Source: Kordia zhangzhouensis
GTDB taxonomy: Bacteria > Bacteroidota > Bacteroidia > Flavobacteriales > Flavobacteriaceae
Direction of reading: 5' to 3'
NCBI RefSeq assembly: GCF_001005305.1
Contig: NZ_LBMH01000003.1
Span: 620,001 to 684,000 of the forward strand
Length of the DNA: 64,000 nt
Part shown: positions 1 to 64,000 of the stretch, in pieces
Layout of the letters: every line of letters begins with the position of its first letter
Numbering within the stretch: position 1 is the first letter of the stretch
Position numbers and translations under genes: made by a program
The notes under the pieces: model-generated
Seen by the model: only the letters and a program-made list of their open reading frames with translations
What the model was told of the DNA's origin: nothing
Database searches by the model: none

Positions 1-294
1 AGAGCAATTACTCCTTTGCAAAATGGCGGATTTGCTATTGTAGGTAGCTCAAAAAGTGATGATACTGATGTAGAAACCAATTATGGGCAAAACGATTTTT
101 GGGTAATTAAAATAGGAAATGATGGCACACTTCTTTGGGAGAAAAATTTTGGAGGTTCACAATTAGATATTGCGTTTGGAGTTACCGAAACAAATAATCA
201 AAAATTAGTTGTAATTGGAAGTACACAAAGTACAAATGGAGATATTGTGCAAAACAAAGGTGTTAAAGACGCGCTACTTATCCAAATAAAATAA
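1..294 (+). CDS. Repeat protein, C-terminal end only
   Basis: The frame is open from the first base, so this is the last ~97 residues of a longer protein. What is visible has two copies of a pattern like GGFAIVGSS....DFWVIKIGNDGTLLWEKNFGGS, typical of secreted beta-propeller proteins of Bacteroidota with repeated 'D-x-W-x-x-K-x-D-x-x-G' blades. It stops 3 bp before the MbnP-like gene, so the two are probably co-transcribed. The true start and any signal peptide lie outside the window. A cell-surface or periplasmic role is inferred from the repeat type only. Confidence 0.65.
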   Translation, partial: RAITPLQNGGFAIVGSSKSDDTDVETNYGQNDFWVIKIGNDGTLLWEKNFGGSQLDIAFGVTETNNQKLVVIGSTQSTNGDIVQNKGVKDALLIQIK

Positions 295-297
295 AAA

Positions 298-1050
298 ATG
301 AAAAGAAATATATATACATTATTAAGTATTTTTTTAATGCTATTATCGTGTAATAACGATGATAGTTCTTTATCAAAATCAACAATGCAAATAACATTTG
401 ACAATCGTATTTCTGCTGAGCAAGATCTTGTATTAGGCACCACAACGTTTGTAAACCAAAACAATGAAAATATAGTGACTAATGAATTGAAATATATTAT
501 TTCGAACATCACATTACGTACCGACAATGGTACTACATTCGAATATCCCAAAGAAAACTCTTATTTTGTCATTAATGAAGCTGACCCAAGTAGTTTGACA
601 ATAAATTTATCTGAAATCCCTGTTGGCAATTATACACATATTTCATTTGGAATTGGTGTAGATCAATCGGAATACCCTTTAAATGGTCTTCTTAATTTTA
701 TCCCAACCGCCCAAGAAGCTCAAATGATCTGGAATTGGGCTGCGGGTTATATTTTTATCAAATTTGAAGGATCTTTTACACCACAAAATGGCACAGAAAG
801 TCCTTTCGTAATTCACGTAGGAAGCCATGGACAAACATTAGATAATTACAAATTCATCACACTTCCACTAGAAAATACGTTAGAGGTTTCTTCTGGAAAT
901 AATGCGACCGTAACTATTCAAACTCATGTTGAAAAAATTCTCGATGCATCAAACTCTATTAAATTATCTGAAACTAACAATATTCAAGTAGACCCTGTAA
1001 ATGCACCCAAAATTGCAACAAACTTTGAAAGTGCATTCCAAGCCAATTAA
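298..1050 (+). CDS. MbnP-like copper-binding-family lipoprotein
   Basis: 250 aa. A lipobox ends at Cys18, followed by NNDD, an acidic stretch that in Bacteroidota often directs lipoproteins to the cell surface. The body is a beta-rich domain with the block IWNWAAGYIFIKFEG (W145, W147, G150, Y151), which I recognise as the hallmark of the MbnP family. In methanotrophs MbnP is a periplasmic copper-binding protein in which a Trp is oxidised to kynurenine by the di-haem enzyme MbnH. A di-haem MauG/MbnH-like protein lies 3.9 kb downstream on the same strand, which fits such a pair. Family assignment is from motif memory; copper binding here is inference. Confidence 0.72.
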   Translation: MKRNIYTLLSIFLMLLSCNNDDSSLSKSTMQITFDNRISAEQDLVLGTTTFVNQNNENIVTNELKYIISNITLRTDNGTTFEYPKENSYFVINEADPSSLTINLSEIPVGNYTHISFGIGVDQSEYPLNGLLNFIPTAQEAQMIWNWAAGYIFIKFEGSFTPQNGTESPFVIHVGSHGQTLDNYKFITLPLENTLEVSSGNNATVTIQTHVEKILDASNSIKLSETNNIQVDPVNAPKIATNFESAFQAN

Positions 1051-1052
1051 AA

Positions 1053-1069
1053 TACTACAAACTGTAGTA
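1053..1069 (+). repeat. Short hairpin after the MbnP-like gene
   Basis: TACTACA (1053-1059) and TGTAGTA (1063-1069) form a 7-bp stem with a 3-base loop just after the stop at 1050. There is no T run behind it, so a terminator function is doubtful. It shares the 68-bp gap with the larger palindrome at 1096-1119. Confidence 0.4.
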
Positions 1070-1095
1070 CTCCAACTATCCCATAATTAGTATTT

Positions 1096-1119
1096 TTAGA
1101 GAAACGTACGTTTCTCTAA
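1096..1119 (+). promoter_or_regulatory. 24-bp perfect palindrome ending on the kinase start codon
   Basis: The half-site TTAGAGAAACGT (1096-1107) is followed directly by its exact reverse complement (1108-1119). The last A of the palindrome is the A of the ATG of the sensor kinase. The position suits a repressor operator or an RNA hairpin hiding the start codon. With no loop bases and no T run it is a poor terminator for the gene upstream. Function is inference. Confidence 0.6.
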
Positions 1120-3893
1120 TGAAAAAAATCATTCTATATAGCGTTTTTTGGTTGAATTGTTTTGTGCTAAATGCTCAATACTGGACCAAACAACATTTTA
1201 ATGTAGAAAATGGCTTGCCTAACAATTACACGTTTGCTGTAACGAAATTTCAAGATGAAATATATGTTGCTACAGATGGAGGTTTGGTTACTTTTGATGG
1301 GACACATTTTAAAATTCAGAATAAAAAAGAAATTCGCTACCCAGTATCACTACTCAATGCTCATGATAGTATACTATATATAGGCTCATGGCTTGATGGA
1401 ATTGTAACTACAAATGGAAATAACATCAAACATATATATCCAGATCGCATCAATAGAATTTTAAAAACAAACAATAAACACCTTGTATACAACACATATC
1501 AACGAGAAGCTCTTTTGCGCATAAAGAACGGACATCAAGTAGATACTATTGTAGACTTACAAAACACAAATCCAAACCGACGCATTGCAATAGATGATAC
1601 ATCCATTTACGTTGCAGAAAAAGAGTTCATTTATGTGTATAATTGGCTAGGAAAAAAACAATACGAATTTCCTCATCAAACTACAGCAACAATTGAAACC
1701 TTATTTGCTATAGATAATCTTTTATTTATTGGAGATCAAAAGGGAAATTTATCTTGGTTTTCTAAAAAAGGGGCAACTAAAAAATTATCCCATCATTTTG
1801 AAAAAATTGCTGCTATAAAAAAAATGATTCCTTACAAAAAACAGCAATTTTTAATACAACTGAATCATCGAGCAGAACAAAATAGTCTCTGCTTGCTAAC
1901 GTTTGACAATGAGTATTCAAAAATAACAGACATCACTCCGATATTAACCATCAACAATGGAATAAGTGATGTTTTTGTAGATAAAGAAACAATATATGTA
2001 GCAAGTTACGGCAATGGACTTTACAAATTATTTCCCTCACTTATCAAGTCCTACCATAAAAATGAACATCAGCTTACTATTCCAAAATTTATATATGAAA
2101 ATGACAAAGGAAATATGATTTTTGCCACTGAAAATATATCATACCTTTTAAAAGAAAATGATTCATTCATTCAACAAAAAAACCCGTATCGTCTCAATGA
2201 CATTTTTCAATTTAATGGTAAACATTATTTTTCTTCTCATGCCAACTTGTACGATAGTCGAGCTGAAAAAATAGCAAACACTCGTATGAATGCTATTTTA
2301 TACGCCTCAAAAAATGATACTATTTTTTATTCTAAATATTGGTTAAGTCGTTATCATAATGGTGAGCGAGAAGATATTCATTGTATTCATTATAAGAAAA
2401 AAGACAAAAAAATAAATACCGGAATCCTATTTGGACAAAATATCTATGTAGGAACACAAAATGGCATCAAACTCTTTCAAAAAAACAATGCCGACGTGTG
2501 GGTTGAAGAGCAAGATTCGCTACTGCAAAACTACTTCAAACAACGTGTAATCCGAAAAATTATATCACAGCAACAAAAATTGATTATTACAACTCCCTAT
2601 GAAATATACTCTTATGATGGTTTACAAATTTCTTCGTTACAATTTACAACAGAAGACATATTCATTAACGATGTTTTTATAGATACACAAAACAGAATTT
2701 ATTGTGGAACGAATAAAGGTTTTTGGGTGCTTACCAACAATTTCAATTATCACTTTACTACGCAAAATGGCTCAAATTCAGATAATATTTATTCATTCTA
2801 TCAAGATTCCAAAGGAATAATTTGGATGATTTCTGGCAACGGCATTATGAAATTCAATCCAAAATTATTAGATGTCACTCTTCCTCCTTCTATGGAAATT
2901 GTCCAAAAAAATATTCATAATGATCATGTTTCCATACAGGTACAAAGTAGAACCCGAAATTTCCCGGAAGCTGTTACAATTCAGTACAATATTAATAATT
3001 CTGAATGGCGTAATTTACCTAGTAAAAACCTAGAATTAAGCAGCTTAAAACCTGGAGATTATAATATTGCTTTTCGAGGAAAACAAATCAATAGCGAATG
3101 GTCTCTTCCTGAAAAAACACAATTTATCATTTATCCAAAATGGTATCAGATTACTGCTATCAAAATTAGTATTTTTAGCACTATTACTCTATTACTATTA
3201 GGTTTTTTGTGGTATCGGTTACGTAGTATCAAACATAGAAATGAAACACTATCTAATGAAATTGAACGACGTATTTTTTTAGAGCACAAAGTGGAAAATC
3301 TTCGTGAAGAAGTGGCGCGTGATTTTCACGACGAAATTGGAAACAAAATCGCTTCTGTTATTGGGCTTTCAAACAACCTAAAACATGCTGAAAAAATTAC
3401 TTCTCCTAAAATTGATAAAATAGCCGATCTTTCCAAAGAAGTATACCACACTGCAAAAGATTTTGTTTGGTCTCTAAATCCTAAAAACAATAACATTGAG
3501 AGCTTGTGCAAGTATTTGAGAGATTATGGAGAAAACTTTTTTGATCTTTTTGACACTATCGATTTTTTATATTTAGAAATTAACATCGCCCCTGTAGAAA
3601 TATCATATGTAAAAAGTAGAAATATCATTTTAGCATATAAAGAAATTTTAGGAAACATCCTAAAACACGCTCACGCAACTAAAGTCGTTTTTAAAGCCTA
3701 TTGGGAAGAACCCATTTTTACAATTCAGATTCAAGACAACGGAAATAGTTTTGACCCTTCAAAAACGTACAACGGGAATGGATTAAAAAACATCCAAAAA
3801 CGAATGGAAACCATACATGCTTCCATGATAATAAACACTTCTAATGGTGTAACCTACACATTTTCCATGAATCTAAAAGACGAAAAAAATTAA
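1119..3893 (+). CDS. Two-component sensor histidine kinase with beta-propeller sensor
   Basis: 924 aa. A cleavable signal peptide (about residues 1-19, ending NAQ) is followed by a periplasmic region of propeller-like repeats (about 25-580; motifs such as 'IYVATDGGLVTFDG' and 'IYCGTNKGFWVL') and a Y_Y_Y-type beta-sandwich (about 600-670). One membrane helix lies at about 678-700. The cytoplasmic part has a HisKA_3-like dimerisation helix with RDFHDEIGN (probable phospho-His737), an N-box near N846 (EILGNILKHAHA) and a G-box NGNGLKNIQ at 885-893. This is the one-membrane-span 'three-Y' kinase layout common in Bacteroidota. The NarL-type regulator begins 12 bp downstream and is the likely partner. 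The signal is unknown; the MbnP/MauG neighbours make a metal or redox cue possible. Confidence 0.88.
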   Translation: MKKIILYSVFWLNCFVLNAQYWTKQHFNVENGLPNNYTFAVTKFQDEIYVATDGGLVTFDGTHFKIQNKKEIRYPVSLLNAHDSILYIGSWLDGIVTTNGNNIKHIYPDRINRILKTNNKHLVYNTYQREALLRIKNGHQVDTIVDLQNTNPNRRIAIDDTSIYVAEKEFIYVYNWLGKKQYEFPHQTTATIETLFAIDNLLFIGDQKGNLSWFSKKGATKKLSHHFEKIAAIKKMIPYKKQQFLIQLNHRAEQNSLCLLTFDNEYSKITDITPILTINNGISDVFVDKETIYVASYGNGLYKLFPSLIKSYHKNEHQLTIPKFIYENDKGNMIFATENISYLLKENDSFIQQKNPYRLNDIFQFNGKHYFSSHANLYDSRAEKIANTRMNAILYASKNDTIFYSKYWLSRYHNGEREDIHCIHYKKKDKKINTGILFGQNIYVGTQNGIKLFQKNNADVWVEEQDSLLQNYFKQRVIRKIISQQQKLIITTPYEIYSYDGLQISSLQFTTEDIFINDVFIDTQNRIYCGTNKGFWVLTNNFNYHFTTQNGSNSDNIYSFYQDSKGIIWMISGNGIMKFNPKLLDVTLPPSMEIVQKNIHNDHVSIQVQSRTRNFPEAVTIQYNINNSEWRNLPSKNLELSSLKPGDYNIAFRGKQINSEWSLPEKTQFIIYPKWYQITAIKISIFSTITLLLLGFLWYRLRSIKHRNETLSNEIERRIFLEHKVENLREEVARDFHDEIGNKIASVIGLSNNLKHAEKITSPKIDKIADLSKEVYHTAKDFVWSLNPKNNNIESLCKYLRDYGENFFDLFDTIDFLYLEINIAPVEISYVKSRNIILAYKEILGNILKHAHATKVVFKAYWEEPIFTIQIQDNGNSFDPSKTYNGNGLKNIQKRMETIHASMIINTSNGVTYTFSMNLKDEKN

Positions 3894-3904
3894 TACAAAA
3901 TTTT

Positions 3905-4534
3905 ATGACTAAAAGATACATCTCTATTATTGAAGATAATGACATTTTCAGAGAAAACTTGACAGCATACATACAACAATTAGATCGCTATTTTTTGCTA
4001 GGTACATATGCTGATTTTGAAACTGCCTTTGACGATTTTTCCTCTGGAAATCACCCTGATATCATTTTAATGGACATCGGATTGCCTGGCAAAAATGGAA
4101 TTGAAGGAACACAGATAATCAAGCAACACTTTCCAAAAACAGAACTTATAATTGTCACTGTTTTTGAAGATAGCAATATGGTATTTGAAGCCTTAAAAGC
4201 AGGCGCATGTGGTTATTTAACCAAAAGTTTAGGGCTCCCTGAATTGACCAAAGCTTTAGAAGATCTTGAAAAAGGAGGTGCTCCCATGAGCAATAAAATT
4301 GCTAAAATGGTCGTCGAGTCTTTTCAATTAAATCATCATGATAACACCTTATCAAAACGAGAAAAAGAAGTGCTTACTTTACTCGCCAAAGGAAAAACAT
4401 ATAGCACTATTGCCGATGAATTATTTGTTTCAAAAACGACAGTGCGTACTCACATTCGCAATATTTATCAAAAATTACATGTAAACTCTAAAGCAGAAGC
4501 TATTCGATTAGCGAACGAAAAAAAAATGATATAA
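3905..4534 (+). CDS. NarL/LuxR-family response regulator
   Basis: 209 aa. The N-terminal receiver domain has acidic pocket residues E10/D11, the phospho-acceptor Asp57 in ILMDIGLPGKNG, and Lys in GYLTKS. The C-terminal LuxR-type helix-turn-helix is LSKREKEVLTLLAKGKTYSTIADEL...TTVRTHIRNIYQKL. It starts 12 bp after the sensor kinase, so the pair is very likely one transcription unit and one phosphorelay. Its targets cannot be read from the sequence; the perfect palindrome at 1096-1119 could be an autoregulatory site, which is inference. Confidence 0.92.
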   Translation: MTKRYISIIEDNDIFRENLTAYIQQLDRYFLLGTYADFETAFDDFSSGNHPDIILMDIGLPGKNGIEGTQIIKQHFPKTELIIVTVFEDSNMVFEALKAGACGYLTKSLGLPELTKALEDLEKGGAPMSNKIAKMVVESFQLNHHDNTLSKREKEVLTLLAKGKTYSTIADELFVSKTTVRTHIRNIYQKLHVNSKAEAIRLANEKKMI

Positions 4535-4537
4535 AAA

Positions 4538-4580
4538 ACTCACAGAGTGCATAAACCTAAAAAAGCGCACATCTGTGAGT
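4538..4580 (-). terminator. Hairpin between convergent genes
   Basis: ACTCACAGAGTGC (4538-4550) pairs with GCAC plus TCTGTGAGT (4567-4580) with one bulged A: a 13-bp stem and 16-base loop. Read on the minus strand the stem is followed by TTTTTTAT, so it best serves as a rho-independent terminator for the small precursor gene on that strand; it may also stop the plus-strand regulator transcript. Confidence 0.65.
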
Positions 4581-4607
4581 TATAACACTATACTACTACC
4601 AAAAAAT

Positions 4608-4802
4608 CTAGCAATACCATGAGTTGCATCCAACACATTCAGTTTGTGTTTTATAAGTTGGACACACACTAAATCTTGACTCTCTACAAGTTGGCCCGCC
4701 AATAGTACTACCAGCTACACCTCCTAAAATTTGGTCTGTTGTCAAATTAGACACTAATTGCTTCTTTAAATTCAATCCTGTTTTAAATTCTTGTTTTTTC
4801 AT
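4608..4802 (-). CDS. Cys-rich precursor peptide with GG leader (RiPP-like)
   Basis: 64 aa from the ATG at 4802 (an in-frame upstream start at 4859 exists, but the MKKQ start matches the other precursors in the window). The leader has the form LNLKKQLVSNLTTDQILGG. The core after GG is about 35 residues with five Cys: PTCRES, SVCP, TECVGC, and a C-terminal WYC. The leader resembles the class I lanthipeptide-type leaders of Bacteroidota. Thr/Ser residues close to Cys would allow (methyl)lanthionine rings, but no dehydratase, cyclase or transporter is in the window. It is isolated on the minus strand between two plus-strand genes. The core shares a TQTE-Cys motif with the peptide at 27730-27936. 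Confidence 0.68.
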   Translation of the reverse strand: MKKQEFKTGLNLKKQLVSNLTTDQILGGVAGSTIGGPTCRESRFSVCPTYKTQTECVGCNSWYC

Positions 4803-4948
4803 AATTTCTATGTTTTTGATATAGTCAAAAGTAATTTCTATAACAGCGCAGCGAATCATTCATTTTGTAGGATTTTTGATTTTAGATAATTGGGAGTAAT
4901 TGCTATTGCTTGTCAAATCAAAAGACATTTAATACTTTAGCAAAAGCT

Positions 4949-6019
4949 ATGAAACTCAATTACTTTACATACATATGTTTGGTGCTTATTTGCATGAGTT
5001 GTAAAAATGAGCCCTATGAAGAAATTCCTTCCTCCCAAGTTGGAGAATTTCAAAATGTCTTGCTTGATTTTACAATTCCTTCCAACTTTCCCCCTTTGAT
5101 GTATGATATAGAAAATAATCCGCCTACTGAAACAGGTTTTGAATTAGGAAGACGTTTATTCTATGAAGGCCGTTTGGCTTCTGACAATGTTGTTGCTTGT
5201 GGTTTTTGTCACATTCAAGAATTTGCCTTTACGCATCACACTCATATTGTAAGTCACGGCGTTGACGGTGCTATTGGCTCTAGAAATGCACAACCGTTAC
5301 ACAACCTCGCATTCAAAAGTGAATTTACCTGGGACGGCGCAGCTGGTCATTTAGACCTACAACCCATTATTCCAATTACTGCCGAAGTTGAAATGAATGA
5401 GACATTTAGTAATATCATTGCAAAATTACAATCACACCCAGATTATCCTACATTATTCCAAGAAGCATTCGAAAATGGAGAAATTAATGCTGAAAACATC
5501 TTAAAAGCGTTATCACAATTCATGATTATGATGGTTTCTTCAAACAGTAAATATGATAAATTTCGTCGCAACGAAGGGAATATTACGCTAACTCCTAATG
5601 AAATGCAAGGCATGGAACTATTCCAACAAAAATGTACTTCCTGTCATGCTGGCGAACTATTTACGGATGGATCATATCGTAATAACGGCTTGGCAATAGA
5701 TTCACAATACAATGATATTGGGCGCGCACGTGTTACAGGTCTTACAGAAGACAACTATAAATTTAAAGTTCCTAATCTGAGAAATATTGAAGTTACATTT
5801 CCATATATGCACGACGGACGTTTTGCTACATTAGAGGACGTTTTAGAACACTACAGAAACGGAATTACAGACTATGACAATCTTGACAATTCTCTTCGTC
5901 AAACCAATGGTGTATTAGGAATACCGATGACAGATGAAGAAAAAGATCGCATTATTGACTTCTTAAAAACACTTACAGATACTGATTTTATCTTTGATCA
6001 ACGATTTTCAGAATTCTAA
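4949..6019 (+). CDS. Di-haem cytochrome c peroxidase, MauG/MbnH-like lipoprotein
   Basis: 356 aa from the ATG at 4949, chosen because it begins a clean lipoprotein signal (MKLNYFTYICLVLICMSCKNE); a longer frame to 4910 lacks one. Two haem-binding motifs are present, CGFCH (C84-H88) and CTSCH (C229-H233), with the family pattern 'F...GRRLFYEGRLASDNVVACGFCH' and a late 'FPYMHDGRFATLEDVLEHY'. Members act in the periplasm as cytochrome c peroxidases (H2O2 reduction) or, like MauG and MbnH, oxidise Trp side chains of a partner protein. The MbnP-like lipoprotein at 298-1050 is the likely partner. Which activity it has cannot be decided from motifs. Confidence 0.88.
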   Translation: MKLNYFTYICLVLICMSCKNEPYEEIPSSQVGEFQNVLLDFTIPSNFPPLMYDIENNPPTETGFELGRRLFYEGRLASDNVVACGFCHIQEFAFTHHTHIVSHGVDGAIGSRNAQPLHNLAFKSEFTWDGAAGHLDLQPIIPITAEVEMNETFSNIIAKLQSHPDYPTLFQEAFENGEINAENILKALSQFMIMMVSSNSKYDKFRRNEGNITLTPNEMQGMELFQQKCTSCHAGELFTDGSYRNNGLAIDSQYNDIGRARVTGLTEDNYKFKVPNLRNIEVTFPYMHDGRFATLEDVLEHYRNGITDYDNLDNSLRQTNGVLGIPMTDEEKDRIIDFLKTLTDTDFIFDQRFSEF

Positions 6020-6167
6020 AATTACTTCTTGATTTTACTCAAAAAATCTCTTTCAATAATTCAAAAATTCCTCTATTTCCTTTCTCTAACAGAACATCAT
6101 CAAAAAATTCTATGAAGCAATTTGTTATATAAATGTTAGGTTTTTTCAATAAAAGCGGCAAATAGCG

Positions 6168-6175
6168 TATCTTTG
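6168..6175 (+). promoter_or_regulatory. Bacteroidota -7 element of the suf operon
   Basis: TATCTTTG matches the TAnnTTTG -7 consensus of Bacteroidota and lies 29 bp before the ATG at 6205, giving a predicted leader of about 20 nt. No good TTG -33 element is seen 17-23 bp upstream, so the upstream half is weak. The 6020-6167 stretch holds no gene. Confidence 0.55.
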
Positions 6176-6204
6176 CCCATTGAAAATTAATGTAGATAAA
6201 AATA

Positions 6205-6534
6205 ATGATAACAGTTTCAGATACAGCCCGTAAAAAAGTAGTCGAACTCATGACAGACGATGGGTTTGATGCGACTACTGACTTTGTTCGCGTTGGCGTG
6301 AAAAGTGGCGGATGTTCCGGACTTTCTTACGACCTTACATTTGACAAAGATCAAAAAGAAGAAGACAAGATTTTTGAAGACAATGGTATACGAATCATCG
6401 TTGACAAAAAAAGCTTTTTATATCTAGTAGGAACCACTTTGGAATATTCTGGAGGATTGAACGGAAAAGGATTTGTATTTAACAATCCAAACGCTCAACG
6501 TACCTGTGGTTGTGGAGAATCGTTTTCTCTTTGA
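6205..6534 (+). CDS. sufA: HesB/IscA-type iron-sulfur carrier SufA
   Basis: 109 aa, the normal length for an A-type carrier. The three conserved Cys are present: C37 in GGCSGLSYDL and C101/C103 in RTCGCGESF near the C terminus. A-type carriers take Fe-S clusters from the SufBCD scaffold and pass them to target apoproteins in the cytoplasm. It is the first gene of the suf operon, 30 bp before sufB. Sequence alone does not separate SufA from IscA or ErpA; the name rests on context. Confidence 0.92.
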   Translation: MITVSDTARKKVVELMTDDGFDATTDFVRVGVKSGGCSGLSYDLTFDKDQKEEDKIFEDNGIRIIVDKKSFLYLVGTTLEYSGGLNGKGFVFNNPNAQRTCGCGESFSL

Positions 6535-6564
6535 AAATTTAAAGATTAAATCATATCGAAAGAA

Positions 6565-8013
6565 ATGAGTAAGTATACGGAAGAAGAATTACAAAAAGAG
6601 CTGGAAACCAAAGAATATGAGTACGGATTTTATACCGATATTGAAAGCGAAACGTTTCCTAAAGGCTTAAATGAAGATATTATCAGAGCTATCTCTAAAA
6701 AGAAAAATGAACCAGAATGGATGACAGAATGGCGAATTGATGCTTTTAAAATTTGGTCTGAAATGGAAGAACCAGAATGGGCTAATGTACATTATGAAAA
6801 ACCTAATTTTCAAAATATTTCCTACTATTCAGCTCCTAAAAAAGCGGACCCAAATAAAACATTGGATGATGTAGATCCTGAATTGTTGGAAATGTATAAA
6901 AAACTTGGAATTTCTATTGATGAGCAAAAAAAGCTTCAAGGAATAGCTATCGATATTGTAGTAGATTCTGTTTCTGTAGCGACAACATTCAAAAAAACAT
7001 TGGCAGAAAAAGGAATCATCTTCTGCCCTATCTCAGAAGCCATTCAAGAGCATCCAGAGTTGGTCAAAAAATATTTAGGGACAGTTGTTCCTAAAAAAGA
7101 TAATTTTTATGCTGCTTTGAACTCAGCTGTTTTTACAGATGGATCATTCTGTTACATTCCGAAAGGCGTTCGTTGCCCTATGGAATTGTCAACATACTTC
7201 CGAATTAACCAAGCAGGAACTGGTCAATTTGAACGCACCCTTGTCATTGCTGATGAAGAAAGTTATGTAAGCTATTTGGAGGGTTGTACTGCGCCATCTC
7301 GTGACGAAAACCAATTGCACGCTGCAGTTGTTGAATTAATTGCCTTGGATGATGCAGAAATCAAGTATTCAACCGTTCAAAACTGGTATCCAGGAAATGC
7401 AGAAGGAAAAGGCGGTGTATACAATTTTGTAACCAAAAGAGGATTGTGCGAAACAAACTCAAAAATTTCGTGGACTCAAGTAGAAACCGGTTCTGCGGTA
7501 ACTTGGAAATATCCTAGTTGTGTATTAAAAGGGAACAATTCTGTAGGAGAATTTTATTCAATTGCTGTTACTAACAATTTTCAACAAGCAGATACAGGAA
7601 CTAAAATGATTCACCTTGGAAAAAACACGAAAAGTACAATCATTTCTAAAGGAATTTCTGCCGGACGATCACAAAATAGTTACCGTGGATTAGTTCAAAT
7701 TGCAGCAAAAGCTGAAAATGCACGTAACTTTTCGCAATGTGATTCGCTTTTAATGGGAAATAAATGTGGTGCTCATACATTTCCTTATATAGAAGCCAAA
7801 AACAAGACTGCTCAAGTAGAACACGAAGCTACAACCAGTAAAATTGGAGAAGATCAAATTTTTTATTGCAACCAACGAGGAATTGACACAGAAAAAGCAA
7901 TTGCCTTGATTGTAAATGGTTTCAGTAAAGACGTATTGAATAAATTACCAATGGAATTTGCTGTTGAAGCTCAAAAGTTATTAGAAATCTCTTTAGAAGG
8001 TTCTGTAGGATAA
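6565..8013 (+). CDS. sufB: SufB, Fe-S cluster assembly scaffold subunit
   Basis: 482 aa, full length for the family. The C-terminal half carries the SufB beta-helix core ([21 protein letters not shown], then '[43 protein letters not shown]'). With SufC and SufD it forms the cytoplasmic scaffold on which Fe-S clusters are built using sulfur delivered by SufS-SufE. It sits between sufA and a small lipoprotein gene in one plus-strand operon. No unusual features. Confidence 0.97.
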
Positions 8014-8034
8014 TCAAATAAAAATCAGCAAAAC

Positions 8035-8478
8035 ATGAAAAAATTTTATTTCGCATGTATACTGAGTCTAAGTATACTAAGTTGTAAAAATGAGGCAAAA
8101 TCTACATCAAACGAAATACACGAAACAGAAACGACAGCAAATACATCAAATTATACGGCAACAAAAACTGTAAACAATGAGTTTGAAACATTTGCGGGTA
8201 TGTTTTTGTATTTGGAGAGCGATAATGCTGCAGTATTACAAACAGGAAGTAAAATGTATGGTGTTGTGGTTAACAATCAAATGAAAGCGTTGAACGAGCA
8301 ATGCAAAGTTTATAAAAATAAAGAGTACGATATGGTTCCTGTAGTGGTGAGAGGTGTTAAAAAACCTAATCCAGTAGAGAATGCTTGGAAAGAAATCATA
8401 GAGATTAAACAAATTATTTCAGTTCAAAAACCCAAGCTTGATGACGATGGAACCATTATCATCAAAAACAATCAATAA
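8035..8478 (+). CDS. Small lipoprotein inside the suf operon, unknown function
   Basis: 147 aa. Lipobox ends at Cys17 (SILSCKNEA), followed by a Thr/Glu-rich linker (about 22-50) and a compact ~90-residue domain with 'FAGMFLYLESDNAAVLQTGSKMYGVVV' and 'MVPVVVRGVKKPNPVE'. The latter looks like a small beta-barrel, but I do not recognise a family. It lies 21 bp after sufB and 30 bp before sufC on the same strand, so it is co-transcribed with cytoplasmic Fe-S assembly genes although it is itself exported. That is an odd pairing with no obvious functional link. Confidence 0.82.
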   Translation: MKKFYFACILSLSILSCKNEAKSTSNEIHETETTANTSNYTATKTVNNEFETFAGMFLYLESDNAAVLQTGSKMYGVVVNNQMKALNEQCKVYKNKEYDMVPVVVRGVKKPNPVENAWKEIIEIKQIISVQKPKLDDDGTIIIKNNQ

Positions 8479-8508
8479 TATTCGATTCAAAAAAACATAT
8501 AGTTTACC

Positions 8509-9261
8509 ATGTTACAAATAAAAAATTTACACGCAGGTATTGAAGATAAAGGCATTCTTAAAGGAATTGACCTAGAAGTGAAAGCAGGAGAAGTACATGC
8601 CATCATGGGACCAAATGGTTCTGGAAAAAGTACCTTATCTTCTGTGATTGCAGGAAAAGAGGAATATGAAGTAACTGAAGGAGAAATTTTCTTAAATGGC
8701 GAAAACATTGACGAATTAGGCCCTGAAGAACGTGCACATGCAGGTGTATTTTTATCTTTTCAGTATCCAGTAGAAATTCCTGGTGTAAGCGTAACAAACT
8801 TTGTAAAAACAGCAATCAACGAAACACGTAAAGCAAAGGGCTTAGAAGAAATGCCTGCAAGTGAAATGCTAAAAAAAATCCGTGAAAAAGCTGAGTTGCT
8901 AGAAATAGATCGTAAATTTTTATCTCGTTCTTTGAATGAAGGATTTTCTGGAGGAGAAAAGAAACGAAATGAAATCTTTCAAATGGCAATGTTAGAACCA
9001 AAGTTGGCAATCTTAGATGAAACTGATTCTGGACTTGATATTGATGCTCTTCGCATTGTTGCAAATGGAGTAAATAAATTGCGTAATAAAGACAATGCTG
9101 TGATTGTAATCACACACTACCAACGTTTGTTAGATTATATTGTTCCTGATTTTGTGCACGTTTTACACAACGGAAAAATAGTTAAGTCAGGCACTAAAGA
9201 ATTGGCTTTAGAATTGGAAGAAAAAGGATACGATTGGATTAAGCAAGAAGCAACGATTTAA
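8509..9261 (+). CDS. sufC: SufC, ATPase of the SufBCD complex
   Basis: 250 aa ABC-type ATPase. Walker [10 protein letters not shown], a signature region [13 protein letters not shown], Walker [17 protein letters not shown] and the switch His in VITHYQR are all present. SufC is a soluble ABC-fold ATPase, not a transporter, that drives conformational change in SufB-SufD during cluster assembly. It lies 9 bp before sufD. Confidence 0.97.
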
Positions 9262-9270
9262 AAAAAACAC

Positions 9271-10590
9271 ATGGAATTAAAAGATAAATTATTATCATCT
9301 TTTATGGTTTTTGAAGATCGTTTGGACGATGAATCAAAAAACTTGAATGAAATCAGAAATGAAGCAATTAAATCGTTTCAGCAACAAGGATTTCCTTCAA
9401 AAAAAGATGAAGATTGGAAATATACTTCGCTCAATGCCTTGTTGAAACACGATTACTGTATTTCTCCAAAACATGAACCTGCGGTAGAATTTAAAGATGT
9501 CAAAAAATATTTTATTCATGATATTGACACTTATAAAATTGTTTTTATTGATGGAAAATATAGTTCATTCCTTTCTGAGACAACGCATGACGGAATAGAT
9601 GTTTGCTTGATGAGTTCTGCATTGAACAAGCCAAAATATAAAATCATTATTGATTCATATTACAACAAAATTGCCAAAAAGGAACACAGCTTAACATCGT
9701 TAAATACTGCATTTGCTTCTGAAGGTGCTTATATTCATATTCCGAAAAATAAAATAGTAGAAAAACCTATACAAATTATCCATTTTTCTACTGGAAATGA
9801 AGCAACTCTGCTCTTGCAACCTCGTAATTTAATCATAGTTGGCGAAAATTCTCATGTTCAAATTATTGAGCGTCATCAAAGTTTAACTTCTAATGTGGTT
9901 CTTACGAATTCTGTGACTGAAGTTTTTGCAAACAAACGTGCAATTGTAGATTATTATAAAATCCAAAATGACAATCAAGATGCCTCTTTGATTGACAATA
10001 CCTATATTTCACAAAAACAAAGCAGTCATGCTTCTGTTCATACATTTGCATTTGGCGGAAAATTGGTTCGCAATAATTTACAGTTTTTCCAAAAAGGGGA
10101 ACATATTGACTCTACTATGAAAGGAATTACCATTATTGGTGATAAACAACATGTAGATCACAACACACTAGTTCATCATATAGAACCAAATTGTGAAAGT
10201 CATCAAGATTACAAAGGGATTTTTGGTGATCGTTCTACAGGAGTTTTTAACGGGAAAGTAATTGTAGAAAAAGAAGCGCAAAAAACAAACGCATTTCAGG
10301 CAAACAATAATATTTTAGTAGATGATAAAGCAACGGTAAACACCAAGCCACAATTAGAAATTTTTGCGGATGATGTTAAATGTTCTCACGGCTGTACAAT
10401 TGGCCAATTAGATAAAGATGCTTTATTTTATCTTCGTTCGCGAGGAATTCCTGCGAAAGAAGCCAAAGCATTATTAATGTATGCTTTTGCAAATAATGTA
10501 TTAGAAAGCGTAAAAATAAACGCTATCAAAACACGAATTAATAAACTTATTGCACAAAAACTAGGAGTAAATCTAGGTTTTGATTTATAA
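9271..10590 (+). CDS. sufD: SufD, SufB-like scaffold subunit
   Basis: 439 aa. The C-terminal beta-helix half has the SufB/D pattern 'HHIEPNCESHQDYKGIFGDRSTGVFNGKVIVEKEAQKTNAFQANNNILVDD' followed by 'KPQLEIFADDVKCSHGCTIGQLDKDALFYLRSRGI'. It pairs with SufB in the SufBC2D scaffold. It is the last gene of this plus-strand operon. In many flavobacteria sufS follows directly; here the next genes are unrelated and on the minus strand, and sufS lies 27 kb away. Confidence 0.96.
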   Translation: MELKDKLLSSFMVFEDRLDDESKNLNEIRNEAIKSFQQQGFPSKKDEDWKYTSLNALLKHDYCISPKHEPAVEFKDVKKYFIHDIDTYKIVFIDGKYSSFLSETTHDGIDVCLMSSALNKPKYKIIIDSYYNKIAKKEHSLTSLNTAFASEGAYIHIPKNKIVEKPIQIIHFSTGNEATLLLQPRNLIIVGENSHVQIIERHQSLTSNVVLTNSVTEVFANKRAIVDYYKIQNDNQDASLIDNTYISQKQSSHASVHTFAFGGKLVRNNLQFFQKGEHIDSTMKGITIIGDKQHVDHNTLVHHIEPNCESHQDYKGIFGDRSTGVFNGKVIVEKEAQKTNAFQANNNILVDDKATVNTKPQLEIFADDVKCSHGCTIGQLDKDALFYLRSRGIPAKEAKALLMYAFANNVLESVKINAIKTRINKLIAQKLGVNLGFDL

Positions 10591-10597
10591 ATAAAAT

Positions 10598-10666
10598 AAG
10601 GTTGTCTAAAATTAGTTAACACATGCGCTACTACTTTGTACCCGCAGTGTTTTTTTAGACAGCCTT
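10598..10666 (+). terminator. Inverted repeat after sufD, probable terminator
   Basis: AAGGTTGTCTAAAA (10598-10611) pairs with TTTTAGACAGCCTT (10653-10666), one G-T pair, with an inner AACAC/GTGTT stem (10618-10622 / 10647-10651). The hairpin is followed by ACTTTTTG. The loop is long for a terminator, but it sits between convergent genes, where one is expected. Confidence 0.55.
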
Positions 10667-10681
10667 ACTTTTTGATTCGCC

Positions 10682-11218
10682 TTAAAGCTCAATTTCTTCT
10701 GCAATAATTCTGTAAATATCTACTTCTGGAAGCATGGTTTGTAACTGTACAGTTACAGCGCCAAATTGTGAATCTTGCTGTAAACGCTTCCACGTATTCT
10801 TTACATATTGATTAAAATTTTCTTCTTGTCGCTGTTTGTACTCTGGATTTTCACGAATCATTACTAATATTTGCTGAATCGTTTCTTTTCCCTGTAATAC
10901 TTTTGTCTTTATCGGCTCGTGCAAATTTGATAGCACTTCAAAAGCAGCTTCCAAGCAATTAGCACCAACCATCAATAGATACCTTCTTTTTTGAGGAACT
11001 TCTTTATTTTTGGCTGTAAACAATTGATTCTGTAAAATACTCATCCGACTTGATTCAACGAAGCCGAATTTTCGCAAAATTTCTTGATTTTCCGAAAGCC
11101 ATCTTTCTATTTCATCTAAAAAACGAGATGATTTGGTACGAAGTAATTCTGAAATTAGTTCTACTTTAAAAATAGAAGCTTCAAAAAAGTTATTTTTTTC
11201 TATGATACTTGTTTTCAT
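10682..11218 (-). CDS. Uncharacterised 178-aa protein, DUF2589-linked
   Basis: 178 aa, no signal peptide or membrane segment, so probably cytoplasmic. It is mostly charged, predicted helical sequence (for example ELISELLRTKSSRFLDEIER and a second helical block near 'ENFNQYVKNTWKRLQQD'). I recognise no family. It is the last of three minus-strand genes (56 bp after the 234-aa gene), the first of which is a DUF2589 protein. The three probably work together; nothing more specific can be said. Confidence 0.72.
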   Translation of the reverse strand: MKTSIIEKNNFFEASIFKVELISELLRTKSSRFLDEIERWLSENQEILRKFGFVESSRMSILQNQLFTAKNKEVPQKRRYLLMVGANCLEAAFEVLSNLHEPIKTKVLQGKETIQQILVMIRENPEYKQRQEENFNQYVKNTWKRLQQDSQFGAVTVQLQTMLPEVDIYRIIAEEIEL

Positions 11219-11274
11219 GTTATTTCTTTTTTAGCATCTCTCATACAATACAAATCGCACAAGAAATATCAATT

Positions 11275-11979
11275 TTACTCGTAATTCAATACTCTTACTG
11301 TATTGCCCTCTTCATCAATATCTGTTGTCCATTCCATAGCATCATCTGTGATATTTATTTTAATATTCACCATACTTGCAGGATCACTAATCTCTTTCAA
11401 AGCACGTGTTTCAACAATTACAGGAAGTTCTTCAATTACAGGAGGCTTGGGTTGCAAATTATTTTCAATTTCTTGAACTATTGCTTGTTTAAAAGTCTCT
11501 TGTTCAATTACATAATCTCCTAAAAAGCTATACGAAGTCTCAGCAAATCTGGTAGCAGCTATTTTCACTTCAGAAGCATAATTTTCAGTCGTTGGATCAG
11601 CTTGTTGTAAATTTGCGGCAGCTTCAATTGATTGTTGTTGAGACTTACTACTCAATTCAGGTTTTATACCATCAAAGTATGCTTTTTGATCTTCTGGTTG
11701 ATTAGGGTAAAAATCTGTTGTTACTTTGAAAAAAGCATCTTCATACACTTTTTGAATTTCAGTTTCCTTATAATGTTGAACCACTGTTTTTGTAGTATCA
11801 ATTGCAACAGGAATAGTTAACTCTAAATCTTTTATTCGAATATTAGGCACAGAAAAATGTCTCAACAATGGATTTTCTACATATTCTTGTGCAATTGCCA
11901 GTGTTTCAATATCTGATTGTACTTTGGCATTCGTAACTTCTTTATAAATTTTCCCGATATAATCTTTTAATGTAATCAT
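11275..11979 (-). CDS. Uncharacterised 234-aa acidic protein, DUF2589-linked
   Basis: 234 aa, no signal peptide. Helical N-terminal part (MITLKDYIGKIYKEVTNAKV), a block 'IRIKDLELTIPVAIDTTKTVVQHYK' that resembles the 'pre-set' part of other Bacteroidota proteins paired with DUF2589, and an acidic beta-like C terminus (VNIKINITDDAMEWTTDID). No family recognised. It lies between a DUF2589 gene and a 178-aa protein, with a hairpin at 12003-12026 between it and the former that could reduce read-through. Cytoplasmic location inferred. Confidence 0.75.
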   Translation of the reverse strand: MITLKDYIGKIYKEVTNAKVQSDIETLAIAQEYVENPLLRHFSVPNIRIKDLELTIPVAIDTTKTVVQHYKETEIQKVYEDAFFKVTTDFYPNQPEDQKAYFDGIKPELSSKSQQQSIEAAANLQQADPTTENYASEVKIAATRFAETSYSFLGDYVIEQETFKQAIVQEIENNLQPKPPVIEELPVIVETRALKEISDPASMVNIKINITDDAMEWTTDIDEEGNTVRVLNYE

Positions 11980-12002
11980 GATTTTTTAATTAATAAGTGA
12001 AG

Positions 12003-12026
12003 AAGAAACCTCCGAAGAGGTTTCTT
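12003..12026 (-). terminator. Hairpin between two DUF2589-cluster genes
   Basis: AAGAAACCTC (12003-12012) and GAGGTTTCTT (12017-12026) form a perfect 10-bp stem with a CGAA loop (TTCG on the minus strand, a very stable tetraloop). It lies between the minus-strand DUF2589 gene and the next gene. The T tract behind it is weak, so it may attenuate or stabilise mRNA rather than terminate fully. Confidence 0.6.
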
Positions 12027-12048
12027 GAATTAGTTATAGTATTGTACT

Positions 12049-12585
12049 CTAAACTTCAGAAATTGATTCTTCTAGCATATCCAATACTCTACTCATTCCA
12101 GCAGGAATCTCGTCTTGAACTGCATGGATTCTTACATTCATACTGTATGAACGTTTCGACTCATCTGAATACGTATTTTTCTTTTGGTACGAGTAACTTC
12201 CTTTAAAGTTAAATCGTCCGAAAGACCAACGCAAACTCAACTCTGCACTCAAGTCTAGCTTATGGGAAGCTACTGTTTCTACTTTAGAAACACTTGAGAT
12301 TTTTGCATTAAAATCGATTGTTGTTTCTGCTACTCGCATAAATGGAATTGGAACAATCGTTAACAAAGGGGTTGTTAAAGTAACTTCTGTATTGGTTCCA
12401 TCAATCAATTTAGAATAGATAAACGATACATTTTTTACCTTCCCTAAGTCATCAAGACCTACTTCATTGATAAAATCAACGGTAGAAAGTGCTGCAGCCG
12501 CCTGTGCATCAATTACTGCTGTTAACGGCTTTCCTAACATTGCGCTAAAATTAATATTGGCAATTTCGTTTGGACTAACTGGCAT
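12049..12585 (-). CDS. DUF2589 family protein
   Basis: 178 aa. The family pattern is clear: 'IDAQAAAALSTVDFINEVG', then 'TTPLLTIVPIPFMRVAETTIDFNAKISSV' and a C-terminal 'FKGSYSYQKK...RSYSMNVRIHA'. DUF2589 proteins are conserved in Bacteroidota and Proteobacteria but have no established function. No signal peptide. First gene of a three-gene minus-strand set; a near-perfect palindrome at 12652-12677 lies upstream and may control it. Confidence 0.85.
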   Translation of the reverse strand: MPVSPNEIANINFSAMLGKPLTAVIDAQAAAALSTVDFINEVGLDDLGKVKNVSFIYSKLIDGTNTEVTLTTPLLTIVPIPFMRVAETTIDFNAKISSVSKVETVASHKLDLSAELSLRWSFGRFNFKGSYSYQKKNTYSDESKRSYSMNVRIHAVQDEIPAGMSRVLDMLEESISEV

Positions 12586-12651
12586 AATTATTTTTTTTAA
12601 ATTCTTACCTACTCTTTTTCAAAAGGCTTTTCGGCTTTCTCCTTACATCAT

Positions 12652-12677
12652 AAAAAATTACTCGCGATTAATTTTTT
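12652..12677 (-). promoter_or_regulatory. Near-perfect 26-bp palindrome upstream of DUF2589 gene
   Basis: AAAAAATTA (12652-12660) and TAATTTTTT (12669-12677) flank a CTCGCGAT centre; only one pair is mismatched. It sits 67-92 bp before the DUF2589 start, where a dimeric regulator could bind. It could also be a hairpin with flanking T runs. Function inferred. Confidence 0.45.
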
Positions 12678-12750
12678 ATAGAGATTCTATACTCAATTCA
12701 TGAATTTTATAAAACCACAGCGCAATTCTACAACAAATGTTTTTATATTA

Positions 12751-12805
12751 AAACATATTACATGCATTTAGTCTGTAATTTCACTAAATAATATGTAATA
12801 TGTTT
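12751..12805. repeat. 13-bp perfect inverted repeat
   Basis: AAACATATTACAT (12751-12763) and ATGTAATATGTTT (12793-12805) are exact reverse complements separated by 29 bases. It lies between two minus-strand genes. No T run follows; role unknown. Confidence 0.5.
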
Positions 12806-12855
12806 AAGGCGCTTATTACTTAAAAGTGTTCTAAGAAGAATTTTTACGATACATT

Positions 12856-12893
12856 AAAAGCTGAAAACTACCAATTTAGCAGCTTTCAGCTTT
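12856..12893 (-). terminator. Terminator of the serine hydrolase gene
   Basis: AAAGCTGAAA (12857-12866) pairs with TTTCAGCTTT (12884-12893), 10 bp, 17-base loop. Read on minus, the stem ends in TTTT just after the hydrolase stop at 12926. Confidence 0.65.
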
Positions 12894-12925
12894 ATTTTAT
12901 GAAGATGTTGAAGGAACTAGAAAGC

Positions 12926-14269
12926 CTATTTTACAGACTCACATATTTCGCTTAAGAATTTATTAAAATCTATATAATCGCCACCAGCGAGTCCAAAACG
13001 AACTACAACAAGATCTTTTGACGGAATTATATATACTCGTTGCCCTTGATATCCGTTTGCCGAATACATATCTTTTGGAACATCAGGGTGGAATCCGCCT
13101 GCATTTAACCAAAAATGCGCTCCATAACGCCCTTCAGATGTTGGTGTAGGTTTTGTTACATAATCTACCCAAGATTCGTCAAATATTTGTGTGCCATTCC
13201 AATTTCCTTTATGCAAGTATAGCAGCCCAAATTTTGCCCAATCACGTGGATTGGCCCATCCATACGATGAACCTACATAATTCCCTTCCATATCTGCTTC
13301 AATAAGCATAGAATGCATTCCTATTTTATCAATAAAATCTCTGTAAGGAAAATCTAAGTATTCTTGATGTGAGTTGAATTGTTTACGTAAGATTCCTGAA
13401 AGCAAATTGGAAGTGCCTGACGAATAATACCATGTTTCATTAGGTTTTCCTACTAGTGGTTTTTCTGCTTGAGGCTGTGTCATATCTTTTGCTAAAAATA
13501 ACATTTCGGTGACATCAGATATTTTAGTATAATCTTCTTCCCACTCAAGTCCACTATTCATTTGTAAAAGATTATGAATTGTAATTGCATTTCTTTCGTC
13601 ATTTGCCCAAGCTTCTACAGGAGCCTTGTCCCATACATTAATTTTTCCTTGATATTGTAAAACACCATACATAGTACTTAATAAGCTTTTCGTCATTGAC
13701 CAACCTAATAATTTCGAATCTTTATCGAGCCCATCAGCATATTTTTCTGCAATTAAATGATCTTTATATAGTACTAAAACTGCGCGTGTTTTTTTTATGT
13801 CTTCCCCATTTTCTTCAGCAAAAGCATATTCTACAGCTTTTTGTAATTTTTGATAATCTATGTTAGAAAAAATTGAGTCTTTAGGCTGCATATTCCCGTA
13901 AGGATATGGCAACATGCGAGCAATATTGGTTCGGGCAGGAACTGATGTTTTTTTTGTAACATCATACTCATCATCTATGAGCACACTTCCCAATCCTTTT
14001 CGATAGATAGCTGTTCGTTCCATTAATCCAAAAACAGAAGCAGAAGCAGTTTTTTTCTGTTGATCAACTACATCATCTGCTATATTGATTGGTCCGAAAT
14101 TGTTATCTGTATTATCTGTAAAAGCAACTGATCTACCAGCTACAAAAACTGAAGAGCTCATATTCTTGGCAGAATATCCTGAAATTATATTGAGTCGAGA
14201 ATAATTAAAAGCAACAATAATAGCTAGTATTCCTAGTACTACCAGAAGTATTTTAAAGACTTTTTTCAT
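12926..14269 (-). CDS. Serine hydrolase of the beta-lactamase (class C-like) family
   Basis: 447 aa. An N-terminal membrane anchor or signal (about 4-24, ILLVVLGILAIIVAF) is followed by the catalytic domain. The nucleophile motif S-x-x-K is S191-MT-K194 in GWSMTKSLLS; the second motif is in WYYSSGTSN; a glycine-rich 'GYQGQR' near the C terminus takes the place of the KTG box. Relatives include 6-aminohexanoate-dimer hydrolase, esterases and penicillin-binding-like peptidases, so beta-lactam resistance should not be assumed. Active site probably periplasmic. It stands alone, with its own terminator and a -7-like element upstream. Substrate unknown. Confidence 0.88.
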   Translation of the reverse strand: MKKVFKILLVVLGILAIIVAFNYSRLNIISGYSAKNMSSSVFVAGRSVAFTDNTDNNFGPINIADDVVDQQKKTASASVFGLMERTAIYRKGLGSVLIDDEYDVTKKTSVPARTNIARMLPYPYGNMQPKDSIFSNIDYQKLQKAVEYAFAEENGEDIKKTRAVLVLYKDHLIAEKYADGLDKDSKLLGWSMTKSLLSTMYGVLQYQGKINVWDKAPVEAWANDERNAITIHNLLQMNSGLEWEEDYTKISDVTEMLFLAKDMTQPQAEKPLVGKPNETWYYSSGTSNLLSGILRKQFNSHQEYLDFPYRDFIDKIGMHSMLIEADMEGNYVGSSYGWANPRDWAKFGLLYLHKGNWNGTQIFDESWVDYVTKPTPTSEGRYGAHFWLNAGGFHPDVPKDMYSANGYQGQRVYIIPSKDLVVVRFGLAGGDYIDFNKFLSEICESVK

Positions 14270-14291
14270 AAGACAGACTTGTTTGGTTACT

Positions 14292-14299
14292 CAAATATA
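14292..14299 (-). promoter_or_regulatory. -7-like element of the serine hydrolase
   Basis: Read on minus this is TATATTTG, a match to TAnnTTTG, 23 bp before the hydrolase ATG. No clear TTG at -33. Gene-free 14270-14476 holds nothing else I can name. Confidence 0.45.
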
Positions 14300-14476
14300 T
14301 TAAAATGAAAGTTAGGATGACATCAGCGACCGTGTTTTTCCTAATTGAAATACAGGAAAAACACTTAAAAAAAGTATCTATAAAGCTGTTTTTCAACTGC
14401 CTAATTTAATCAAACTTTGTAAGGCTGTTACGTAGCGGTTTTACAGAAATATAAACCTTTAAAAAACTTACTATCC

Positions 14477-14743
14477 ATGAAAAAAAAGAAAAGAAGTTTA
14501 AAAAAGTTGACACTTAACAAAAATGTGGTGTCAAATTTAGAAAACAATCAGGTAAATGGAGGTGCTCCAGCAACATTGTTGTGTCCTATTAATACTAGAC
14601 TTAATTGTCCTGATACATTAATTTGTCCAATTGAAACCATTGCGTGTCCAATTGTGACAAGAATTAATTGTCCTATTGAAACTCTAGTATGTCCAATAGA
14701 AACATTAGCGTGTCCTATAAACACTATTGCCTGTCCTTATTAA
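14477..14743 (+). CDS. Precursor peptide with eight T/N-x-x-C-P repeats (RiPP-like)
   Basis: 88 aa. Leader of 29 residues ends in GG (SLKKLTLNKNVVSNLENNQ-VNGG), the leader type of Bacteroidota class I lanthipeptide-like precursors. The 59-residue core is almost entirely a repeat of about seven residues, T-[IL]-x-C-P-I-[EN], with eight Cys, each followed by Pro and most preceded by Thr at -3 or -4. Such T-x-x-C units could each make one methyllanthionine ring, giving a rod-like chain. The repeat could instead be an unmodified Cys-rich fold. A second such gene follows 19 bp downstream; no modification enzyme or exporter is in the window. Confidence 0.8.
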   Translation: MKKKKRSLKKLTLNKNVVSNLENNQVNGGAPATLLCPINTRLNCPDTLICPIETIACPIVTRINCPIETLVCPIETLACPINTIACPY

Positions 14744-14762
14744 TCATTAAAAATTAAAAATC

Positions 14763-15023
14763 ATGAAAAAAAATAAAAAAAGTGTTCAGAAGTTATCACT
14801 TAATAAAAGTGTAATTTCAAAATTAGAAGAAGGTCAAGTAAATGGAGGTACTATCATTACGTTGGCATGTCCGCAAACTTTGCTGTGTCCTAGAACCGTT
14901 TTAAATTGCCCACAAACTTTGTTGTGCCCGCAAACGGCTTTATGTCCACAAACTTTGGATTGTCCATTAACATTAGACTGCCCATCGTTAGTTGACGGTT
15001 GTGGTTCTCAATTTATTTGCTAA
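14763..15023 (+). CDS. Second Cys-Pro repeat precursor peptide (RiPP-like)
   Basis: 86 aa. The 29-residue leader (MKKNKKSVQKLSLNKSVISK, then LEEGQVNGG) is closely similar to that of the gene 19 bp upstream. The core has nine Cys, seven in C-P-[QRLS] units such as TLLCPQ and TLDCPL, with Thr usually three residues before Cys. The last part (VDGCGSQFIC) breaks the pattern. The two cores diverge in sequence but keep the T-x-x-C-P spacing, as expected for paralogous precursors sharing one maturation system. Probably one transcript with the upstream gene, ended by the terminator at 15040-15068. Confidence 0.8.
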   Translation: MKKNKKSVQKLSLNKSVISKLEEGQVNGGTIITLACPQTLLCPRTVLNCPQTLLCPQTALCPQTLDCPLTLDCPSLVDGCGSQFIC

Positions 15024-15039
15024 TCATATTTTTTGAAAG

Positions 15040-15068
15040 GAAGCTGTTATAAAAACAGCTTCTTTTTT
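15040..15068 (+). terminator. Terminator after the Cys-Pro repeat peptides
   Basis: GAAGCTGTT (15040-15048) and AACAGCTTC (15054-15062) form a 9-bp stem with a 5-base loop followed by TTTTTT (15063-15068). It sits between convergent genes. Confidence 0.8.
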
Positions 15069-15927
15069 AATTCACAAAAGTTTGTATGTAATTACGTAAA
15101 TCTTGCTCTTTTGCAAGTACCATTTTTTTCTTTAAACGATATTTATGCGTACGAACACTTTCTTGATTGATTCCGAGCATAAGCCGAATGTCTTCATTGG
15201 ACATATTCATTTTCAAGTAGCAACAATATTTTAAATCTTTGGCGGTAAGACATGGAAATTTGGTACTTAATTTTTTTAGAAAGTTTGGATTGATGTTTTC
15301 AAAATATCGTTTAAAATCATCCCAATGCTTCCGATCATTGCGCGCTATTTTTATTGTATTTACGATAGACATTAATTGCACTTTAGTAGAATCGTCTACT
15401 TCAGCATATAATTGCTTGATACGATCTTTAATTTTATCTAACATTGCTTTTTTTTGATCAAGCTCAAGTGTATATCTGGTAAGATCTGTTACTTGCTTAT
15501 GCGTTTGAAGCGAATGTTGGGAAGAGTTTTGTTCTGACGTTTTTTTTCTTTTTTGTGTCATCTGTACGATGCTACGCACATTGACACCTAAATTATTGAG
15601 CTTAATGCCATGTTCGTAGGACAGCGTAAATATTATATTCGCATTAGGCAATTGTAACTTCTTATATTGATTTTGCTGCGTTAAGCATAGTACAGGAATA
15701 AAAAACTCTCTACTGTATGCCATTAATGAGTTAATAACATTTTGATTGTCTCGGAAGCTTAGTATAATTAATATGGGATTAATCGATTTAGATAATTGTA
15801 TCATATCAGACATCCGAGTAGTTGTAATAAAACTATATTGCTCAACTTCTTGCAAACTTTTTAAAATACTTGCCAAAGATGTAGAAGTATCACTTCCAAT
15901 GAGAATATTTTCATGTGTCGCAGTCAC
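15067..15927 (-). CDS. LuxR-type helix-turn-helix regulator with divergent receiver-like domain
   Basis: 286 aa. The N-terminal ~110 residues resemble a receiver fold (ENILIGSDTSTSLASILKSL ... PILIILSFRDNQ ... FIPVLCLTQQN) but lack a clear phospho-acceptor Asp. A basic, helical middle follows (about 120-200), then a C-terminal helix-turn-helix, 'FPCLTAKDLKYCCYLKMNMSNEDIRLMLGINQESVRTHKYRLKKKM', of the type seen in Bacteroidota three-Y and TPR-linked regulators. It probably binds DNA without phosphorylation. It is convergent with the Cys-Pro repeat peptides; a regulatory link to them is possible but unproven. Confidence 0.8.
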   Translation of the reverse strand: MTATHENILIGSDTSTSLASILKSLQEVEQYSFITTTRMSDMIQLSKSINPILIILSFRDNQNVINSLMAYSREFFIPVLCLTQQNQYKKLQLPNANIIFTLSYEHGIKLNNLGVNVRSIVQMTQKRKKTSEQNSSQHSLQTHKQVTDLTRYTLELDQKKAMLDKIKDRIKQLYAEVDDSTKVQLMSIVNTIKIARNDRKHWDDFKRYFENINPNFLKKLSTKFPCLTAKDLKYCCYLKMNMSNEDIRLMLGINQESVRTHKYRLKKKMVLAKEQDLRNYIQTFVN

Positions 15928-15994
15928 TGTAAAGGTATTTCTGGTGTACTAGTGCATTTAGGGGAAATCACATAAAGTTCATTTACATACTTTT

Positions 15995-16002
15995 CAAATG
16001 TA
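15995..16002 (-). promoter_or_regulatory. -7-like element of the LuxR-type regulator
   Basis: TACATTTG on the minus strand, a match to TAnnTTTG, 68 bp before the ATG at 15927; the -33 region is weak. Confidence 0.4.
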
Positions 16003-16107
16003 GAATTAAATGCTTTAATATTTAACGGTAGAAATACTTGGTTTTGACGTTTAAGTGTTAATTTTTTTCGTTGATTGCCATTCTTTTTTTAGGGAAAATT
16101 TAAACAT

Positions 16108-16140
16108 AAAAAAAACCTGCAACAGAGTTACAGGTTTTTT
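16108..16140 (-). terminator. Terminator of the adhesin-PorP-OmpA operon
   Basis: AAAAAACCTG and CAGGTTTTTT form a stem with an inner AAC/GTT pairing; on minus it ends in eight T. It lies 18 bp after the OmpA-family stop. Confidence 0.8.
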
Positions 16141-16157
16141 ATGACTATGATTAAAAA

Positions 16158-18038
16158 TTATTCTTTGCTAACAATAATAAAGTCAGAACGACGATTCTTT
16201 TGATGCTCTTCGTCTGTACAATTCTTTCCACAATCAATCAGTGGATCAGATTCTCCTTTTCCTTCACTACTCAAGCGAGAAGCATCTATCCCTTTAGAAA
16301 TAAGGTACTGAACAGTTGATTTAGCTCTTCGCTCAGACAAACGTTGGTTGTAAGAAGCCGAACCTCTTACATCAGTATGTGATTCTACTTTCACTACCAT
16401 GTTAGGATATTTTGTCATTGCATTTAATGCTTTGTCTAACTCAAATGCAGCTTCTTTAGTAATGTTGTGTTTATCAAATTCAAAATAGATAGGATTTAAC
16501 ACAATTACATCTTCAATGATTTCTTCAATAGGAGCCAATGCGATGTTGATTACTTTTTCTGGAGCGTCTCCACTATTTACATCAATTTGTTGAGGAACAT
16601 ATCCTTGGATAGCTGCCTCAATTTGCGATGATTTATCACATTCTACTTTAAAAACAACTTTTCCTTCTTCGTCTGTCATTTTAGAACCTACAGCATTTCC
16701 TTGATCGTCAGCTAATACTACTTTTGCTCCACTCAATGCAGCTCCAGTTTCTTTGTCTGTTACATTAATTACATAATCAACATCACAGATAGGATTGATT
16801 AATGTAGTTTCATAAATATCATCACTTCCTTTTCCTCCGTCACGATTGGAAGCGACAAATCCTTTTTTAGTTTCTTCATTAAATGTAAATGAGAAATCAT
16901 CGGAATTACTGTTTAATGGTGTTCCTAAGTTACGAACAGCTCCAAATGAATTTCCATCAACTTTTGAAGCAAATACGTCTAATCCTCCAATTCCTAAGTG
17001 TCCATCTGAAGAGAAGTATAATGTATTATTGTTACTAATAAATGGGAAGAATTCTCTTCCTTCAGTATTAATATCTGCTCCTAAATTTTCTGGTTCACCG
17101 AAAGTTCCATCGCTATTGATAGCTACTTTGTAAATATCTGATTGACCGTATCCTCCTGGCATATCAGAAGCAAAATACAATGTTTTACCATCAGCACTTA
17201 CAGATGGATGTCCTACAGAATATTCATCATTATTAAAAGGAACAGGTTGTACGTTTGTCCACTCTCCATCAGCCATAGTTGCTGTATACAAGTTTAACGT
17301 TCCTTTCCCTTCTTCATCTTTTTTAAATTTTCCATCGTAATAACTTTCACGTGTGAAGTACATTGTTTTGTTATCTGGTGAAAAACTTACTGTTCCTTCG
17401 TGAAACTTGGTATTAATATCTTTAGAAAGTGCTTGTGGCTTCGATAATTCTCCATCACCAGCATAGCTAGCCATATAAATATCAAGATACGGTTGTCCAT
17501 TCCATCCATACGTTCTACCTCCATCACGAGTTGACGTAAAGTATACTGTATTTCCAACAGCTAGTGCTCCAAAATCAGAGTTTTGTGTATTAATTTCAGC
17601 GTTTTTCACTTGAAACTTTGTCACTTTTGCTAAAATCTGCGGAATGTAATTTGGGTTTTTGTTGAATGCAATAGCTCTTTGATCATTTGGCTTAGCGGCA
17701 GCAAATTTTGACATCCACTTGTTATGCTCTTCGTACTTCCCATTAGCCTTTAGCATTTGAGCGTACTTAAAGTAAACATCTGCTTTGCTATTTCCTTCTT
17801 CAATTGTTTGTCTGTACCAACGTTCAGCATCTTCTGTTTTAAAAAGATTGTAATAACAATTAGCCAGTTGTTCATACACATAAGCATCAGCATCATCAAT
17901 AGCGATTTCTTCATATTCCTCAGCCGCTTTTACAAACTCTAACCTATTGTAAAGCTTGTCTGCTTTTTTGGTTTTTTCATTCTGAGCAAAGATATTTGAT
18001 GTTGCTAGAATTAAGAATAATATATATAATTTTTTCAT
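16158..18038 (-). CDS. OmpA-family protein with TPR, PD40 propeller and CarboxypepD-like domains
   Basis: 626 aa. Signal peptide (1-18, ending IFAQ), TPR-like helical repeats (about 20-125), WD40/PD40 propeller repeats (about 140-420; 'FSPDNKTMYFTRESYYDGKFK', 'VSADGKTLYFASDMPGGYGQSDIY'), a CarboxypepD_reg-like domain (about 425-510) and a C-terminal OmpA peptidoglycan-binding domain (ESHTDVRGSASYNQRLSERRA). This is the domain order described for the T9SS component PorE. Such proteins tie outer-membrane T9SS complexes to peptidoglycan. The gene follows a PorP/SprF gene (21 bp gap) and a T9SS adhesin, so it probably serves the surface display of that adhesin rather than being the core PorE. Confidence 0.88.
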   Translation of the reverse strand: MKKLYILFLILATSNIFAQNEKTKKADKLYNRLEFVKAAEEYEEIAIDDADAYVYEQLANCYYNLFKTEDAERWYRQTIEEGNSKADVYFKYAQMLKANGKYEEHNKWMSKFAAAKPNDQRAIAFNKNPNYIPQILAKVTKFQVKNAEINTQNSDFGALAVGNTVYFTSTRDGGRTYGWNGQPYLDIYMASYAGDGELSKPQALSKDINTKFHEGTVSFSPDNKTMYFTRESYYDGKFKKDEEGKGTLNLYTATMADGEWTNVQPVPFNNDEYSVGHPSVSADGKTLYFASDMPGGYGQSDIYKVAINSDGTFGEPENLGADINTEGREFFPFISNNNTLYFSSDGHLGIGGLDVFASKVDGNSFGAVRNLGTPLNSNSDDFSFTFNEETKKGFVASNRDGGKGSDDIYETTLINPICDVDYVINVTDKETGAALSGAKVVLADDQGNAVGSKMTDEEGKVVFKVECDKSSQIEAAIQGYVPQQIDVNSGDAPEKVINIALAPIEEIIEDVIVLNPIYFEFDKHNITKEAAFELDKALNAMTKYPNMVVKVESHTDVRGSASYNQRLSERRAKSTVQYLISKGIDASRLSSEGKGESDPLIDCGKNCTDEEHQKNRRSDFIIVSKE

Positions 18039-18059
18039 TTTCTTTAGGCGTATTAGGTT

Positions 18060-18974
18060 TTAGAAATATCTTGGCGAACGAGAAATTTTTCTCGGGAAGT
18101 ATAAGTCAAATAATAAAAATACTTCGTGAGATGCATTAGCAACAGAAGAGATTTCTGATGTTACTGCGTCATAGGCATATCCTATTCGTAATCTCGGGTT
18201 AATCGCAAAGTTGACCATTCCACTGAAAGAATCATCCAAACGGTAAGAAGCCCCAATTTCAAATTTTTCGTAGAATAATGCATTCAAGTTCAAATCGAAC
18301 GATGTTGGTGCATCAAATGCAGATTTTACTAAGAAAGATGGTTTAATCTTGGTGTTTGGACTAACTTGGAACACGTAACCTCCTGTAAGGAAATAGTGAG
18401 ACACTTCAGTTCCATAAGTTCTTCCATTTACATCTAAATGTTTTCCATTCAAAAAGTTAGGAACAGATAATGCTAAATAATAATTATCTGTATAATAGAA
18501 AAGTCCAGCTCCTAAATTGAATGTAGTTTCATTCACATTGCTAGAAAATGCTTCATCACCTTGGTCAATTAACGTTGGATTGATATCAAGCAATCCGATA
18601 TCGTGAAATGTCAATCCTCCTTTAATTCCAAAAGCCAATTTATGTGAGCCTCCAAGGTTTAAGGTATATGCAAAATCTGCATATGTATTCGTTTCTTTTA
18701 CAGGACCAATTTGATCTGAAATAATTGATAAACCAAGTCCTACATTTTTTCCGACTGGAGAATGCCCAAAGAACGTAAACGTTCTTGGGGCTCCATCGAA
18801 TCCAGTCCATTGATTTCTGTATAATGCTCCTAAAGATATTCCTTCTTTTGACCCTGCATACGCTGGATTTAAGACTGCCATATTGTACATGTACTGTGTG
18901 TACTGTGGATCTTGTTGCGCATGCGATGGTAGTGCAAAAAGTAATACAAATAGTGCGATATATATGTTCTTCAT
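18060..18974 (-). CDS. Type IX secretion membrane protein, PorP/SprF family
   Basis: 304 aa. Signal peptide (1-19, ending SHAQ) followed by the family start QQDPQYTQYMYNMAVLNPAYAGSK and a C-terminal outer-membrane beta-barrel (VFLLFDLYFPRKISRSPRYF). PorP/SprF proteins sit in the outer membrane; SprF of Flavobacterium johnsoniae is needed for surface display of the adhesin SprB encoded beside it. Here the large adhesin with a type B C-terminal domain lies 56 bp upstream in the same operon, so this copy is probably dedicated to it. Confidence 0.93.
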   Translation of the reverse strand: MKNIYIALFVLLFALPSHAQQDPQYTQYMYNMAVLNPAYAGSKEGISLGALYRNQWTGFDGAPRTFTFFGHSPVGKNVGLGLSIISDQIGPVKETNTYADFAYTLNLGGSHKLAFGIKGGLTFHDIGLLDINPTLIDQGDEAFSSNVNETTFNLGAGLFYYTDNYYLALSVPNFLNGKHLDVNGRTYGTEVSHYFLTGGYVFQVSPNTKIKPSFLVKSAFDAPTSFDLNLNALFYEKFEIGASYRLDDSFSGMVNFAINPRLRIGYAYDAVTSEISSVANASHEVFLLFDLYFPRKISRSPRYF

Positions 18975-19030
18975 GATATGATGTATAATGTTGTTAAGGA
19001 TTATAATTTTTAGTTTCTATGCAATGAATG

Positions 19031-22000
19031 TTATTTATTTAGATAAACCCATCCATTCTTCATTTCACCATTTTCTAGTCTTAATACATAAAAATAAGTT
19101 CCTACTGGTAAAGCATCATTATCATTCGTTTGTCCAGTCCACTCGTTCGTATAGTTCATTTTTTTGTAAACTGAACGTCCATGTGAATTGAATATTTCTA
19201 GTTCTCTAACTCTAAAAGCTCTTAAATCCCAAGAATCATTTAGGTTATCTCCGTTTGGAGAGATTCCTTGAGGGAATGAACACATAGAATTTATAACTGT
19301 AAATGTTTGTGAACTTGAACAACCATCTGCTGTAGTTACTGTAACAGTGTATTCTCCATCTTCAGTAGCAATGAATTGAGCTCCTGTATTGTTCGTTGAT
19401 GAACCACCAGACCATTCATAAGTTACTGTTGCAGGATCAAATCCTCCATTAAGAGGTGATACTGTGATAGTATACTCATCGTTGATACACTCACCTTCTA
19501 ATCCAATATTTGATGGATCTATTTGTGTCAATACTTCGATTTGGAATTCTCCAGTTCCGTAACATCCAGTATTGTTATCTTCAATACGAACATACACAGT
19601 TCCACCTGAAGAAGAGTACACAGTAGGATCTACAAGCATATTTGTTCCTGCATCAGCATCTGCTAAAGATTCATAGTAAGATACTGTTACATCAGTTTGC
19701 GTTCCTATGATGTTTGCATCTTGAACTGTAAGATCAAACTCTGCTACACCATCAAAGTCGTCATCACAAACTTGTAATGTTTCTGTAGCAACCACTTCTG
19801 GGTTTGTTTGCACGGTTACTGTTACATCATCTGTTAAAGTAACCAACGATCCATTTGCTAAAGCATACGTAATAGAAGCTGTATATGTAGTATCTTCTGT
19901 TGGAGATACTGTAATATCAGTATTATTGCTAATTACGTTATTGTTTTCATCCAACCATTCGAATGTATAGTTTGGATTTCCAGCTGGCACAAATCGCCAC
20001 AATTCTTGCTGTGTAACTTCCCATACTCCATTGTTTCTTCCTGGAGGAGCATATCCTACAGTTCCAGCAGCATTTTGAATTCCTACTATTGCGATTCCTC
20101 CATCATTCCATGTTGGACAGAATGGTTTTTCGATAAGTATTACATCAACAACATTAGAAGATTCATATAAAATAATCTGTTGAGTTGTTGTAATATCATT
20201 ACATCCAAAGTGTGGCACTTCGAAGAATGTTACCTTAAATTGTCTTGATGGCGCTGTTCCTACTACTGCATATTCAATGTAGTGATCACCAGCAACACTT
20301 GGGTCAATATCGTGGAAAGCTCCATGAATTGCATTTGTTGGCACGTTTGGTGTTGGCAGTAAATCTGTTGGAGCAAAGTTCCATGGACAGAAGTTTCCTG
20401 CATCAGCGATATCAAAAGATAATAATCCGTTAGCTCCAATAATTACCTGATTGTATGTAGTTCCAAAGAAAGAGAACTCAAATCCTAAATCAATAATAGA
20501 AGACCATCTATCATCTAACGTAATTGATGTTGGTAAACCTGTTAAGTTATCAGGAGGACATTGTAAGTCACTGATTGTATAGGTACTTGTGTCAGATGTG
20601 ATGGAACTTGCCATAAATGTTGCTGACAAATCTGTAGATGTTTCATCACACTCTTGTAATTGATCATACCCTGCATTAATGATTCCACACGCTTGGTCTG
20701 GACAAAATGCTTGTGTTTTAGGATCACTTGTAAGTACACAATTGTTATCATCAGTATCTGCTACAGTAAACACTATTTCAGTAGCGTTAGGATATGGACC
20801 AAAGGTATATACACCTGGTGCAGTTACTACTTGTGCAGGGCTTCCAAAGTCATCCGTTATAGTTATAGAGTTTGCATCACCTGTTGTAAGAATTTCCACA
20901 TCTACTAAGAATTGATCTCCTTCAGCACAGTCTTCTACAACTGTGTACGTTGCTGTTGGTTTGAAACAAGTAAGACATTCTGCAGTCCAATCCCAAGGAG
21001 TACCAGATCCTGTAGAACAGCTTGTAAATCCATCACTGTTCACTTCCATGAATAAGTTTCCTCCAGAAGACTCGATTATTAATCCAGTTAAATCTCCTGC
21101 ATTATTTCCAGAGAAAATTACTGGGAATGTGTTATCAGATCCATCGTAGAACGTAATTACATCGTCATCATCAACTATTGTTCCTGAAGCAAATGTAAGT
21201 CTGATAGGGAATCCTGTATCACTTGTAAATGTAAATGTATTGTCATCATTATTTGTATAACAGTGATTCACATTGATAGGACCATTCGCACATACCAAAT
21301 TAAATATTTGATTTGGATCAGGTCTTGTTGTAAAACTTTCTTCTGTACATCCTGTTGCTAAACCATTTCCGTTGTAAGCAAGGATAGTAACGTAATAAGT
21401 AGTATTGTAATCAGTATCTAAAAGATATGTATTCACGTTTCCTACATCAATTCCATTTACTACATCTGTACCTCCCGGAGTTGTTCCAACACTTAAAATG
21501 TATCCTGCAGGAGAACCAATAGCAGATCCCCATGTGATATTTTGATCAATTTCAACAGCGGTTGCTCCGTCAACTGGAGACGTTAAAGACACACATGATG
21601 GTGGTGCTGTTGGATCAATACATCCAATTGTTAAATCAATTGGTTGAATATTTCCACTTGATTGACAGCTAATAGATCCATCAGGAGTTACTTCTATAGT
21701 AATTGTACTTCCTGTAGACTCAAATGTAAGTCCCGCAAGATCTCCCGCATTTCCGTATCCAGAATATAATAATGTGACACCATCTGAATCGTACACATTA
21801 AATTCGTCAAAGAAGTTTTCAACATTTCCTGAGTTTACACTAACTGCAAGCGTTGACGTTCCATCCGAACTAGCATAATTAAAAGTAAGAGTTGTTCCAC
21901 TATCATAACAGAATACATTATTTATAGTACCTGCAGCACAATCAACTTGTACAAATGTTCTAAATGTAATTGGCCCTGACCAAGTACTTTCACTTCCTGG

Positions 22001-24466
22001 ACCACAAATAGCTCTTACATATACTTCATATTCAGTATCTGGATTTAAACCTGTTGCTGTAACTGGGTTTGTCATAGTTGCAGTACCTGATCCTGTTGGA
22101 ACTCCTGTTCCTACTGGTTGCACCACATATTCCCATTGCGTTTCACCACTATTAGCTACCCATCCTAAATCTACACTGTTTGCTGTAATGTTTGATGTTG
22201 CCAATGTTGAAGGAGCAATACAAAAAGCCCCACATGATTCTACTCGCACAAAGTCAATTGACATATCTCCTTCAAATCCAGTTCCAGCTCCACCATAACT
22301 AAATTCTACATAAATAACTTGACCTAAATATGCATCTAAGTTAATTCCTATTGGAGTCCAAGCATCTGTATCAGCAATTTGTAAATCACCTCCCCAAGAA
22401 TATACGTTTGTAAAAGGACCTGTTGGAGATGTTCCTACATTAACATTTAATATTCCCATATCTGCTCCAAAGGCATGCATATAGAAAGATAGTTCAGCTC
22501 CATCTGTCGCTGATGATAAATCGATTGGAGGAGTTATCGCAGAAGCAATATTTGTAGCGTTTCCTGAAGCTTCATATTCTAAATGTGTTCCTCCACTAAA
22601 AGAAGCGGAAGGACCTGTCCCAAATGAATTTGCTCCACCAGCAGCTATGTCCCAGTTTCCATTAGAACCATCAAAACCAGTTCCTGTCCATCCCGATGGC
22701 GGGTTATCATCAAAATCTTCTGTAAAAATATAAGAAGAAGTACCTGTTGCACACGTTACACCCACTGGTGGTGGCGGCGGTGCATTCAGTGTTCTAAAAT
22801 TAACAGGGCCAGCCCAAGCGCTCTCGTCTCCTGGACCACATATAGCTCTTATATAAATTTCGTAATCTGTACTAGGGTTAATTCCTGTTATAGTAAATGG
22901 ATTTGTTGTTATAGCTGTACCTGCTCCTGTTGGAACACCTGTTCCCGCTGGTTGTACTATATATTCCCATTGTGTTTCACCGTTGTTAGCTGTCCAAGCT
23001 ATATCTACAGCACTATCCGTAATATTAGAAGTAGCCAATGCAGAAGGAGCAATACAGAAAGAACCACAAGATTCTACTCGTACCAAATCTATTGATAAAT
23101 CTCCTTCAAATCCAGTTCCAGCTCCACCGTAACTAAACTCTAAATATACTACTTGTCCTAAGTATGCATCTAAATTAACTCCTACAGGAACCCATGCATC
23201 GGTATCAGCTGTTTGAAGATCGCCTGACCATGTATATATATTGGTAAAAGGACCTGTTGGTGAGTTTCCAATGTTAACATTTAGTGTTCCCATGTCAGCA
23301 CCAAATGCGTGTAAATAGAAAGACAATTCAGCCCCATCTGTTGCAGATGATAAATCAATCACAGGACTAATTGCAGAAGCTATAGCAGTTGAGTTACCCG
23401 ACGCTTCATATTCTAGGTGTGTTCCTCCACTAAAAGAAGTTGAAGGTCCAGTACCGAAGGAGTTTGCTCCTCCAGCGGCAATATCCCAGTTTCCATTAGA
23501 ACCGTCAAAACCAGTTCCTGTCCATCCTGATGGTGGATTACTATCAAAATCTTCTGTAAAAATATAAGAAGAAGTTCCTGTACTACAAGTAACTCCTACA
23601 GGCGCTGGTGGTGGTGAATTTAATGTTGTGAAGTTGATAGGGCCAACCCAGTTACTAAATCCATCTGTTCCACAATCAGCTCTTACATATACTTCATAAG
23701 CTGTAATTGGCGCTAATCCAGTAGCGTTGTATGGAGCGTTTGTTGTAACAGCAGTTCCTGCTCCTGCAGGCACTCCTGTACCTGCTGCTTGAATTGCCAC
23801 TTCCCAAGCTGTTTCTCCGTTGTTTGCATCCCAACTAATATCTACAGTGCTGTCCGTAACATTTGCAGAAGTTAAGTTTGAAATATCTAAACAAGAAGGC
23901 GGCATTGAAGAGGCAATAGTTGGCGAGTCAAAACAAAACCCCCATTGCCATCCACCAGCGTCATCAAATGACAAACGATAGCGAAAACCTGATTGCTGAG
24001 TCGCAGTAAATCCAGCTACATCAAGTGGATTACTTGTGAAAGAATCTCTTGTTCCTCCACAAAAATTGTCATTTGGTTGGTTTGCAGAACCTACAAACGT
24101 TTGCCAGACTACCCAAGCAGACGCATCTGCGTCCCAATACTCCAAATTTAGAGTACCTCCTAAATCATTATATGTGTAATCAACAGTTGTCGTAAGCCAT
24201 GTTTCACCAGCAGTTACTGCAGCAGTGATATCAATTACATCTGATTCTGCGGCAATAGTGTTGGCAACACCGTTTCCTGCATCATCATCATCAAAAGCAA
24301 AGTTTGCTGATGTTGTTGGATCTGATTCAAAAGCTGTCGGATCTGTTGCATATGTCCCTGTTACTGACCAATTCGTGTTAGGCCAACTTGCGGGCTGATT
24401 TAATACTTGAGAATATGATAACGTACATAGGAACGTTAACATACATAACAAGGTAATTTTTTTCAT
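19031..24466 (-). CDS. Large T9SS adhesin with FN3 and MAM-like modules, type B C-terminal domain
   Basis: 1811 aa. Signal peptide (1-19, ending SYSQ). Three fibronectin-III-like domains ('CIAPSALATSNITDSAVDIAWTANN...') alternate with two MAM/lectin-like domains ('SYIFTEDFD...'), which arose by a tandem 834-bp duplication (second copy offset by 278 residues). CUB-like and Ig-like segments follow. The last ~80 residues are a gliding-motility-associated C-terminal domain (FPQGISPNGDNLNDSW ... VGTYFYVLRLENGE), the T9SS type B signal. Such proteins are exported by type IX secretion and displayed on the surface; SprB-like members help gliding or adhesion. First gene of an operon with PorP/SprF and an OmpA protein. 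Confidence 0.92.
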   Translation of the reverse strand: MKKITLLCMLTFLCTLSYSQVLNQPASWPNTNWSVTGTYATDPTAFESDPTTSANFAFDDDDAGNGVANTIAAESDVIDITAAVTAGETWLTTTVDYTYNDLGGTLNLEYWDADASAWVVWQTFVGSANQPNDNFCGGTRDSFTSNPLDVAGFTATQQSGFRYRLSFDDAGGWQWGFCFDSPTIASSMPPSCLDISNLTSANVTDSTVDISWDANNGETAWEVAIQAAGTGVPAGAGTAVTTNAPYNATGLAPITAYEVYVRADCGTDGFSNWVGPINFTTLNSPPPAPVGVTCSTGTSSYIFTEDFDSNPPSGWTGTGFDGSNGNWDIAAGGANSFGTGPSTSFSGGTHLEYEASGNSTAIASAISPVIDLSSATDGAELSFYLHAFGADMGTLNVNIGNSPTGPFTNIYTWSGDLQTADTDAWVPVGVNLDAYLGQVVYLEFSYGGAGTGFEGDLSIDLVRVESCGSFCIAPSALATSNITDSAVDIAWTANNGETQWEYIVQPAGTGVPTGAGTAITTNPFTITGINPSTDYEIYIRAICGPGDESAWAGPVNFRTLNAPPPPPVGVTCATGTSSYIFTEDFDDNPPSGWTGTGFDGSNGNWDIAAGGANSFGTGPSASFSGGTHLEYEASGNATNIASAITPPIDLSSATDGAELSFYMHAFGADMGILNVNVGTSPTGPFTNVYSWGGDLQIADTDAWTPIGINLDAYLGQVIYVEFSYGGAGTGFEGDMSIDFVRVESCGAFCIAPSTLATSNITANSVDLGWVANSGETQWEYVVQPVGTGVPTGSGTATMTNPVTATGLNPDTEYEVYVRAICGPGSESTWSGPITFRTFVQVDCAAGTINNVFCYDSGTTLTFNYASSDGTSTLAVSVNSGNVENFFDEFNVYDSDGVTLLYSGYGNAGDLAGLTFESTGSTITIEVTPDGSISCQSSGNIQPIDLTIGCIDPTAPPSCVSLTSPVDGATAVEIDQNITWGSAIGSPAGYILSVGTTPGGTDVVNGIDVGNVNTYLLDTDYNTTYYVTILAYNGNGLATGCTEESFTTRPDPNQIFNLVCANGPINVNHCYTNNDDNTFTFTSDTGFPIRLTFASGTIVDDDDVITFYDGSDNTFPVIFSGNNAGDLTGLIIESSGGNLFMEVNSDGFTSCSTGSGTPWDWTAECLTCFKPTATYTVVEDCAEGDQFLVDVEILTTGDANSITITDDFGSPAQVVTAPGVYTFGPYPNATEIVFTVADTDDNNCVLTSDPKTQAFCPDQACGIINAGYDQLQECDETSTDLSATFMASSITSDTSTYTISDLQCPPDNLTGLPTSITLDDRWSSIIDLGFEFSFFGTTYNQVIIGANGLLSFDIADAGNFCPWNFAPTDLLPTPNVPTNAIHGAFHDIDPSVAGDHYIEYAVVGTAPSRQFKVTFFEVPHFGCNDITTTQQIILYESSNVVDVILIEKPFCPTWNDGGIAIVGIQNAAGTVGYAPPGRNNGVWEVTQQELWRFVPAGNPNYTFEWLDENNNVISNNTDITVSPTEDTTYTASITYALANGSLVTLTDDVTVTVQTNPEVVATETLQVCDDDFDGVAEFDLTVQDANIIGTQTDVTVSYYESLADADAGTNMLVDPTVYSSSGGTVYVRIEDNNTGCYGTGEFQIEVLTQIDPSNIGLEGECINDEYTITVSPLNGGFDPATVTYEWSGGSSTNNTGAQFIATEDGEYTVTVTTADGCSSSQTFTVINSMCSFPQGISPNGDNLNDSWDLRAFRVRELEIFNSHGRSVYKKMNYTNEWTGQTNDNDALPVGTYFYVLRLENGEMKNGWVYLNK
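21950..23575 (-). repeat. Tandem 834-bp duplication inside the adhesin gene
   Basis: Identical or near-identical stretches recur at an offset of 834 bp; for example the 'SYIFTEDFD' coding block at about 23545-23575 recurs at about 22711-22741. 834 is a multiple of 3, so the frame is kept (278 residues). Each unit codes a MAM-like domain plus an FN3 domain. The copies have drifted, so this is not a very recent event. Limits are approximate. Confidence 0.8.
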
Positions 24467-24558
24467 AAAAAAGTTGGTTAATAGTTAGTAGCCCTAAAAA
24501 TAGTAAAAAAATGGAAACTTAACTTTACTTTAACAATTTAGTTGAAAAAAATAATGAT

Positions 24559-25521
24559 TTAGCTATTGAATTTTAAACGAATGTACACGGGGAAATGATC
24601 ACTATATCCTCCAAGATATTTTTTACCTACATATGTTCTAAAAGGGTTCCCTTTATACTTCCCTTTCCATTGAGTTAAGAAGTGTTCATCAAATATATCT
24701 GCAGTTGCAAAACTGTGAGTTCCTTTTTTGTAATCAAAAAAGTTGGTAGAAAATATAATCTGATCAAACAAATTCCATTCACCTCTATAATTAAGACTAC
24801 CTTTATATATAGTCAATAATTTTTCCATAGGATTATATAGGTCTGTATCCATTAAATATTTTTGAATACTTGTACTGGTTGGGTCATCATTAAAATCACC
24901 CATTATAATAATATGTGGATCTGATTCCTCAGTATGTATATAATTTATTTTTTCTCTAACGACACTTGCAGCTTTGATTCTTTTATATGCTGTTTCTTCA
25001 GCACCATCTCTCCGAGAAGACCAATGATTCACAAATATATGTATAGGCTCATTATTTAATAGTCCTTTTACATATAAGGTGTCTCTTGTAAAATCGCGAA
25101 TTCCTTCTTCATTATATATAATAATAGGTATAGATTCTGAATAGATTACTTGAAAGTACTTTTTTTGATACAACAAACCTACATCAATACCTCTTTCATC
25201 TGGTGAATTATAATGTACATAATCATATTCAAATTCCCTTATTTTTTTAGAATCTATCAAATCATCTAAAACTTTTTTATTTTCAACCTCTGCTACACCA
25301 ATAATCACAGGTGCATTTTCACTATCATCTGGCCCAAGGCTTGATATTGCCGAACCTAATTTGTAGATTTTCTTATCATATCTTTTGGGAGTCCACCTTT
25401 TATCAGAAGTAGGTAAAAAATCATCGTCCAACACATATTTATCATCTTCTGTGTCAAATAAATTTTCAAGATTGTAAAAAGCGACTGTATGGTATGTTTG
25501 GATTGTATTTTTATACTCCAT
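24559..25521 (-). CDS. Endonuclease/exonuclease/phosphatase-fold protein
   Basis: 320 aa, no signal peptide. The EEP fold motifs are present in order: FYNLENLFD near the N terminus (metal-binding N), GVAEVEN (catalytic E), VNHWSSRRDG, MGDFNDDP (catalytic D and N) and C-terminal YSDHFPV (SDH). These enzymes cleave phosphodiester bonds in DNA, RNA, lipids or inositol phosphates with Mg2+. Bacteroidota proteins of this form are usually called endonucleases without tested substrate. It is divergent from hflX, with 83 bp between starts. Confidence 0.88.
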   Translation of the reverse strand: MEYKNTIQTYHTVAFYNLENLFDTEDDKYVLDDDFLPTSDKRWTPKRYDKKIYKLGSAISSLGPDDSENAPVIIGVAEVENKKVLDDLIDSKKIREFEYDYVHYNSPDERGIDVGLLYQKKYFQVIYSESIPIIIYNEEGIRDFTRDTLYVKGLLNNEPIHIFVNHWSSRRDGAEETAYKRIKAASVVREKINYIHTEESDPHIIIMGDFNDDPTSTSIQKYLMDTDLYNPMEKLLTIYKGSLNYRGEWNLFDQIIFSTNFFDYKKGTHSFATADIFDEHFLTQWKGKYKGNPFRTYVGKKYLGGYSDHFPVYIRLKFNS

Positions 25522-25581
25522 AAATGCAATAAAAGTCTGTTTATAAAGTATAAAAGTACTAAATTCAAGAAAGGAAATGTG

Positions 25582-25589
25582 TAACTTTG
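25582..25589 (+). promoter_or_regulatory. -7 element of hflX
   Basis: TAACTTTG fits TAnnTTTG and lies 15 bp before the ATG at 25605, giving a very short leader. It also argues against the longer frame beginning at 25587, which would start inside the promoter. Confidence 0.5.
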
Positions 25590-25604
25590 CTTTTTTATTT
25601 AATT

Positions 25605-26816
25605 ATGTTAGAAAAGAAATCTATTGCATACGAACGTGCTATCCTTATAGGAGTTATCACTAAAGATCAAGACGAAACTAAATCAAAAGAGTATTTGGAC
25701 GAACTTGAATTCTTAACATATACAGCAGGTGGTGAAGTCATAAAGCGTTTTACACAAAAAATTGATATTCCGAATCCGAAAACATTTATTGGAACAGGGA
25801 AAATGGAAGAAGTAGAAGCTTTTGTCAATTCGAATGATATTGGATCTGTAATTTTTGATGACGAACTGTCTCCATCTCAACAAAAAAATATTGAACGCTT
25901 ATTAAAATGTAAAATCATTGACCGAACGGGATTAATCTTAGATATTTTTGCACAACGTGCCAAGACCAGCTATGCTAGAACACAAGTTGAACTGGCGCAA
26001 TACCAATATTTATTACCGCGATTAACAGGATTATGGACTCACTTAGAACGCCAACGAGGTGGAATTGGAATGCGTGGACCTGGAGAAACGGAAATTGAAA
26101 CTGATAGACGTATTGTTCGTGACAAAATTGCTTTGCTTCGCAAAAAAATGGAAACGATTGATAAGCAAATGGCTGTACAACGCGGAAATCGAGGAGCTCT
26201 CATACGTGTAGCACTGGTTGGATATACAAACGTTGGAAAATCAACACTAATGAACGTGATTAGTAAAAGTGAAGTGTTTGCAGAAAATAAATTATTTGCT
26301 ACACTAGACACTACTGTTCGAAAAGTTGTGATTGGGAATTTGCCATTTTTATTGAGTGACACCGTAGGTTTTATTCGAAAACTTCCTACACAATTGGTTG
26401 ATTCTTTCAAAAGCACACTTGACGAAGTGCGTGAAGCTGACTTATTACTACATGTTGTAGATATTTCACACCCTAATTTTGAAGATCATATTGCTTCTGT
26501 AAATCAGATTTTGGGTGAAATAGACAGTGCAGATAAACCTACCGTAATGGTTTTTAATAAAATTGATGCTTATACACATGAAACCATTGATAATGATGAT
26601 CTTATAACTGAAAAAACCAAAGCACATTACACCCTTGAAGACTGGAAAAAAACATGGATGAACTCTTCAGCAGAAGATGTGCTATTTATTTCTGCTATCA
26701 ACAAAGAAAACTTAGACGAGTTTAAACACAAAGTATATAATGTAGTACGCGAAATACATGTAACTCGTTTTCCTTACAATAATTTTCTTTATCCAGATTA
26801 CGAAGATATAGAATAA
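25605..26816 (+). CDS. hflX: HflX, ribosome-associated GTPase
   Basis: 403 aa from the ATG at 25605. The N-terminal HflX domain (SIAYERAILIGVITKDQDE ... FIGTGKMEEVEAFV ... IIFDDELSPSQQKNIE) is followed by a helical linker with RGGIGMRGPGETEIETDRR and the GTPase domain: G1 GYTNVGKST, G3 DTVGFIRKLP, G4 NKID. HflX binds the large ribosomal subunit and splits stalled or stressed 70S ribosomes. Single gene with its own promoter and terminator. Confidence 0.96.
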   Translation: MLEKKSIAYERAILIGVITKDQDETKSKEYLDELEFLTYTAGGEVIKRFTQKIDIPNPKTFIGTGKMEEVEAFVNSNDIGSVIFDDELSPSQQKNIERLLKCKIIDRTGLILDIFAQRAKTSYARTQVELAQYQYLLPRLTGLWTHLERQRGGIGMRGPGETEIETDRRIVRDKIALLRKKMETIDKQMAVQRGNRGALIRVALVGYTNVGKSTLMNVISKSEVFAENKLFATLDTTVRKVVIGNLPFLLSDTVGFIRKLPTQLVDSFKSTLDEVREADLLLHVVDISHPNFEDHIASVNQILGEIDSADKPTVMVFNKIDAYTHETIDNDDLITEKTKAHYTLEDWKKTWMNSSAEDVLFISAINKENLDEFKHKVYNVVREIHVTRFPYNNFLYPDYEDIE

Positions 26817-26830
26817 GAAATCGCAAGAAA

Positions 26831-26863
26831 AAGGAAATCTTTTATATGATTTCCTTTTTTTTT
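26831..26863 (+). terminator. Terminator of hflX
   Basis: AAGGAAATC (26831-26839) and GATTTCCTT (26848-26856) form a 9-bp stem with an 8-base loop followed by a T run to 26863. Confidence 0.85.
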
Positions 26864-27034
26864 ATGTATCTTTCAATAGCTAAAGCGCAAATTGTCAACT
26901 AATTTGCCATTAGTCCTTTCCCCTCTTTTTCTAAAACAAGCATGTTTGTGTTTCTTTTTTTTTGGAAGTTTCACAAGCACTTACGTGGTATCCGAAAAAC
27001 GCACGAGTAGGAATAATTTAAAACGAGTAATAAG

Positions 27035-27196
27035 ATGAAAAAGAGTTTACAGAAACTTTCACTGAACAAAAAAGCAGTTTCAAGTTTAACTTCAACTATT
27101 AAAGGAGGTTTGCGAAGAGCAGGAGATGGATTACCAACCAACGATCCTACTGCAAACACAAGATGTTTTGATTGTCCTCCAACAACTTTCAACTAA
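27035..27196 (+). CDS. Small precursor peptide 1 of 3 (GG leader, CxxC core)
   Basis: 53 aa. Leader KKSLQKLSLNKKAVSSLTST-IKGG, then core LRRAGDGLPTNDPTANTRCF with the tail DCPPTTFN. Two Cys in a C-F-D-C pattern near the C terminus. The leader is the same type as in the other precursors here, and the core start GGLR-R is shared with the next two genes, so these three are paralogues. No modification gene is adjacent. A shortage of Cys but many Thr suggests one or two rings at most, or cleavage and export without rings. Confidence 0.72.
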   Translation: MKKSLQKLSLNKKAVSSLTSTIKGGLRRAGDGLPTNDPTANTRCFDCPPTTFN

Positions 27197-27281
27197 GTCT
27201 AAAAGTAAACTTGTTTTACTTGAAAAGTTTTCTAGATCTAAATATTTGTTAGATCGTTCACTTTTATAAAACTAATTAAAA

Positions 27282-27445
27282 TGAAAAAAAACCTTAAAAA
27301 ATTAGCCTTAAACAAAAAAGAAGTATCAAACCTTACTGTTAAAGGCGGACTTCGTCGTCAAGATGACACCACCGACACCTATACAACAGGGCCAACAGGA
27401 CCAACTGCATTAACTCTTTGTTTTGTATGTCCTGGACAACGATAA
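27282..27445 (+). CDS. Small precursor peptide 2 of 3, reading frame uncertain
   Basis: Translated in the downstream frame this is KNLKKLALNKKEVSNL-TVKGGLRRQDD...TGPTGPTALTLCFVCPGQR, clearly a sister of the genes on either side, about 54 aa. By my reading the ATG at 27282 is one base out of frame with that sequence, and its own frame stops at 27303-27305. The difference lies in a run of A right after the ATG, where counting by eye is unreliable. So the gene is either intact with ATG at 27281 or carries a one-base slip in the A tract. The core has a CFVC pair and TGPTGPT. Confidence 0.55.
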
Positions 27446-27477
27446 AAATATATAGTTAACAACTAAAACTTAAAATC

Positions 27478-27648
27478 ATGAAAAAAAATATTAAAAAACT
27501 CTCTTTAAACAAGAAAGCCGTTTCAAGTTTAGGAGAAAAAGTAGTTGGAGGATTGCGAAAAGCAGAAAACACAGGCGGGCCCTTAACTTGTACCGATCCA
27601 ACGGCACGAACTTTTTGTTACTATTGTCCTCCACCTAATCCATACTAG
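27478..27648 (+). CDS. Small precursor peptide 3 of 3 (GG leader, CYYC core)
   Basis: 56 aa. Leader KKNIKKLSLNKKAVSSLGEK-VVGG, core LRKAENTGGPLTCTDPTART ending FCYYCPPPNPY. The core has three Cys, and 'DPTA.T..C..CPP' is shared with peptide 1, where only one residue separates GG from an R-R/K pair. It is the last of the three tandem plus-strand genes and is followed by a strong terminator. Function of the mature peptide unknown. Confidence 0.75.
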   Translation: MKKNIKKLSLNKKAVSSLGEKVVGGLRKAENTGGPLTCTDPTARTFCYYCPPPNPY

Positions 27649-27672
27649 AATTTTCAGTATTTTATACAATAG

Positions 27673-27707
27673 AAAAAGTCAGAAGCACGTTGCTTCTGAC
27701 TTTTTTT
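27673..27707. terminator. Strong bidirectional terminator between convergent precursor genes
   Basis: A 15-bp perfect stem, AAAAAGTCAGAAGCA (27673-27687) with TGCTTCTGACTTTTT (27691-27705), 3-base loop, and T runs in both directions. It separates the three plus-strand precursors from the minus-strand one. Confidence 0.85.
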
Positions 27708-27729
27708 GATAATACCTATATACTTTAAA

Positions 27730-27936
27730 TTATATGCAATTTCTACATGTAGGGTATTCTGTTTGAGTAATACACACATTTTTAATGCTTTCAACACCAC
27801 AAGTTGGGAATTCAGTTTGCGTAGCACATGGACTATCAATACTTCTTACTCCTTTTCCTCCCTCTAGAGCAGAGGCATTCAAATTGGAAATTTCTCTTTT
27901 TCTCAACGATAAATTTTTTACTTGTTGTTTTTTCAT
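27730..27936 (-). CDS. Precursor peptide with duplicated C-x-TQTE-PTC core (RiPP-like)
   Basis: 68 aa. Leader MKKQQVKNLSLRKREISNLN ending LEGG. The core contains an internal repeat: C-A-TQTEFPTC and C-I-TQTEYPTC, then RNCI, five Cys in all. Thr two and five residues before Cys could form methyllanthionine rings. The TQTE motif before Cys recurs in the peptide at 4608-4802, suggesting the two belong to one precursor family and could share enzymes encoded elsewhere. It is convergent with the three small precursors. Confidence 0.75.
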   Translation of the reverse strand: MKKQQVKNLSLRKREISNLNASALEGGKGVRSIDSPCATQTEFPTCGVESIKNVCITQTEYPTCRNCI

Positions 27937-28159
27937 AAGATGTAAATTTTGATTGTTTTATTTTGTGTAAAACAACATCAATCTACTGTAGAGCACAAGG
28001 AAAGTAATTACTATTTTATAAAGCGCACAGTATATACAAAAACTACAACCTCAAACATATCAATAGTTTACACACGAATGCTTCGTAATTTTTGACTTGT
28101 AATTTGCATGTATTCAATTTATAAAATGACACGTATATCTTTTGAAATCTGACTCTATT

Positions 28160-29422
28160 TTATCTATCTTCTTCTATCCAAGTTCCAACATTTCCATTAC
28201 TTCCCAACGTGTATCCTAATCGATAACTCCCTGCTTTTTTCATTTCAATATATTTCCCTGGCGCTGGAATAATTCCGTTATCTCGAAGAATTGCATTAAA
28301 AGAAGCTAGTTTGCTTTGAGATAATACACGACCATTGTGATTAATTGAATTTCCATTGATTAATAATTTTACCGGTTCGTCTGTAGAGTCAATGTATCCT
28401 TTTTTATATAAGTCATTAAATACTTTTTTGATTCGAGCATTCAACCCTACAATGACAATATGGTCTTCTTTTTTGTAAAAAGAAAAATCAGTATTTGACT
28501 GCATTCCCGCATCTAGGAACATTTTATTGTATTTAGCATACTGAACTTGAGTAAGCTCTGAACCATTAACATACATGCGATTTTTTTCTATTGTAAAAGT
28601 AACTTCGTTTGTATTTTCAACTAGCGCATCTTTTTTTAGTTGAGCTAATAGATTTTCTTGCAATTCTGGCCAAATCCAGTTTATTTTCCCTCCAGAAACG
28701 GGCACATATTTTGTTTTTGGGTCTTCCAACAAACGTTGTATATAGTTACTCACACCTCCACTATGACGCGCCCTTTCTTCTACTCTTTTAGCTTCCCTAT
28801 CTAAACGTTTTGCTTCTCTTTCTATACGCGCTGCATCTCTTTCAATTCTTTGCGCATCTCGCTCTACTTGTTGTTCTACGCGACGTGCCTCTCTCATAAC
28901 TTGACGTTCCAGTCGTTCTGCTTCTCGTTGCATACGATCGGCTTCACGACGCTTTCGATCAGCTTCACGCTGTAAACGCAATTTTTCACTATTAACATTA
29001 GAACCCGAAATAATCATTTTTACATCTTCTCCGAGATCCTTAATTTTTTCAGCTAAATCTGGTGAAGCTACTTCTAAGTCAACTGAAATTCGCAAACTTC
29101 TTTTTGTAAGTTTTACTTCATATACTTTTTCATCGTTACTCCATTTTGAATATCCTTTTTCGAGCAACATATTTTTTCCGCCAAGTTCTTTTTCTATTAA
29201 TTTTTTTAAGCGATCATACCTGTTTTCAGGGAATTTAGCCCTTAGTTTATAACTATCATTATCATGACTAATAGAAATTGAAGTACTTTCTCCTTGACTA
29301 CTATTACTTGTGATACTAACAGAACTAGAAGTTGATGGTGGAGTTGGTGGTAAAGGTGGCTCTTGTTGCGCAATACTTAAATGAGTTGCAAACATTGCGA
29401 TTACTATGAATACATTTTTCAT
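28160..29422 (-). CDS. Exported coiled-coil protein of a two-component operon, unknown function
   Basis: 420 aa. Signal peptide (1-18, ending SIAQ), a Pro/Ser-rich stretch, a small domain (about 50-145), then an Arg/Glu-rich coiled coil (about 150-225) built on repeats such as READRMQREAERLERQ and ERDAARIEREAKRLDREA. The C-terminal half (about 235-420) has two similar segments ('MYVNGSELTQVQYAKYNKMF' and 'INHNGRVLSQSKLASFNAIL'), an internal duplication. No family recognised. It begins 20 bp after the response regulator on the same strand, so it may be an output or a periplasmic sensor of that system. Confidence 0.8.
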   Translation of the reverse strand: MKNVFIVIAMFATHLSIAQQEPPLPPTPPSTSSSVSITSNSSQGESTSISISHDNDSYKLRAKFPENRYDRLKKLIEKELGGKNMLLEKGYSKWSNDEKVYEVKLTKRSLRISVDLEVASPDLAEKIKDLGEDVKMIISGSNVNSEKLRLQREADRKRREADRMQREAERLERQVMREARRVEQQVERDAQRIERDAARIEREAKRLDREAKRVEERARHSGGVSNYIQRLLEDPKTKYVPVSGGKINWIWPELQENLLAQLKKDALVENTNEVTFTIEKNRMYVNGSELTQVQYAKYNKMFLDAGMQSNTDFSFYKKEDHIVIVGLNARIKKVFNDLYKKGYIDSTDEPVKLLINGNSINHNGRVLSQSKLASFNAILRDNGIIPAPGKYIEMKKAGSYRLGYTLGSNGNVGTWIEEDR

Positions 29423-29442
29423 TGTTTTTTGATTTTTTTGAA

Positions 29443-30156
29443 TTAATTATTGATTTTAAATGTAAGTCCAACTCCACGAGTACTTTCAATGGTAATTGTT
29501 GGATCTTCTTTAAAATATTTCCGAAGTCGGCTAATGAAAACATCCATGCTTCTTCCAGAAAAGAAATCATCATTTCCCCAAACGTTTGCAAGAACGTCTT
29601 CTCGCTTCACCATTTGGTTCTTATGATCGAAGAAATACTGTATAAGTTGCGCTTCCTTTTCAGTAATTCGTTGAATTGTACCGTTGAATTGTAATTGATA
29701 GTTTTGCTTGTCAAAAATATACGCACCAATAGAAAAGGGTTGTTCGTTTTTTGATGATTGATGATTTCGTTGTGTACGTTTTAAAATGTTTTGCAAACGC
29801 AATACCAATATATCTGCTTCAAACGGTTTGACGATATAATCGTCGGCTCCGAGTTTTAATCCTCGTATTTTATCTTCCTTCATCTTTTTGGCAGTCAAAA
29901 AAATAAAAGACACTTCCGGATCGTGTTCTATCACTTTTTCAGCGAGTGAAAAACCATCTAACTTAGGCATCATTACATCAAATACACATATATCAAAAGC
30001 TTTTGCCCCTTGATGTTCTTCTGCAATAAATAATGTGTATGCTTCTTCGCCATCCTTAGCCCAAATCACTTCAAAATTGTGAATCATCAAGTATTGTTTT
30101 AATATACTTCCAAAATCGTAATCGTCTTCTGCGAGTAAAACTTTAGTATGTTCCAT
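29443..30156 (-). CDS. OmpR/RprY-type response regulator
   Basis: 237 aa. Receiver domain with E10/D11/D12 pocket, phospho-acceptor D60 (VFDVMMPKLDG) and Lys in DDYIVKPF; then an OmpR-type winged helix (FSIGAYIFDKQNYQLQFNGT ... DVFISRLRKYFKEDPTITIE). The start codon overlaps the last base of the histidine kinase, showing translational coupling. The pair resembles RprX/RprY of Bacteroides in layout; orthology is not tested. Confidence 0.93.
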   Translation of the reverse strand: MEHTKVLLAEDDYDFGSILKQYLMIHNFEVIWAKDGEEAYTLFIAEEHQGAKAFDICVFDVMMPKLDGFSLAEKVIEHDPEVSFIFLTAKKMKEDKIRGLKLGADDYIVKPFEADILVLRLQNILKRTQRNHQSSKNEQPFSIGAYIFDKQNYQLQFNGTIQRITEKEAQLIQYFFDHKNQMVKREDVLANVWGNDDFFSGRSMDVFISRLRKYFKEDPTITIESTRGVGLTFKINN

Positions 30157-31550
30157 TAGTGAATTGGTATTTGAATAATAAAAGTGGTTCCTTTATGCAC
30201 TTCGCTTTCTACTATTATTTCTCCATCATGAGCTTTCACAATTTGACTTGTATAATACAAGCCCAATCCAAGACCTTTTACATTGTGTACATTTCCATGA
30301 CTTACTCTGAAAAATTTGTCAAAAATTTGCTGTTGGTCTTTTTGATTAATACCAGGACCGTTGTCCATAATTTTGATTACATAGGTGCTTCCTTTTACAA
30401 ATGTTTCAATGCTAATTTTGGTTGGGCTATTTCCATATTTTACAGCATTTTCTAGTATGTTCATAATAGCCGTTGTAAAATGAAATGTATCTATTCGCAA
30501 TACTACTTCTTGCGAGCATATATTATTTTCAACTTCTAGCTCATGTTGTTGTGTAGCGAGTTTAAAATCTGCTATTAAGTCATTGAAATAATCAGTATCA
30601 GTTACCAAATCTTTAGATAATACAATATCATTAGCACTTAAACTATTGGTTAATACTTGATCAATCAGTTTTTGCAACCTAGTATTTTGCCTATCTACAA
30701 TTGCTAATGTATTATCAAAAGCTTCTTCTGAGTTTCGTATTTCTTTGTTTTTTAAACTTTTGGATGCCACACTCAATGTTGCTAGTGGCGTTTTTAACTC
30801 ATGAGTAATATTATTAATAAAGTCTGTTTTGATTTCGGTAATTTTCTTTTGATTGATGAGTTTTTTGATTGAATAATATAGCAGTCCTACCACAAATAAA
30901 AAAAGCAATACAGAACAGATTAAAAGTGTTGCCATACGTCTAAAAACGATACTTTTCCAGTCGGTAATAAGAATTACATCACGAGTTTTCAGCTCCACAT
31001 CAAAAGTATTTAGAAAAACACTGTCTTTTTCTTGAGTAATGAAATCAAACTCAGTAAACGTTCTTGAATTTTTAACTACATGCGAATCTTTATCTTTAAA
31101 ATCTTCTCCTAAAAAAGTAGCATTTTGCATACTGCTAGAAGGAAAGATGGTATCATTTTTTTCACCAGTAAACACAACAATACTAACCAACTCTCGTTTG
31201 TAACGAATTTTATATCCTAAGTTTATAGAATCCAATTCTTTTTGATAGCGTTGCATGTAAGGAGTATTGATATTATCACTTACGGTACGCAATTTTTGAA
31301 TTACTGTTTTTTTGCTGATTCTATCATTTTCATAATCCCCTAGATTCACTCTTAAATCTTCTCCGAGAATATCCATAAGTGAATCCAATTCAGGATGATT
31401 ATCGATATCGGAAATTGCATCATCAGTTTCTTGAATAAAAGCACGTTTTTTTAATTGATAAGTGTTTTCTATCAAATATGCTTGAATTCCCGATAGAGCA
31501 ATTAAGGTAGCAATTGAAGCAATTATTAATATGGTGATTTTATTTTTCAT
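30156..31550 (-). CDS. Sensor histidine kinase, two membrane helices (RprX-like)
   Basis: 464 aa from the ATG at 31550, which starts directly with a membrane segment (KITILIIASIATLIALSGI); an in-frame ATG at 31571 adds seven residues and is possible. A periplasmic sensor of about 180 residues ends at a second membrane helix (TLLICSVLLFLFVVGLLYYS). The kinase core has HisKA box FINNITHELKTPLATL, N-box ILENAVKYGNS, G1 DNGPGINQ and G2 GLGLGLYY. Expected to phosphorylate D60 of the co-encoded regulator. Signal unknown. Confidence 0.92.
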   Translation of the reverse strand: MKNKITILIIASIATLIALSGIQAYLIENTYQLKKRAFIQETDDAISDIDNHPELDSLMDILGEDLRVNLGDYENDRISKKTVIQKLRTVSDNINTPYMQRYQKELDSINLGYKIRYKRELVSIVVFTGEKNDTIFPSSSMQNATFLGEDFKDKDSHVVKNSRTFTEFDFITQEKDSVFLNTFDVELKTRDVILITDWKSIVFRRMATLLICSVLLFLFVVGLLYYSIKKLINQKKITEIKTDFINNITHELKTPLATLSVASKSLKNKEIRNSEEAFDNTLAIVDRQNTRLQKLIDQVLTNSLSANDIVLSKDLVTDTDYFNDLIADFKLATQQHELEVENNICSQEVVLRIDTFHFTTAIMNILENAVKYGNSPTKISIETFVKGSTYVIKIMDNGPGINQKDQQQIFDKFFRVSHGNVHNVKGLGLGLYYTSQIVKAHDGEIIVESEVHKGTTFIIQIPIH

Positions 31551-31597
31551 GTATGATTGGTTGGTTGTCACAAACTGTTTTCTCAGTTTTTACATTT

Positions 31598-31605
31598 CAA
31601 AAGTA
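31598..31605 (-). promoter_or_regulatory. -7 element of the kinase-regulator operon
   Basis: TACTTTTG on the minus strand fits TAnnTTTG, 27 bp before the 31571 ATG and 48 bp before the 31550 ATG. The -33 region is not convincing. Confidence 0.45.
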
Positions 31606-31662
31606 GCGAATCACCTACTGGTTGCCATAAAATTTTATATCGTTAACCGAACATTAACCTAA

Positions 31663-31696
31663 AAAACGCTGCAAACCTATGTGTTTACAGCGTTTT
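31663..31696 (-). terminator. Terminator of the first DUF3078 gene
   Basis: AAAACGCTG...AAAC and GTTT...CAGCGTTTT pair with one mismatch; on minus the stem runs into TTTTTT. It lies downstream of the gene ending at 31760. Confidence 0.7.
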
Positions 31697-31759
31697 ATAT
31701 TTTGAATGTTAATAGATAGAAATGGTTCATATCTTATCCATTAACTTACAGGTGATTGT

Positions 31760-32689
31760 TTAAAAGACGTAATTGACACCTAACCCTAAAACTTCTCTTG
31801 TTTGGAAACCTTTAAATGCGTTATCGTCATAAATGGTTTGAAAATTTATAGTTGTTGACAGATATTCATTGATTGTCATCACTACATTTACACTATAATC
31901 AAGGTCTACATTTTTAGGATCTTCTAAATAGTTTGAATAAAGGTTGACAACATTTTCCATAATCACATTATTCAATAAAGGAAATTTACAGTATCCAGAC
32001 GCATACATTCCTAGTTCATAACGAACAGACTCTCCTTCAACCACACCAAAATATTCTTCATTTGGCAAAGTAAATTCGTCATCAACAATAGTTACTTTGG
32101 AAGTTCCTGGTGCAATATTGAATTTGAAATTATCATTTTTTTTCCACAAAACTCCAGGTCCAAATGACACATAGGCTGGTGAAAATGCATTGGTATGTTC
32201 CATTCGAATTTCTTTCCCGTTTTCATTAGTAGTATATCGAAACCCTTTGGTTATTTGTGTTCTAAAATTTAAAAACCCAGAATAGAACCAATGATTTCTT
32301 CCTTTTTTTCCTATTACAGAGTTAAGTTCAAATCGATCATCCGTTTTTTTTGTGAATTTACTGTTTCGTGTTTGAGTTAATCCGTACGCAACAATCACTC
32401 TATTATCCCAATCCCAATCTTTTTGATGATAATTAAAATCGTAATGAAGCCCTAAAGTTCCTGAAATACTATTTTCTCCTCCAGCAACCCAATTAGAAAA
32501 AGCAGCTTGATTGAATAGAAATGATATCTTTCCTTCGGAACGCCAACCTTTTGGAATTGGATCTCTTTTAGGTATGATTGATTTACGAATTGCTCCTTTT
32601 AAAACTTTTACTTCTCTTCGTTTTTGAGATTCTTGAGCAGTAAGAAGCATACTTATACAAAATAGGCAGATGGTTAGTGCATTTTTCAT
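31760..32689 (-). CDS. DUF3078 family protein (outer-membrane type), copy 1
   Basis: 309 aa. Signal peptide (1-18, ending LTAQ). The family signature 'GKISFLFNQAAFSNWVAGGENSISG' is followed by alternating beta strands rich in aromatic and Asn/Asp residues, ending in VLGLGVNYVF, a typical outer-membrane barrel C terminus. DUF3078 has no known function. A paralogue of similar design lies 115 bp upstream, separated by a strong terminator, so the two are transcribed separately. Confidence 0.85.
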   Translation of the reverse strand: MKNALTICLFCISMLLTAQESQKRREVKVLKGAIRKSIIPKRDPIPKGWRSEGKISFLFNQAAFSNWVAGGENSISGTLGLHYDFNYHQKDWDWDNRVIVAYGLTQTRNSKFTKKTDDRFELNSVIGKKGRNHWFYSGFLNFRTQITKGFRYTTNENGKEIRMEHTNAFSPAYVSFGPGVLWKKNDNFKFNIAPGTSKVTIVDDEFTLPNEEYFGVVEGESVRYELGMYASGYCKFPLLNNVIMENVVNLYSNYLEDPKNVDLDYSVNVVMTINEYLSTTINFQTIYDDNAFKGFQTREVLGLGVNYVF

Positions 32690-32752
32690 AAAGTTAGTCT
32701 TAGATATTTAAAAGAAGGTTCAGCATCAAAAATTATACCAAGCAAAAATAAA

Positions 32753-32780
32753 AAAAGCACTTCAATATTGAAGTGCTTTT
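32753..32780 (-). terminator. 28-bp palindromic terminator between the DUF3078 genes
   Basis: AAAAGCACTTCAAT followed immediately by its reverse complement. On minus it continues TTTTTTATTTTTG, a good rho-independent terminator for the gene ending at 32804. Confidence 0.8.
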
Positions 32781-32803
32781 CATTTTTATTGAAAATGGAT
32801 TCC

Positions 32804-33727
32804 TTATAGATTGTAACTCAATCCAAAAGTCCAGTAAGATTGAAGTTTATTATCTACATTTTCAAATGTAGTACCTATGTTCCCGTTTGCAAGATTAAAG
32901 TTGACAGCTTCTTGTTTATTTTGACGCAGTCCAAAATCAAATCCTACACCAATTCTTTTCCATAAAGTATATGAAAAAGAGTTGATCCACGTCCAGTTTG
33001 AGTAATCATTGCTCTTATAGCTCTGAAATAACGACAAATTTGTTTTGAAGTTAATTTTACCAATATTTCTTGTATAATCTGCTACAATTTTTGCTCCTAA
33101 AGAAGACTCAAAAACGGTGTCATTATCACTAAATACAAAGTTGTAGTTTAATGGATGAATAACTACTACTAAGTTTTTAATAGGTGTCCACGTTGCTCCG
33201 ACTCCGACATCTAAGTATCCTGGATCATTGAAGTTACTTAGAATTGTAGTTCTATATTCTACCAATCCAGAAACAGCAAATTTTTCACTTAATTTTCGTC
33301 CGTATAAAGATGTTAAATTAAATACATCTGTAGCTTCTCTAAAATCATCACTATCAGTTGGATCATCTTTATCATCAAGTTTTACCCAAGCTAAGTTTAC
33401 ATTTAAACTATTGTTCCAGAAAAATTTCTCTTGGTTTAGATTCGCAAATCCATTTACTGTAAATCCAATATTCCCAGAAGCATTGTTAGGTGTTCCTTGT
33501 GCATACCAATTATTAAATTCAGAAAGGCTTCCTCCAATTACTCCAAAAGCTCCAATTTTCCAACCTGGTAGTGCATCAATTTGAGCTTGTATAGCATTTG
33601 CTTCCGCCTGTAAAGCATCGGCAGCAGCTTGTTTTTCTGCTTTTTGAGCTTTTAATTCTTCTACTGTCTGTGCATGAATAGAACTCATTCCTAAACACGC
33701 TACAATTGCAAATACGATTTTTTTCAT
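32804..33727 (-). CDS. DUF3078 family protein, copy 2, with coiled-coil N terminus
   Basis: 307 aa from the ATG at 33727, chosen because a signal peptide (KKIVFAIVACLGMSSIHAQ) begins there and the promoter lies between it and the longer frame start at 33757. After the signal comes a helical Ala/Glu/Gln coiled coil (about 22-48, EELKAQKAEKQAAADALQAE) and then the DUF3078 barrel (WKIGAFGVIGGSLSEFNNWYAQG ... YWTFGLSYNL). The coiled coil may form a trimeric or periplasmic stalk. Function unknown; paralogous to the gene at 31760. Confidence 0.87.
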   Translation of the reverse strand: MKKIVFAIVACLGMSSIHAQTVEELKAQKAEKQAAADALQAEANAIQAQIDALPGWKIGAFGVIGGSLSEFNNWYAQGTPNNASGNIGFTVNGFANLNQEKFFWNNSLNVNLAWVKLDDKDDPTDSDDFREATDVFNLTSLYGRKLSEKFAVSGLVEYRTTILSNFNDPGYLDVGVGATWTPIKNLVVVIHPLNYNFVFSDNDTVFESSLGAKIVADYTRNIGKINFKTNLSLFQSYKSNDYSNWTWINSFSYTLWKRIGVGFDFGLRQNKQEAVNFNLANGNIGTTFENVDNKLQSYWTFGLSYNL

Positions 33728-33754
33728 AAGTATTGTTTTATTTTTTTGCGACGG

Positions 33755-33785
33755 CAAATATAACTGTTGCTTTTCAGTTCACAAA
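33755..33785 (-). promoter_or_regulatory. Consensus Bacteroidota promoter of DUF3078 copy 2
   Basis: On minus: TTTG (33785-33782), a 19-bp spacer, then TATATTTG (33762-33755). This is an exact TTTG-N19-TAnnTTTG promoter; transcription should start near 33748, about 20 nt before the ATG at 33727. Confidence 0.8.
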
Positions 33786-33840
33786 AATAATAATATTTAT
33801 ACAATTATTTGAATTTCAGATTTTTACAAAATATATAGAG

Positions 33841-34350
33841 CTATATTTTCTTTTTATAAAGAGGAACTGATGAACATGCTTCTCCATACATGATACTTTT
33901 GGCAACTCCATGTAATTTACCAATTAGCATCGTGTAAGCATTGTCTGGTATAGGTTTGTTTGCACATCCTTTAATGATAACAGGTTTATTTAAATAGTTT
34001 GAAACTTCCAAATTATTAATGACTTCTTGATAAATGGCCGTTTCTAAATTCTCCAAAGTGCCAATTATCACTTTTTCGACAAAAGGTGTCAAATGTACGC
34101 TTATCAGCATATATGCCCAAGCAGGAATGATTGCATCAGTCGCACAATACAATGCTACATATTGATTTTTGTATTGTGACCAGTCATGCTCTGCTACATG
34201 ATTCCTGAATTCTTTTTCGCGAAGAATCAATCCTTCCATTAACCAACCAGAAATATCAAAAAGCACACGTTTCCCAGAAGGATAATAATCCTCAAGGTCA
34301 ATCGTAACTAGTTTACTTTGTGCGACTCTATTGATAATCTCGTCTGCCAT
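33841..34350 (-). CDS. DUF2480 family protein
   Basis: 169 aa, cytoplasmic. Family pattern 'IINRVAQSKLVTIDLEDYYP', 'FDISGWLMEGLILREKEFR' and 'VIIKGCANKPIPDNAYTMLIGKL'. DUF2480 is conserved in Bacteroidota next to suf genes and has no proven function. It lies 7 bp after the SufT-like gene, which lies 1 bp after sufE, so the three form a tight operon; a role in Fe-S protein maturation is inferred from that context only. Confidence 0.9.
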   Translation of the reverse strand: MADEIINRVAQSKLVTIDLEDYYPSGKRVLFDISGWLMEGLILREKEFRNHVAEHDWSQYKNQYVALYCATDAIIPAWAYMLISVHLTPFVEKVIIGTLENLETAIYQEVINNLEVSNYLNKPVIIKGCANKPIPDNAYTMLIGKLHGVAKSIMYGEACSSVPLYKKKI

Positions 34351-34357
34351 ACACTTG

Positions 34358-34684
34358 TTATAGTAATCCTAATTCAAGTTTAGCTTCTTCACTCATAAGT
34401 TCTTTATCCCATGGTGGATCAAAAGTAATTTCAACAATGGCATTGTTAACTTCTTTGAGTGATTTTACTTTTTCTTCTATTTCCAACGGAAGAGTTTCTG
34501 CCACAGGGCAATTAGGAGACGTTAATGTCATTAAGATTTTCACGTCATAGTTTTCATTTACAAAAACATCGTAGATTAATCCTAATTCATAGATATCTAC
34601 TGGAATTTCTGGATCGTAAATTGTTTTTAAAACTTTTACAATCTTTTCGCCTAAAGCGTCTGTATCTATAGTGATTTCTGACAT
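34358..34684 (-). CDS. MIP18/DUF59 family protein (SufT-like)
   Basis: 108 aa, the usual size of a free-standing DUF59 domain. Motifs: TIYDPEIPVDIYELGLIYDV and 'MTLTSPNCPVAETLP', containing the single conserved Cys. DUF59 proteins such as SufT, PaaD and MIP18 help mature Fe-S proteins. It lies in an operon with sufE (1 bp gap) and DUF2480 (7 bp gap). Confidence 0.93.
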   Translation of the reverse strand: MSEITIDTDALGEKIVKVLKTIYDPEIPVDIYELGLIYDVFVNENYDVKILMTLTSPNCPVAETLPLEIEEKVKSLKEVNNAIVEITFDPPWDKELMSEEAKLELGLL

Positions 34685-34685
34685 G

Positions 34686-35108
34686 TTAATTGAGTTGAGT
34701 TTGATATGCGACAGCGTATAACTTTAGTTGTTTGATCATGCTTACCAAGCCATTAGCGCGTGTTGGCGACAAATGTTCTTTTAGCCCGATTTCATCAATA
34801 AAATTTGTATTAGCTTCAATAATAGCTGATGGCTTTTGATTGGAAAACGCTCTAATTAGAATTGCTATGATTCCTTTTGTAATGATTGCATCACTATCAG
34901 CTGTAAAAACAAGCTTTCCATCTTGCATTTCCCCATGAACCCAAACTTTACTTTGACAACCTTTGATAAGGTTTTCATCCTTTTTAAGGCTTTCATCAAT
35001 TAGTGGCAGCGATTTACCTAAATCAATCATGTATTCATAGCGTTGCATCCAATCATCAAACATGCTAAACTCATCTACTATTTCTGCTTGTATTTCTTGT
35101 ATCGTCAT
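34686..35108 (-). CDS. sufE: SufE, sulfur-transfer protein for SufS
   Basis: 140 aa from the ATG at 35108, the usual SufE start (MTIQEIQAEIVDEF); the frame extends to 35153 without a better start. The catalytic Cys is C51 in LIKGCQSKVW, the same position as in Escherichia coli SufE. It accepts persulfide sulfur from SufS and hands it to SufB. SufS is encoded 1.9 kb upstream on the same strand, and the scaffold genes sufB/C/D 24 kb away on the other. Confidence 0.95.
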   Translation of the reverse strand: MTIQEIQAEIVDEFSMFDDWMQRYEYMIDLGKSLPLIDESLKKDENLIKGCQSKVWVHGEMQDGKLVFTADSDAIITKGIIAILIRAFSNQKPSAIIEANTNFIDEIGLKEHLSPTRANGLVSMIKQLKLYAVAYQTQLN

Positions 35109-35167
35109 TATTTCGTTCTTCGTTTTTACACGATTGTTTTTATTTTGACGCAAAAATACAACATCTA

Positions 35168-35626
35168 TTACGGTTTATCAACTGCATTTATCATTGCTTC
35201 AATTTTTGTCATTAAAGCGTCCAATTCTTTTGGTGGGTTTCCATGCCCAAACTCTACATTGGTTACCACATTCTCTTTGTAGTTGATAGTTAACAGGGCA
35301 GGAATAACGGCATCTCGTCCTAAATCGTCTGGATTGACATAGTTGTTTTTTAGTTTTTCTGCATCAATTTTATCCAACAACTGTATGATTTCTTTCCAAT
35401 CTTCAGCAGTCATATTTTGTTGTATTGTGTTTTTACCATCTCGTGTATTAGTAAGTAAAAAATTTTCTTTAGATAAATTGACTTTTTGATAAAACCCTCT
35501 TGAAGAAGCCTCATATTCAATGGTTATATTATCTTGCGCACTTTTAGTTGCTAGTTCCTTAGAAGAACCATCATTACAGCCATTTGCAAGAATCACTATT
35601 GAGAAAACATAAAATAGAAATTTCAT
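35168..35626 (-). CDS. Lipoprotein of unknown function
   Basis: 152 aa. Lipobox ends at Cys17 (VILANGC), followed by NDGSS. The ~110-residue domain has 'TIEYEASSRGFYQKVNLSKENF', 'MTAEDWKEIIQLLDKIDAEKLKN' and 'VEFGHGNPPKELDALMTKIE'. I recognise no family. It lies 59 bp before sufE on the same strand and 84 bp after the M43 protease, whose terminator separates them, so it may be transcribed with sufE. Confidence 0.82.
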   Translation of the reverse strand: MKFLFYVFSIVILANGCNDGSSKELATKSAQDNITIEYEASSRGFYQKVNLSKENFLLTNTRDGKNTIQQNMTAEDWKEIIQLLDKIDAEKLKNNYVNPDDLGRDAVIPALLTINYKENVVTNVEFGHGNPPKELDALMTKIEAMINAVDKP

Positions 35627-35658
35627 AGTATTTATTTTTTAATATATAATGATACAAA

Positions 35659-35682
35659 AAAAGACGCCAATTGGCGTCTTTT
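35659..35682 (-). terminator. Terminator of the M43 protease gene
   Basis: AAAAGACGCCAA followed directly by its reverse complement TTGGCGTCTTTT; on minus it is followed by TTTGTATC. Confidence 0.75.
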
Positions 35683-35710
35683 CCGTATTAAATTTAGCAC
35701 TTATGTTAGG

Positions 35711-36742
35711 TTAATTCACTAAGTTTTCTCTTGCACCTCCTGGTACTAATACGCCACGCATTCTACTTTTTTGTCCTGCAGTAAACATGTTCATACAAGC
35801 ATCGTCAGTGTAGTCCATATAATTCATTGTCATATCAGTAGAACGACAGTGAGTTGTAGGGTAAGAAGGACATCCGTAGTTTGGTCTGTCAGAAGTTGGT
35901 GTATCAGAAACAAAATCATCTCTATTACATCTTCCATCTCCCCAAATATGACGTAAGTTTAAGTAGTGTCCTACTTCGTGAGTTGTAGTTCTACCACCAT
36001 CAAATGGTGAGGCAACATATCCAGTTGTCCCAAAGAATTGTGGACCAACTACGACTCCATCAGTTGCAGAATTTCCTCCTGGGAATTGAGCATATCCTAA
36101 AATTCCTCCACCGATATTACACACCCAAATATTTAAGTGAGTTGAAGGTGTTACTGGTGGATACGTTGATTTTACTAAATCGTTTGTACCCCAAGAAGTT
36201 CTTGAATTTGCATGTCTAAAAACTCCTGCAAGTGTAAATTGAATTTCAGTATCAGCAGCTACAGGAGCAAATAATGAAGGCGTTTGATTCGCATCATTGT
36301 TTGTTCTTCTAAAATCATCATTCAATACAGCCATTTGTGAATTGATCTGTGCATCACTGATATTTTCATTGTTGTTACTATATACTACATGTACATATAC
36401 AGGGATTGTCACTACACCAAGATTGTCTGTTGGAGGTTGTGGATCTCCTCCACCATTTCCACCACCGCCATTACCTGGCTTTTTAGCTAACATACGTTGA
36501 CGATATTTTTTCTCAATATCAAACATTCTATCTGCAAGATCCGCATCTTTGTCAAGTTGTGCATTCAATCGCTGCATTGTAAAACATCCTCCAGCATTTT
36601 TCGTCTCTACATCATCAGTACGTAAGTAGAAATTACTCATATCTACTCCTTGTAAGTCATCATTTGTTGTTGCAGCCTGATCATCGCTACACGATACCAT
36701 GACCATCGCAAGAGCAGCCATGCTTAAAAAAATTTTTTTCAT
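35711..36742 (-). CDS. M43-type zinc metalloprotease, lipoprotein
   Basis: 343 aa. Lipobox ends at Cys18 (MVMVSCSDD), with the acidic surface-export-type sequence after it. A Gly-rich linker (about 90-105, GNGGGGNGGGDPQPP) precedes the peptidase domain. The zinc site is H255-E-V-G-H-Y-L-N-L-R-H265, with family context HIWGDGRC and a Met-turn MNYMDYTDDACMNMFTAGQ. Position 262 is Asn where most M43 enzymes have Gly (HExxHxxGLxH). M43 peptidases such as cytophagalysin are secreted; this one lacks a T9SS tail and is probably held on the outer membrane. Confidence 0.9.
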   Translation of the reverse strand: MKKIFLSMAALAMVMVSCSDDQAATTNDDLQGVDMSNFYLRTDDVETKNAGGCFTMQRLNAQLDKDADLADRMFDIEKKYRQRMLAKKPGNGGGGNGGGDPQPPTDNLGVVTIPVYVHVVYSNNNENISDAQINSQMAVLNDDFRRTNNDANQTPSLFAPVAADTEIQFTLAGVFRHANSRTSWGTNDLVKSTYPPVTPSTHLNIWVCNIGGGILGYAQFPGGNSATDGVVVGPQFFGTTGYVASPFDGGRTTTHEVGHYLNLRHIWGDGRCNRDDFVSDTPTSDRPNYGCPSYPTTHCRSTDMTMNYMDYTDDACMNMFTAGQKSRMRGVLVPGGARENLVN

Positions 36743-36785
36743 AATTTTCTTAATTTAAGTTTTTTGGGTTAATAAAAAAATCTGT

Positions 36786-36819
36786 CAAATGTATTTATTT
36801 TTGTTAAAAATTTAACAAA
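36786..36819 (-). promoter_or_regulatory. Promoter of the M43 protease gene
   Basis: On minus: TTTG (36819-36816), 22-bp spacer, TACATTTG (36793-36786). Both elements fit the Bacteroidota consensus; the spacer is at the long end. It gives a leader of about 35-40 nt. Confidence 0.65.
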
Positions 36820-36959
36820 TTCACTACATTTTTAGATAAATAGCACGATATCAATAATTTTTATGTAAACAAATCATAAAATGTTAATTTTACTCGCAAG
36901 TGAAAAATACTAATGCAATCGATAAACTGCATTTATTTTTTTTATGAATGCGCAAAAAA

Positions 36960-36987
36960 AAAGAATCGACCAATGGCACGATTCTTT
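36960..36987 (-). terminator. Terminator of sufS
   Basis: AAAGAATCG (36960-36968) and CGATTCTTT (36979-36987), 9-bp stem, 10-base loop, followed on minus by a long T run. Confidence 0.8.
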
Positions 36988-37013
36988 AGATAAGTAGTTT
37001 TTTTAGTTCGTTT

Positions 37014-38225
37014 TTACGAAAGCATCATTTTGGCTTTCTTAATAGCTTCAATAAATACATCTATTTCTTCTTTGGTATTATAAAAAGAAAATGAAGCTCT
37101 CACTGTTCCAGGAATTTTATAAAAATCCATAATAGGTTGTGCACAATGATGTCCTGTTCGGACAGCGATTCCTAGTTTATCTACAATTGTTCCGATATCG
37201 TAAGGATGAATATTGTTTATATTGAATGAGATAACAGCCGTTTTTTTACCAGTACCATATATGGTTACATCGCCTATTGCAAGCAATTTTTTTGTAGCAT
37301 ATTGAAGTAATTCTTCTTCATATGCAGCAATCTTTTCAAAACCAATTCCATTCATATAGTCAAGTGCCGCACCAAATGCTATGACTCCGCAAATATTTGG
37401 AGTTCCTGCCTCAAATTTATGAGGTAACCCTGCGTAAGTAGTCTTTTCAAAGGTTACTTGATCAATCATTTCTCCACCGCCGCGATATGGAGGTAATTTT
37501 AGCAACCATTCTTCTTTTCCATACAAAACACCTACACCTGTTGGTCCGCATATTTTATGAGCTGAAGCCACATAAAAATCAACGTTTAATGCTTGTACAT
37601 CTGCTTTTATATGTGGGGAAGCTTGCGCTCCATCAATCAAAACAGCAGCTCCAACTTCATGTGCTTTTTCAATGATGAATTCGATTGGATTGATTACTCC
37701 TAATGCATTTGACACGTGGTTACAAAATACAATTTTAGTCTTTTCAGTAAGCAGTGACGTATACGACTCCATATCAAGCTGCCCATTTTCAAACATAGGG
37801 ATTACTCTTAGTATTGCACCTGTGCGTTCACATAACATTTGCCATGGCACTATATTCGAGTGATGTTCTAAAGCAGAAACTATAATTTCATCATTTTTTT
37901 TGAGCAACGAAGTAAATCCGTTAGCTACCATATTGATACTATCAGTTGTTCCTGAGGTAAGAATCATTTCGTACGGCTTTGCAGCGTTGAAATGTTGTTG
38001 AATTTTTATACGTGCTTCTTCATAAGCATCGGTTGCTTCTTGACTTAGTGTATGCACACCACGATGAATATTCGCATTGTAATGCGAATAATAATTTACA
38101 ATACAATCAATTACCTGTTGTGGTGTTTGCGAAGTTGCCGCATTGTCAAAATATATTAATGGTTTTCCGTTTACTTGTCGTTCTAAAATCGGAAAGTCCT
38201 TACGTATCTTTTGAATGTCTAACAT
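37014..38225 (-). CDS. sufS: SufS, cysteine desulfurase
   Basis: 403 aa, group II desulfurase. PLP-binding Lys224 lies in SAHKICGPTGVG, the PLP Asp in VLIDGAQASPH, and the catalytic Cys361 in RTGHHCAQPIM. It removes sulfur from cysteine as an enzyme persulfide and passes it to SufE. It stands alone with its own terminator and a -7-like TACCTTTG (38252-38245), 20 bp before the ATG. In related genomes it usually follows sufD directly. Confidence 0.96.
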   Translation of the reverse strand: MLDIQKIRKDFPILERQVNGKPLIYFDNAATSQTPQQVIDCIVNYYSHYNANIHRGVHTLSQEATDAYEEARIKIQQHFNAAKPYEMILTSGTTDSINMVANGFTSLLKKNDEIIVSALEHHSNIVPWQMLCERTGAILRVIPMFENGQLDMESYTSLLTEKTKIVFCNHVSNALGVINPIEFIIEKAHEVGAAVLIDGAQASPHIKADVQALNVDFYVASAHKICGPTGVGVLYGKEEWLLKLPPYRGGGEMIDQVTFEKTTYAGLPHKFEAGTPNICGVIAFGAALDYMNGIGFEKIAAYEEELLQYATKKLLAIGDVTIYGTGKKTAVISFNINNIHPYDIGTIVDKLGIAVRTGHHCAQPIMDFYKIPGTVRASFSFYNTKEEIDVFIEAIKKAKMMLS

Positions 38226-38244
38226 GTTTTCTTTTTCTAAGCTA

Positions 38245-38252
38245 CAAAGGTA
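38245..38252 (-). promoter_or_regulatory. -7 element of sufS
   Basis: TACCTTTG on the minus strand fits TAnnTTTG, 20 bp before the ATG at 38225; -33 is weak. The rest of the gap to the next gene (38253-38479) shows nothing further. Confidence 0.5.
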
Positions 38253-38479
38253 CTAACTATTCTTATAAACCTTTATCACTTTTGTAAGGAAATCAGTTGT
38301 AGCTGTAACAGTTAAGCATAGATTTTTTTATGTAGTTTATCGAGTTTTTGAGGTTTCCTTTTTTTACATTTACTTGTTGAATCTTCTTTTTTTCGATCTT
38401 TACTAGAGATAGCAATTATGCACTAAGCTTGATTTACTATTTGAAAAATAGTATTTTTCCCAAACCAAAAGCGATTATA

Positions 38480-40954
38480 ATGGCCCAAACAAAATCATCT
38501 ACGACCAAAACATCTACAAACGCAGCTATTGCTAATCAACTTATCATCGCACAACTTTTTTGCATATTGTATCTTGCTGTAAGTTTTGTACCATTGTTTG
38601 GCGCTGTAGATTACGATGCGGTTCAATGGCTGTATTTTTCTATATTGAATATCGCTTATTTGGTGTTTTTATGGAAGCATCGAGACTTTTTTCAACCTTT
38701 CAGTTTACCCCAAAAACCCAAAATTTATTTAGCTTTTTTAGTTGGTTTTTTTACAATGGGTTGTTTGTCTATAATCACGGCAATCAATGTTAGTGAGAGC
38801 CTTGTGCATTTATCACGTTTTGTTAATGTAATTATTACGTTTTACTCTTTATATCTTTTTGTTAGAAAGAGTCCGAAACTGTTTTTTTATCTACTCTGTA
38901 AAGTATCACTATTTGTTATCTTATATCAAAGTTGGTATGCTCTTGATTATTTTATAGGAAATTCACATATTGCTCGATCAGCAGAATTTGTGTCTAACTT
39001 TAGACATCCTTTTTCTAGTATAAATATTTATACCGCATTTATTGTCATACAGATTCCTTTGGCAATTTATGGACTTGTTTATTTTTCAAAAATTTGGAAA
39101 TACATTTCTGGGATTTCCTTATTCTCAGGAAGTTTAGCGTTGTTTTTGGCCGGTTCGCGAACTGCAATTGTATCCTTGACCATTATTTATGGAGTTAGTA
39201 TTCTTTTTGCTATTTATGGAATAGTAAAACGTTCTGCTTATCAAAAAACAATAAAAGAAACCATTATTCTTGTTGCCATTCCTTTAACAGTACTCCTTTT
39301 AGGAATAAACATTAACAAAATTGATAAAAAGTCCATGAATTCAATCAGTACCGTATTGAATCCAAAAAATATTGACTTTTATGATGGAAGAAACGTACTT
39401 TCAACTTTATCAGACCATCAAAAACCTACAGATGTTCATATTGAGCTGCCATCTCGAATAAGTTCTGGTCGTTTTTCTTTATGGCAACTTGCGTATACTA
39501 ATTTTAAGAAAAATCCGCTTTTGGGAGTTGGATACGGAAACTTTAAAGCTCTTGAAAAGAAAGAACATTACGCTAACTACACGCATAATAAAGGAACATT
39601 TGCAAATCCGCGTCGAGCACATAATGATTTTGTTGAAAAACTCGCAGAAACTGGAATTGTTGGGTTCTTATTATATATAACTCTTTTTATAGTACCTTTT
39701 ATTTGGTTTGTAAAATTGATGAGACGTGATGGTGATTATCAAAAACAGTTTTTATATCTCTGTATCTTTTTAGTCGCAACAGCTTACACTATCGATGCCT
39801 TATTAAACTTTCCATTAGAACGCCCACCAATACAATTGTTCTTTATTTTGGCAGTAATTTTTATCTTGACTTTCTCCACAAAAGACTCAAACGAACAATC
39901 TACTTCTATTCCCCAAAAAACACATTTCATTATATATGGTATTGCATTATTGATGACTTCTGCAAGTATTGCTTCAAACTATTTGGTATTAAAATCGTAT
40001 CAATTACAAAGAGAATTACGCACAGATTTATCTGGAAAAACTTTGTTTAGTGATGAACCACTTAAAAATAATTATGCAAACATTCAAAAAAGATGGATTA
40101 ATTATCCACAATTGAGTCACGTTGGTACTGCCAATAAAGTATATTTAGCTAACTATGCAATTAAAGCCAAAAAATATGATGAAGCACTACAAATTTTAAA
40201 TGAAATCAAATCATATAATGGTGATGCACATTTAGTGAAAGCCTTTAAAGCAGAGATTTTTTTGAATGTAAAAGATGATTTAGATAGTGCTAAATATTAT
40301 GCAGAAGAAGTATTTGACGAATATCCGGCATTCAAAGCCAATTACACTATTTTGAAAAACATCTACCGTGCTCAAAAAGATACGGTCAATTTATGGAGAG
40401 TAATGAATCGCTACACAACTAAAAACTATCGAGATGTAAATGGTTGGATTGCGAAAGCTACTATGGTTTATGAGTTTACTAAAGATACGTTACGAATGCA
40501 AAAAATTTTGGATACTGGACTCGCATACAACTCGTATAGTAAAAAAATTCTCGACACAAAGAAAGATATTTCAAAAAGGCTTAGTTTTAAATCCTACTTA
40601 AGTAAAAAAGAGGTAAAAGCCAAGCACCAAGAGGCATATGATTTCTTCGTGAAACAACAATATGAACAAGCTCGTCATATTTTTGAAGAAATTTTAGAAA
40701 CCAATCCTAAAGATTATTTATCTATTCAAAATATCGGGATTATTGATTTGATTCAGAAAAACTACGCAGAAGCTATTAAAAAATTGTCTATTGTAATTAA
40801 TGCAAGTGCATTCTCTGATGGAAAAGCTGAATACAGTCGCGGATATTGTTACGAACAACTTGGACAAATAGAAAAGGCTAAAGTTGATTATAGAAAAAGT
40901 AGGGCAAAAAAATATCCGCAAGCAATGGCTCTTCCTGAGTCAAAATTAGAATAG
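38480..40954 (+). CDS. O-antigen ligase-like membrane protein with TPR tail
   Basis: 824 aa from the ATG at 38480 (MAQTKSSTTKTS); a longer frame to 38429 lacks support. About 10-11 membrane helices span residues 20-490. The Wzy_C/O-antigen-ligase signature is present: FLAGSRTAIVSL, then SGRFSLWQLAYTNFKKNPLL and GVGYGNF...RRAHNDFVEKLAETG. The C-terminal ~300 residues are TPR-like helical repeats (for example YDEALQILNEIKSYNGDAHL and YEQARHIFEEILETNPKDYL). Such proteins join polysaccharide to lipid or protein acceptors at the outer face of the inner membrane. No other sugar genes are next to it, so the substrate is unknown. Confidence 0.85.
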   Translation: MAQTKSSTTKTSTNAAIANQLIIAQLFCILYLAVSFVPLFGAVDYDAVQWLYFSILNIAYLVFLWKHRDFFQPFSLPQKPKIYLAFLVGFFTMGCLSIITAINVSESLVHLSRFVNVIITFYSLYLFVRKSPKLFFYLLCKVSLFVILYQSWYALDYFIGNSHIARSAEFVSNFRHPFSSINIYTAFIVIQIPLAIYGLVYFSKIWKYISGISLFSGSLALFLAGSRTAIVSLTIIYGVSILFAIYGIVKRSAYQKTIKETIILVAIPLTVLLLGININKIDKKSMNSISTVLNPKNIDFYDGRNVLSTLSDHQKPTDVHIELPSRISSGRFSLWQLAYTNFKKNPLLGVGYGNFKALEKKEHYANYTHNKGTFANPRRAHNDFVEKLAETGIVGFLLYITLFIVPFIWFVKLMRRDGDYQKQFLYLCIFLVATAYTIDALLNFPLERPPIQLFFILAVIFILTFSTKDSNEQSTSIPQKTHFIIYGIALLMTSASIASNYLVLKSYQLQRELRTDLSGKTLFSDEPLKNNYANIQKRWINYPQLSHVGTANKVYLANYAIKAKKYDEALQILNEIKSYNGDAHLVKAFKAEIFLNVKDDLDSAKYYAEEVFDEYPAFKANYTILKNIYRAQKDTVNLWRVMNRYTTKNYRDVNGWIAKATMVYEFTKDTLRMQKILDTGLAYNSYSKKILDTKKDISKRLSFKSYLSKKEVKAKHQEAYDFFVKQQYEQARHIFEEILETNPKDYLSIQNIGIIDLIQKNYAEAIKKLSIVINASAFSDGKAEYSRGYCYEQLGQIEKAKVDYRKSRAKKYPQAMALPESKLE

Positions 40955-41256
40955 TTTCTTTTTCTTTTTTGGACAGCACTATTTTGTTGGCACTTCAAAA
41001 AACATTTTTTCTTATCTTATTGTTTGAGGTATTGCTAACAATTGTCCTTTTTATACAAACATTATACGTATTTTTTTTGCGTTGACACAAAAAAGAGTAC
41101 TTCACTTTTTTCCTTTGTCTACGAATTGTCTACGAAAAAAAACGCGTGCTTGTAAAATGTGTATAAATGGTATACGCCTTAGCGCTATCTTCTATTGTTT
41201 GTATGCGTAATTTTAACATGCTTTAAACTAACCAACCAATACCATATTGTTACATC
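40955..41256 (+). other. Upstream region of the eCIS cluster
   Basis: 302 bp without a gene. It holds the tandem 11-bp repeat at 41115-41136, two copies of TATTGTTTG (41018-41026 and 41193-41201), and a T-rich, weakly self-complementary stretch around 41071-41094 that may end the upstream transcript. No full TTTG-N19-TAnnTTTG promoter is found, so the eCIS promoter cannot be placed with confidence. Confidence 0.5.
41115..41136 (+). promoter_or_regulatory. Perfect tandem 11-bp repeat upstream of the eCIS genes
   Basis: TTGTCTACGAA occurs twice in direct succession (41115-41125, 41126-41136), about one helical turn apart, 121-142 bp before the first eCIS gene. A regulator binding the same DNA face twice would produce this layout. 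Function inferred. Confidence 0.55.
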
Positions 41257-41835
41257 ATGATTGAAAAAGCATTACAATTCACGGGAAAAGCGCTCAACCA
41301 ATTTGTCAAAAAAAAATTTGGCTTGGATGAAGACATCGTGAAAATCAATGCCATAATTGATCAAAATGGTGTTGTTCCACTAGAGAATCAAAATAAAATC
41401 ATTCTCTCTTTAATTCATGTTGAGCAAGATACTACTACTCAATTTTATAATAGGAATCGACAATTAGAAAGTGGCACATACGTCAAAACTCCGCCAAGTC
41501 ACCGCTACAATTTATTCACACTTATCACACCTAATTTTGAGGCTTATACTGAAGCTTTAAAGTTTTTGGATGCTTCTATTCAGTTTTTCCAGATTAATCC
41601 ACTAATTGATGCTACTAAAAATGGAGAAATTCCTCCAGAGTTAGGGAAATTGGAATATGAATTTCAAAAAGGTGAGAACTATATGCAAATGCAAAATTTG
41701 TGGACTGCTCTCGGAGCTAAATACCAACCATCGGTCATTTATAAGATTCGTTTAGTAACAATTGTATCCAATGAAATTGAAGGATTTGAAACAGCTGTAA
41801 CAAATATTAACTCAAAAACCAATGTAAAATCATGA
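41257..41835 (+). CDS. eCIS tube-terminator/cap-type protein (DUF4255, Afp16-like)
   Basis: 192 aa. It fits the DUF4255/Pvc16 N-terminal family: 'IIDQNGVVPLENQNKIILSLIHVEQDTT' and 'VKTPPSHRYNLFTLITPNFEAYTEALKFLDASIQFFQ'. In Afp, PVC and related particles this protein caps the top of the tube and sheath. It is the first gene of the plus-strand cluster; the following gene starts 4 bp before its stop. Family membership is confident; cap position is by homology. Confidence 0.9.
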   Translation: MIEKALQFTGKALNQFVKKKFGLDEDIVKINAIIDQNGVVPLENQNKIILSLIHVEQDTTTQFYNRNRQLESGTYVKTPPSHRYNLFTLITPNFEAYTEALKFLDASIQFFQINPLIDATKNGEIPPELGKLEYEFQKGENYMQMQNLWTALGAKYQPSVIYKIRLVTIVSNEIEGFETAVTNINSKTNVKS

Positions 41836-42647
41836 ATACAACCTATACATCAATGTTCAGGGTACATATCACTCACTCCTACTATGCTTCAAATGTATGT
41901 GAGTGTTTTAAGTATGAAGCTCACCCACAAACACAAGCATTGATGCAAAAATATGGAATTGTACTTCATATAATGAATAGTGGTTTTGAACTATTTGCAG
42001 CCACCAATCAAACCATAGAAACTTTCTTAACATACATTTCTCAGGTTTCAAATCAAACCTCATTCGATTTTTGGGCTACCACAACTACACAAAACTTTTA
42101 CAACTTTACAAAAGTTCCCTACAATATGCTTGGAACTTTAACCTATTCAAGTGCCAATATTGGAAATGAAAGTAGTGATGGTATTTTTCTCTTAGAAAAT
42201 TTTGAAGCGAATTCTTCTGCTGAAAAAGCAATGACTGTATCAATACAATTTCAGGATGTAATTTCACTTCAAAAAGAGAATCAAATTTTACAATTCAATA
42301 TACAATTGGAGGCGCGTAGCACTCAATGGAATTATTTTATTATTCAAAATTCAGATCAATCCTATCAAGAACTGTCAATTCAAAGTAAGGATCGTTCAAT
42401 TCATTTTTCAAAACCTCAACAAACTACTTTGCAAAATGGTCAAAAAGCCGTCTGTTTTTCTTCTGAAGAAACTAAGATTCCGCTTCACGACACTATTATC
42501 AATCCATTAGACCTTATTAATACAAAAAAAACAGCATCGGGCAAACGTAACGAAATTATTATCAAAGGATTGCCCATTCCCAATCCGGAGAATTTACAAA
42601 TACAAAACGATCACACAATAGCATCTGTAGCATATGTATATATCTAA
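41832..42647 (+). CDS. eCIS-associated protein of unknown function
   Basis: 271 aa, no signal peptide. Overlaps the cap gene by 4 bp (ATGA). Sequence is mainly short beta strands: 'TYTSMFRVHITHSYYASNVC', then 'MLGTLTYSSANIGNESSDGI', 'FEANSSAEKAMTVSIQFQD', 'ARSTQWNYFIIQN', and a C-terminal 'NEIIIKGLPIPNPENLQIQND'. The position between the DUF4255 cap and the sheath suggests a cap adaptor or sheath-associated protein. I recognise no Pfam family. It is not an expected member of the Afp/PVC set. Confidence 0.8.
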   Translation: MNTTYTSMFRVHITHSYYASNVCECFKYEAHPQTQALMQKYGIVLHIMNSGFELFAATNQTIETFLTYISQVSNQTSFDFWATTTTQNFYNFTKVPYNMLGTLTYSSANIGNESSDGIFLLENFEANSSAEKAMTVSIQFQDVISLQKENQILQFNIQLEARSTQWNYFIIQNSDQSYQELSIQSKDRSIHFSKPQQTTLQNGQKAVCFSSEETKIPLHDTIINPLDLINTKKTASGKRNEIIIKGLPIPNPENLQIQNDHTIASVAYVYI

Positions 42648-42699
42648 GATGCCTTATTCAACAATTATAACAATTAACACGAACTAATAACTATGTTTT

Positions 42700-44280
42700 A
42701 TGAATTTATCAACCATTAAATCTCCAGGGGTTTATATCAACGAAATAAATGGTTTCGGTAATTCAGTTGTTCCTGTAGCAACTGCTGTACCCGCCTTTAT
42801 TGGGTATACACCACAAGCCATGTACGAAGGAAAATCATACACCAACGTACCAACGAAGGTATCTTCGTTTGCTGACTTTCAAGCCATCTTTATGTTACCT
42901 AACCCGTCACCTCCTGCAGATCCTGCAAAACAATACAGTCCACAATATTATTTAGTAGCACAAAAAAGCTTACCTGAAAAAGGTGATTATGTATTGATTG
43001 ACGGAACTTATTATTCTATTGTCCCTGATCCAAACACCATTTACTACATGTACAATAGCATTCGTTTATTTTACGAAAATGGTGGAGGCGATGCGTATAT
43101 TGTTTCAGTAGGAACATACGGGCCGCAATCAGGAAAACCAATGACACCAGGCGACCAAATTGTCAATCCAAATGTACAGCTTAATGACCTTTCTAATGGA
43201 CTGGCTTTATTAAAAAATGAGCAAGAACCAACCATGTACATTTGTCCGGAAGCAACCTTGCTTTCTGTTGAAAACAACGGAACATTGATGCAGGAAATGT
43301 TATTACAAAGTGAAGACATGCAAACCTCTGTGTGTATTTTTGATATTATTGGCGGAAGGAATCCTGACCCAATCATGTATACAAACGATATTGAAACGTT
43401 TCGTAACAATACAGGAGCCAATGGTTTGAATTATGGTGCTGCTTATTATCCTTTTGTGGGTACTACAATCATGCAAACTTCTGACTTGGATTACACCAAT
43501 CTTTTTGGAGGTGATTTAAAACAATTACAACCGTTATTAAGTCCAGCAGACAATCCTAATTCTACAGTAGAAACAATTATTGGAAATATTGAAAATCCTT
43601 CTGGAACTCCGCTAACTGTTAGCCAATATAACAACTCACTTATTGCAGCAAGTAAAACCTACAGTACCATCATTAATCATGTATTAAACGATGCAAATAT
43701 GTTGCCTCCGAGTGGTGGAATGGCTGGAGTTATCACAGTAACCGATAATGAGGTTGGTCCTTGGCAAGCACCTGCAAATACTTCAATGGTAGGAGCCGCT
43801 TCGTTGCCAATTAAATTGTCCGAATCTCAGCAAGCAGATCTCAATGTTGATGCAGTTTCAGGAAAATCGATCAATGCTATCCGTTTTTTCAATGGCCTTG
43901 GAATTTTGATATGGGGAGCAAGAACTTTAGACGGTAATAGTCAAGATTGGCGCTATCTTTCGGTACGTAGAACTATGATTTTCCTTGAACAATCGTGTAA
44001 ACTTGCTGCTCAAGCATATGTATTTGCACCAAACGATAAAAACACTTGGGAAGCTGTAAAATCTATGATTGGTAGTTTCTTAACAAGTGTGTGGAAAGAA
44101 GGTGGATTGCAAGGTGCAACTGCAGCTAGTGCATTTTCTGTAGATTGCGGTTTAGGTACTACTATGACTTCAGACGATATTTTGAATGGATTTATGAACG
44201 TAACCGTTAAAGTTGCGGTTGTACGTCCTGCAGAATTTATTGTACTGACATTCCAACAACAGCAAGCAACCTCAAGCTAA
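42700..44280 (+). CDS. eCIS contractile sheath protein (Afp2/Pvc2-like)
   Basis: 526 aa. Sheath signature at the start, STIKSPGVYINEINGFGNSV, then 'VATAVPAFIGYTPQA' and a long C-terminal sheath domain with 'INAIRFFNGLGILIWGARTLDGNSQDWRYLSVRRTMIFLEQS' and 'VTVKVAVVRPAEFIVLTFQQQQ'. It forms the outer sheath that contracts to drive the inner tube. Only one sheath gene is present, whereas Afp and PVC have three; single-sheath clusters are known in other eCIS. Confidence 0.96.
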   Translation: MNLSTIKSPGVYINEINGFGNSVVPVATAVPAFIGYTPQAMYEGKSYTNVPTKVSSFADFQAIFMLPNPSPPADPAKQYSPQYYLVAQKSLPEKGDYVLIDGTYYSIVPDPNTIYYMYNSIRLFYENGGGDAYIVSVGTYGPQSGKPMTPGDQIVNPNVQLNDLSNGLALLKNEQEPTMYICPEATLLSVENNGTLMQEMLLQSEDMQTSVCIFDIIGGRNPDPIMYTNDIETFRNNTGANGLNYGAAYYPFVGTTIMQTSDLDYTNLFGGDLKQLQPLLSPADNPNSTVETIIGNIENPSGTPLTVSQYNNSLIAASKTYSTIINHVLNDANMLPPSGGMAGVITVTDNEVGPWQAPANTSMVGAASLPIKLSESQQADLNVDAVSGKSINAIRFFNGLGILIWGARTLDGNSQDWRYLSVRRTMIFLEQSCKLAAQAYVFAPNDKNTWEAVKSMIGSFLTSVWKEGGLQGATAASAFSVDCGLGTTMTSDDILNGFMNVTVKVAVVRPAEFIVLTFQQQQATSS

Positions 44281-44338
44281 TCGAATTTAATAAATTAAAT
44301 CATTCAAAAAATAAATTAACATTTAAAAACATATTATT

Positions 44339-44800
44339 ATGGCAGATGATGGAAGTAAAGAAGGCTCAACATGGCCCATGCCAAAGTTCCGATTTGAAGT
44401 AGACTTAGGAACTGAGTTAAAAGGAGTCGCATTTCAAGAAGTTTCTGGAATGGACGTAGAAAACCAAATCATTGAATATCGCAAAAGTAACAGCACGTTG
44501 TTTTCAACTGAGAAAATGCCCGGCATAGTCAAATATGGAAACGTAACCATGAAACGAGGCGTTTTTGTAAATGATAACACATTTTGGAACTGGCATGCTG
44601 AAATTTCAATGAATACAATCAAACGTAGAACTGTTCTCATCAAATTATTAGATGAATCTGGAAAAGTAACCATGCAATGGCAACTTAATAATGCGTGGCC
44701 AACCAAAATTACGAGTACCGATTTAAAGTCTGATGGAAATGAAGTTGCGATTGACACTTTAGAAATTGCTCATGAACAGCTAATTATTACGAATGGATAG
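44339..44800 (+). CDS. eCIS inner tube protein (gp19-like, Afp1-like)
   Basis: 153 aa. T4 gp19-like tube fold with the pattern 'WPMPKFRFEVDLGTELKGVAFQEVSGMDVE' and 'GNVTMKRGVFVNDNTFWNWH', ending 'DTLEIAHEQLIITNG'. It should build the main hexameric tube through which cargo passes. It overlaps the next tube gene by 8 bp. Confidence 0.95.
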   Translation: MADDGSKEGSTWPMPKFRFEVDLGTELKGVAFQEVSGMDVENQIIEYRKSNSTLFSTEKMPGIVKYGNVTMKRGVFVNDNTFWNWHAEISMNTIKRRTVLIKLLDESGKVTMQWQLNNAWPTKITSTDLKSDGNEVAIDTLEIAHEQLIITNG

Positions 44801-45242
44801 TAGTTCTACATATCCTGTTGGTTTTTACTTTTCACTTTCGTTTGAAGGTGAAGATGCAGCTTTTAAAGAAGTATCGGGCATCAGTAAAGAACTTGGTGTC
44901 GAAGAAGTTGCTGGTGGTGGAGAAAATCGGTTCAAATATCGATTACCAACTGTTAGCACAAGTAAAAATCTAGTACTCAAAAGAGCTATTGTACCAACAG
45001 GATCAAAACTAATTTCGTGGTGCGCTGACACGCTAGATAACGGTTTGGCAACAGCTATCCAAACACAAGATGTTTCTGTAGATCTTTTAGATAATGAGGG
45101 CAAAACACTAATGAAATGGACATTTTACAATGCATATCCCGTAAGTTATGCAGTTTCTGACCTAAAATCTCAGGAAAGTGAAATTCTCATTGAAACCATT
45201 GAACTCGCTTATAATTATTTTAATATTTCATCTACATCTTGA
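44793..45242 (+). CDS. eCIS second tube protein (Afp5-like)
   Basis: 149 aa. Same fold as the gene upstream ('VGFYFSLSFEGEDAAFKEVSGISKELGVEE ... LVLKRAIVPTGSKLISWCADTL') but clearly diverged. Such second copies usually form the tube initiator at the baseplate. It overlaps the main tube gene by 8 bp, which favours coupled translation. The next gene starts 19 bp downstream. Confidence 0.93.
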   Translation: MDSSSTYPVGFYFSLSFEGEDAAFKEVSGISKELGVEEVAGGGENRFKYRLPTVSTSKNLVLKRAIVPTGSKLISWCADTLDNGLATAIQTQDVSVDLLDNEGKTLMKWTFYNAYPVSYAVSDLKSQESEILIETIELAYNYFNISSTS

Positions 45243-45261
45243 TTAAAACAAGCAACAAATC

Positions 45262-45432
45262 ATGCCTATAGAAATTAGAGAACTTATAATCAAAACAGAA
45301 ATAAAAACTGTTCATGAAAATGTACATAGTAAACGAACTGTACAAGATTCAACAAAACTAAAAGACGAAGTCCTTGAAATGTGCAGGCGTATGATATTGG
45401 AAGCTCAAAAACGTGAAAAATATAATAGGTAA
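45262..45432 (+). CDS. DUF5908 small eCIS protein
   Basis: 56 aa: starts MPIEIRELIIKTEIK, the family form of DUF5908, and ends in a helical ...VLEMCRRMILEAQKREKYNR. DUF5908 genes are a regular short member of Bacteroidota and other eCIS clusters, usually between the tube and the LysM gene, as here. Its role is unknown; small helical baseplate or chaperone roles have been suggested only by position. Confidence 0.85.
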   Translation: MPIEIRELIIKTEIKTVHENVHSKRTVQDSTKLKDEVLEMCRRMILEAQKREKYNR

Positions 45433-45441
45433 TATACGATT

Positions 45442-46113
45442 ATGTCTTTAGAATACATGAAAATAACTGGATACAAAGATGAAGACTTCACACAAGCTGT
45501 CTCGGGTGAACCCTATAATTTGATGATTAATCCAGAAACTATTCAATGGAGTCGTTCTATAGAGTATAATGAACAACAACCTATTGACACAAGTTCAACT
45601 TCGCAAAAGTACAAAAGTACGCCAAGTGACAATTTGAGTTTTGATATTGTGATTGATTGTACAGGTGTTGTTGACAATAAAAGAACAGACCTAAGCAATG
45701 AAATTAAAGCGTTAGAAGACATTGTGTATACCTATAATGGAGATATTCACCGCCCAAACTATGTAAAAATTCAATGGGGAAGTAATTTGGTTTTCTACAG
45801 TGTATTAAAATCTTTTGATACGACTTATACTCTTTTTAAACCTGACGGAAGTCCGCTAAGAGCTAAAGTTTCATTGACTTTTGGGAAATATATTTCTTCA
45901 GATAAACGAAAAAAAGAAGATAATGAAAGTTCTCCTGATATTTCTCACTTGGTAGAAGTAACTCAGGGCGAAAATTTGCCTCAGCTATCAAACAAAGTTT
46001 GGAATACTCCATATTACTATATACAAGTTGCTCAGTACAACGACCTAAACAAATTTAGACAACTAAAAGGAGGACAACAATTACTGTTTCCTCCCATTAT
46101 AAAATCATCGTAA
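45442..46113 (+). CDS. eCIS baseplate/tube adaptor with C-terminal LysM-like domain (Afp7-like)
   Basis: 223 aa. The N-terminal part matches the CIS tube/adaptor type ('YNLMINPETIQWSRSIEYNEQQ', 'DNLSFDIVIDCTGVVDN'). The C terminus resembles LysM ('HLVEVTQGENLPQLSNKVWN ... YNDLNKFRQLKGGQQLLFPP'). In Afp/PVC the equivalent links the inner tube to the spike hub. Its stop (TAA at 46111-46113) abuts the ATG of the VgrG-like gene. Confidence 0.92.
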   Translation: MSLEYMKITGYKDEDFTQAVSGEPYNLMINPETIQWSRSIEYNEQQPIDTSSTSQKYKSTPSDNLSFDIVIDCTGVVDNKRTDLSNEIKALEDIVYTYNGDIHRPNYVKIQWGSNLVFYSVLKSFDTTYTLFKPDGSPLRAKVSLTFGKYISSDKRKKEDNESSPDISHLVEVTQGENLPQLSNKVWNTPYYYIQVAQYNDLNKFRQLKGGQQLLFPPIIKSS

Positions 46114-47913
46114 ATGAGTGCGTCAACAAATATTTCTAGCGGAGGTTTAGTAACCTTTGACATTAAAACGGAAGGCAATGCCATTCCCGATGCTATGGAT
46201 ATACAATCTATTGAAATAGAAAAAGGTGTAAACCGTATATCTGTTGCTAAAGTTACTATCATTGATGGAAGTCCTGCAACAGAAACATTTGAAGCTAGTT
46301 CATCTAGCACATTTATTCCTGGAAACTCCATTACAATTGAAGCAGGGTATGATTCTAAAAACGAAGTTATTTTCAAAGGAATTATTACTAAGCAAAGTAT
46401 ACGTGTACACGGAGCCGAAGGTTCTGTATTGATTGTTGAATGCCGCGATGAGGCTGTAAAAATGATTGTTGGTCGTAAAAGTGTTACTTATTCCAAACAA
46501 AAAGATAGTGACATTATGAGCACAATTATAGGGAATTACAGTGGCTTAAGTGCTGATGTTTCCGCAACTTCAACAGAATGGCCTGAACAGGTACAATACT
46601 ATGCAACTGATTGGGATTTTCTATTAGCTCGCGCCGAAACAAACGGAATGATTGTAACTACGCTAAATGGAAAAGTATCTGTATTTCCTCCTGATACTAA
46701 TACAAGTTCTGTATTAGAAATTGCTTACGGAAACAATCTATTAGAATTTAATGCCTCGCTCGACTCAATCACGCAATTAGGATCTGCAAAAGCAACTTCT
46801 TGGGATTTTTCGACACAAGCTACAGTTTCAGGAGAAGCTACCAACAGCTATGCAGGACCAGGAAATCTATCTTCTAAAAAACTTTCGGAAGTAGTGGGAC
46901 TTTCTAATTATGAGTTGCAAAGTACGGCACCAATGGAAAGTACAGATTTAACAACTTGGTCTAAAGCTGCTTTGACGAAAAGTTCATATTCAAAAATTCA
47001 AGGAGATGTGAAATTTCAAGGAAGTAATCTAGTAGATCCTGGAAAATATATCACACTTGCTGGTTTAGGAGACCGATTTAACGGTGATCATATTATTTCA
47101 AACGTACATCATGTTATCGGTAATGGAAATTGGACCACCGAAGTTTCTGTAGGATTATCACCTGTTTGGTTTACTGAAGAACCTGATGTTATGGCACCTC
47201 CAGCATCTGGATTATTACCTGGAGTTCAAGGACTTTTCAATGCTACTGTAAAAAAAATGTATGAAGACCCTGATAATCAATATCGTGTATTAGTAGACAT
47301 CCCTTTATTTGACCCAAATGGTGAAGGACTTTGGGCACGACTGACCAATTTCTACTCTACTTCAGGAGCAGGAGCTTTTTTTATGCCTGAAGTTGGTGAT
47401 GAGGTTGTTGTTGGTTTTCTAAATGAAGATCCACGTTATCCCATTATTATAGGAAGCATGTACAGTTCGTCTAATAACAAACCTTTTAACGGGTTAGACC
47501 CTAATGAAAATAATACAACAAAAGCTATAGTTTCCAAGTCAGGGATTAACATTCAATTTGACGATGAAAAGAAAATTCTAACGCTTGAAACACCTAGTAA
47601 AAACACGGCCATTTTTAGTGACGAAGACAAACAAATTACCATCAAAGATCAAAACAATAATAGTATTGTGATGTCAGAAAGCGGTATTACAATTAAAAGC
47701 GAAAAAAGTATCACTGTACAAGCTACAGAGAATTTAACCTTGCAAGGAAATCAAGGAGTTACTATACAATCTTCTGGAGGTGATGTACAGATTAAAGGAA
47801 TGAACATTAAATCCAATGCTGATATGGAATACTCTGCCGAAGGAAGTATGACTGCGTCGCTCCAAGGAGGCACTCAAACCACAATTAAAGGCGCAATGGT
47901 AATGATTAACTAA
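46114..47913 (+). CDS. eCIS spike protein, VgrG/gp27-gp5-like (Afp8-like)
   Basis: 599 aa. The N-terminal gp27-like hub ('VNRISVAKVTIIDGSPATET', 'IQGDVKFQGSNLVDPGKYITLAGLGDRFNGDHIISNVHHVIGNGNWTTEVSVGL') leads to a gp5-like OB fold ('KMYEDPDNQYRVLVDIPLFD...GDEVVVGFLNEDPRYPIIIGSMY') and a C-terminal beta-helix stalk ending 'IKGAMVMIN'. It forms the trimeric spike below the baseplate, tipped by the PAAR protein encoded next. Confidence 0.95.
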   Translation: MSASTNISSGGLVTFDIKTEGNAIPDAMDIQSIEIEKGVNRISVAKVTIIDGSPATETFEASSSSTFIPGNSITIEAGYDSKNEVIFKGIITKQSIRVHGAEGSVLIVECRDEAVKMIVGRKSVTYSKQKDSDIMSTIIGNYSGLSADVSATSTEWPEQVQYYATDWDFLLARAETNGMIVTTLNGKVSVFPPDTNTSSVLEIAYGNNLLEFNASLDSITQLGSAKATSWDFSTQATVSGEATNSYAGPGNLSSKKLSEVVGLSNYELQSTAPMESTDLTTWSKAALTKSSYSKIQGDVKFQGSNLVDPGKYITLAGLGDRFNGDHIISNVHHVIGNGNWTTEVSVGLSPVWFTEEPDVMAPPASGLLPGVQGLFNATVKKMYEDPDNQYRVLVDIPLFDPNGEGLWARLTNFYSTSGAGAFFMPEVGDEVVVGFLNEDPRYPIIIGSMYSSSNNKPFNGLDPNENNTTKAIVSKSGINIQFDDEKKILTLETPSKNTAIFSDEDKQITIKDQNNNSIVMSESGITIKSEKSITVQATENLTLQGNQGVTIQSSGGDVQIKGMNIKSNADMEYSAEGSMTASLQGGTQTTIKGAMVMIN

Positions 47914-47964
47914 TGTATAACTAAGCAAACTGAATAAGTTACATAAAAACAAATACATAAAACT

Positions 47965-48267
47965 ATGCCACCAGCAGCACGATTAACAGATTTTCATGAA
48001 TGTCCAATGCAAACACCTGCAGTTCCTGCTCCCATACCACATGTAGGCGGACCGATTACGGGACCTGGCGAACCCACTGTTTTAATAGGTGGTTTGCCAG
48101 CAGCACGAGTAGGTGATATGCTAGTTTGTGTAGGTCCGCCAGACTCTATTGTAAAAGGTTCAGCAACAGTGATGATTGGCGGAATGCCTGCAGCACGTAT
48201 GGGAGATACCACTGCTCATGGTGGTTCGATAGTTTTAGGAGATTTTACAGTAATGATTGGTGGATAG
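47965..48267 (+). CDS. PAAR-domain spike tip (Afp10-like)
   Basis: 100 aa made entirely of PAAR-type repeats: MPPAARLTDFHECP, PTVLIGGLPAARVGDMLVC, VMIGGMPAARMGDTTAHGG. PAAR proteins cap the VgrG spike and can carry effectors; this one has no extension, so it is a bare tip. It overlaps the next gene by 11 bp. Confidence 0.95.
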   Translation: MPPAARLTDFHECPMQTPAVPAPIPHVGGPITGPGEPTVLIGGLPAARVGDMLVCVGPPDSIVKGSATVMIGGMPAARMGDTTAHGGSIVLGDFTVMIGG

Positions 48268-48688
48268 AGAAGCAAACATACAAAAAGAGTTTTTAGGCTC
48301 AGGTTGGTCTTTTCCTGTAACATTTTCTGCAGAAAATAATCAATTGCAATTGACCAAATATGAGACAAACATCAATGAGATGATTGACTTGATTATGCAA
48401 ACCACTTTTGGAGAACGACCATTTGAACCACAATTTGGCTCTGGTTTACAAACATTTTTTTTTAAAGAAATGCGTCCCACTTTACAGGGAGAAATACGAG
48501 AAGCTGTAAAAACAGCCTTGTTAAACAATGAGCCAAGAATCAAAGTAATATCTGTGATTGTTGAATTCCCAGATCTACAAACTGGCTTGGTAGAAGTGAC
48601 AATTAACTATATGTACAATCAAACCAATACAAGACATAATTATGTATATCCTTTTTACATAAAAGAAGGAACCAATTTATCGAGATAA
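48257..48688 (+). CDS. eCIS gp25-like baseplate protein (Afp9-like)
   Basis: 143 aa. gp25 family pattern: 'LGSGWSFPVTFSAENNQLQLTKYETNINEMIDLIMQTTFGERPFEPQFGSGLQTFFF'. It belongs to the baseplate wedge that anchors the sheath. It overlaps the PAAR gene by 11 bp, and the next gene starts 3 bp downstream. Confidence 0.95.
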   Translation: MVDREANIQKEFLGSGWSFPVTFSAENNQLQLTKYETNINEMIDLIMQTTFGERPFEPQFGSGLQTFFFKEMRPTLQGEIREAVKTALLNNEPRIKVISVIVEFPDLQTGLVEVTINYMYNQTNTRHNYVYPFYIKEGTNLSR

Positions 48689-48691
48689 AGA

Positions 48692-51600
48692 ATGAATCAA
48701 TTTGATCAACATAGCGCAATACTCGCACTTGAAAAAGCTTTAGTGCCAACTGCCGATTTGGTTGACAGCAGAACGGAAACAGATCATTTGCGTTTGCTTG
48801 TTGATTTTGCTTCTTTATTCAATTTTTATGACCGAACAAATTCAATTAATGGGAATTGGTCACCTTTTTTATTAAAAGATCCTGTTTTTTTAGTCGCTTC
48901 AATTGCAAAAACTTCTTTTCAAAAAGCGTATTCTCTTTTCATAAATACATGCTTTCAGCTTCAAAAAGCATTGAATCAAACAGCACTTCCTGATTTCATT
49001 TCGAATGCATTTAACCAACTATTTGACAAGTTGTGTGTTATTTTTCAAATCATTGAGCGTTGGACATACTATATGCAACAATCTTCCATGGAGTACAACT
49101 TAAAAACATATGTTATAAACAATGTTAAAGACACGTATGGATTGATTTTATGGTCGTTGCTAGAATTGCGAAAACAACTTTACAATTATGCAAAAAAACC
49201 TAATACAGAAGTTAAGATTCCTGGGATTCTCAATGTGAATTCATACGCTTTTCAAAATTTCAATCCAAAAATTTGGAGTGTCAATAAAGGAACTTTGCCG
49301 TATTGGGAAGTTTTAGGTCTACCAACCACTCCTTGTCTTGATGAGGCCAATCAACAATGTTTTGATATTTATAACGTAACACAGCAAGATTTATACAATT
49401 CTTTATTTACTACTGGAAAGAAAGTATTTGCCTTTTACAGTAAATGTATTTCTTATGCAGCTACAGAATTGGAAACTATTCAAAAAGTACCTGGTCATTT
49501 TCCAGATACAATATTGCTTCGAACATTTACGAGTCTATTAAAAATTTATAAAAAACAGTTCAACGGTTTATCAGAAAAACATTTACATTTTTACTACCAT
49601 GATATTTTAAAACAATCTCCAAATAGTGTCACTCCTGATACTGTTTTTGCTAGTTTCGATTTATCTAAAAAAGCCAATACTTTTAAACTTTTAAAAGGAA
49701 CTATTTTCAATGCAGGATTGGATAGTAATAAAGAAGCTATTCTATTTAAAACAACGAAAAATGTGTCTTTAAATTCTGCTAAAATTGTCAATGCATATAC
49801 CCTTTCTCAGAAAAATACACACCCTTTTCACAATGCATTATTTTTAAAAACCTTACCGCCTGTCAATGTGGTTTCAAAAGATAAATCGGGCACAATTCAG
49901 AGCTGGAAAACATTTGGTTCTCAGCTAAATGCTGAAGGAATACAACAAAAAATGGCGTTCAGTATTAGCTCTCCAATGTTGTACCTTACAGAAGCATCTT
50001 CTCGAATTATTACATTTAATTTCACATTTTCAAATGCTAACTTTACCAAGATTTTACAAGAAGATACTACATTTTATCTAAGTACGGCTAAGACATGGTT
50101 TTCTATTCCTAAAGAACAGATTGTCTTAGATTTTACAACTCCTGATTATAAATTACCTATGACCATTGATCGGTTATTGAAAATAACTATCACGCTCAAA
50201 GCGACTGATCCTATTATTGCTGCTTTTACTAAAAACCCAGATGGATATGCATGTGATTGGCCGCTGTTTAAAATGGAATTTTCAGAGTATGAAAATTTAG
50301 CCGATCCTCCACAGATTAAAAAACTCTCAATTGACGTTGTCGTTGATGGACTGCAAAATTTTGAATTGTATAATGATTTTGGTCAGTTGAATGCCAAAAA
50401 ACCTTTCCAACTATTTGGTCCTGCGCCAAAAATGAATCAACATTTCAGAGTAGGGAGCGCAGAAATATTTAGCAAACCGGTAAACAGTATCAGTTTTCAA
50501 ATCAATTGGAATCCATTTGCATCAAATTTTGACTTTTCTACCTATTATCAAGAATATAATAATTACTTAAACAATCTATATTCGGGTTCTCCAGAAGATA
50601 TTGAAGCAATTAAAGAAAAGTTCAAGCAGATTATTAACTCGCAAGAAACATTTTTTACAGACATTTCAAATACTCAAAAAAAGCTATTTCAAACTATTGA
50701 TCAAAAAGATCCTACAAAAGCTATCTCTCAAATTCAAGCAGCCCAATCAGAACTTGTAACTACTGCTACTGCTGAAGTAAAAAATTTACAAAAAATAGCA
50801 GGAAACAATGATAGTACGGTTAATGCAATAATTAACAATGAAAATTCAATGGTTACGGCTATCAAAAATGCCCAAAACGAATTGATGTCAAATATCAAAG
50901 TCAATCAAAAGGTGCCTATTGCAAGTGTTGCTTCTACAGAAACATCTATTCTAAATACTATAAGCACTACACAAAATTATGTGTTTGAAAAATTGTTGTC
51001 TGCAGAGAATACAACCTTGACTACATCATTACATGAAAAGAAATCTCTTTTTAAAAGAATTACGAGTTCTATAGGCAATATTTTCCACAAACATGAAAAA
51101 GTATCTGTTACTCACAAAGCAACATCCATGTTTTCAAATACAGCCTTTAAGATAAATTTTCAATGGTTAGAAAATGGTGTTTGGAATACATTTACGACCA
51201 ACGTAAATGACCATAATGTTTCTTCAGAAACACTAAAAAATTTGTATTTCCCTTTTGAAACAACCACTGATTACATTCCACCAGTACGTACTTTTTCATT
51301 TACAGGTCTTACCACAGATTCTGCTGTAATTGATCCTTCTTTACAACTGTCGCCTCTAAAATTTAGCGAACAAAGCACCAAAGGTTTTTTACAGATGACA
51401 TTGTCAGATCCTACATATGGGTTTGGTGTTGATTTATATCCAAAAGTTGTTGCTGCAATTGCTTTATTTAATGCAGAAATTATTGCTGAAAAAATAAAAG
51501 ATACTAGTGATACGCAAACATTGATATCTCCTGCAAACATTCCTTTTGTCCCAATGGTTAAGTTATTTTCTGGCACATATACAGCATCAGTCACGTATGA

Positions 51601-52933
51601 TTTTTCTAATAATAATGAAGCATATCCATTGCAATGCTTTTATAATACACCTTTCAAAAATTATAAAGTATATGATAATACATCTGTAGAAACGCCCATT
51701 ATTACGGAAAATACCACCTTAGGAAATTCTCCAGACAGAACCTCCTTGGGAACTATTATTCCCTTGAAAGCACTCCCATTAGTTCCTAAGTTTTCGTCAA
51801 AAGGGCAATTATTTTTAGAATTGCAAGACTTGATTATTCCTGCAAGTGTAAGTTTCTATATTGAATTAACACGAACTTATACAGAAAACGTTCTGTCTTC
51901 TAAAGAAATAAGCTATAGTTACTTGAGTAATACTGGTTGGAAAACTTTGCCTTCTATTGCTGATGACACCAATAAGTTTACTTGTTCTGGAATTATAACA
52001 ATTGATATTCCGGAGGATATCGCCACTCAGCACGATACATTTGCTGGAAATAATTATTGGATTGCTATTGGAACTACCCATAATTTAGATAGCTTTCCAG
52101 AAACCTCCTTTTTAAAAAGCAATGGATGCACATTGCAACGCATTGTAGCTTCGAACGATTTTTCTACGGAAGTTCCACAAATAAAAGCAAATACAATTAC
52201 AGGTCCAAAAACTGCAATACCAGAAATAGCTAGTGTTGAACAACCATTTCCTTCTTTTGGCGGGAAAGCAGCCGAAACAAAAATACAAACCAACTCACGA
52301 GTAAGTAATCGTCTTAAAACTAAAGATCGTTTAGTCGCAAAACAAGATTATTTTAATACAATCCGTATTGAGTTTCCACAAGTGTATTATTCAAAAACTA
52401 GCTATGATAATCTTACCAATCAAACACAAATATTTGTAGCTAAACGTGTTTCTGATGTAAATGACACAAATGCTTTTATTCCTCTTTTGAGTGAATGTAA
52501 TGAACTAGAGATTCAAAATTACATAGCGCAACGTACTTCTGCATTTTCAAAAATTGTAGTTGAGAATTTTAAATTGAACTATGTAAAAATTACTGCTGAT
52601 ATCCTATTAAATAGTGATGAAGATGTAACCTCTGTTTCTCAAGAAATTAATAACGGGGTTAATTTGTTTTTAGCTCCATGGATTACTAGCGCTCAAACAC
52701 AAATCACTATTGACAACGGATTAGATACAGCAGAGTTGGCAGCTTTTATTAATGAATATGATAGCGTGCTCGAAATTACAACGCTTTCTTTTCAAATTGG
52801 CACTAAAAATTTTACGACTGGGCAAATCAATTATCAAGATCATATTCAAGAAATAGCTCCTACTAATGGAGTCTTATTGGTACCATCTCTCAACAATTTA
52901 ACGGAAAACAGTCTAATCAAGTATCATTTATGA
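48692..52933 (+). CDS. eCIS large baseplate wedge protein (Afp11/J-like), with helical insertion
   Basis: 1413 aa. N-terminal alpha-rich region and C-terminal 'FNTIRIEFPQVYYSKTSYDNLT ... VTSVSQEINNGVNLFLAPW' agree with the Afp11/gp6-type wedge protein in position and C-terminal motif. Residues about 640-810 are an unusual low-complexity helical stretch (Ile/Thr/Asn/Gln repeats such as NNDSTVNAIINNENSMVTAI and SVASTETSILNTISTTQN) with no counterpart I know in Afp11; it looks like a coiled-coil insertion. The stop overlaps the next start by 4 bp. Confidence 0.87.
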   Translation: MNQFDQHSAILALEKALVPTADLVDSRTETDHLRLLVDFASLFNFYDRTNSINGNWSPFLLKDPVFLVASIAKTSFQKAYSLFINTCFQLQKALNQTALPDFISNAFNQLFDKLCVIFQIIERWTYYMQQSSMEYNLKTYVINNVKDTYGLILWSLLELRKQLYNYAKKPNTEVKIPGILNVNSYAFQNFNPKIWSVNKGTLPYWEVLGLPTTPCLDEANQQCFDIYNVTQQDLYNSLFTTGKKVFAFYSKCISYAATELETIQKVPGHFPDTILLRTFTSLLKIYKKQFNGLSEKHLHFYYHDILKQSPNSVTPDTVFASFDLSKKANTFKLLKGTIFNAGLDSNKEAILFKTTKNVSLNSAKIVNAYTLSQKNTHPFHNALFLKTLPPVNVVSKDKSGTIQSWKTFGSQLNAEGIQQKMAFSISSPMLYLTEASSRIITFNFTFSNANFTKILQEDTTFYLSTAKTWFSIPKEQIVLDFTTPDYKLPMTIDRLLKITITLKATDPIIAAFTKNPDGYACDWPLFKMEFSEYENLADPPQIKKLSIDVVVDGLQNFELYNDFGQLNAKKPFQLFGPAPKMNQHFRVGSAEIFSKPVNSISFQINWNPFASNFDFSTYYQEYNNYLNNLYSGSPEDIEAIKEKFKQIINSQETFFTDISNTQKKLFQTIDQKDPTKAISQIQAAQSELVTTATAEVKNLQKIAGNNDSTVNAIINNENSMVTAIKNAQNELMSNIKVNQKVPIASVASTETSILNTISTTQNYVFEKLLSAENTTLTTSLHEKKSLFKRITSSIGNIFHKHEKVSVTHKATSMFSNTAFKINFQWLENGVWNTFTTNVNDHNVSSETLKNLYFPFETTTDYIPPVRTFSFTGLTTDSAVIDPSLQLSPLKFSEQSTKGFLQMTLSDPTYGFGVDLYPKVVAAIALFNAEIIAEKIKDTSDTQTLISPANIPFVPMVKLFSGTYTASVTYDFSNNNEAYPLQCFYNTPFKNYKVYDNTSVETPIITENTTLGNSPDRTSLGTIIPLKALPLVPKFSSKGQLFLELQDLIIPASVSFYIELTRTYTENVLSSKEISYSYLSNTGWKTLPSIADDTNKFTCSGIITIDIPEDIATQHDTFAGNNYWIAIGTTHNLDSFPETSFLKSNGCTLQRIVASNDFSTEVPQIKANTITGPKTAIPEIASVEQPFPSFGGKAAETKIQTNSRVSNRLKTKDRLVAKQDYFNTIRIEFPQVYYSKTSYDNLTNQTQIFVAKRVSDVNDTNAFIPLLSECNELEIQNYIAQRTSAFSKIVVENFKLNYVKITADILLNSDEDVTSVSQEINNGVNLFLAPWITSAQTQITIDNGLDTAELAAFINEYDSVLEITTLSFQIGTKNFTTGQINYQDHIQEIAPTNGVLLVPSLNNLTENSLIKYHL

Positions 52934-55764
52934 GCAATGAAAATTACATAGTAGATACACCACTTCCGTTGGAGCTCGATTTCAAATCTTTGAAATCGGA
53001 AGGGTTGGCATATATCCAAAAGCATAGTAGTACTGCTTGGACTAATCTGAATCCAAGTGATCCAGGAGTTACAATTTTGGAGCAACTTTGTTATGCTTTT
53101 ACAGAGTTAGGATATTGTGCTAATTTCTCTATGAAAGATATTTTGACCAACGCAAATGGCAATCTTACTGTGGAGAATCAATTTTTTGTACCTCAACAAA
53201 TTTTAACAACGACTCCAATTACACTAAAAGATTATACAAAATGTATTATTGATGGTATTCCTAGTGTAAAAAATGCAATTGTAATACCAATTCCATTGAC
53301 ACTTCCTTTTGTGAGTGGTGTGTATCAAGTGTATATACAACTCAGTACTTCTTATGACGATCCTTCAGTAATAAATGCTCCAGTTTCAGACACTTATTTT
53401 TTACTGAATAGTTATAGAAATGTAGGTGAATGGTTTTTACCTCCAAAAATATTAGTTCCCAAAAAATATACAATTACAGGAAATTTAGTTCTTGATACTG
53501 GATATGACTTAAATACTATTTTACCAAAAATTGTCCAAAAAATAAACAATTATGTATTTCCAGAAGTCACTCAAACAGGCTATGATACATTAAAGAAAAA
53601 AGGCGAAAGTATCAATGACATTTTTAACGGTCCTTCTTTAGAAAACGGCTGGATTTCTTCGAGCAGTTTGTTACCTAAAAAAGATACAATACAAGCATTT
53701 GAAATCACAAAAATTATACATGATGTTGAAGGTGTATCATCAATTAGCAAAGTAAAATTTAGTGAAAACAATACGACATCGACCACGGCTACATGTAATG
53801 AAGACGAAATCTTAACATTTGACTTTTCTTCATCATTAACTAAAAATACAAACGCCCCTCTTTTAGAAATCAGTGCACACGGAAAACACTTAAATACTTC
53901 GCTTAACACCTCGTTGATTGATGAACTTGCTAGTATGCAATCTTCAGATGCACAAGCCAATGAAGTTGCTTCTGTCCAAATGGCTCCACAACTTCCTAGT
54001 GGAAAATTTAGAGATATTACGAGTTATTATTCTATCCAACATACTTTTCCAGAAGTATATGCTGTTGGACTCAATGCAACCAATCAAAACACACCTACTT
54101 ATCAAGTTGCACAATCACGACAATTAAAAGGATATTTGAGTTTATTTGATCAAATGTTAAGTAATCAATTTGCTCAATTGGCAAACATCGATAAGCTCTT
54201 TTCATTTAAAAATGCTTCAACAGGAAGTCCTGCTGATTTAGAAAACTACAACAATACAAAAACAGCTGAAGAAAAGATAAATCAAAAATACCCTGTTCCG
54301 TTTGAAGTTTTCTCTCCAACCTACTTTTATCAATCCTTATATGGAAGTGTTCCTAATATTGAGCCTTTATTACGCAACAATTCTATTTTCAAATTTGGTC
54401 CTGTGTATGAATCACAAACAACACTTGAACACAAAAATTGGACATCGTATCAAGACGATCCATATAACTCATATATGTATGGATTGCTAATTATTAATGA
54501 AGATGAAACTGTCAATCTTACTCGTAGAAATCAACTCTTAGATCATTTATTGGCACGTCACGGCGAATCGCCTTTGGTAATTGACACACTCATAAATGGC
54601 ACAGTATATTCTGGTGATATGCTAAAAGATCGTGTTATTATTAAAAGTCTCTACTTGCAAAATTTTGACATTCTAAGTTACAATCGAACAAAAGCTTACA
54701 ATGTTATTGGAGCTTCAAAGTTAAGTTCAAAACTGTTAGAAATTACAGATACATTAATAAATGATTTGGCAGCAATTACCACGGTAGAATTGTTCTCAAA
54801 AACAGAAAAAAATATTGAGAAAAACACGTCTATTTCACAAGAACAATTACGAACATTAGAAGCAACATACAAAGCCAAGAAAGAGCTGCAACAAATTCTT
54901 ACAAAAAGTTATCAAAAAAACGGTGTTTTTGATAGTGCTCGTGTAGATGAAGAGGAAAAAATTACCACACAGAATACTTTAGACTATACAACTGTATCCT
55001 TAAAGTTAAATATACTACTTACGTTGCGTCCATTCTACGTGAACTTTATTCAGTCTGTTGTAGAAAAAACCGATGTTCCAAACGATAAAAAAGAAACATT
55101 GTATGACGAGTGCGCAATTTCTTTATGGCTCATTACACAACGAAAAGGAATGATTAGTATTGAAACTAATATTCTTTTGCAAAGTGGAAAATTTCAATTA
55201 TTTATTAGAGAGAATACATTATCTAAAACCTATTATCGCCTAAATACAATTTTAATGTATAACGATTTTGTGAAGCTTTCCTCAGGTTTAAGTACAATGT
55301 CAACACAAGATATTACCACTTATCTAACTACTATTGACTCCTCATATGCACTAGAAAAAATAGAAAGTAGCTCCGTAAATGAAGCAATATTTACACCTAT
55401 TGGAAATACAGGGTATGCATGGACAGCAAATGTAAGCTGGAACGAGGAAAATACGATATATATTACCGATTCACTTTTAAGCAATAGTTTGCTTTGGATA
55501 TTTCCAGATTTTATACCTGAAATTAATGCCGCCGATTGGCAATATCGCCTCTCCTACTTTATAGAAACCGAATTAGACTTGCAGGTTACAGTAAAAACGT
55601 TGAACATAACAGCTGCAGATATGAAAACGCTTATTCCTGCATATGCAAACTGGTATAATGCTAATATTTACAATGCTGAAACAGAAACTATCAACTCGCA
55701 AGAACTCGCAAGTGCAACAAGTAATCTTATCTCAATATTAAGTCAAATTTCCATCAATGCATAG
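52930..55764 (+). CDS. eCIS second large baseplate protein (Afp12-like)
   Basis: 944 aa. N-terminal 'DTPLPLELDFKSLKSEGLAYIQKHSSTAWTNLNPSDPGVTILEQLCYAFTELGY' is the characteristic start of Afp12/wedge-type proteins, followed by 'QSRQLKGYLSLFDQMLSNQFAQLANI'. It overlaps the upstream gene by 4 bp and the downstream one by 8 bp. Expected to pair with the 1413-aa protein in the baseplate wedge. Confidence 0.9.
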   Translation: MSNENYIVDTPLPLELDFKSLKSEGLAYIQKHSSTAWTNLNPSDPGVTILEQLCYAFTELGYCANFSMKDILTNANGNLTVENQFFVPQQILTTTPITLKDYTKCIIDGIPSVKNAIVIPIPLTLPFVSGVYQVYIQLSTSYDDPSVINAPVSDTYFLLNSYRNVGEWFLPPKILVPKKYTITGNLVLDTGYDLNTILPKIVQKINNYVFPEVTQTGYDTLKKKGESINDIFNGPSLENGWISSSSLLPKKDTIQAFEITKIIHDVEGVSSISKVKFSENNTTSTTATCNEDEILTFDFSSSLTKNTNAPLLEISAHGKHLNTSLNTSLIDELASMQSSDAQANEVASVQMAPQLPSGKFRDITSYYSIQHTFPEVYAVGLNATNQNTPTYQVAQSRQLKGYLSLFDQMLSNQFAQLANIDKLFSFKNASTGSPADLENYNNTKTAEEKINQKYPVPFEVFSPTYFYQSLYGSVPNIEPLLRNNSIFKFGPVYESQTTLEHKNWTSYQDDPYNSYMYGLLIINEDETVNLTRRNQLLDHLLARHGESPLVIDTLINGTVYSGDMLKDRVIIKSLYLQNFDILSYNRTKAYNVIGASKLSSKLLEITDTLINDLAAITTVELFSKTEKNIEKNTSISQEQLRTLEATYKAKKELQQILTKSYQKNGVFDSARVDEEEKITTQNTLDYTTVSLKLNILLTLRPFYVNFIQSVVEKTDVPNDKKETLYDECAISLWLITQRKGMISIETNILLQSGKFQLFIRENTLSKTYYRLNTILMYNDFVKLSSGLSTMSTQDITTYLTTIDSSYALEKIESSSVNEAIFTPIGNTGYAWTANVSWNEENTIYITDSLLSNSLLWIFPDFIPEINAADWQYRLSYFIETELDLQVTVKTLNITAADMKTLIPAYANWYNANIYNAETETINSQELASATSNLISILSQISINA

Positions 55765-58700
55765 TCAAGGCACACATATCATTACTCGTTGTTGTTGGGA
55801 TACAGCTTTTGATTCGAAAAAACATTCGTATCAATTACAAAACGATATTAGTGCGTGGAGTTCTTACAAGATGCAACGTATTATAAATCGTGTTTTTGAC
55901 AGTATTTGCCCTGAAGGTCAAACATTAAAGATAGACAAGCTACAAATTGATTTAGGTAGTATTGTATATGAAAACCTGTGGAGTGAGCTACCAACCCGCT
56001 TGGAAGAAGCGTTACGAAGTACACTATTTGAGCTAATTATGTATCCTAAACGTGGGGAAGCTCGCTTGGAAATTGTGCATGAATATATAACACAAATCAA
56101 CGTATTACGTACATTTTTACAACAAGGTATACTGCCATGGAATTATCAAGAAGCCTATGGAAGTATCTCTGAAATTGCACTTTCTCAGCTTACAAATAAT
56201 CGTTTGGACGTCATCCAAATGATTCAAGAAATAGGAAAAGTTGAAAATGTACGCAAACGAATTGCATGGCAGTTTTCAGTAGTCATTATTAAAAAGATTA
56301 TTGCAGGACTTGAGCCTAGTAGTCATGAGCAAATTATCCGTTTTTCTGATGAATTAATTAAAATTCAAGAAAAGGAAACCGTAGTACAGACAAGCACGAA
56401 TGATTTAAGAAAAAATGTATGGTTTTGGATACTCAATTACTTATTTACAGACAGAGGCACCATTTTTAACAAAGTAGCTTTTGTAAAGAGTACCATTCAA
56501 CAAATGGCACAACATTTCAATTTGACATATCAAGCAATGATTGAATTGATGGAAAGTGCCATCAAACAAGCGAGCGAGTATTATCAAGTAGATAAAAGCT
56601 TCATCGCAATTATTAAATTATTATCAAAAGAACTTTACGAACAGCCTTTTATCCGAATAAAAACCGAAAAGCAAAAAGAGCATTTTTGGATAAAAATAAC
56701 TGACTATTTCAAAGATCCTAATTCGGCTCAATCATCCATTGAAAAAAATGAATTGAATGAGTTAGTCATTAATTTACCCAAATTGGATTCTGTTCGTTTT
56801 CAAAAAATACTCCTAGCGGTAAAAACTTCAACTCACCGATGGAAAACTATTTTACATGATTTGATTCCTGCCGCTGTTGAAAGCTTATTTGTAGTATTAT
56901 CTCCTTCGCTTTCCAAGCAAATTTTAGAACAAATTTCGTTTTTAGCTTCACTTTCGTTAAAAAATACAGCTAAAATGGATACTCTTGATTTGTACACACA
57001 TGGGCTTATTTTTTGCGTAAAACATCAACATTCATCACTTGAAAAAGATGCTTTTATTCAATATGTCATTGAAAAAATAGCTAAAAAGCAGCGGTTAGAA
57101 AAGAGAACTGTTTTAGATCAACTTTTGACCAACACAGCATTATCTGAAGATAAAAGACCTCTTTTTAGTTCGTTGTATCATACATTGCATACAAACTATC
57201 AACGGGAAATTAATGTTTCTTCATTTGTTGTGACAAACGAGGCAACATTAAAGAAGAGTGTAGAAACCTATTTTACTCAAATTCAGGAATCGTCAACAAC
57301 TACAAAAGCTTATAAAAAATTAGAGCAAACCTTAGAAAAATGGATTCAAAAAGCTCCTATTCAATTTTGGGAAGCTGTTCAAAAAATAGAGAAAAACACG
57401 CAAACAACTATTCGTGTTTCTGCTCTAGTTTCAAACTATGGAATCGTTCCGTTTCTTAGAAAAGTAGCTCCTAAAATATTTCAATTTATTGTTTCATTAC
57501 AATCAATTATAGAACAATTAATTACGCGACATGCCAAAAAAACGGCCATCTTTCGAAAAATAAAAAATCATCTTTTTGAACACAGTTTTCACATTCTTTG
57601 GAATCAGCCAAATATTGGTGTGAATGATTTGATGGTGCAATTGTTTATTAACATTCAACGAGAAGAATTAACGACACATTTTTCTAAAACAATGATTGAA
57701 GAAACTTTTGAAACTCTATTTCATTCCCAAAAATTGAAACTATTAGTGCCATCAACCCAAATAGTACAACTGTGCAAAACACAATTTGAGTTGCAAAGAA
57801 ATCAGACAAATATTTCTCTTGTAAAAGAATTGATGGCACAACCTAATCAGCAATTATTGGTGGCTAATTTGATAAAAAAAATAGTAATTGATAAAAAAGA
57901 TAAGGAATACGAATTTAAAGTGCATGAAGCAAAAATACGTTCGTACTTGTTGCCAAATTCAGAATCTATTTACAAGCATTTATTTAAAGAGTTTCAGCAA
58001 AAAAAATTCACAAAAAACAGGTTTACCACATCTATTAACAACAAAGATATATTTGATTATTGCTTTTGGAGCGTATTAATTCGTTTTGAAAAACATCGTG
58101 GAAACTCAGCATCATTTTGTACGCTTTTTGAAAAAACGATTCTGGAGTTTTTTCCAATACTTCTTAAAGAAAAGAATCAAAAAACATCAAAGCATTCAAC
58201 GATTACAAAACGTACGATTGTTGTGCAAAATCATCGCATTTCAGAAACGATATTGTTTGAAGCATTGACACAACAAATTGAACATTGTAATGCTACGATT
58301 GAAATTGACAGTGTTTTTTATTCCTTTTCAGAACTGTTTCAAATAGCCACCGAAACATCTCCACAAAGAATCAGAACTATTTTAAAAGATGTTCTCTCTT
58401 CAGAAAAACAGTTGTTGTTCTTGCAAAAATCTATTGATTTTGAAATGTTTCTTTCTATTATTGCTTGTAATGCTTCTCCAAATCAATCTGCAGCAATTCA
58501 TGCTATTCGTTTACTTTATGTATTGACAAAAGAGTTAGGAAACACACAAATAGTTACTTCATTACAACCTGTACTGTGGAAACAAACTGTTGCTATGTTA
58601 CAAGCAACGTATACTGCTAAGAAAATTATTGAGATACTTGTACAAGTTATTTTTGATGCTTTTTCACAAATTCCAACATTAGATCAAATTACAATTGTAA

Positions 58701-59971
58701 AACATATTCAAAACAATCATTATAAAGTTCCAACATTACTCAAAAGTGTGCTCATTGAAAGAGATTCTATTTTTGAGCTCCTAACTGAAAAACAACCATT
58801 TATTGTAGCCGAAAAAATCTTTCAAGAACTGTTAGAAAACGGAAAAATAGAAGTCCTCAGTGACTATCTTTTTACACATTTTGAAATCCCTGTGTGGTTG
58901 TATTCTGCAAAAAATTATACGTATTCAAAATTGATAAATGAATTAATTACACAACAACCTTTAGTAGTGCTCAAAACCATACGAAGTCAGTTAAACTCTA
59001 ACGTACAACTAAGCACTCTAGCACAAACAATACAATTTCATTCGTTCATTGATTCATTACTGCGTTTATATCCAACACAGAAAAAATCGCTTGTAGAGAT
59101 ATCCAAACTATATGAAGCTATTACAATGACTTCTATAAAAGGAATCTCTATTAAAAAAATACAGGAAATTATCATTACAAAAATACTGATTGCTTGGAAA
59201 ACCAATCGTTGGGACACTCTCAAAAGCACTCATATTTGGAATGAATTACTTTGGGAAATTCATGGAAAAATGGGAGTCAATAAAAACGATTTTTTTACAG
59301 CAATTAATATAATCAAACCTGCTTTACCAGCTTCTTTACAGCTCACATACAATCGATTACTCCCATCTGAAGATATCGTAGCATCGTTTGAAACAACACC
59401 AGAACATTTAATTTCAAAAAAACTAAAAAAACAATCTATGAGTAACGAATCAAACACATTTCCAGAAGAAGGTATTTACATTCCAAACGCAGGATTGGTG
59501 CTGCTCAATAGTTATTTTGTTATTCTTTTTAATCGTTTAGGAATTATAAAAGATAATGAATTTGTTTCTGAACAAGCCCAACTTGAATCTGTTCATTACT
59601 TACAGTATATCGTAACAGGTTTAACACAAACGGAAGAGTCATTATTAACACTCAACAAAGTGTTGGCTGGATTAGCCCCAAATACACCTGTACAAGACAG
59701 TATTGATATGACTGATAGTGACAAACAGTTAATTGATGGAATGATTGAAGCTGTTATTCAATATTGGAGTGCTATTGGACAAACATCTGTAAACGGTTTT
59801 CGGGGAAATTGGTTGGTTAGAGAAGGGGTTTTAAAAGAAACCGAAGATCGTTGGGAATTACTTGTCGAAAAAAGACCTTACGATATATTAATGTTGAAAT
59901 CTCCTTTTTCTTTTTCAATCATAAAACTTCCATGGATGCAAAAACCTTTACACGTTACGTGGCCATTTTAA
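55757..59971 (+). CDS. Contractile injection system tape-measure-family protein (Afp14-like)
   Basis: 1404 aa. The start 'SQGTHIITRCCWDTAFDSKKHSYQLQNDISAWSSYKMQRII' plus 'RLEEALRSTLFELI' and the end 'EDRWELLVEKRPYDILMLKSPFSFSIIKLPWMQKPLHVTWPF' are the conserved ends of this eCIS family. The middle is variable and helical, as expected of a length-determining protein. It overlaps the Afp12-like gene by 8 bp. The usual AAA+ ATPase is not beside it. Confidence 0.9.
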   Translation: MHSQGTHIITRCCWDTAFDSKKHSYQLQNDISAWSSYKMQRIINRVFDSICPEGQTLKIDKLQIDLGSIVYENLWSELPTRLEEALRSTLFELIMYPKRGEARLEIVHEYITQINVLRTFLQQGILPWNYQEAYGSISEIALSQLTNNRLDVIQMIQEIGKVENVRKRIAWQFSVVIIKKIIAGLEPSSHEQIIRFSDELIKIQEKETVVQTSTNDLRKNVWFWILNYLFTDRGTIFNKVAFVKSTIQQMAQHFNLTYQAMIELMESAIKQASEYYQVDKSFIAIIKLLSKELYEQPFIRIKTEKQKEHFWIKITDYFKDPNSAQSSIEKNELNELVINLPKLDSVRFQKILLAVKTSTHRWKTILHDLIPAAVESLFVVLSPSLSKQILEQISFLASLSLKNTAKMDTLDLYTHGLIFCVKHQHSSLEKDAFIQYVIEKIAKKQRLEKRTVLDQLLTNTALSEDKRPLFSSLYHTLHTNYQREINVSSFVVTNEATLKKSVETYFTQIQESSTTTKAYKKLEQTLEKWIQKAPIQFWEAVQKIEKNTQTTIRVSALVSNYGIVPFLRKVAPKIFQFIVSLQSIIEQLITRHAKKTAIFRKIKNHLFEHSFHILWNQPNIGVNDLMVQLFINIQREELTTHFSKTMIEETFETLFHSQKLKLLVPSTQIVQLCKTQFELQRNQTNISLVKELMAQPNQQLLVANLIKKIVIDKKDKEYEFKVHEAKIRSYLLPNSESIYKHLFKEFQQKKFTKNRFTTSINNKDIFDYCFWSVLIRFEKHRGNSASFCTLFEKTILEFFPILLKEKNQKTSKHSTITKRTIVVQNHRISETILFEALTQQIEHCNATIEIDSVFYSFSELFQIATETSPQRIRTILKDVLSSEKQLLFLQKSIDFEMFLSIIACNASPNQSAAIHAIRLLYVLTKELGNTQIVTSLQPVLWKQTVAMLQATYTAKKIIEILVQVIFDAFSQIPTLDQITIVKHIQNNHYKVPTLLKSVLIERDSIFELLTEKQPFIVAEKIFQELLENGKIEVLSDYLFTHFEIPVWLYSAKNYTYSKLINELITQQPLVVLKTIRSQLNSNVQLSTLAQTIQFHSFIDSLLRLYPTQKKSLVEISKLYEAITMTSIKGISIKKIQEIIITKILIAWKTNRWDTLKSTHIWNELLWEIHGKMGVNKNDFFTAINIIKPALPASLQLTYNRLLPSEDIVASFETTPEHLISKKLKKQSMSNESNTFPEEGIYIPNAGLVLLNSYFVILFNRLGIIKDNEFVSEQAQLESVHYLQYIVTGLTQTEESLLTLNKVLAGLAPNTPVQDSIDMTDSDKQLIDGMIEAVIQYWSAIGQTSVNGFRGNWLVREGVLKETEDRWELLVEKRPYDILMLKSPFSFSIIKLPWMQKPLHVTWPF

Positions 59972-60099
59972 AATACAAATCATCATGAAAAAAAATAACA
60001 TTACTATACAAATAGACAGTAGTTAGCTATAACAAAATATCAATCCAAGCATAACCAAATAGGTTACACAATTTATTAACAAACTAAAAAATAACATTT

Positions 60100-62322
60100 A
60101 TGAGTTCTTACAACGACAATCTACATTCGAGTGTTGTTTCATCATTGAACACACAAGAATTAGAATTACAAAATGTAGAAGCAAAACTGGAAGCTTCCAT
60201 GTTTTCACTCTACTACGCACAAGGTGCGCGCATTACGACTGCCGAAGAATTAGAAGTGACAACGGCAAAATATGTTTTTCAAAAAAATATTCACGAACAA
60301 GCCATTGTAGATAGTGATGTATCCACCAACGTATTACAGTCTACAAAAAATGCAAAATCATTTACTTCAAAATCAGTTTCCAATACTTCAGTTGCCGCTG
60401 CAAATGTCCAAATTGCTGCGAATGCAATCTTAAAGTTGGCAAGCGACACAGGAAGTATTTTTAGCATTATCAATGCTGCAGATTTTGATACTGAGATTTA
60501 TGCACAAAGTAACAAAGCATATGTTTTAATGAATGATACTGCATATGCTGCTGAACAAGCTTCTCAGCATAGTATGGAAGCATCTGCACTTATAGCAGAA
60601 GTAACTACCGACGACTTAAATAGCAAAGCAACCGTAACAGATACTTCTATTAAAGATCTTCTTAGCGTGGTTACAAATCAATTTGATAGTACAACAGCGT
60701 TACTTTCTACACAAAGTGCAGAATTAGCTTCTGCCAATAGCAAAGAAAAGAAAGCCGAAGGACAATTAGAAGATTTGAGTGTTGCCTATAATTCCGCAAA
60801 CGATGCCTATACCATCAATAATAACGAGTTGAACTTAAATTTAATGGTTACAACTCCTATAAACATTGGTACGCACGAAAGTTATACTGTATCATTTGAA
60901 CCATACAAAAGTCCTTTCAATTTAAAATCTCCTGACGAAAATACCCAATTACCAACGGGTTATCCTGTTCAAAATTATTATGTTTTATTAGTAGAAGATA
61001 GTAAGAGTGCTACCTTTAGTATTAACGATGCAGAAGGAATTGTGACAGAAGGATATACAGATCGTTTTGTGTCAATTGCTCCAAGTGATGATCCTATTAT
61101 TGCTCAAAAAATTTATATTAAAGGAGTTTCCACAGATGATCATAAAGTGCTACAAGATTCTGAAGGAAAACTACTTGAGTTAGGAAAAGACTACGTAATT
61201 TTTGTTTTTGCAGTATTTACAAATGGTTATAAAAAATCAATCAATACTTTTGAAGATTTTCTAACAGCGCCTTCAAAAAGGTTCTCATTACAGAATCAAC
61301 TAAGCATGGCTGATTCTAGTGGAATTCAACTTCCTAATGATAAAAACGTAATCAATTTTGGTGTGTTTGAAAATCCTGATTATAAAGTTCAATATCGTTG
61401 TGCTTTCTTGCCTAACAATAAAGAATTAGTTCTCGGATTACTTACTACGGAAGAATTGCAATATATTGATCAAGAAGTAAATGATCGCAAGCAAATTGAA
61501 AATCTGTACACAGAGAAAATTAGTGAAATCAAAGCAAAGCTAGCACTACTTGACGCTGAGACTAAAGCAAAGAAAACTGAACAAACTCCGGCAAAAGATC
61601 CTAAAGGAACTGCAGCAAAAAAAGCTTCTAAGCCAAACTCAAATACTATTACAGATGCACAACGAAAAGAATTGCTGAACGAGCAATTACAAATTCTTGA
61701 AAAAGAACAAGCGGCCTTAGCCTCTAATGAAGGACATTTACAACCTGGATTCTTCTTTAACTTAACAATTGCAGAACAAATTCCTGCTGGAAGTTATACT
61801 ACAGCACAAGAAGGAACTGATTCGCTAATTGCTTATTTATTAAGAAATATTGAAGACATTCAAGAGAGCTTAAAAGATGAAAAAGTGCAAAAACTGAATA
61901 CAACTTTAACAGGGTTGGCTTCTAAGAAATCTGCCAAAAATGATACAGAGCAGTTTTTACAAGATGCTATCACTTATATTGAAGATACAATCAAAGAAGT
62001 GGTTGGTAAAACATTGAATTCGTTACTCAAAGATTACGGGCAACTCATCAAGGACCTAATTCTACTTTCTAAAGGATATCAATTTTATAGCAAAACAGTA
62101 ACATTAGCTCCTGAAACTACCGATAATTTTGGAAATCGTCTTATCAACAATAACGAATACATTCCGGCAATTATTTCTATTTCTAACAATCCTGACGAAA
62201 CGGTAAATGTACAATTTATCAATGCCCTTTCCGATTTTCAACATACTGCACCATTTACTTACGTAGATCCGTATGCATCGAAAACGAAACTAACATCGTA
62301 TCCAAAACCAACAATCAACTAA
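60100..62322 (+). CDS. Uncharacterised 740-aa eCIS-linked protein, coiled coil plus beta domain
   Basis: 740 aa, no signal peptide. Residues about 10-245 are a Ser/Ala-rich helical region (NVEAKLEASMFSLYYAQGAR ... LLSTQSAELASANSKEKKAE). A beta-rich domain follows (about 250-420; 'YTVSFEPYKSPFNLKSPDENT', 'YVLLVEDSKSATFSINDAEG'). Then comes a second coiled coil with a Lys/Ala-rich linker (about 470-560, KAKKTEQTPAKDPKGTAAKK) and a C-terminal domain ending 'TYVDPYASKTKLTSYPKPTIN'. It does not match a known Afp/PVC part. Position after the tape measure is where fibres or cargo often lie. It is 128 bp after the previous gene, so it may have its own promoter. Confidence 0.82.
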   Translation: MSSYNDNLHSSVVSSLNTQELELQNVEAKLEASMFSLYYAQGARITTAEELEVTTAKYVFQKNIHEQAIVDSDVSTNVLQSTKNAKSFTSKSVSNTSVAAANVQIAANAILKLASDTGSIFSIINAADFDTEIYAQSNKAYVLMNDTAYAAEQASQHSMEASALIAEVTTDDLNSKATVTDTSIKDLLSVVTNQFDSTTALLSTQSAELASANSKEKKAEGQLEDLSVAYNSANDAYTINNNELNLNLMVTTPINIGTHESYTVSFEPYKSPFNLKSPDENTQLPTGYPVQNYYVLLVEDSKSATFSINDAEGIVTEGYTDRFVSIAPSDDPIIAQKIYIKGVSTDDHKVLQDSEGKLLELGKDYVIFVFAVFTNGYKKSINTFEDFLTAPSKRFSLQNQLSMADSSGIQLPNDKNVINFGVFENPDYKVQYRCAFLPNNKELVLGLLTTEELQYIDQEVNDRKQIENLYTEKISEIKAKLALLDAETKAKKTEQTPAKDPKGTAAKKASKPNSNTITDAQRKELLNEQLQILEKEQAALASNEGHLQPGFFFNLTIAEQIPAGSYTTAQEGTDSLIAYLLRNIEDIQESLKDEKVQKLNTTLTGLASKKSAKNDTEQFLQDAITYIEDTIKEVVGKTLNSLLKDYGQLIKDLILLSKGYQFYSKTVTLAPETTDNFGNRLINNNEYIPAIISISNNPDETVNVQFINALSDFQHTAPFTYVDPYASKTKLTSYPKPTIN

Positions 62323-62341
62323 TCCTTTAAAGATATACATT

Positions 62342-63187
62342 ATGAGTAGACAAACAATACTAATTCCAGACCCGTCAGCAAGTGATAAATACGGAATTAC
62401 CGAACGAAAAAAACAAGAAATCGATTTTTTAACCCAAGAGGTCTTAAATGCCCAAAATGAAGTTGAACAATATCAGGCAATTGTTGACTCATTAACTGAA
62501 AAATCGACTAAGTTGCAAACCGAACTTGCAACTGCAGAAGCAAATAAAACGCAAGCGTTAAATAATAAAAACGCTGTTGATAATGTAATTAACAATGCTA
62601 AAGATTTGTATGAAAGCTCTGGAGTTACCTATCAAGAAGCTGCTACAGCAGAAGACAAAATTAAAACTGTTGCTACAGAAATAAATACAGTAATCAATAA
62701 ACTTATTTATTCTGCTGAAGTAATCAATAAATTATCCAATGCAGTCATTCGAAAAAAAGCAATCAATCCGCTTATTTCAGACGAATTGATTTCTATGGTA
62801 ACCAAAGCAGATTCTGATGCAAATAATGCCGTTGCATTAACACTCGTTGCGCTAGAGTCAGTTTTTGCTTCACAAGCATCTACCATTGAATCAAAATCAG
62901 CATTATCATTAGAACTTTTACAAGCTACAAAGCTATATGAATTTATTATTGGAGAAGAAATAGACAACGTAGAAAATGAAATTTCCTCTTCTAAAAAATC
63001 ATTGAAAAAGTACTTATATGATGCATACGACATTACTAGTAATATTTATGAAGAAATATTGGCAGCATCCAATGATACCACTAGCCAATTAAACGCTACA
63101 AAAAATTCATTGAGCAAAGCACAGGTCAATCTAAAATCGTTACAATCTGGTCTTGCAGCTGCAAATGCTGCAGCTCTCGCTTCCTAA
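62342..63187 (+). CDS. Uncharacterised 281-aa coiled-coil eCIS-linked protein
   Basis: 281 aa, nearly all helical and Ser/Ala/Asn-rich, no signal peptide. Plan and composition echo the N-terminal 250 residues of the 740-aa protein upstream: a helical start, 'NKLSNAVIRKKAINPLISDE', 'ALESVFASQASTIESKSALS', and an end 'NSLSKAQVNLKSLQSGLAAANAAAL' similar in form to 'ELASANSKEKKAEGQLEDLSVAYNSAND'. The two may be paralogues, one lacking the beta part. It starts 19 bp after the 740-aa gene. Could be a fibre, a needle plug or cargo; none can be shown. Confidence 0.8.
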   Translation: MSRQTILIPDPSASDKYGITERKKQEIDFLTQEVLNAQNEVEQYQAIVDSLTEKSTKLQTELATAEANKTQALNNKNAVDNVINNAKDLYESSGVTYQEAATAEDKIKTVATEINTVINKLIYSAEVINKLSNAVIRKKAINPLISDELISMVTKADSDANNAVALTLVALESVFASQASTIESKSALSLELLQATKLYEFIIGEEIDNVENEISSSKKSLKKYLYDAYDITSNIYEEILAASNDTTSQLNATKNSLSKAQVNLKSLQSGLAAANAAALAS

Positions 63188-63231
63188 TTGTGATTACAAC
63201 AACATGGTGCTTCATCTAAAACCCAACAATT

Positions 63232-64000
63232 ATGAACGACGTATTTAAAAAGTTTTATCGCAGTTTTTATCATAGAACTAATGGATTTATCTGTACAAAA
63301 CCACTCAATCAAAATGTATATCCTGGTGATTTTTTTCAGATAAAAAATGGAGAAATGATTGTTTTGGGAAACATTTTCAGAAAAAATATTATCAATGTAG
63401 ATGATGTTGTTTTTGAAAATGGGGTACAGCTCAATGCAGCTAGTTGGAATTTTAATGAAGGTGTTAACAAAGCGTATTCAGGTAGAGATATAGGACAAAA
63501 CCCGATTGAAGGAAACTTTGAATACAGCAAACAACTATTAGCTTTTGACGGATTTGGAAGTTTCTTCTTTAAAAGTAGTGCTCCCGAATCTGTTAAATTT
63601 GCTAATTGGAGTGATTTTCAACAAGAACTCATCATCAAAATGACACAAACTTTGTTTTCGTTCAGAGAACTTTATATTGTCACTGAAAGTGCTGTTACTG
63701 AAAGTTGGACACTAGCTATTGCGGGTTCTGAAAATGCAGAATTAGAAATTGCTACAGAAACAGAAAATTTTGGGTTGGTAGATATTTTTGGCGATTCAAA
63801 TGCAAAAACCATTCAAGCAAGAGATATTGAATTTTATCATCGAGAAAATAAAAGGAAACCTTCTTTTTTTAAGGCAAAAAAACTAACGGTTCGTCAAGAA
63901 AAATTGGATGTTTTTATTAGTCAACTACTTAGTGAGCGATCACAACTCCCTTCATGGATAAATAATTTTTATGAATATGATTTCTATCATGATGAAAGTT
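63232..64000 (+). CDS. Uncharacterised protein, N-terminal part, continues beyond the window
   Basis: 256 codons are visible from the ATG at 63232 with no stop. Starts MNDVFKKFYRSFYHRTNGFI; contains 'YPGDFFQIKNGEMIVLGNIF', 'QLLAFDGFGSFFFKSSAPES' and 'QARDIEFYHRENKRKPSFFK'. No signal peptide or membrane segment, and no family recognised. It follows the 281-aa gene by 44 bp and is presumably part of the eCIS locus. Confidence 0.75.
   Translation, partial: MNDVFKKFYRSFYHRTNGFICTKPLNQNVYPGDFFQIKNGEMIVLGNIFRKNIINVDDVVFENGVQLNAASWNFNEGVNKAYSGRDIGQNPIEGNFEYSKQLLAFDGFGSFFFKSSAPESVKFANWSDFQQELIIKMTQTLFSFRELYIVTESAVTESWTLAIAGSENAELEIATETENFGLVDIFGDSNAKTIQARDIEFYHRENKRKPSFFKAKKLTVRQEKLDVFISQLLSERSQLPSWINNFYEYDFYHDES

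Follow-up and report, generated by a model that had tools for sequence, protein, structure and literature searches.

For extracellular contractile injection systems (eCIS), it is an open question how the particle exits the cell and how cargo is recognised. Excerpts available from two papers state that the eCIS signal showed no specific sequence conservation (PMC11297309) and report a role in loading for the Pvc15 ATPase (PMC11495950). The closest described systems to the locus analysed here are SalCIS, compared through its PDB chains alone (9r9h, 9r9i, 9r9n, 9rce), and AlgoCIS of Algoriphagus machipongonensis. The available text on AlgoCIS (PMC8894135, PMC13314943) gives it a cap and cap adaptor (Alg16B; PMC8894135), a single sheath, a plug, a LysM tube initiator, wedges Alg11/12 and two DUF4157 cargos, all of which likewise occur in our locus. 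The same text does not describe four further genes found here, which we call u740, u281, u307 and u176, and for the AlgoCIS fibre Alg19 (1443 aa, Ig-rich) we recognised no counterpart. The presence of eCIS in the genus Kordia is not new, because an "antifeeding island" of Kordia algicida was tabulated in 2009 (PMC2702493); the extra genes are not described in the available part of that paper.

We analysed a window of 64,000 nucleotides (positions 620001-684000 of contig NZ_LBMH01000003.1) from the 4.03 Mb genome of the marine bacterium Kordia zhangzhouensis. Its segment 41257-64000 carries, on the + strand throughout, 15 complete genes and a further one truncated by the edge of the window. The whole cluster comes to 20 genes when the DNA past the edge is counted (Table 1), with intergenic gaps of -11 to 128 nt. 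The hallmarks of eCIS are present: sheath, tubes, VgrG spike, PAAR, gp25, wedges, cap and cap adaptor, CIS_TMP, AAA+ ATPase and DUF4157 cargo. The initial annotation, made from the window alone, had proposed a compact eCIS of Bacteroidota type with core parts assigned by motif, and had named failure of these motifs as grounds for refutation. The motifs pass, with cap, sheath, tubes, CIS_tube, spike, PAAR, gp25 and CIS_TMP above Pfam cut-offs; the two wedges have no Pfam match and were identified through solved Alg11/Alg12-type chains in the PDB. Together with the genes past position 64000 and with SalCIS and AlgoCIS as best solved sheath relatives, this bears out the proposed system, although "compact" is not apt for a cluster of 20 genes in a genome that has a second eCIS. 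A single sheath gene had been counted, correctly so within the cluster. The remark that no AAA+ ATPase was in view is true inside the window, but the cluster has one, starting 145 nt beyond the edge. Reading the DNA after 64000 yielded this ATPase and two DUF4157 cargo genes; no tail fibre gene, of either Alg19 or Pvc13 type, could be identified. Among four genes thought unfamiliar, the one at 41832 proved to match the SalCIS cap protein SalCis16b, whereas u740, u281 and u307 remain so, none lying above the curated Pfam cut-off.

Tube and initiator roles of the genes at 44339 and 44793 were set by gene order. The 56-aa plug-like gene has an orthologue at the same position in 9/9 Kordia relatives. 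The protein encoded at 45442..46113 gives no Pfam LysM row, and its LysM call comes from the first reading and from position. The best solved match of the sheath is SalCIS (355.6 bits; 519 aa versus 526 aa here), with AlgoCIS second (280.5 bits; 692 aa). On these ranked sheath matches, we label the cluster as putative subtype Ib (AlgoCIS-like). Judging by its parts, their order, the ATPase and the DUF4157 cargos, all supported by the sequence, the cluster is very probably a chromosomal Bacteroidota eCIS of the AlgoCIS/SalCIS branch; loading and injection of cargo would follow by analogy. Its core is another member of a known branch, and the extra genes make the cluster a variant. The second eCIS of the genome lies on another contig. 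Its sheath is 698 aa long and its tape measure 550 aa; it also has an ATPase, and a protein of 1731 aa that we take for a fibre by its size and place.

Table 1. Genes of the cluster, with positions in the window or, past its edge, window-equivalent positions
Feature	Position	Strand	Evidence
Cap protein, Pvc16/Alg16A type	41257..41835	+	PF14065 Pvc16_N 6.3e-22
Cap adaptor, Alg16B/SalCis16b type	41832..42647	+	phmmer vs PDB 9r9n_C SalCis16b 1.4e-5, residues 5-258
Sheath, 526 aa, the only one of the cluster	42700..44280	+	Phage_sheath_1C 4.5e-14; SalCIS sheath 9r9h 4.7e-105; AlgoCIS 2.8e-82
Inner tube, Alg1 type	44339..44800	+	PF06841 (Phage_T4_gp19) 6.9e-42
Second tube protein, Alg5 type	44793..45242	+	PF06841 (Phage_T4_gp19) 2.2e-36
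Small protein of 56 aa, plug-like, at the Alg6 position	45262..45432	+	ORF; assigned by position
Tube initiator with LysM, Alg7 type	45442..46113	+	CIS_tube 2.3e-50
VgrG-like spike, Alg8	46114..47913	+	Phage_base_V 3.3e-18; Phage_GPD 8.8e-7, slightly below cut-off
PAAR spike tip, Alg10	47965..48267	+	PAAR 3.2e-25
gp25-like sheath initiator, Alg9	48257..48688	+	GPW_gp25 4.8e-16
Baseplate wedge, Alg11 type, 1413 aa	48692..52933	+	PDB 7aeb_G 1.1e-38
Baseplate wedge, Alg12 type	52930..55764	+	PDB 7aeb_A Algo12 2.8e-40
Tape measure protein, 1404 aa	55757..59971	+	CIS_TMP 5.9e-94
u740	60100..62322	+	no family match; conserved N-terminal part
u281	62342..63187	+	no match above curated cut-off
u307	63232..64000 in window; gene end at window-equivalent 64155	+	predicted gasdermin-like fold
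AAA+ ATPase	window-equivalent 64145-65497		PF00004 1e-28
u176, 176 aa	directly after ATPase gene		profile homology to RAYT
Two eCIS_core/DUF4157 proteins	past window edge, downstream of u176		PF13699, 38 and 41 bits vs cut-off 22

The order of genes from sheath to u176 is identical in nine Kordia relatives, and the content of the 3' cargo slot varies. We found u307 in 9/10 other genomes of the genus and in 0/49 outside it in the same draw; the counts were 3/299 genomes for the family and 6/395 for the phylum, our own genome being included in both. A contig scan for u307 returned 78 loci, nearly all named Bacteroidota, in which u307 is present by construction; among the named ones, those closest to the window's u307 belong to Kordia. 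The three genes u740, u281 and u307 stand in a row in 69 of them, and 62 keep the order tape measure-u740-u281-u307-ATPase among assigned genes. The u176 gene occurs in 56/78 loci and is absent from 13 that bear the ATPase, and is therefore dispensable in some. Family alignments comprise the window protein plus 42/64 usable loci (A3), 46/76 (A4), and the own protein plus 43/56 (A5). By its conservation profile, u740 has a conserved N-terminal part and, near residues 571-660, an insertion missing from most relatives. A search of the Roseivirga family found u740 relatives in 5/196 genomes, three of these weak. No family matched u740 at E<=0.1 in Pfam or at 0.01 in NCBIfam and PHROGs, and u281, probably helical from a reading of its sequence, and u307 gave only sub-threshold Pfam matches (E 0.0016-0.09) and none at 0.01 in the other two collections. 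Neither u740 nor u307 matched the SalCIS chains by single sequence or profile, or other eCIS chains in the PDB by profile. We also considered u740, u281 and u307 as relatives of one another or of the long, presumed fibre encoded in the second cluster; profile comparison gave no support to either idea, with no match to the latter.

The cargo proteins carry a polar N-terminal leader with the motif [LIVM]xDNR, also given here as [LI]xDNR. Counted from the first motif residue, position +10 is often Q (73%) and position +12 often K (64%). Some of the genomes counted below are those in which visual inspection first brought the motif to notice. With overlapped ORFs removed, it lies in the first 110 residues of 121/362 downstream + strand ORFs versus 3/718 elsewhere (Fisher 6.8e-60, a nominal value, as ORFs that share a locus or come from near relatives are not independent of each other); the other 241 downstream ORFs need not all be cargo. 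In a hold-out of 28 selected loci outside Kordia and Flavobacterium, which are not all the loci beyond these genera, the counts were 34/127 and 3/254. Nine permuted or altered triplets were found in 0-4/455 ORFs, against 122/455 for DNR (overlapped ORFs kept). Four matches lay elsewhere before overlap removal, three in genes that resemble cargo genes preceding the last anchor gene and one on the other strand. By our own profile, 51/122 leader ORFs lack DUF4157 and 25/97 DUF4157 ORFs lack the leader, and PF13699 at 1e-3 was found in none of the 50 of these 51 that were scanned (L109:20594 left out). These 50 include 15 with a match to GH-E nuclease; further ones match HNH, EndoU, RNAse_A_bac or Fic. 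The exact motif occurs in 0/21 readable loci (of 30) with higher-scoring DUF4157 proteins, several of which carry an FF...Q.KL leader instead. It was absent from the core families examined (0/67 tape measures, 0/69 u740, 0/69 u281, 0/78 u307, 0/67 ATPases and 0/56 u176). This enrichment suggests that the leader may be a loading signal.

For u176, Pfam finds no Y1_Tnp in 44 members, so that the link to RAYT proteins (TnpA-REP; Y1 transposase subclass 2.6 of Bacteroidetes in the available part of PMC6006769) rests on profile comparison. Against seven RAYTs, six of Kordia and one of another genus of the order, local hhalign gave a probability of 96.8 (E 2.5e-10) over 163 columns, whereas neither the profiles of 15 other cluster proteins nor 20 controls with shuffled columns exceeded 1.1; the u176 HMM matches all seven RAYTs (9e-17 to 2e-10). 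Compared with RAYTs, u176 has lost the HUH histidines (HxH in 0/54 readable proteins of 56) and the Tyr of the Y-motif (0/44 at the aligned position), and it stays in one operon place. Across 395 genomes of the phylum the profile matched in 66, with four strong matches (188-213 bits), each of them the u176 gene of an eCIS cluster that this set already contained, and then a drop to 52 bits. Among 30 loci inspected, the four strong ones lack HUH and 25 of the 26 others have it intact, the 26th being a 127-aa piece; an eCIS ATPase lies beside 3/4 of the former and 0/26 of the latter. A tree built from 57 u176 and 29 RAYT sequences (RAYT matches <=170 aa and L180 left out) separates the groups at one branch with 100/100 support, subject to a long-branch warning. 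The median dN/dS of u176 within Kordia is 0.248 (pairs with dS outside 0-2.5 dropped, <=4/45 per gene), and u176 is therefore under constraint. The own genome has no Y1_Tnp match. A search of five Kordia intergenic stretches for conserved RNA hairpin targets gave nothing convincing: three scored lower than 94-100 out of 100 column-shuffled controls, but with consensus energies of just -0.9 to -1.35. We suggest that u176, which its sequence profile links to the RAYTs, has been exapted and is catalytically dead; it may bind nucleic acid or help in loading or assembly. In the literature searched, no paper paired contractile injection with a transposase and Y1_Tnp, or with a tyrosine transposase of the REP-associated kind.

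The most interesting part of the cluster, and the least secure, is the gasdermin-like prediction for u307. Bacterial gasdermins are cell-death proteins, lipidated at an N-terminal Cys. From one predicted model, made for the orthologue from K. algicida (pLDDT 83, pTM 0.76), and one structural statistic, u307 is predicted to have the fold of a gasdermin pore-forming domain: the top 23 listed structural matches are gasdermins, many high-Z rows having large rmsd (13.8-14.0 at ranks 1-2), and structures missing from the list are not counted as excluded. Gasdermins bear an inhibitory tail that a protease takes off; in u307, by model and conservation profile, a variable low-confidence linker and a conserved C-terminal segment follow. 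In contrast to bacterial gasdermins (PDB 7n51, 8sl0, 9a84), u307 lies in an eCIS operon with no adjoining protease gene recognised, and has a Cys within the first 12 residues in only 6/46 family members. No sequence match to gasdermins was found for these 46 in Pfam or PADLOC (a library that may lack a gasdermin model), or for the profile among PDB sequences. The u307 ORF overlaps that of the ATPase in 64/67 loci. At one locus (L142) the ATPase is upstream of u307. In 6/78 loci, one of them cut by a contig end, u307 occurs without other cluster genes; 5/5 such genomes checked have an eCIS elsewhere (L141 left out; the 5/5 carries no base rate), in four with a tape measure frame of 497-567 aa versus 1404 here.

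We tentatively propose, at rather less than an even chance, that u307 opens the membrane of the producer for particle release, by a putative pore. Alternatively, u307 may be a structural or assembly part (e.g., a baseplate or fibre-base protein, or a partner of the ATPase) with a gasdermin/MACPF-like fold and no membrane pore, to which we give somewhat under an even chance. Its fixed place beside u740 and u281, the ORF overlap, the few N-terminal Cys and the lack of a sequence link to gasdermins all agree with such a role, and a gene so long conserved in a tight operon might just as well encode a structural part; the stand-alone copies in genomes with an eCIS elsewhere argue against it, and a dedicated structural part would serve in trans less easily. 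It is unlikely that we are dealing with a cytoplasmic system acting on its own producer, in which u307 would be the pore-forming executioner, as in the regulated cell death described in the accessible text on Streptomyces (PMC10020575, PMC10066040). Although no tail fibre gene was recognised in the cluster and the predicted fold would suit this role, cargos of nuclease type that are swapped and share a leader fit an attack on other cells, and AlgoCIS, of the same branch, was found in the medium according to the available text (PMC8894135). That u307 is an independent anti-phage gasdermin hitchhiking beside the eCIS would be in keeping with its predicted fold, the stand-alone copies and the cell-death role of bacterial gasdermins, but we consider it improbable given the gene order kept in 62/78 loci and the lack of a PADLOC gasdermin match in the 46 members. 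Finally, an R-type tailocin or prophage tail module, in favour of which sheath, tube, baseplate and gp25 have homologues in phage tails, is rejected as highly improbable on the flanking genes, as neither capsid nor terminase families, which the initial annotation had thought might lie just outside, nor other phage genes occur among the eight scanned (O-antigen ligase-TPR protein, aminotransferase, metallopeptidase, DUF2480, DUF2911, DUF6503, methyltransferase and glycosyltransferase), while ATPase, cap, cap adaptor, CIS_TMP and DUF4157 cargos are present and several Kordia relatives have the cluster in the same position with respect to a gene of 191 aa further downstream.

If u307 does act in release, the system might work as follows; we infer every assembly step, as well as the target, for a system known here from its genes alone. 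By homology, the baseplate (spike, PAAR, plug and wedges) would seed the tube and the single-protein sheath, the tape measure would set sheath length, and the cap and cap adaptor would close the particle. The AAA+ ATPase would probably aid the loading of effectors, which would be recognised via the shared N-terminal leader containing [LI]xDNR. Made with the ATPase, u307 would open the producer membrane, so that finished particles exit; after release, the sheath would contract on the target and cargo would be injected. Our boldest hypothesis is that a widespread Bacteroidota eCIS lineage has its own gasdermin-like pore-former, encoded in overlap with the loading ATPase, which frees finished particles or kills the producer; that this lineage loads cargo by a conserved [LI]xDNR leader; and that a dead relative of the RAYT transposases has been drawn into its operon. 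We put the probability of this hypothesis at about 0.3.

We know of no earlier work that connects gasdermin-like proteins with contractile injection systems. In the available text, PMC12948488 pairs the terms in its reference list only, and PMC9545535 and PMC13222765 draw no link. If the hypothesis is true, the two would be linked here for the first time, as far as is known. A short leader sharply marks the cargo genes and a gasdermin-like protein lies in the cluster, which makes both cargo recognition and particle exit testable in culturable Flavobacteriia. The transposase relative kept in the operon is an additional unexplained part. Together, the pore-like protein, the disabled transposase relative and the leader-labelled cargos suggest testable ideas on how such a syringe may be loaded and released.

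The Alg11-type wedge differs in length among relatives (1228 to 1576 aa), with a possible hotspot in its cage region; in one Kordia metagenome-assembled genome, the tape measure gene is broken into two ORFs.

Coordinates of the features described
Feature	Location	Strand	Details
Alg11-type wedge	window 48692-52933	+	
PorP/SprF protein adjoining one that bears a type IX secretion signal of CHU_C kind	window 18060-24466	-	1811 aa (CHU_C protein)
Second eCIS, AlgoCIS-like	G000:C39 ~40000-71000 (L007, L009)		sheath, 698 aa; tape measure, 550 aa; fibre-like protein, 1731 aa; ATPase
Solitary DUF4157 protein	G000:C43:101396-101617		431-aa frame
Broken tape measure gene	G005, joined stretch 14667-18926		1342 + 76 aa
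Amidase-like gene	G004, joined stretch 27485-28258		
u307 beside cap gene	L128:9484-10924		Psychroserpens

We observed further changes in other genomes. In L128, the gene for the predicted gasdermin-like protein u307 adjoins the cap gene, and the other cluster genes are absent within the 20.9 kb examined; the arrangement looks as if an internal deletion had produced it. Pieces of the tape measure are found elsewhere in this genome. Four further loci (L076, L087, L124 and L138) are rearranged, with sheath genes oddly placed relative to u740-u281-u307, the genes that in most loci lie between tape measure and ATPase; u740 and u281 are missing from L087. Downstream, the ATPase and u176, the RAYT relative, are separated by 1.2-1.5 kb in L074, L085, L105, L109 and L139. 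This gap holds a 427-aa gene in L139 (G494) and an ORF with the cargo leader motif in L074.

Beside the cargos of the Kordia relative G004 lies a gene that, by eye, resembles N-acetylmuramoyl-L-alanine amidase, and which could possibly be a lysis gene or itself a cargo. Genes of similar length occupy the same place in G006, G007 and G008.

The genome of K. zhangzhouensis also carries a second eCIS, and the window a PorP/SprF protein with its CHU_C neighbour, as tabulated. Outside both eCIS clusters, the solitary DUF4157 protein scores 94.5 bits, whereas the DUF4157 cargos of the clusters reach just 42-44 bits. Because of this difference in score, DUF4157 may comprise two subtypes.
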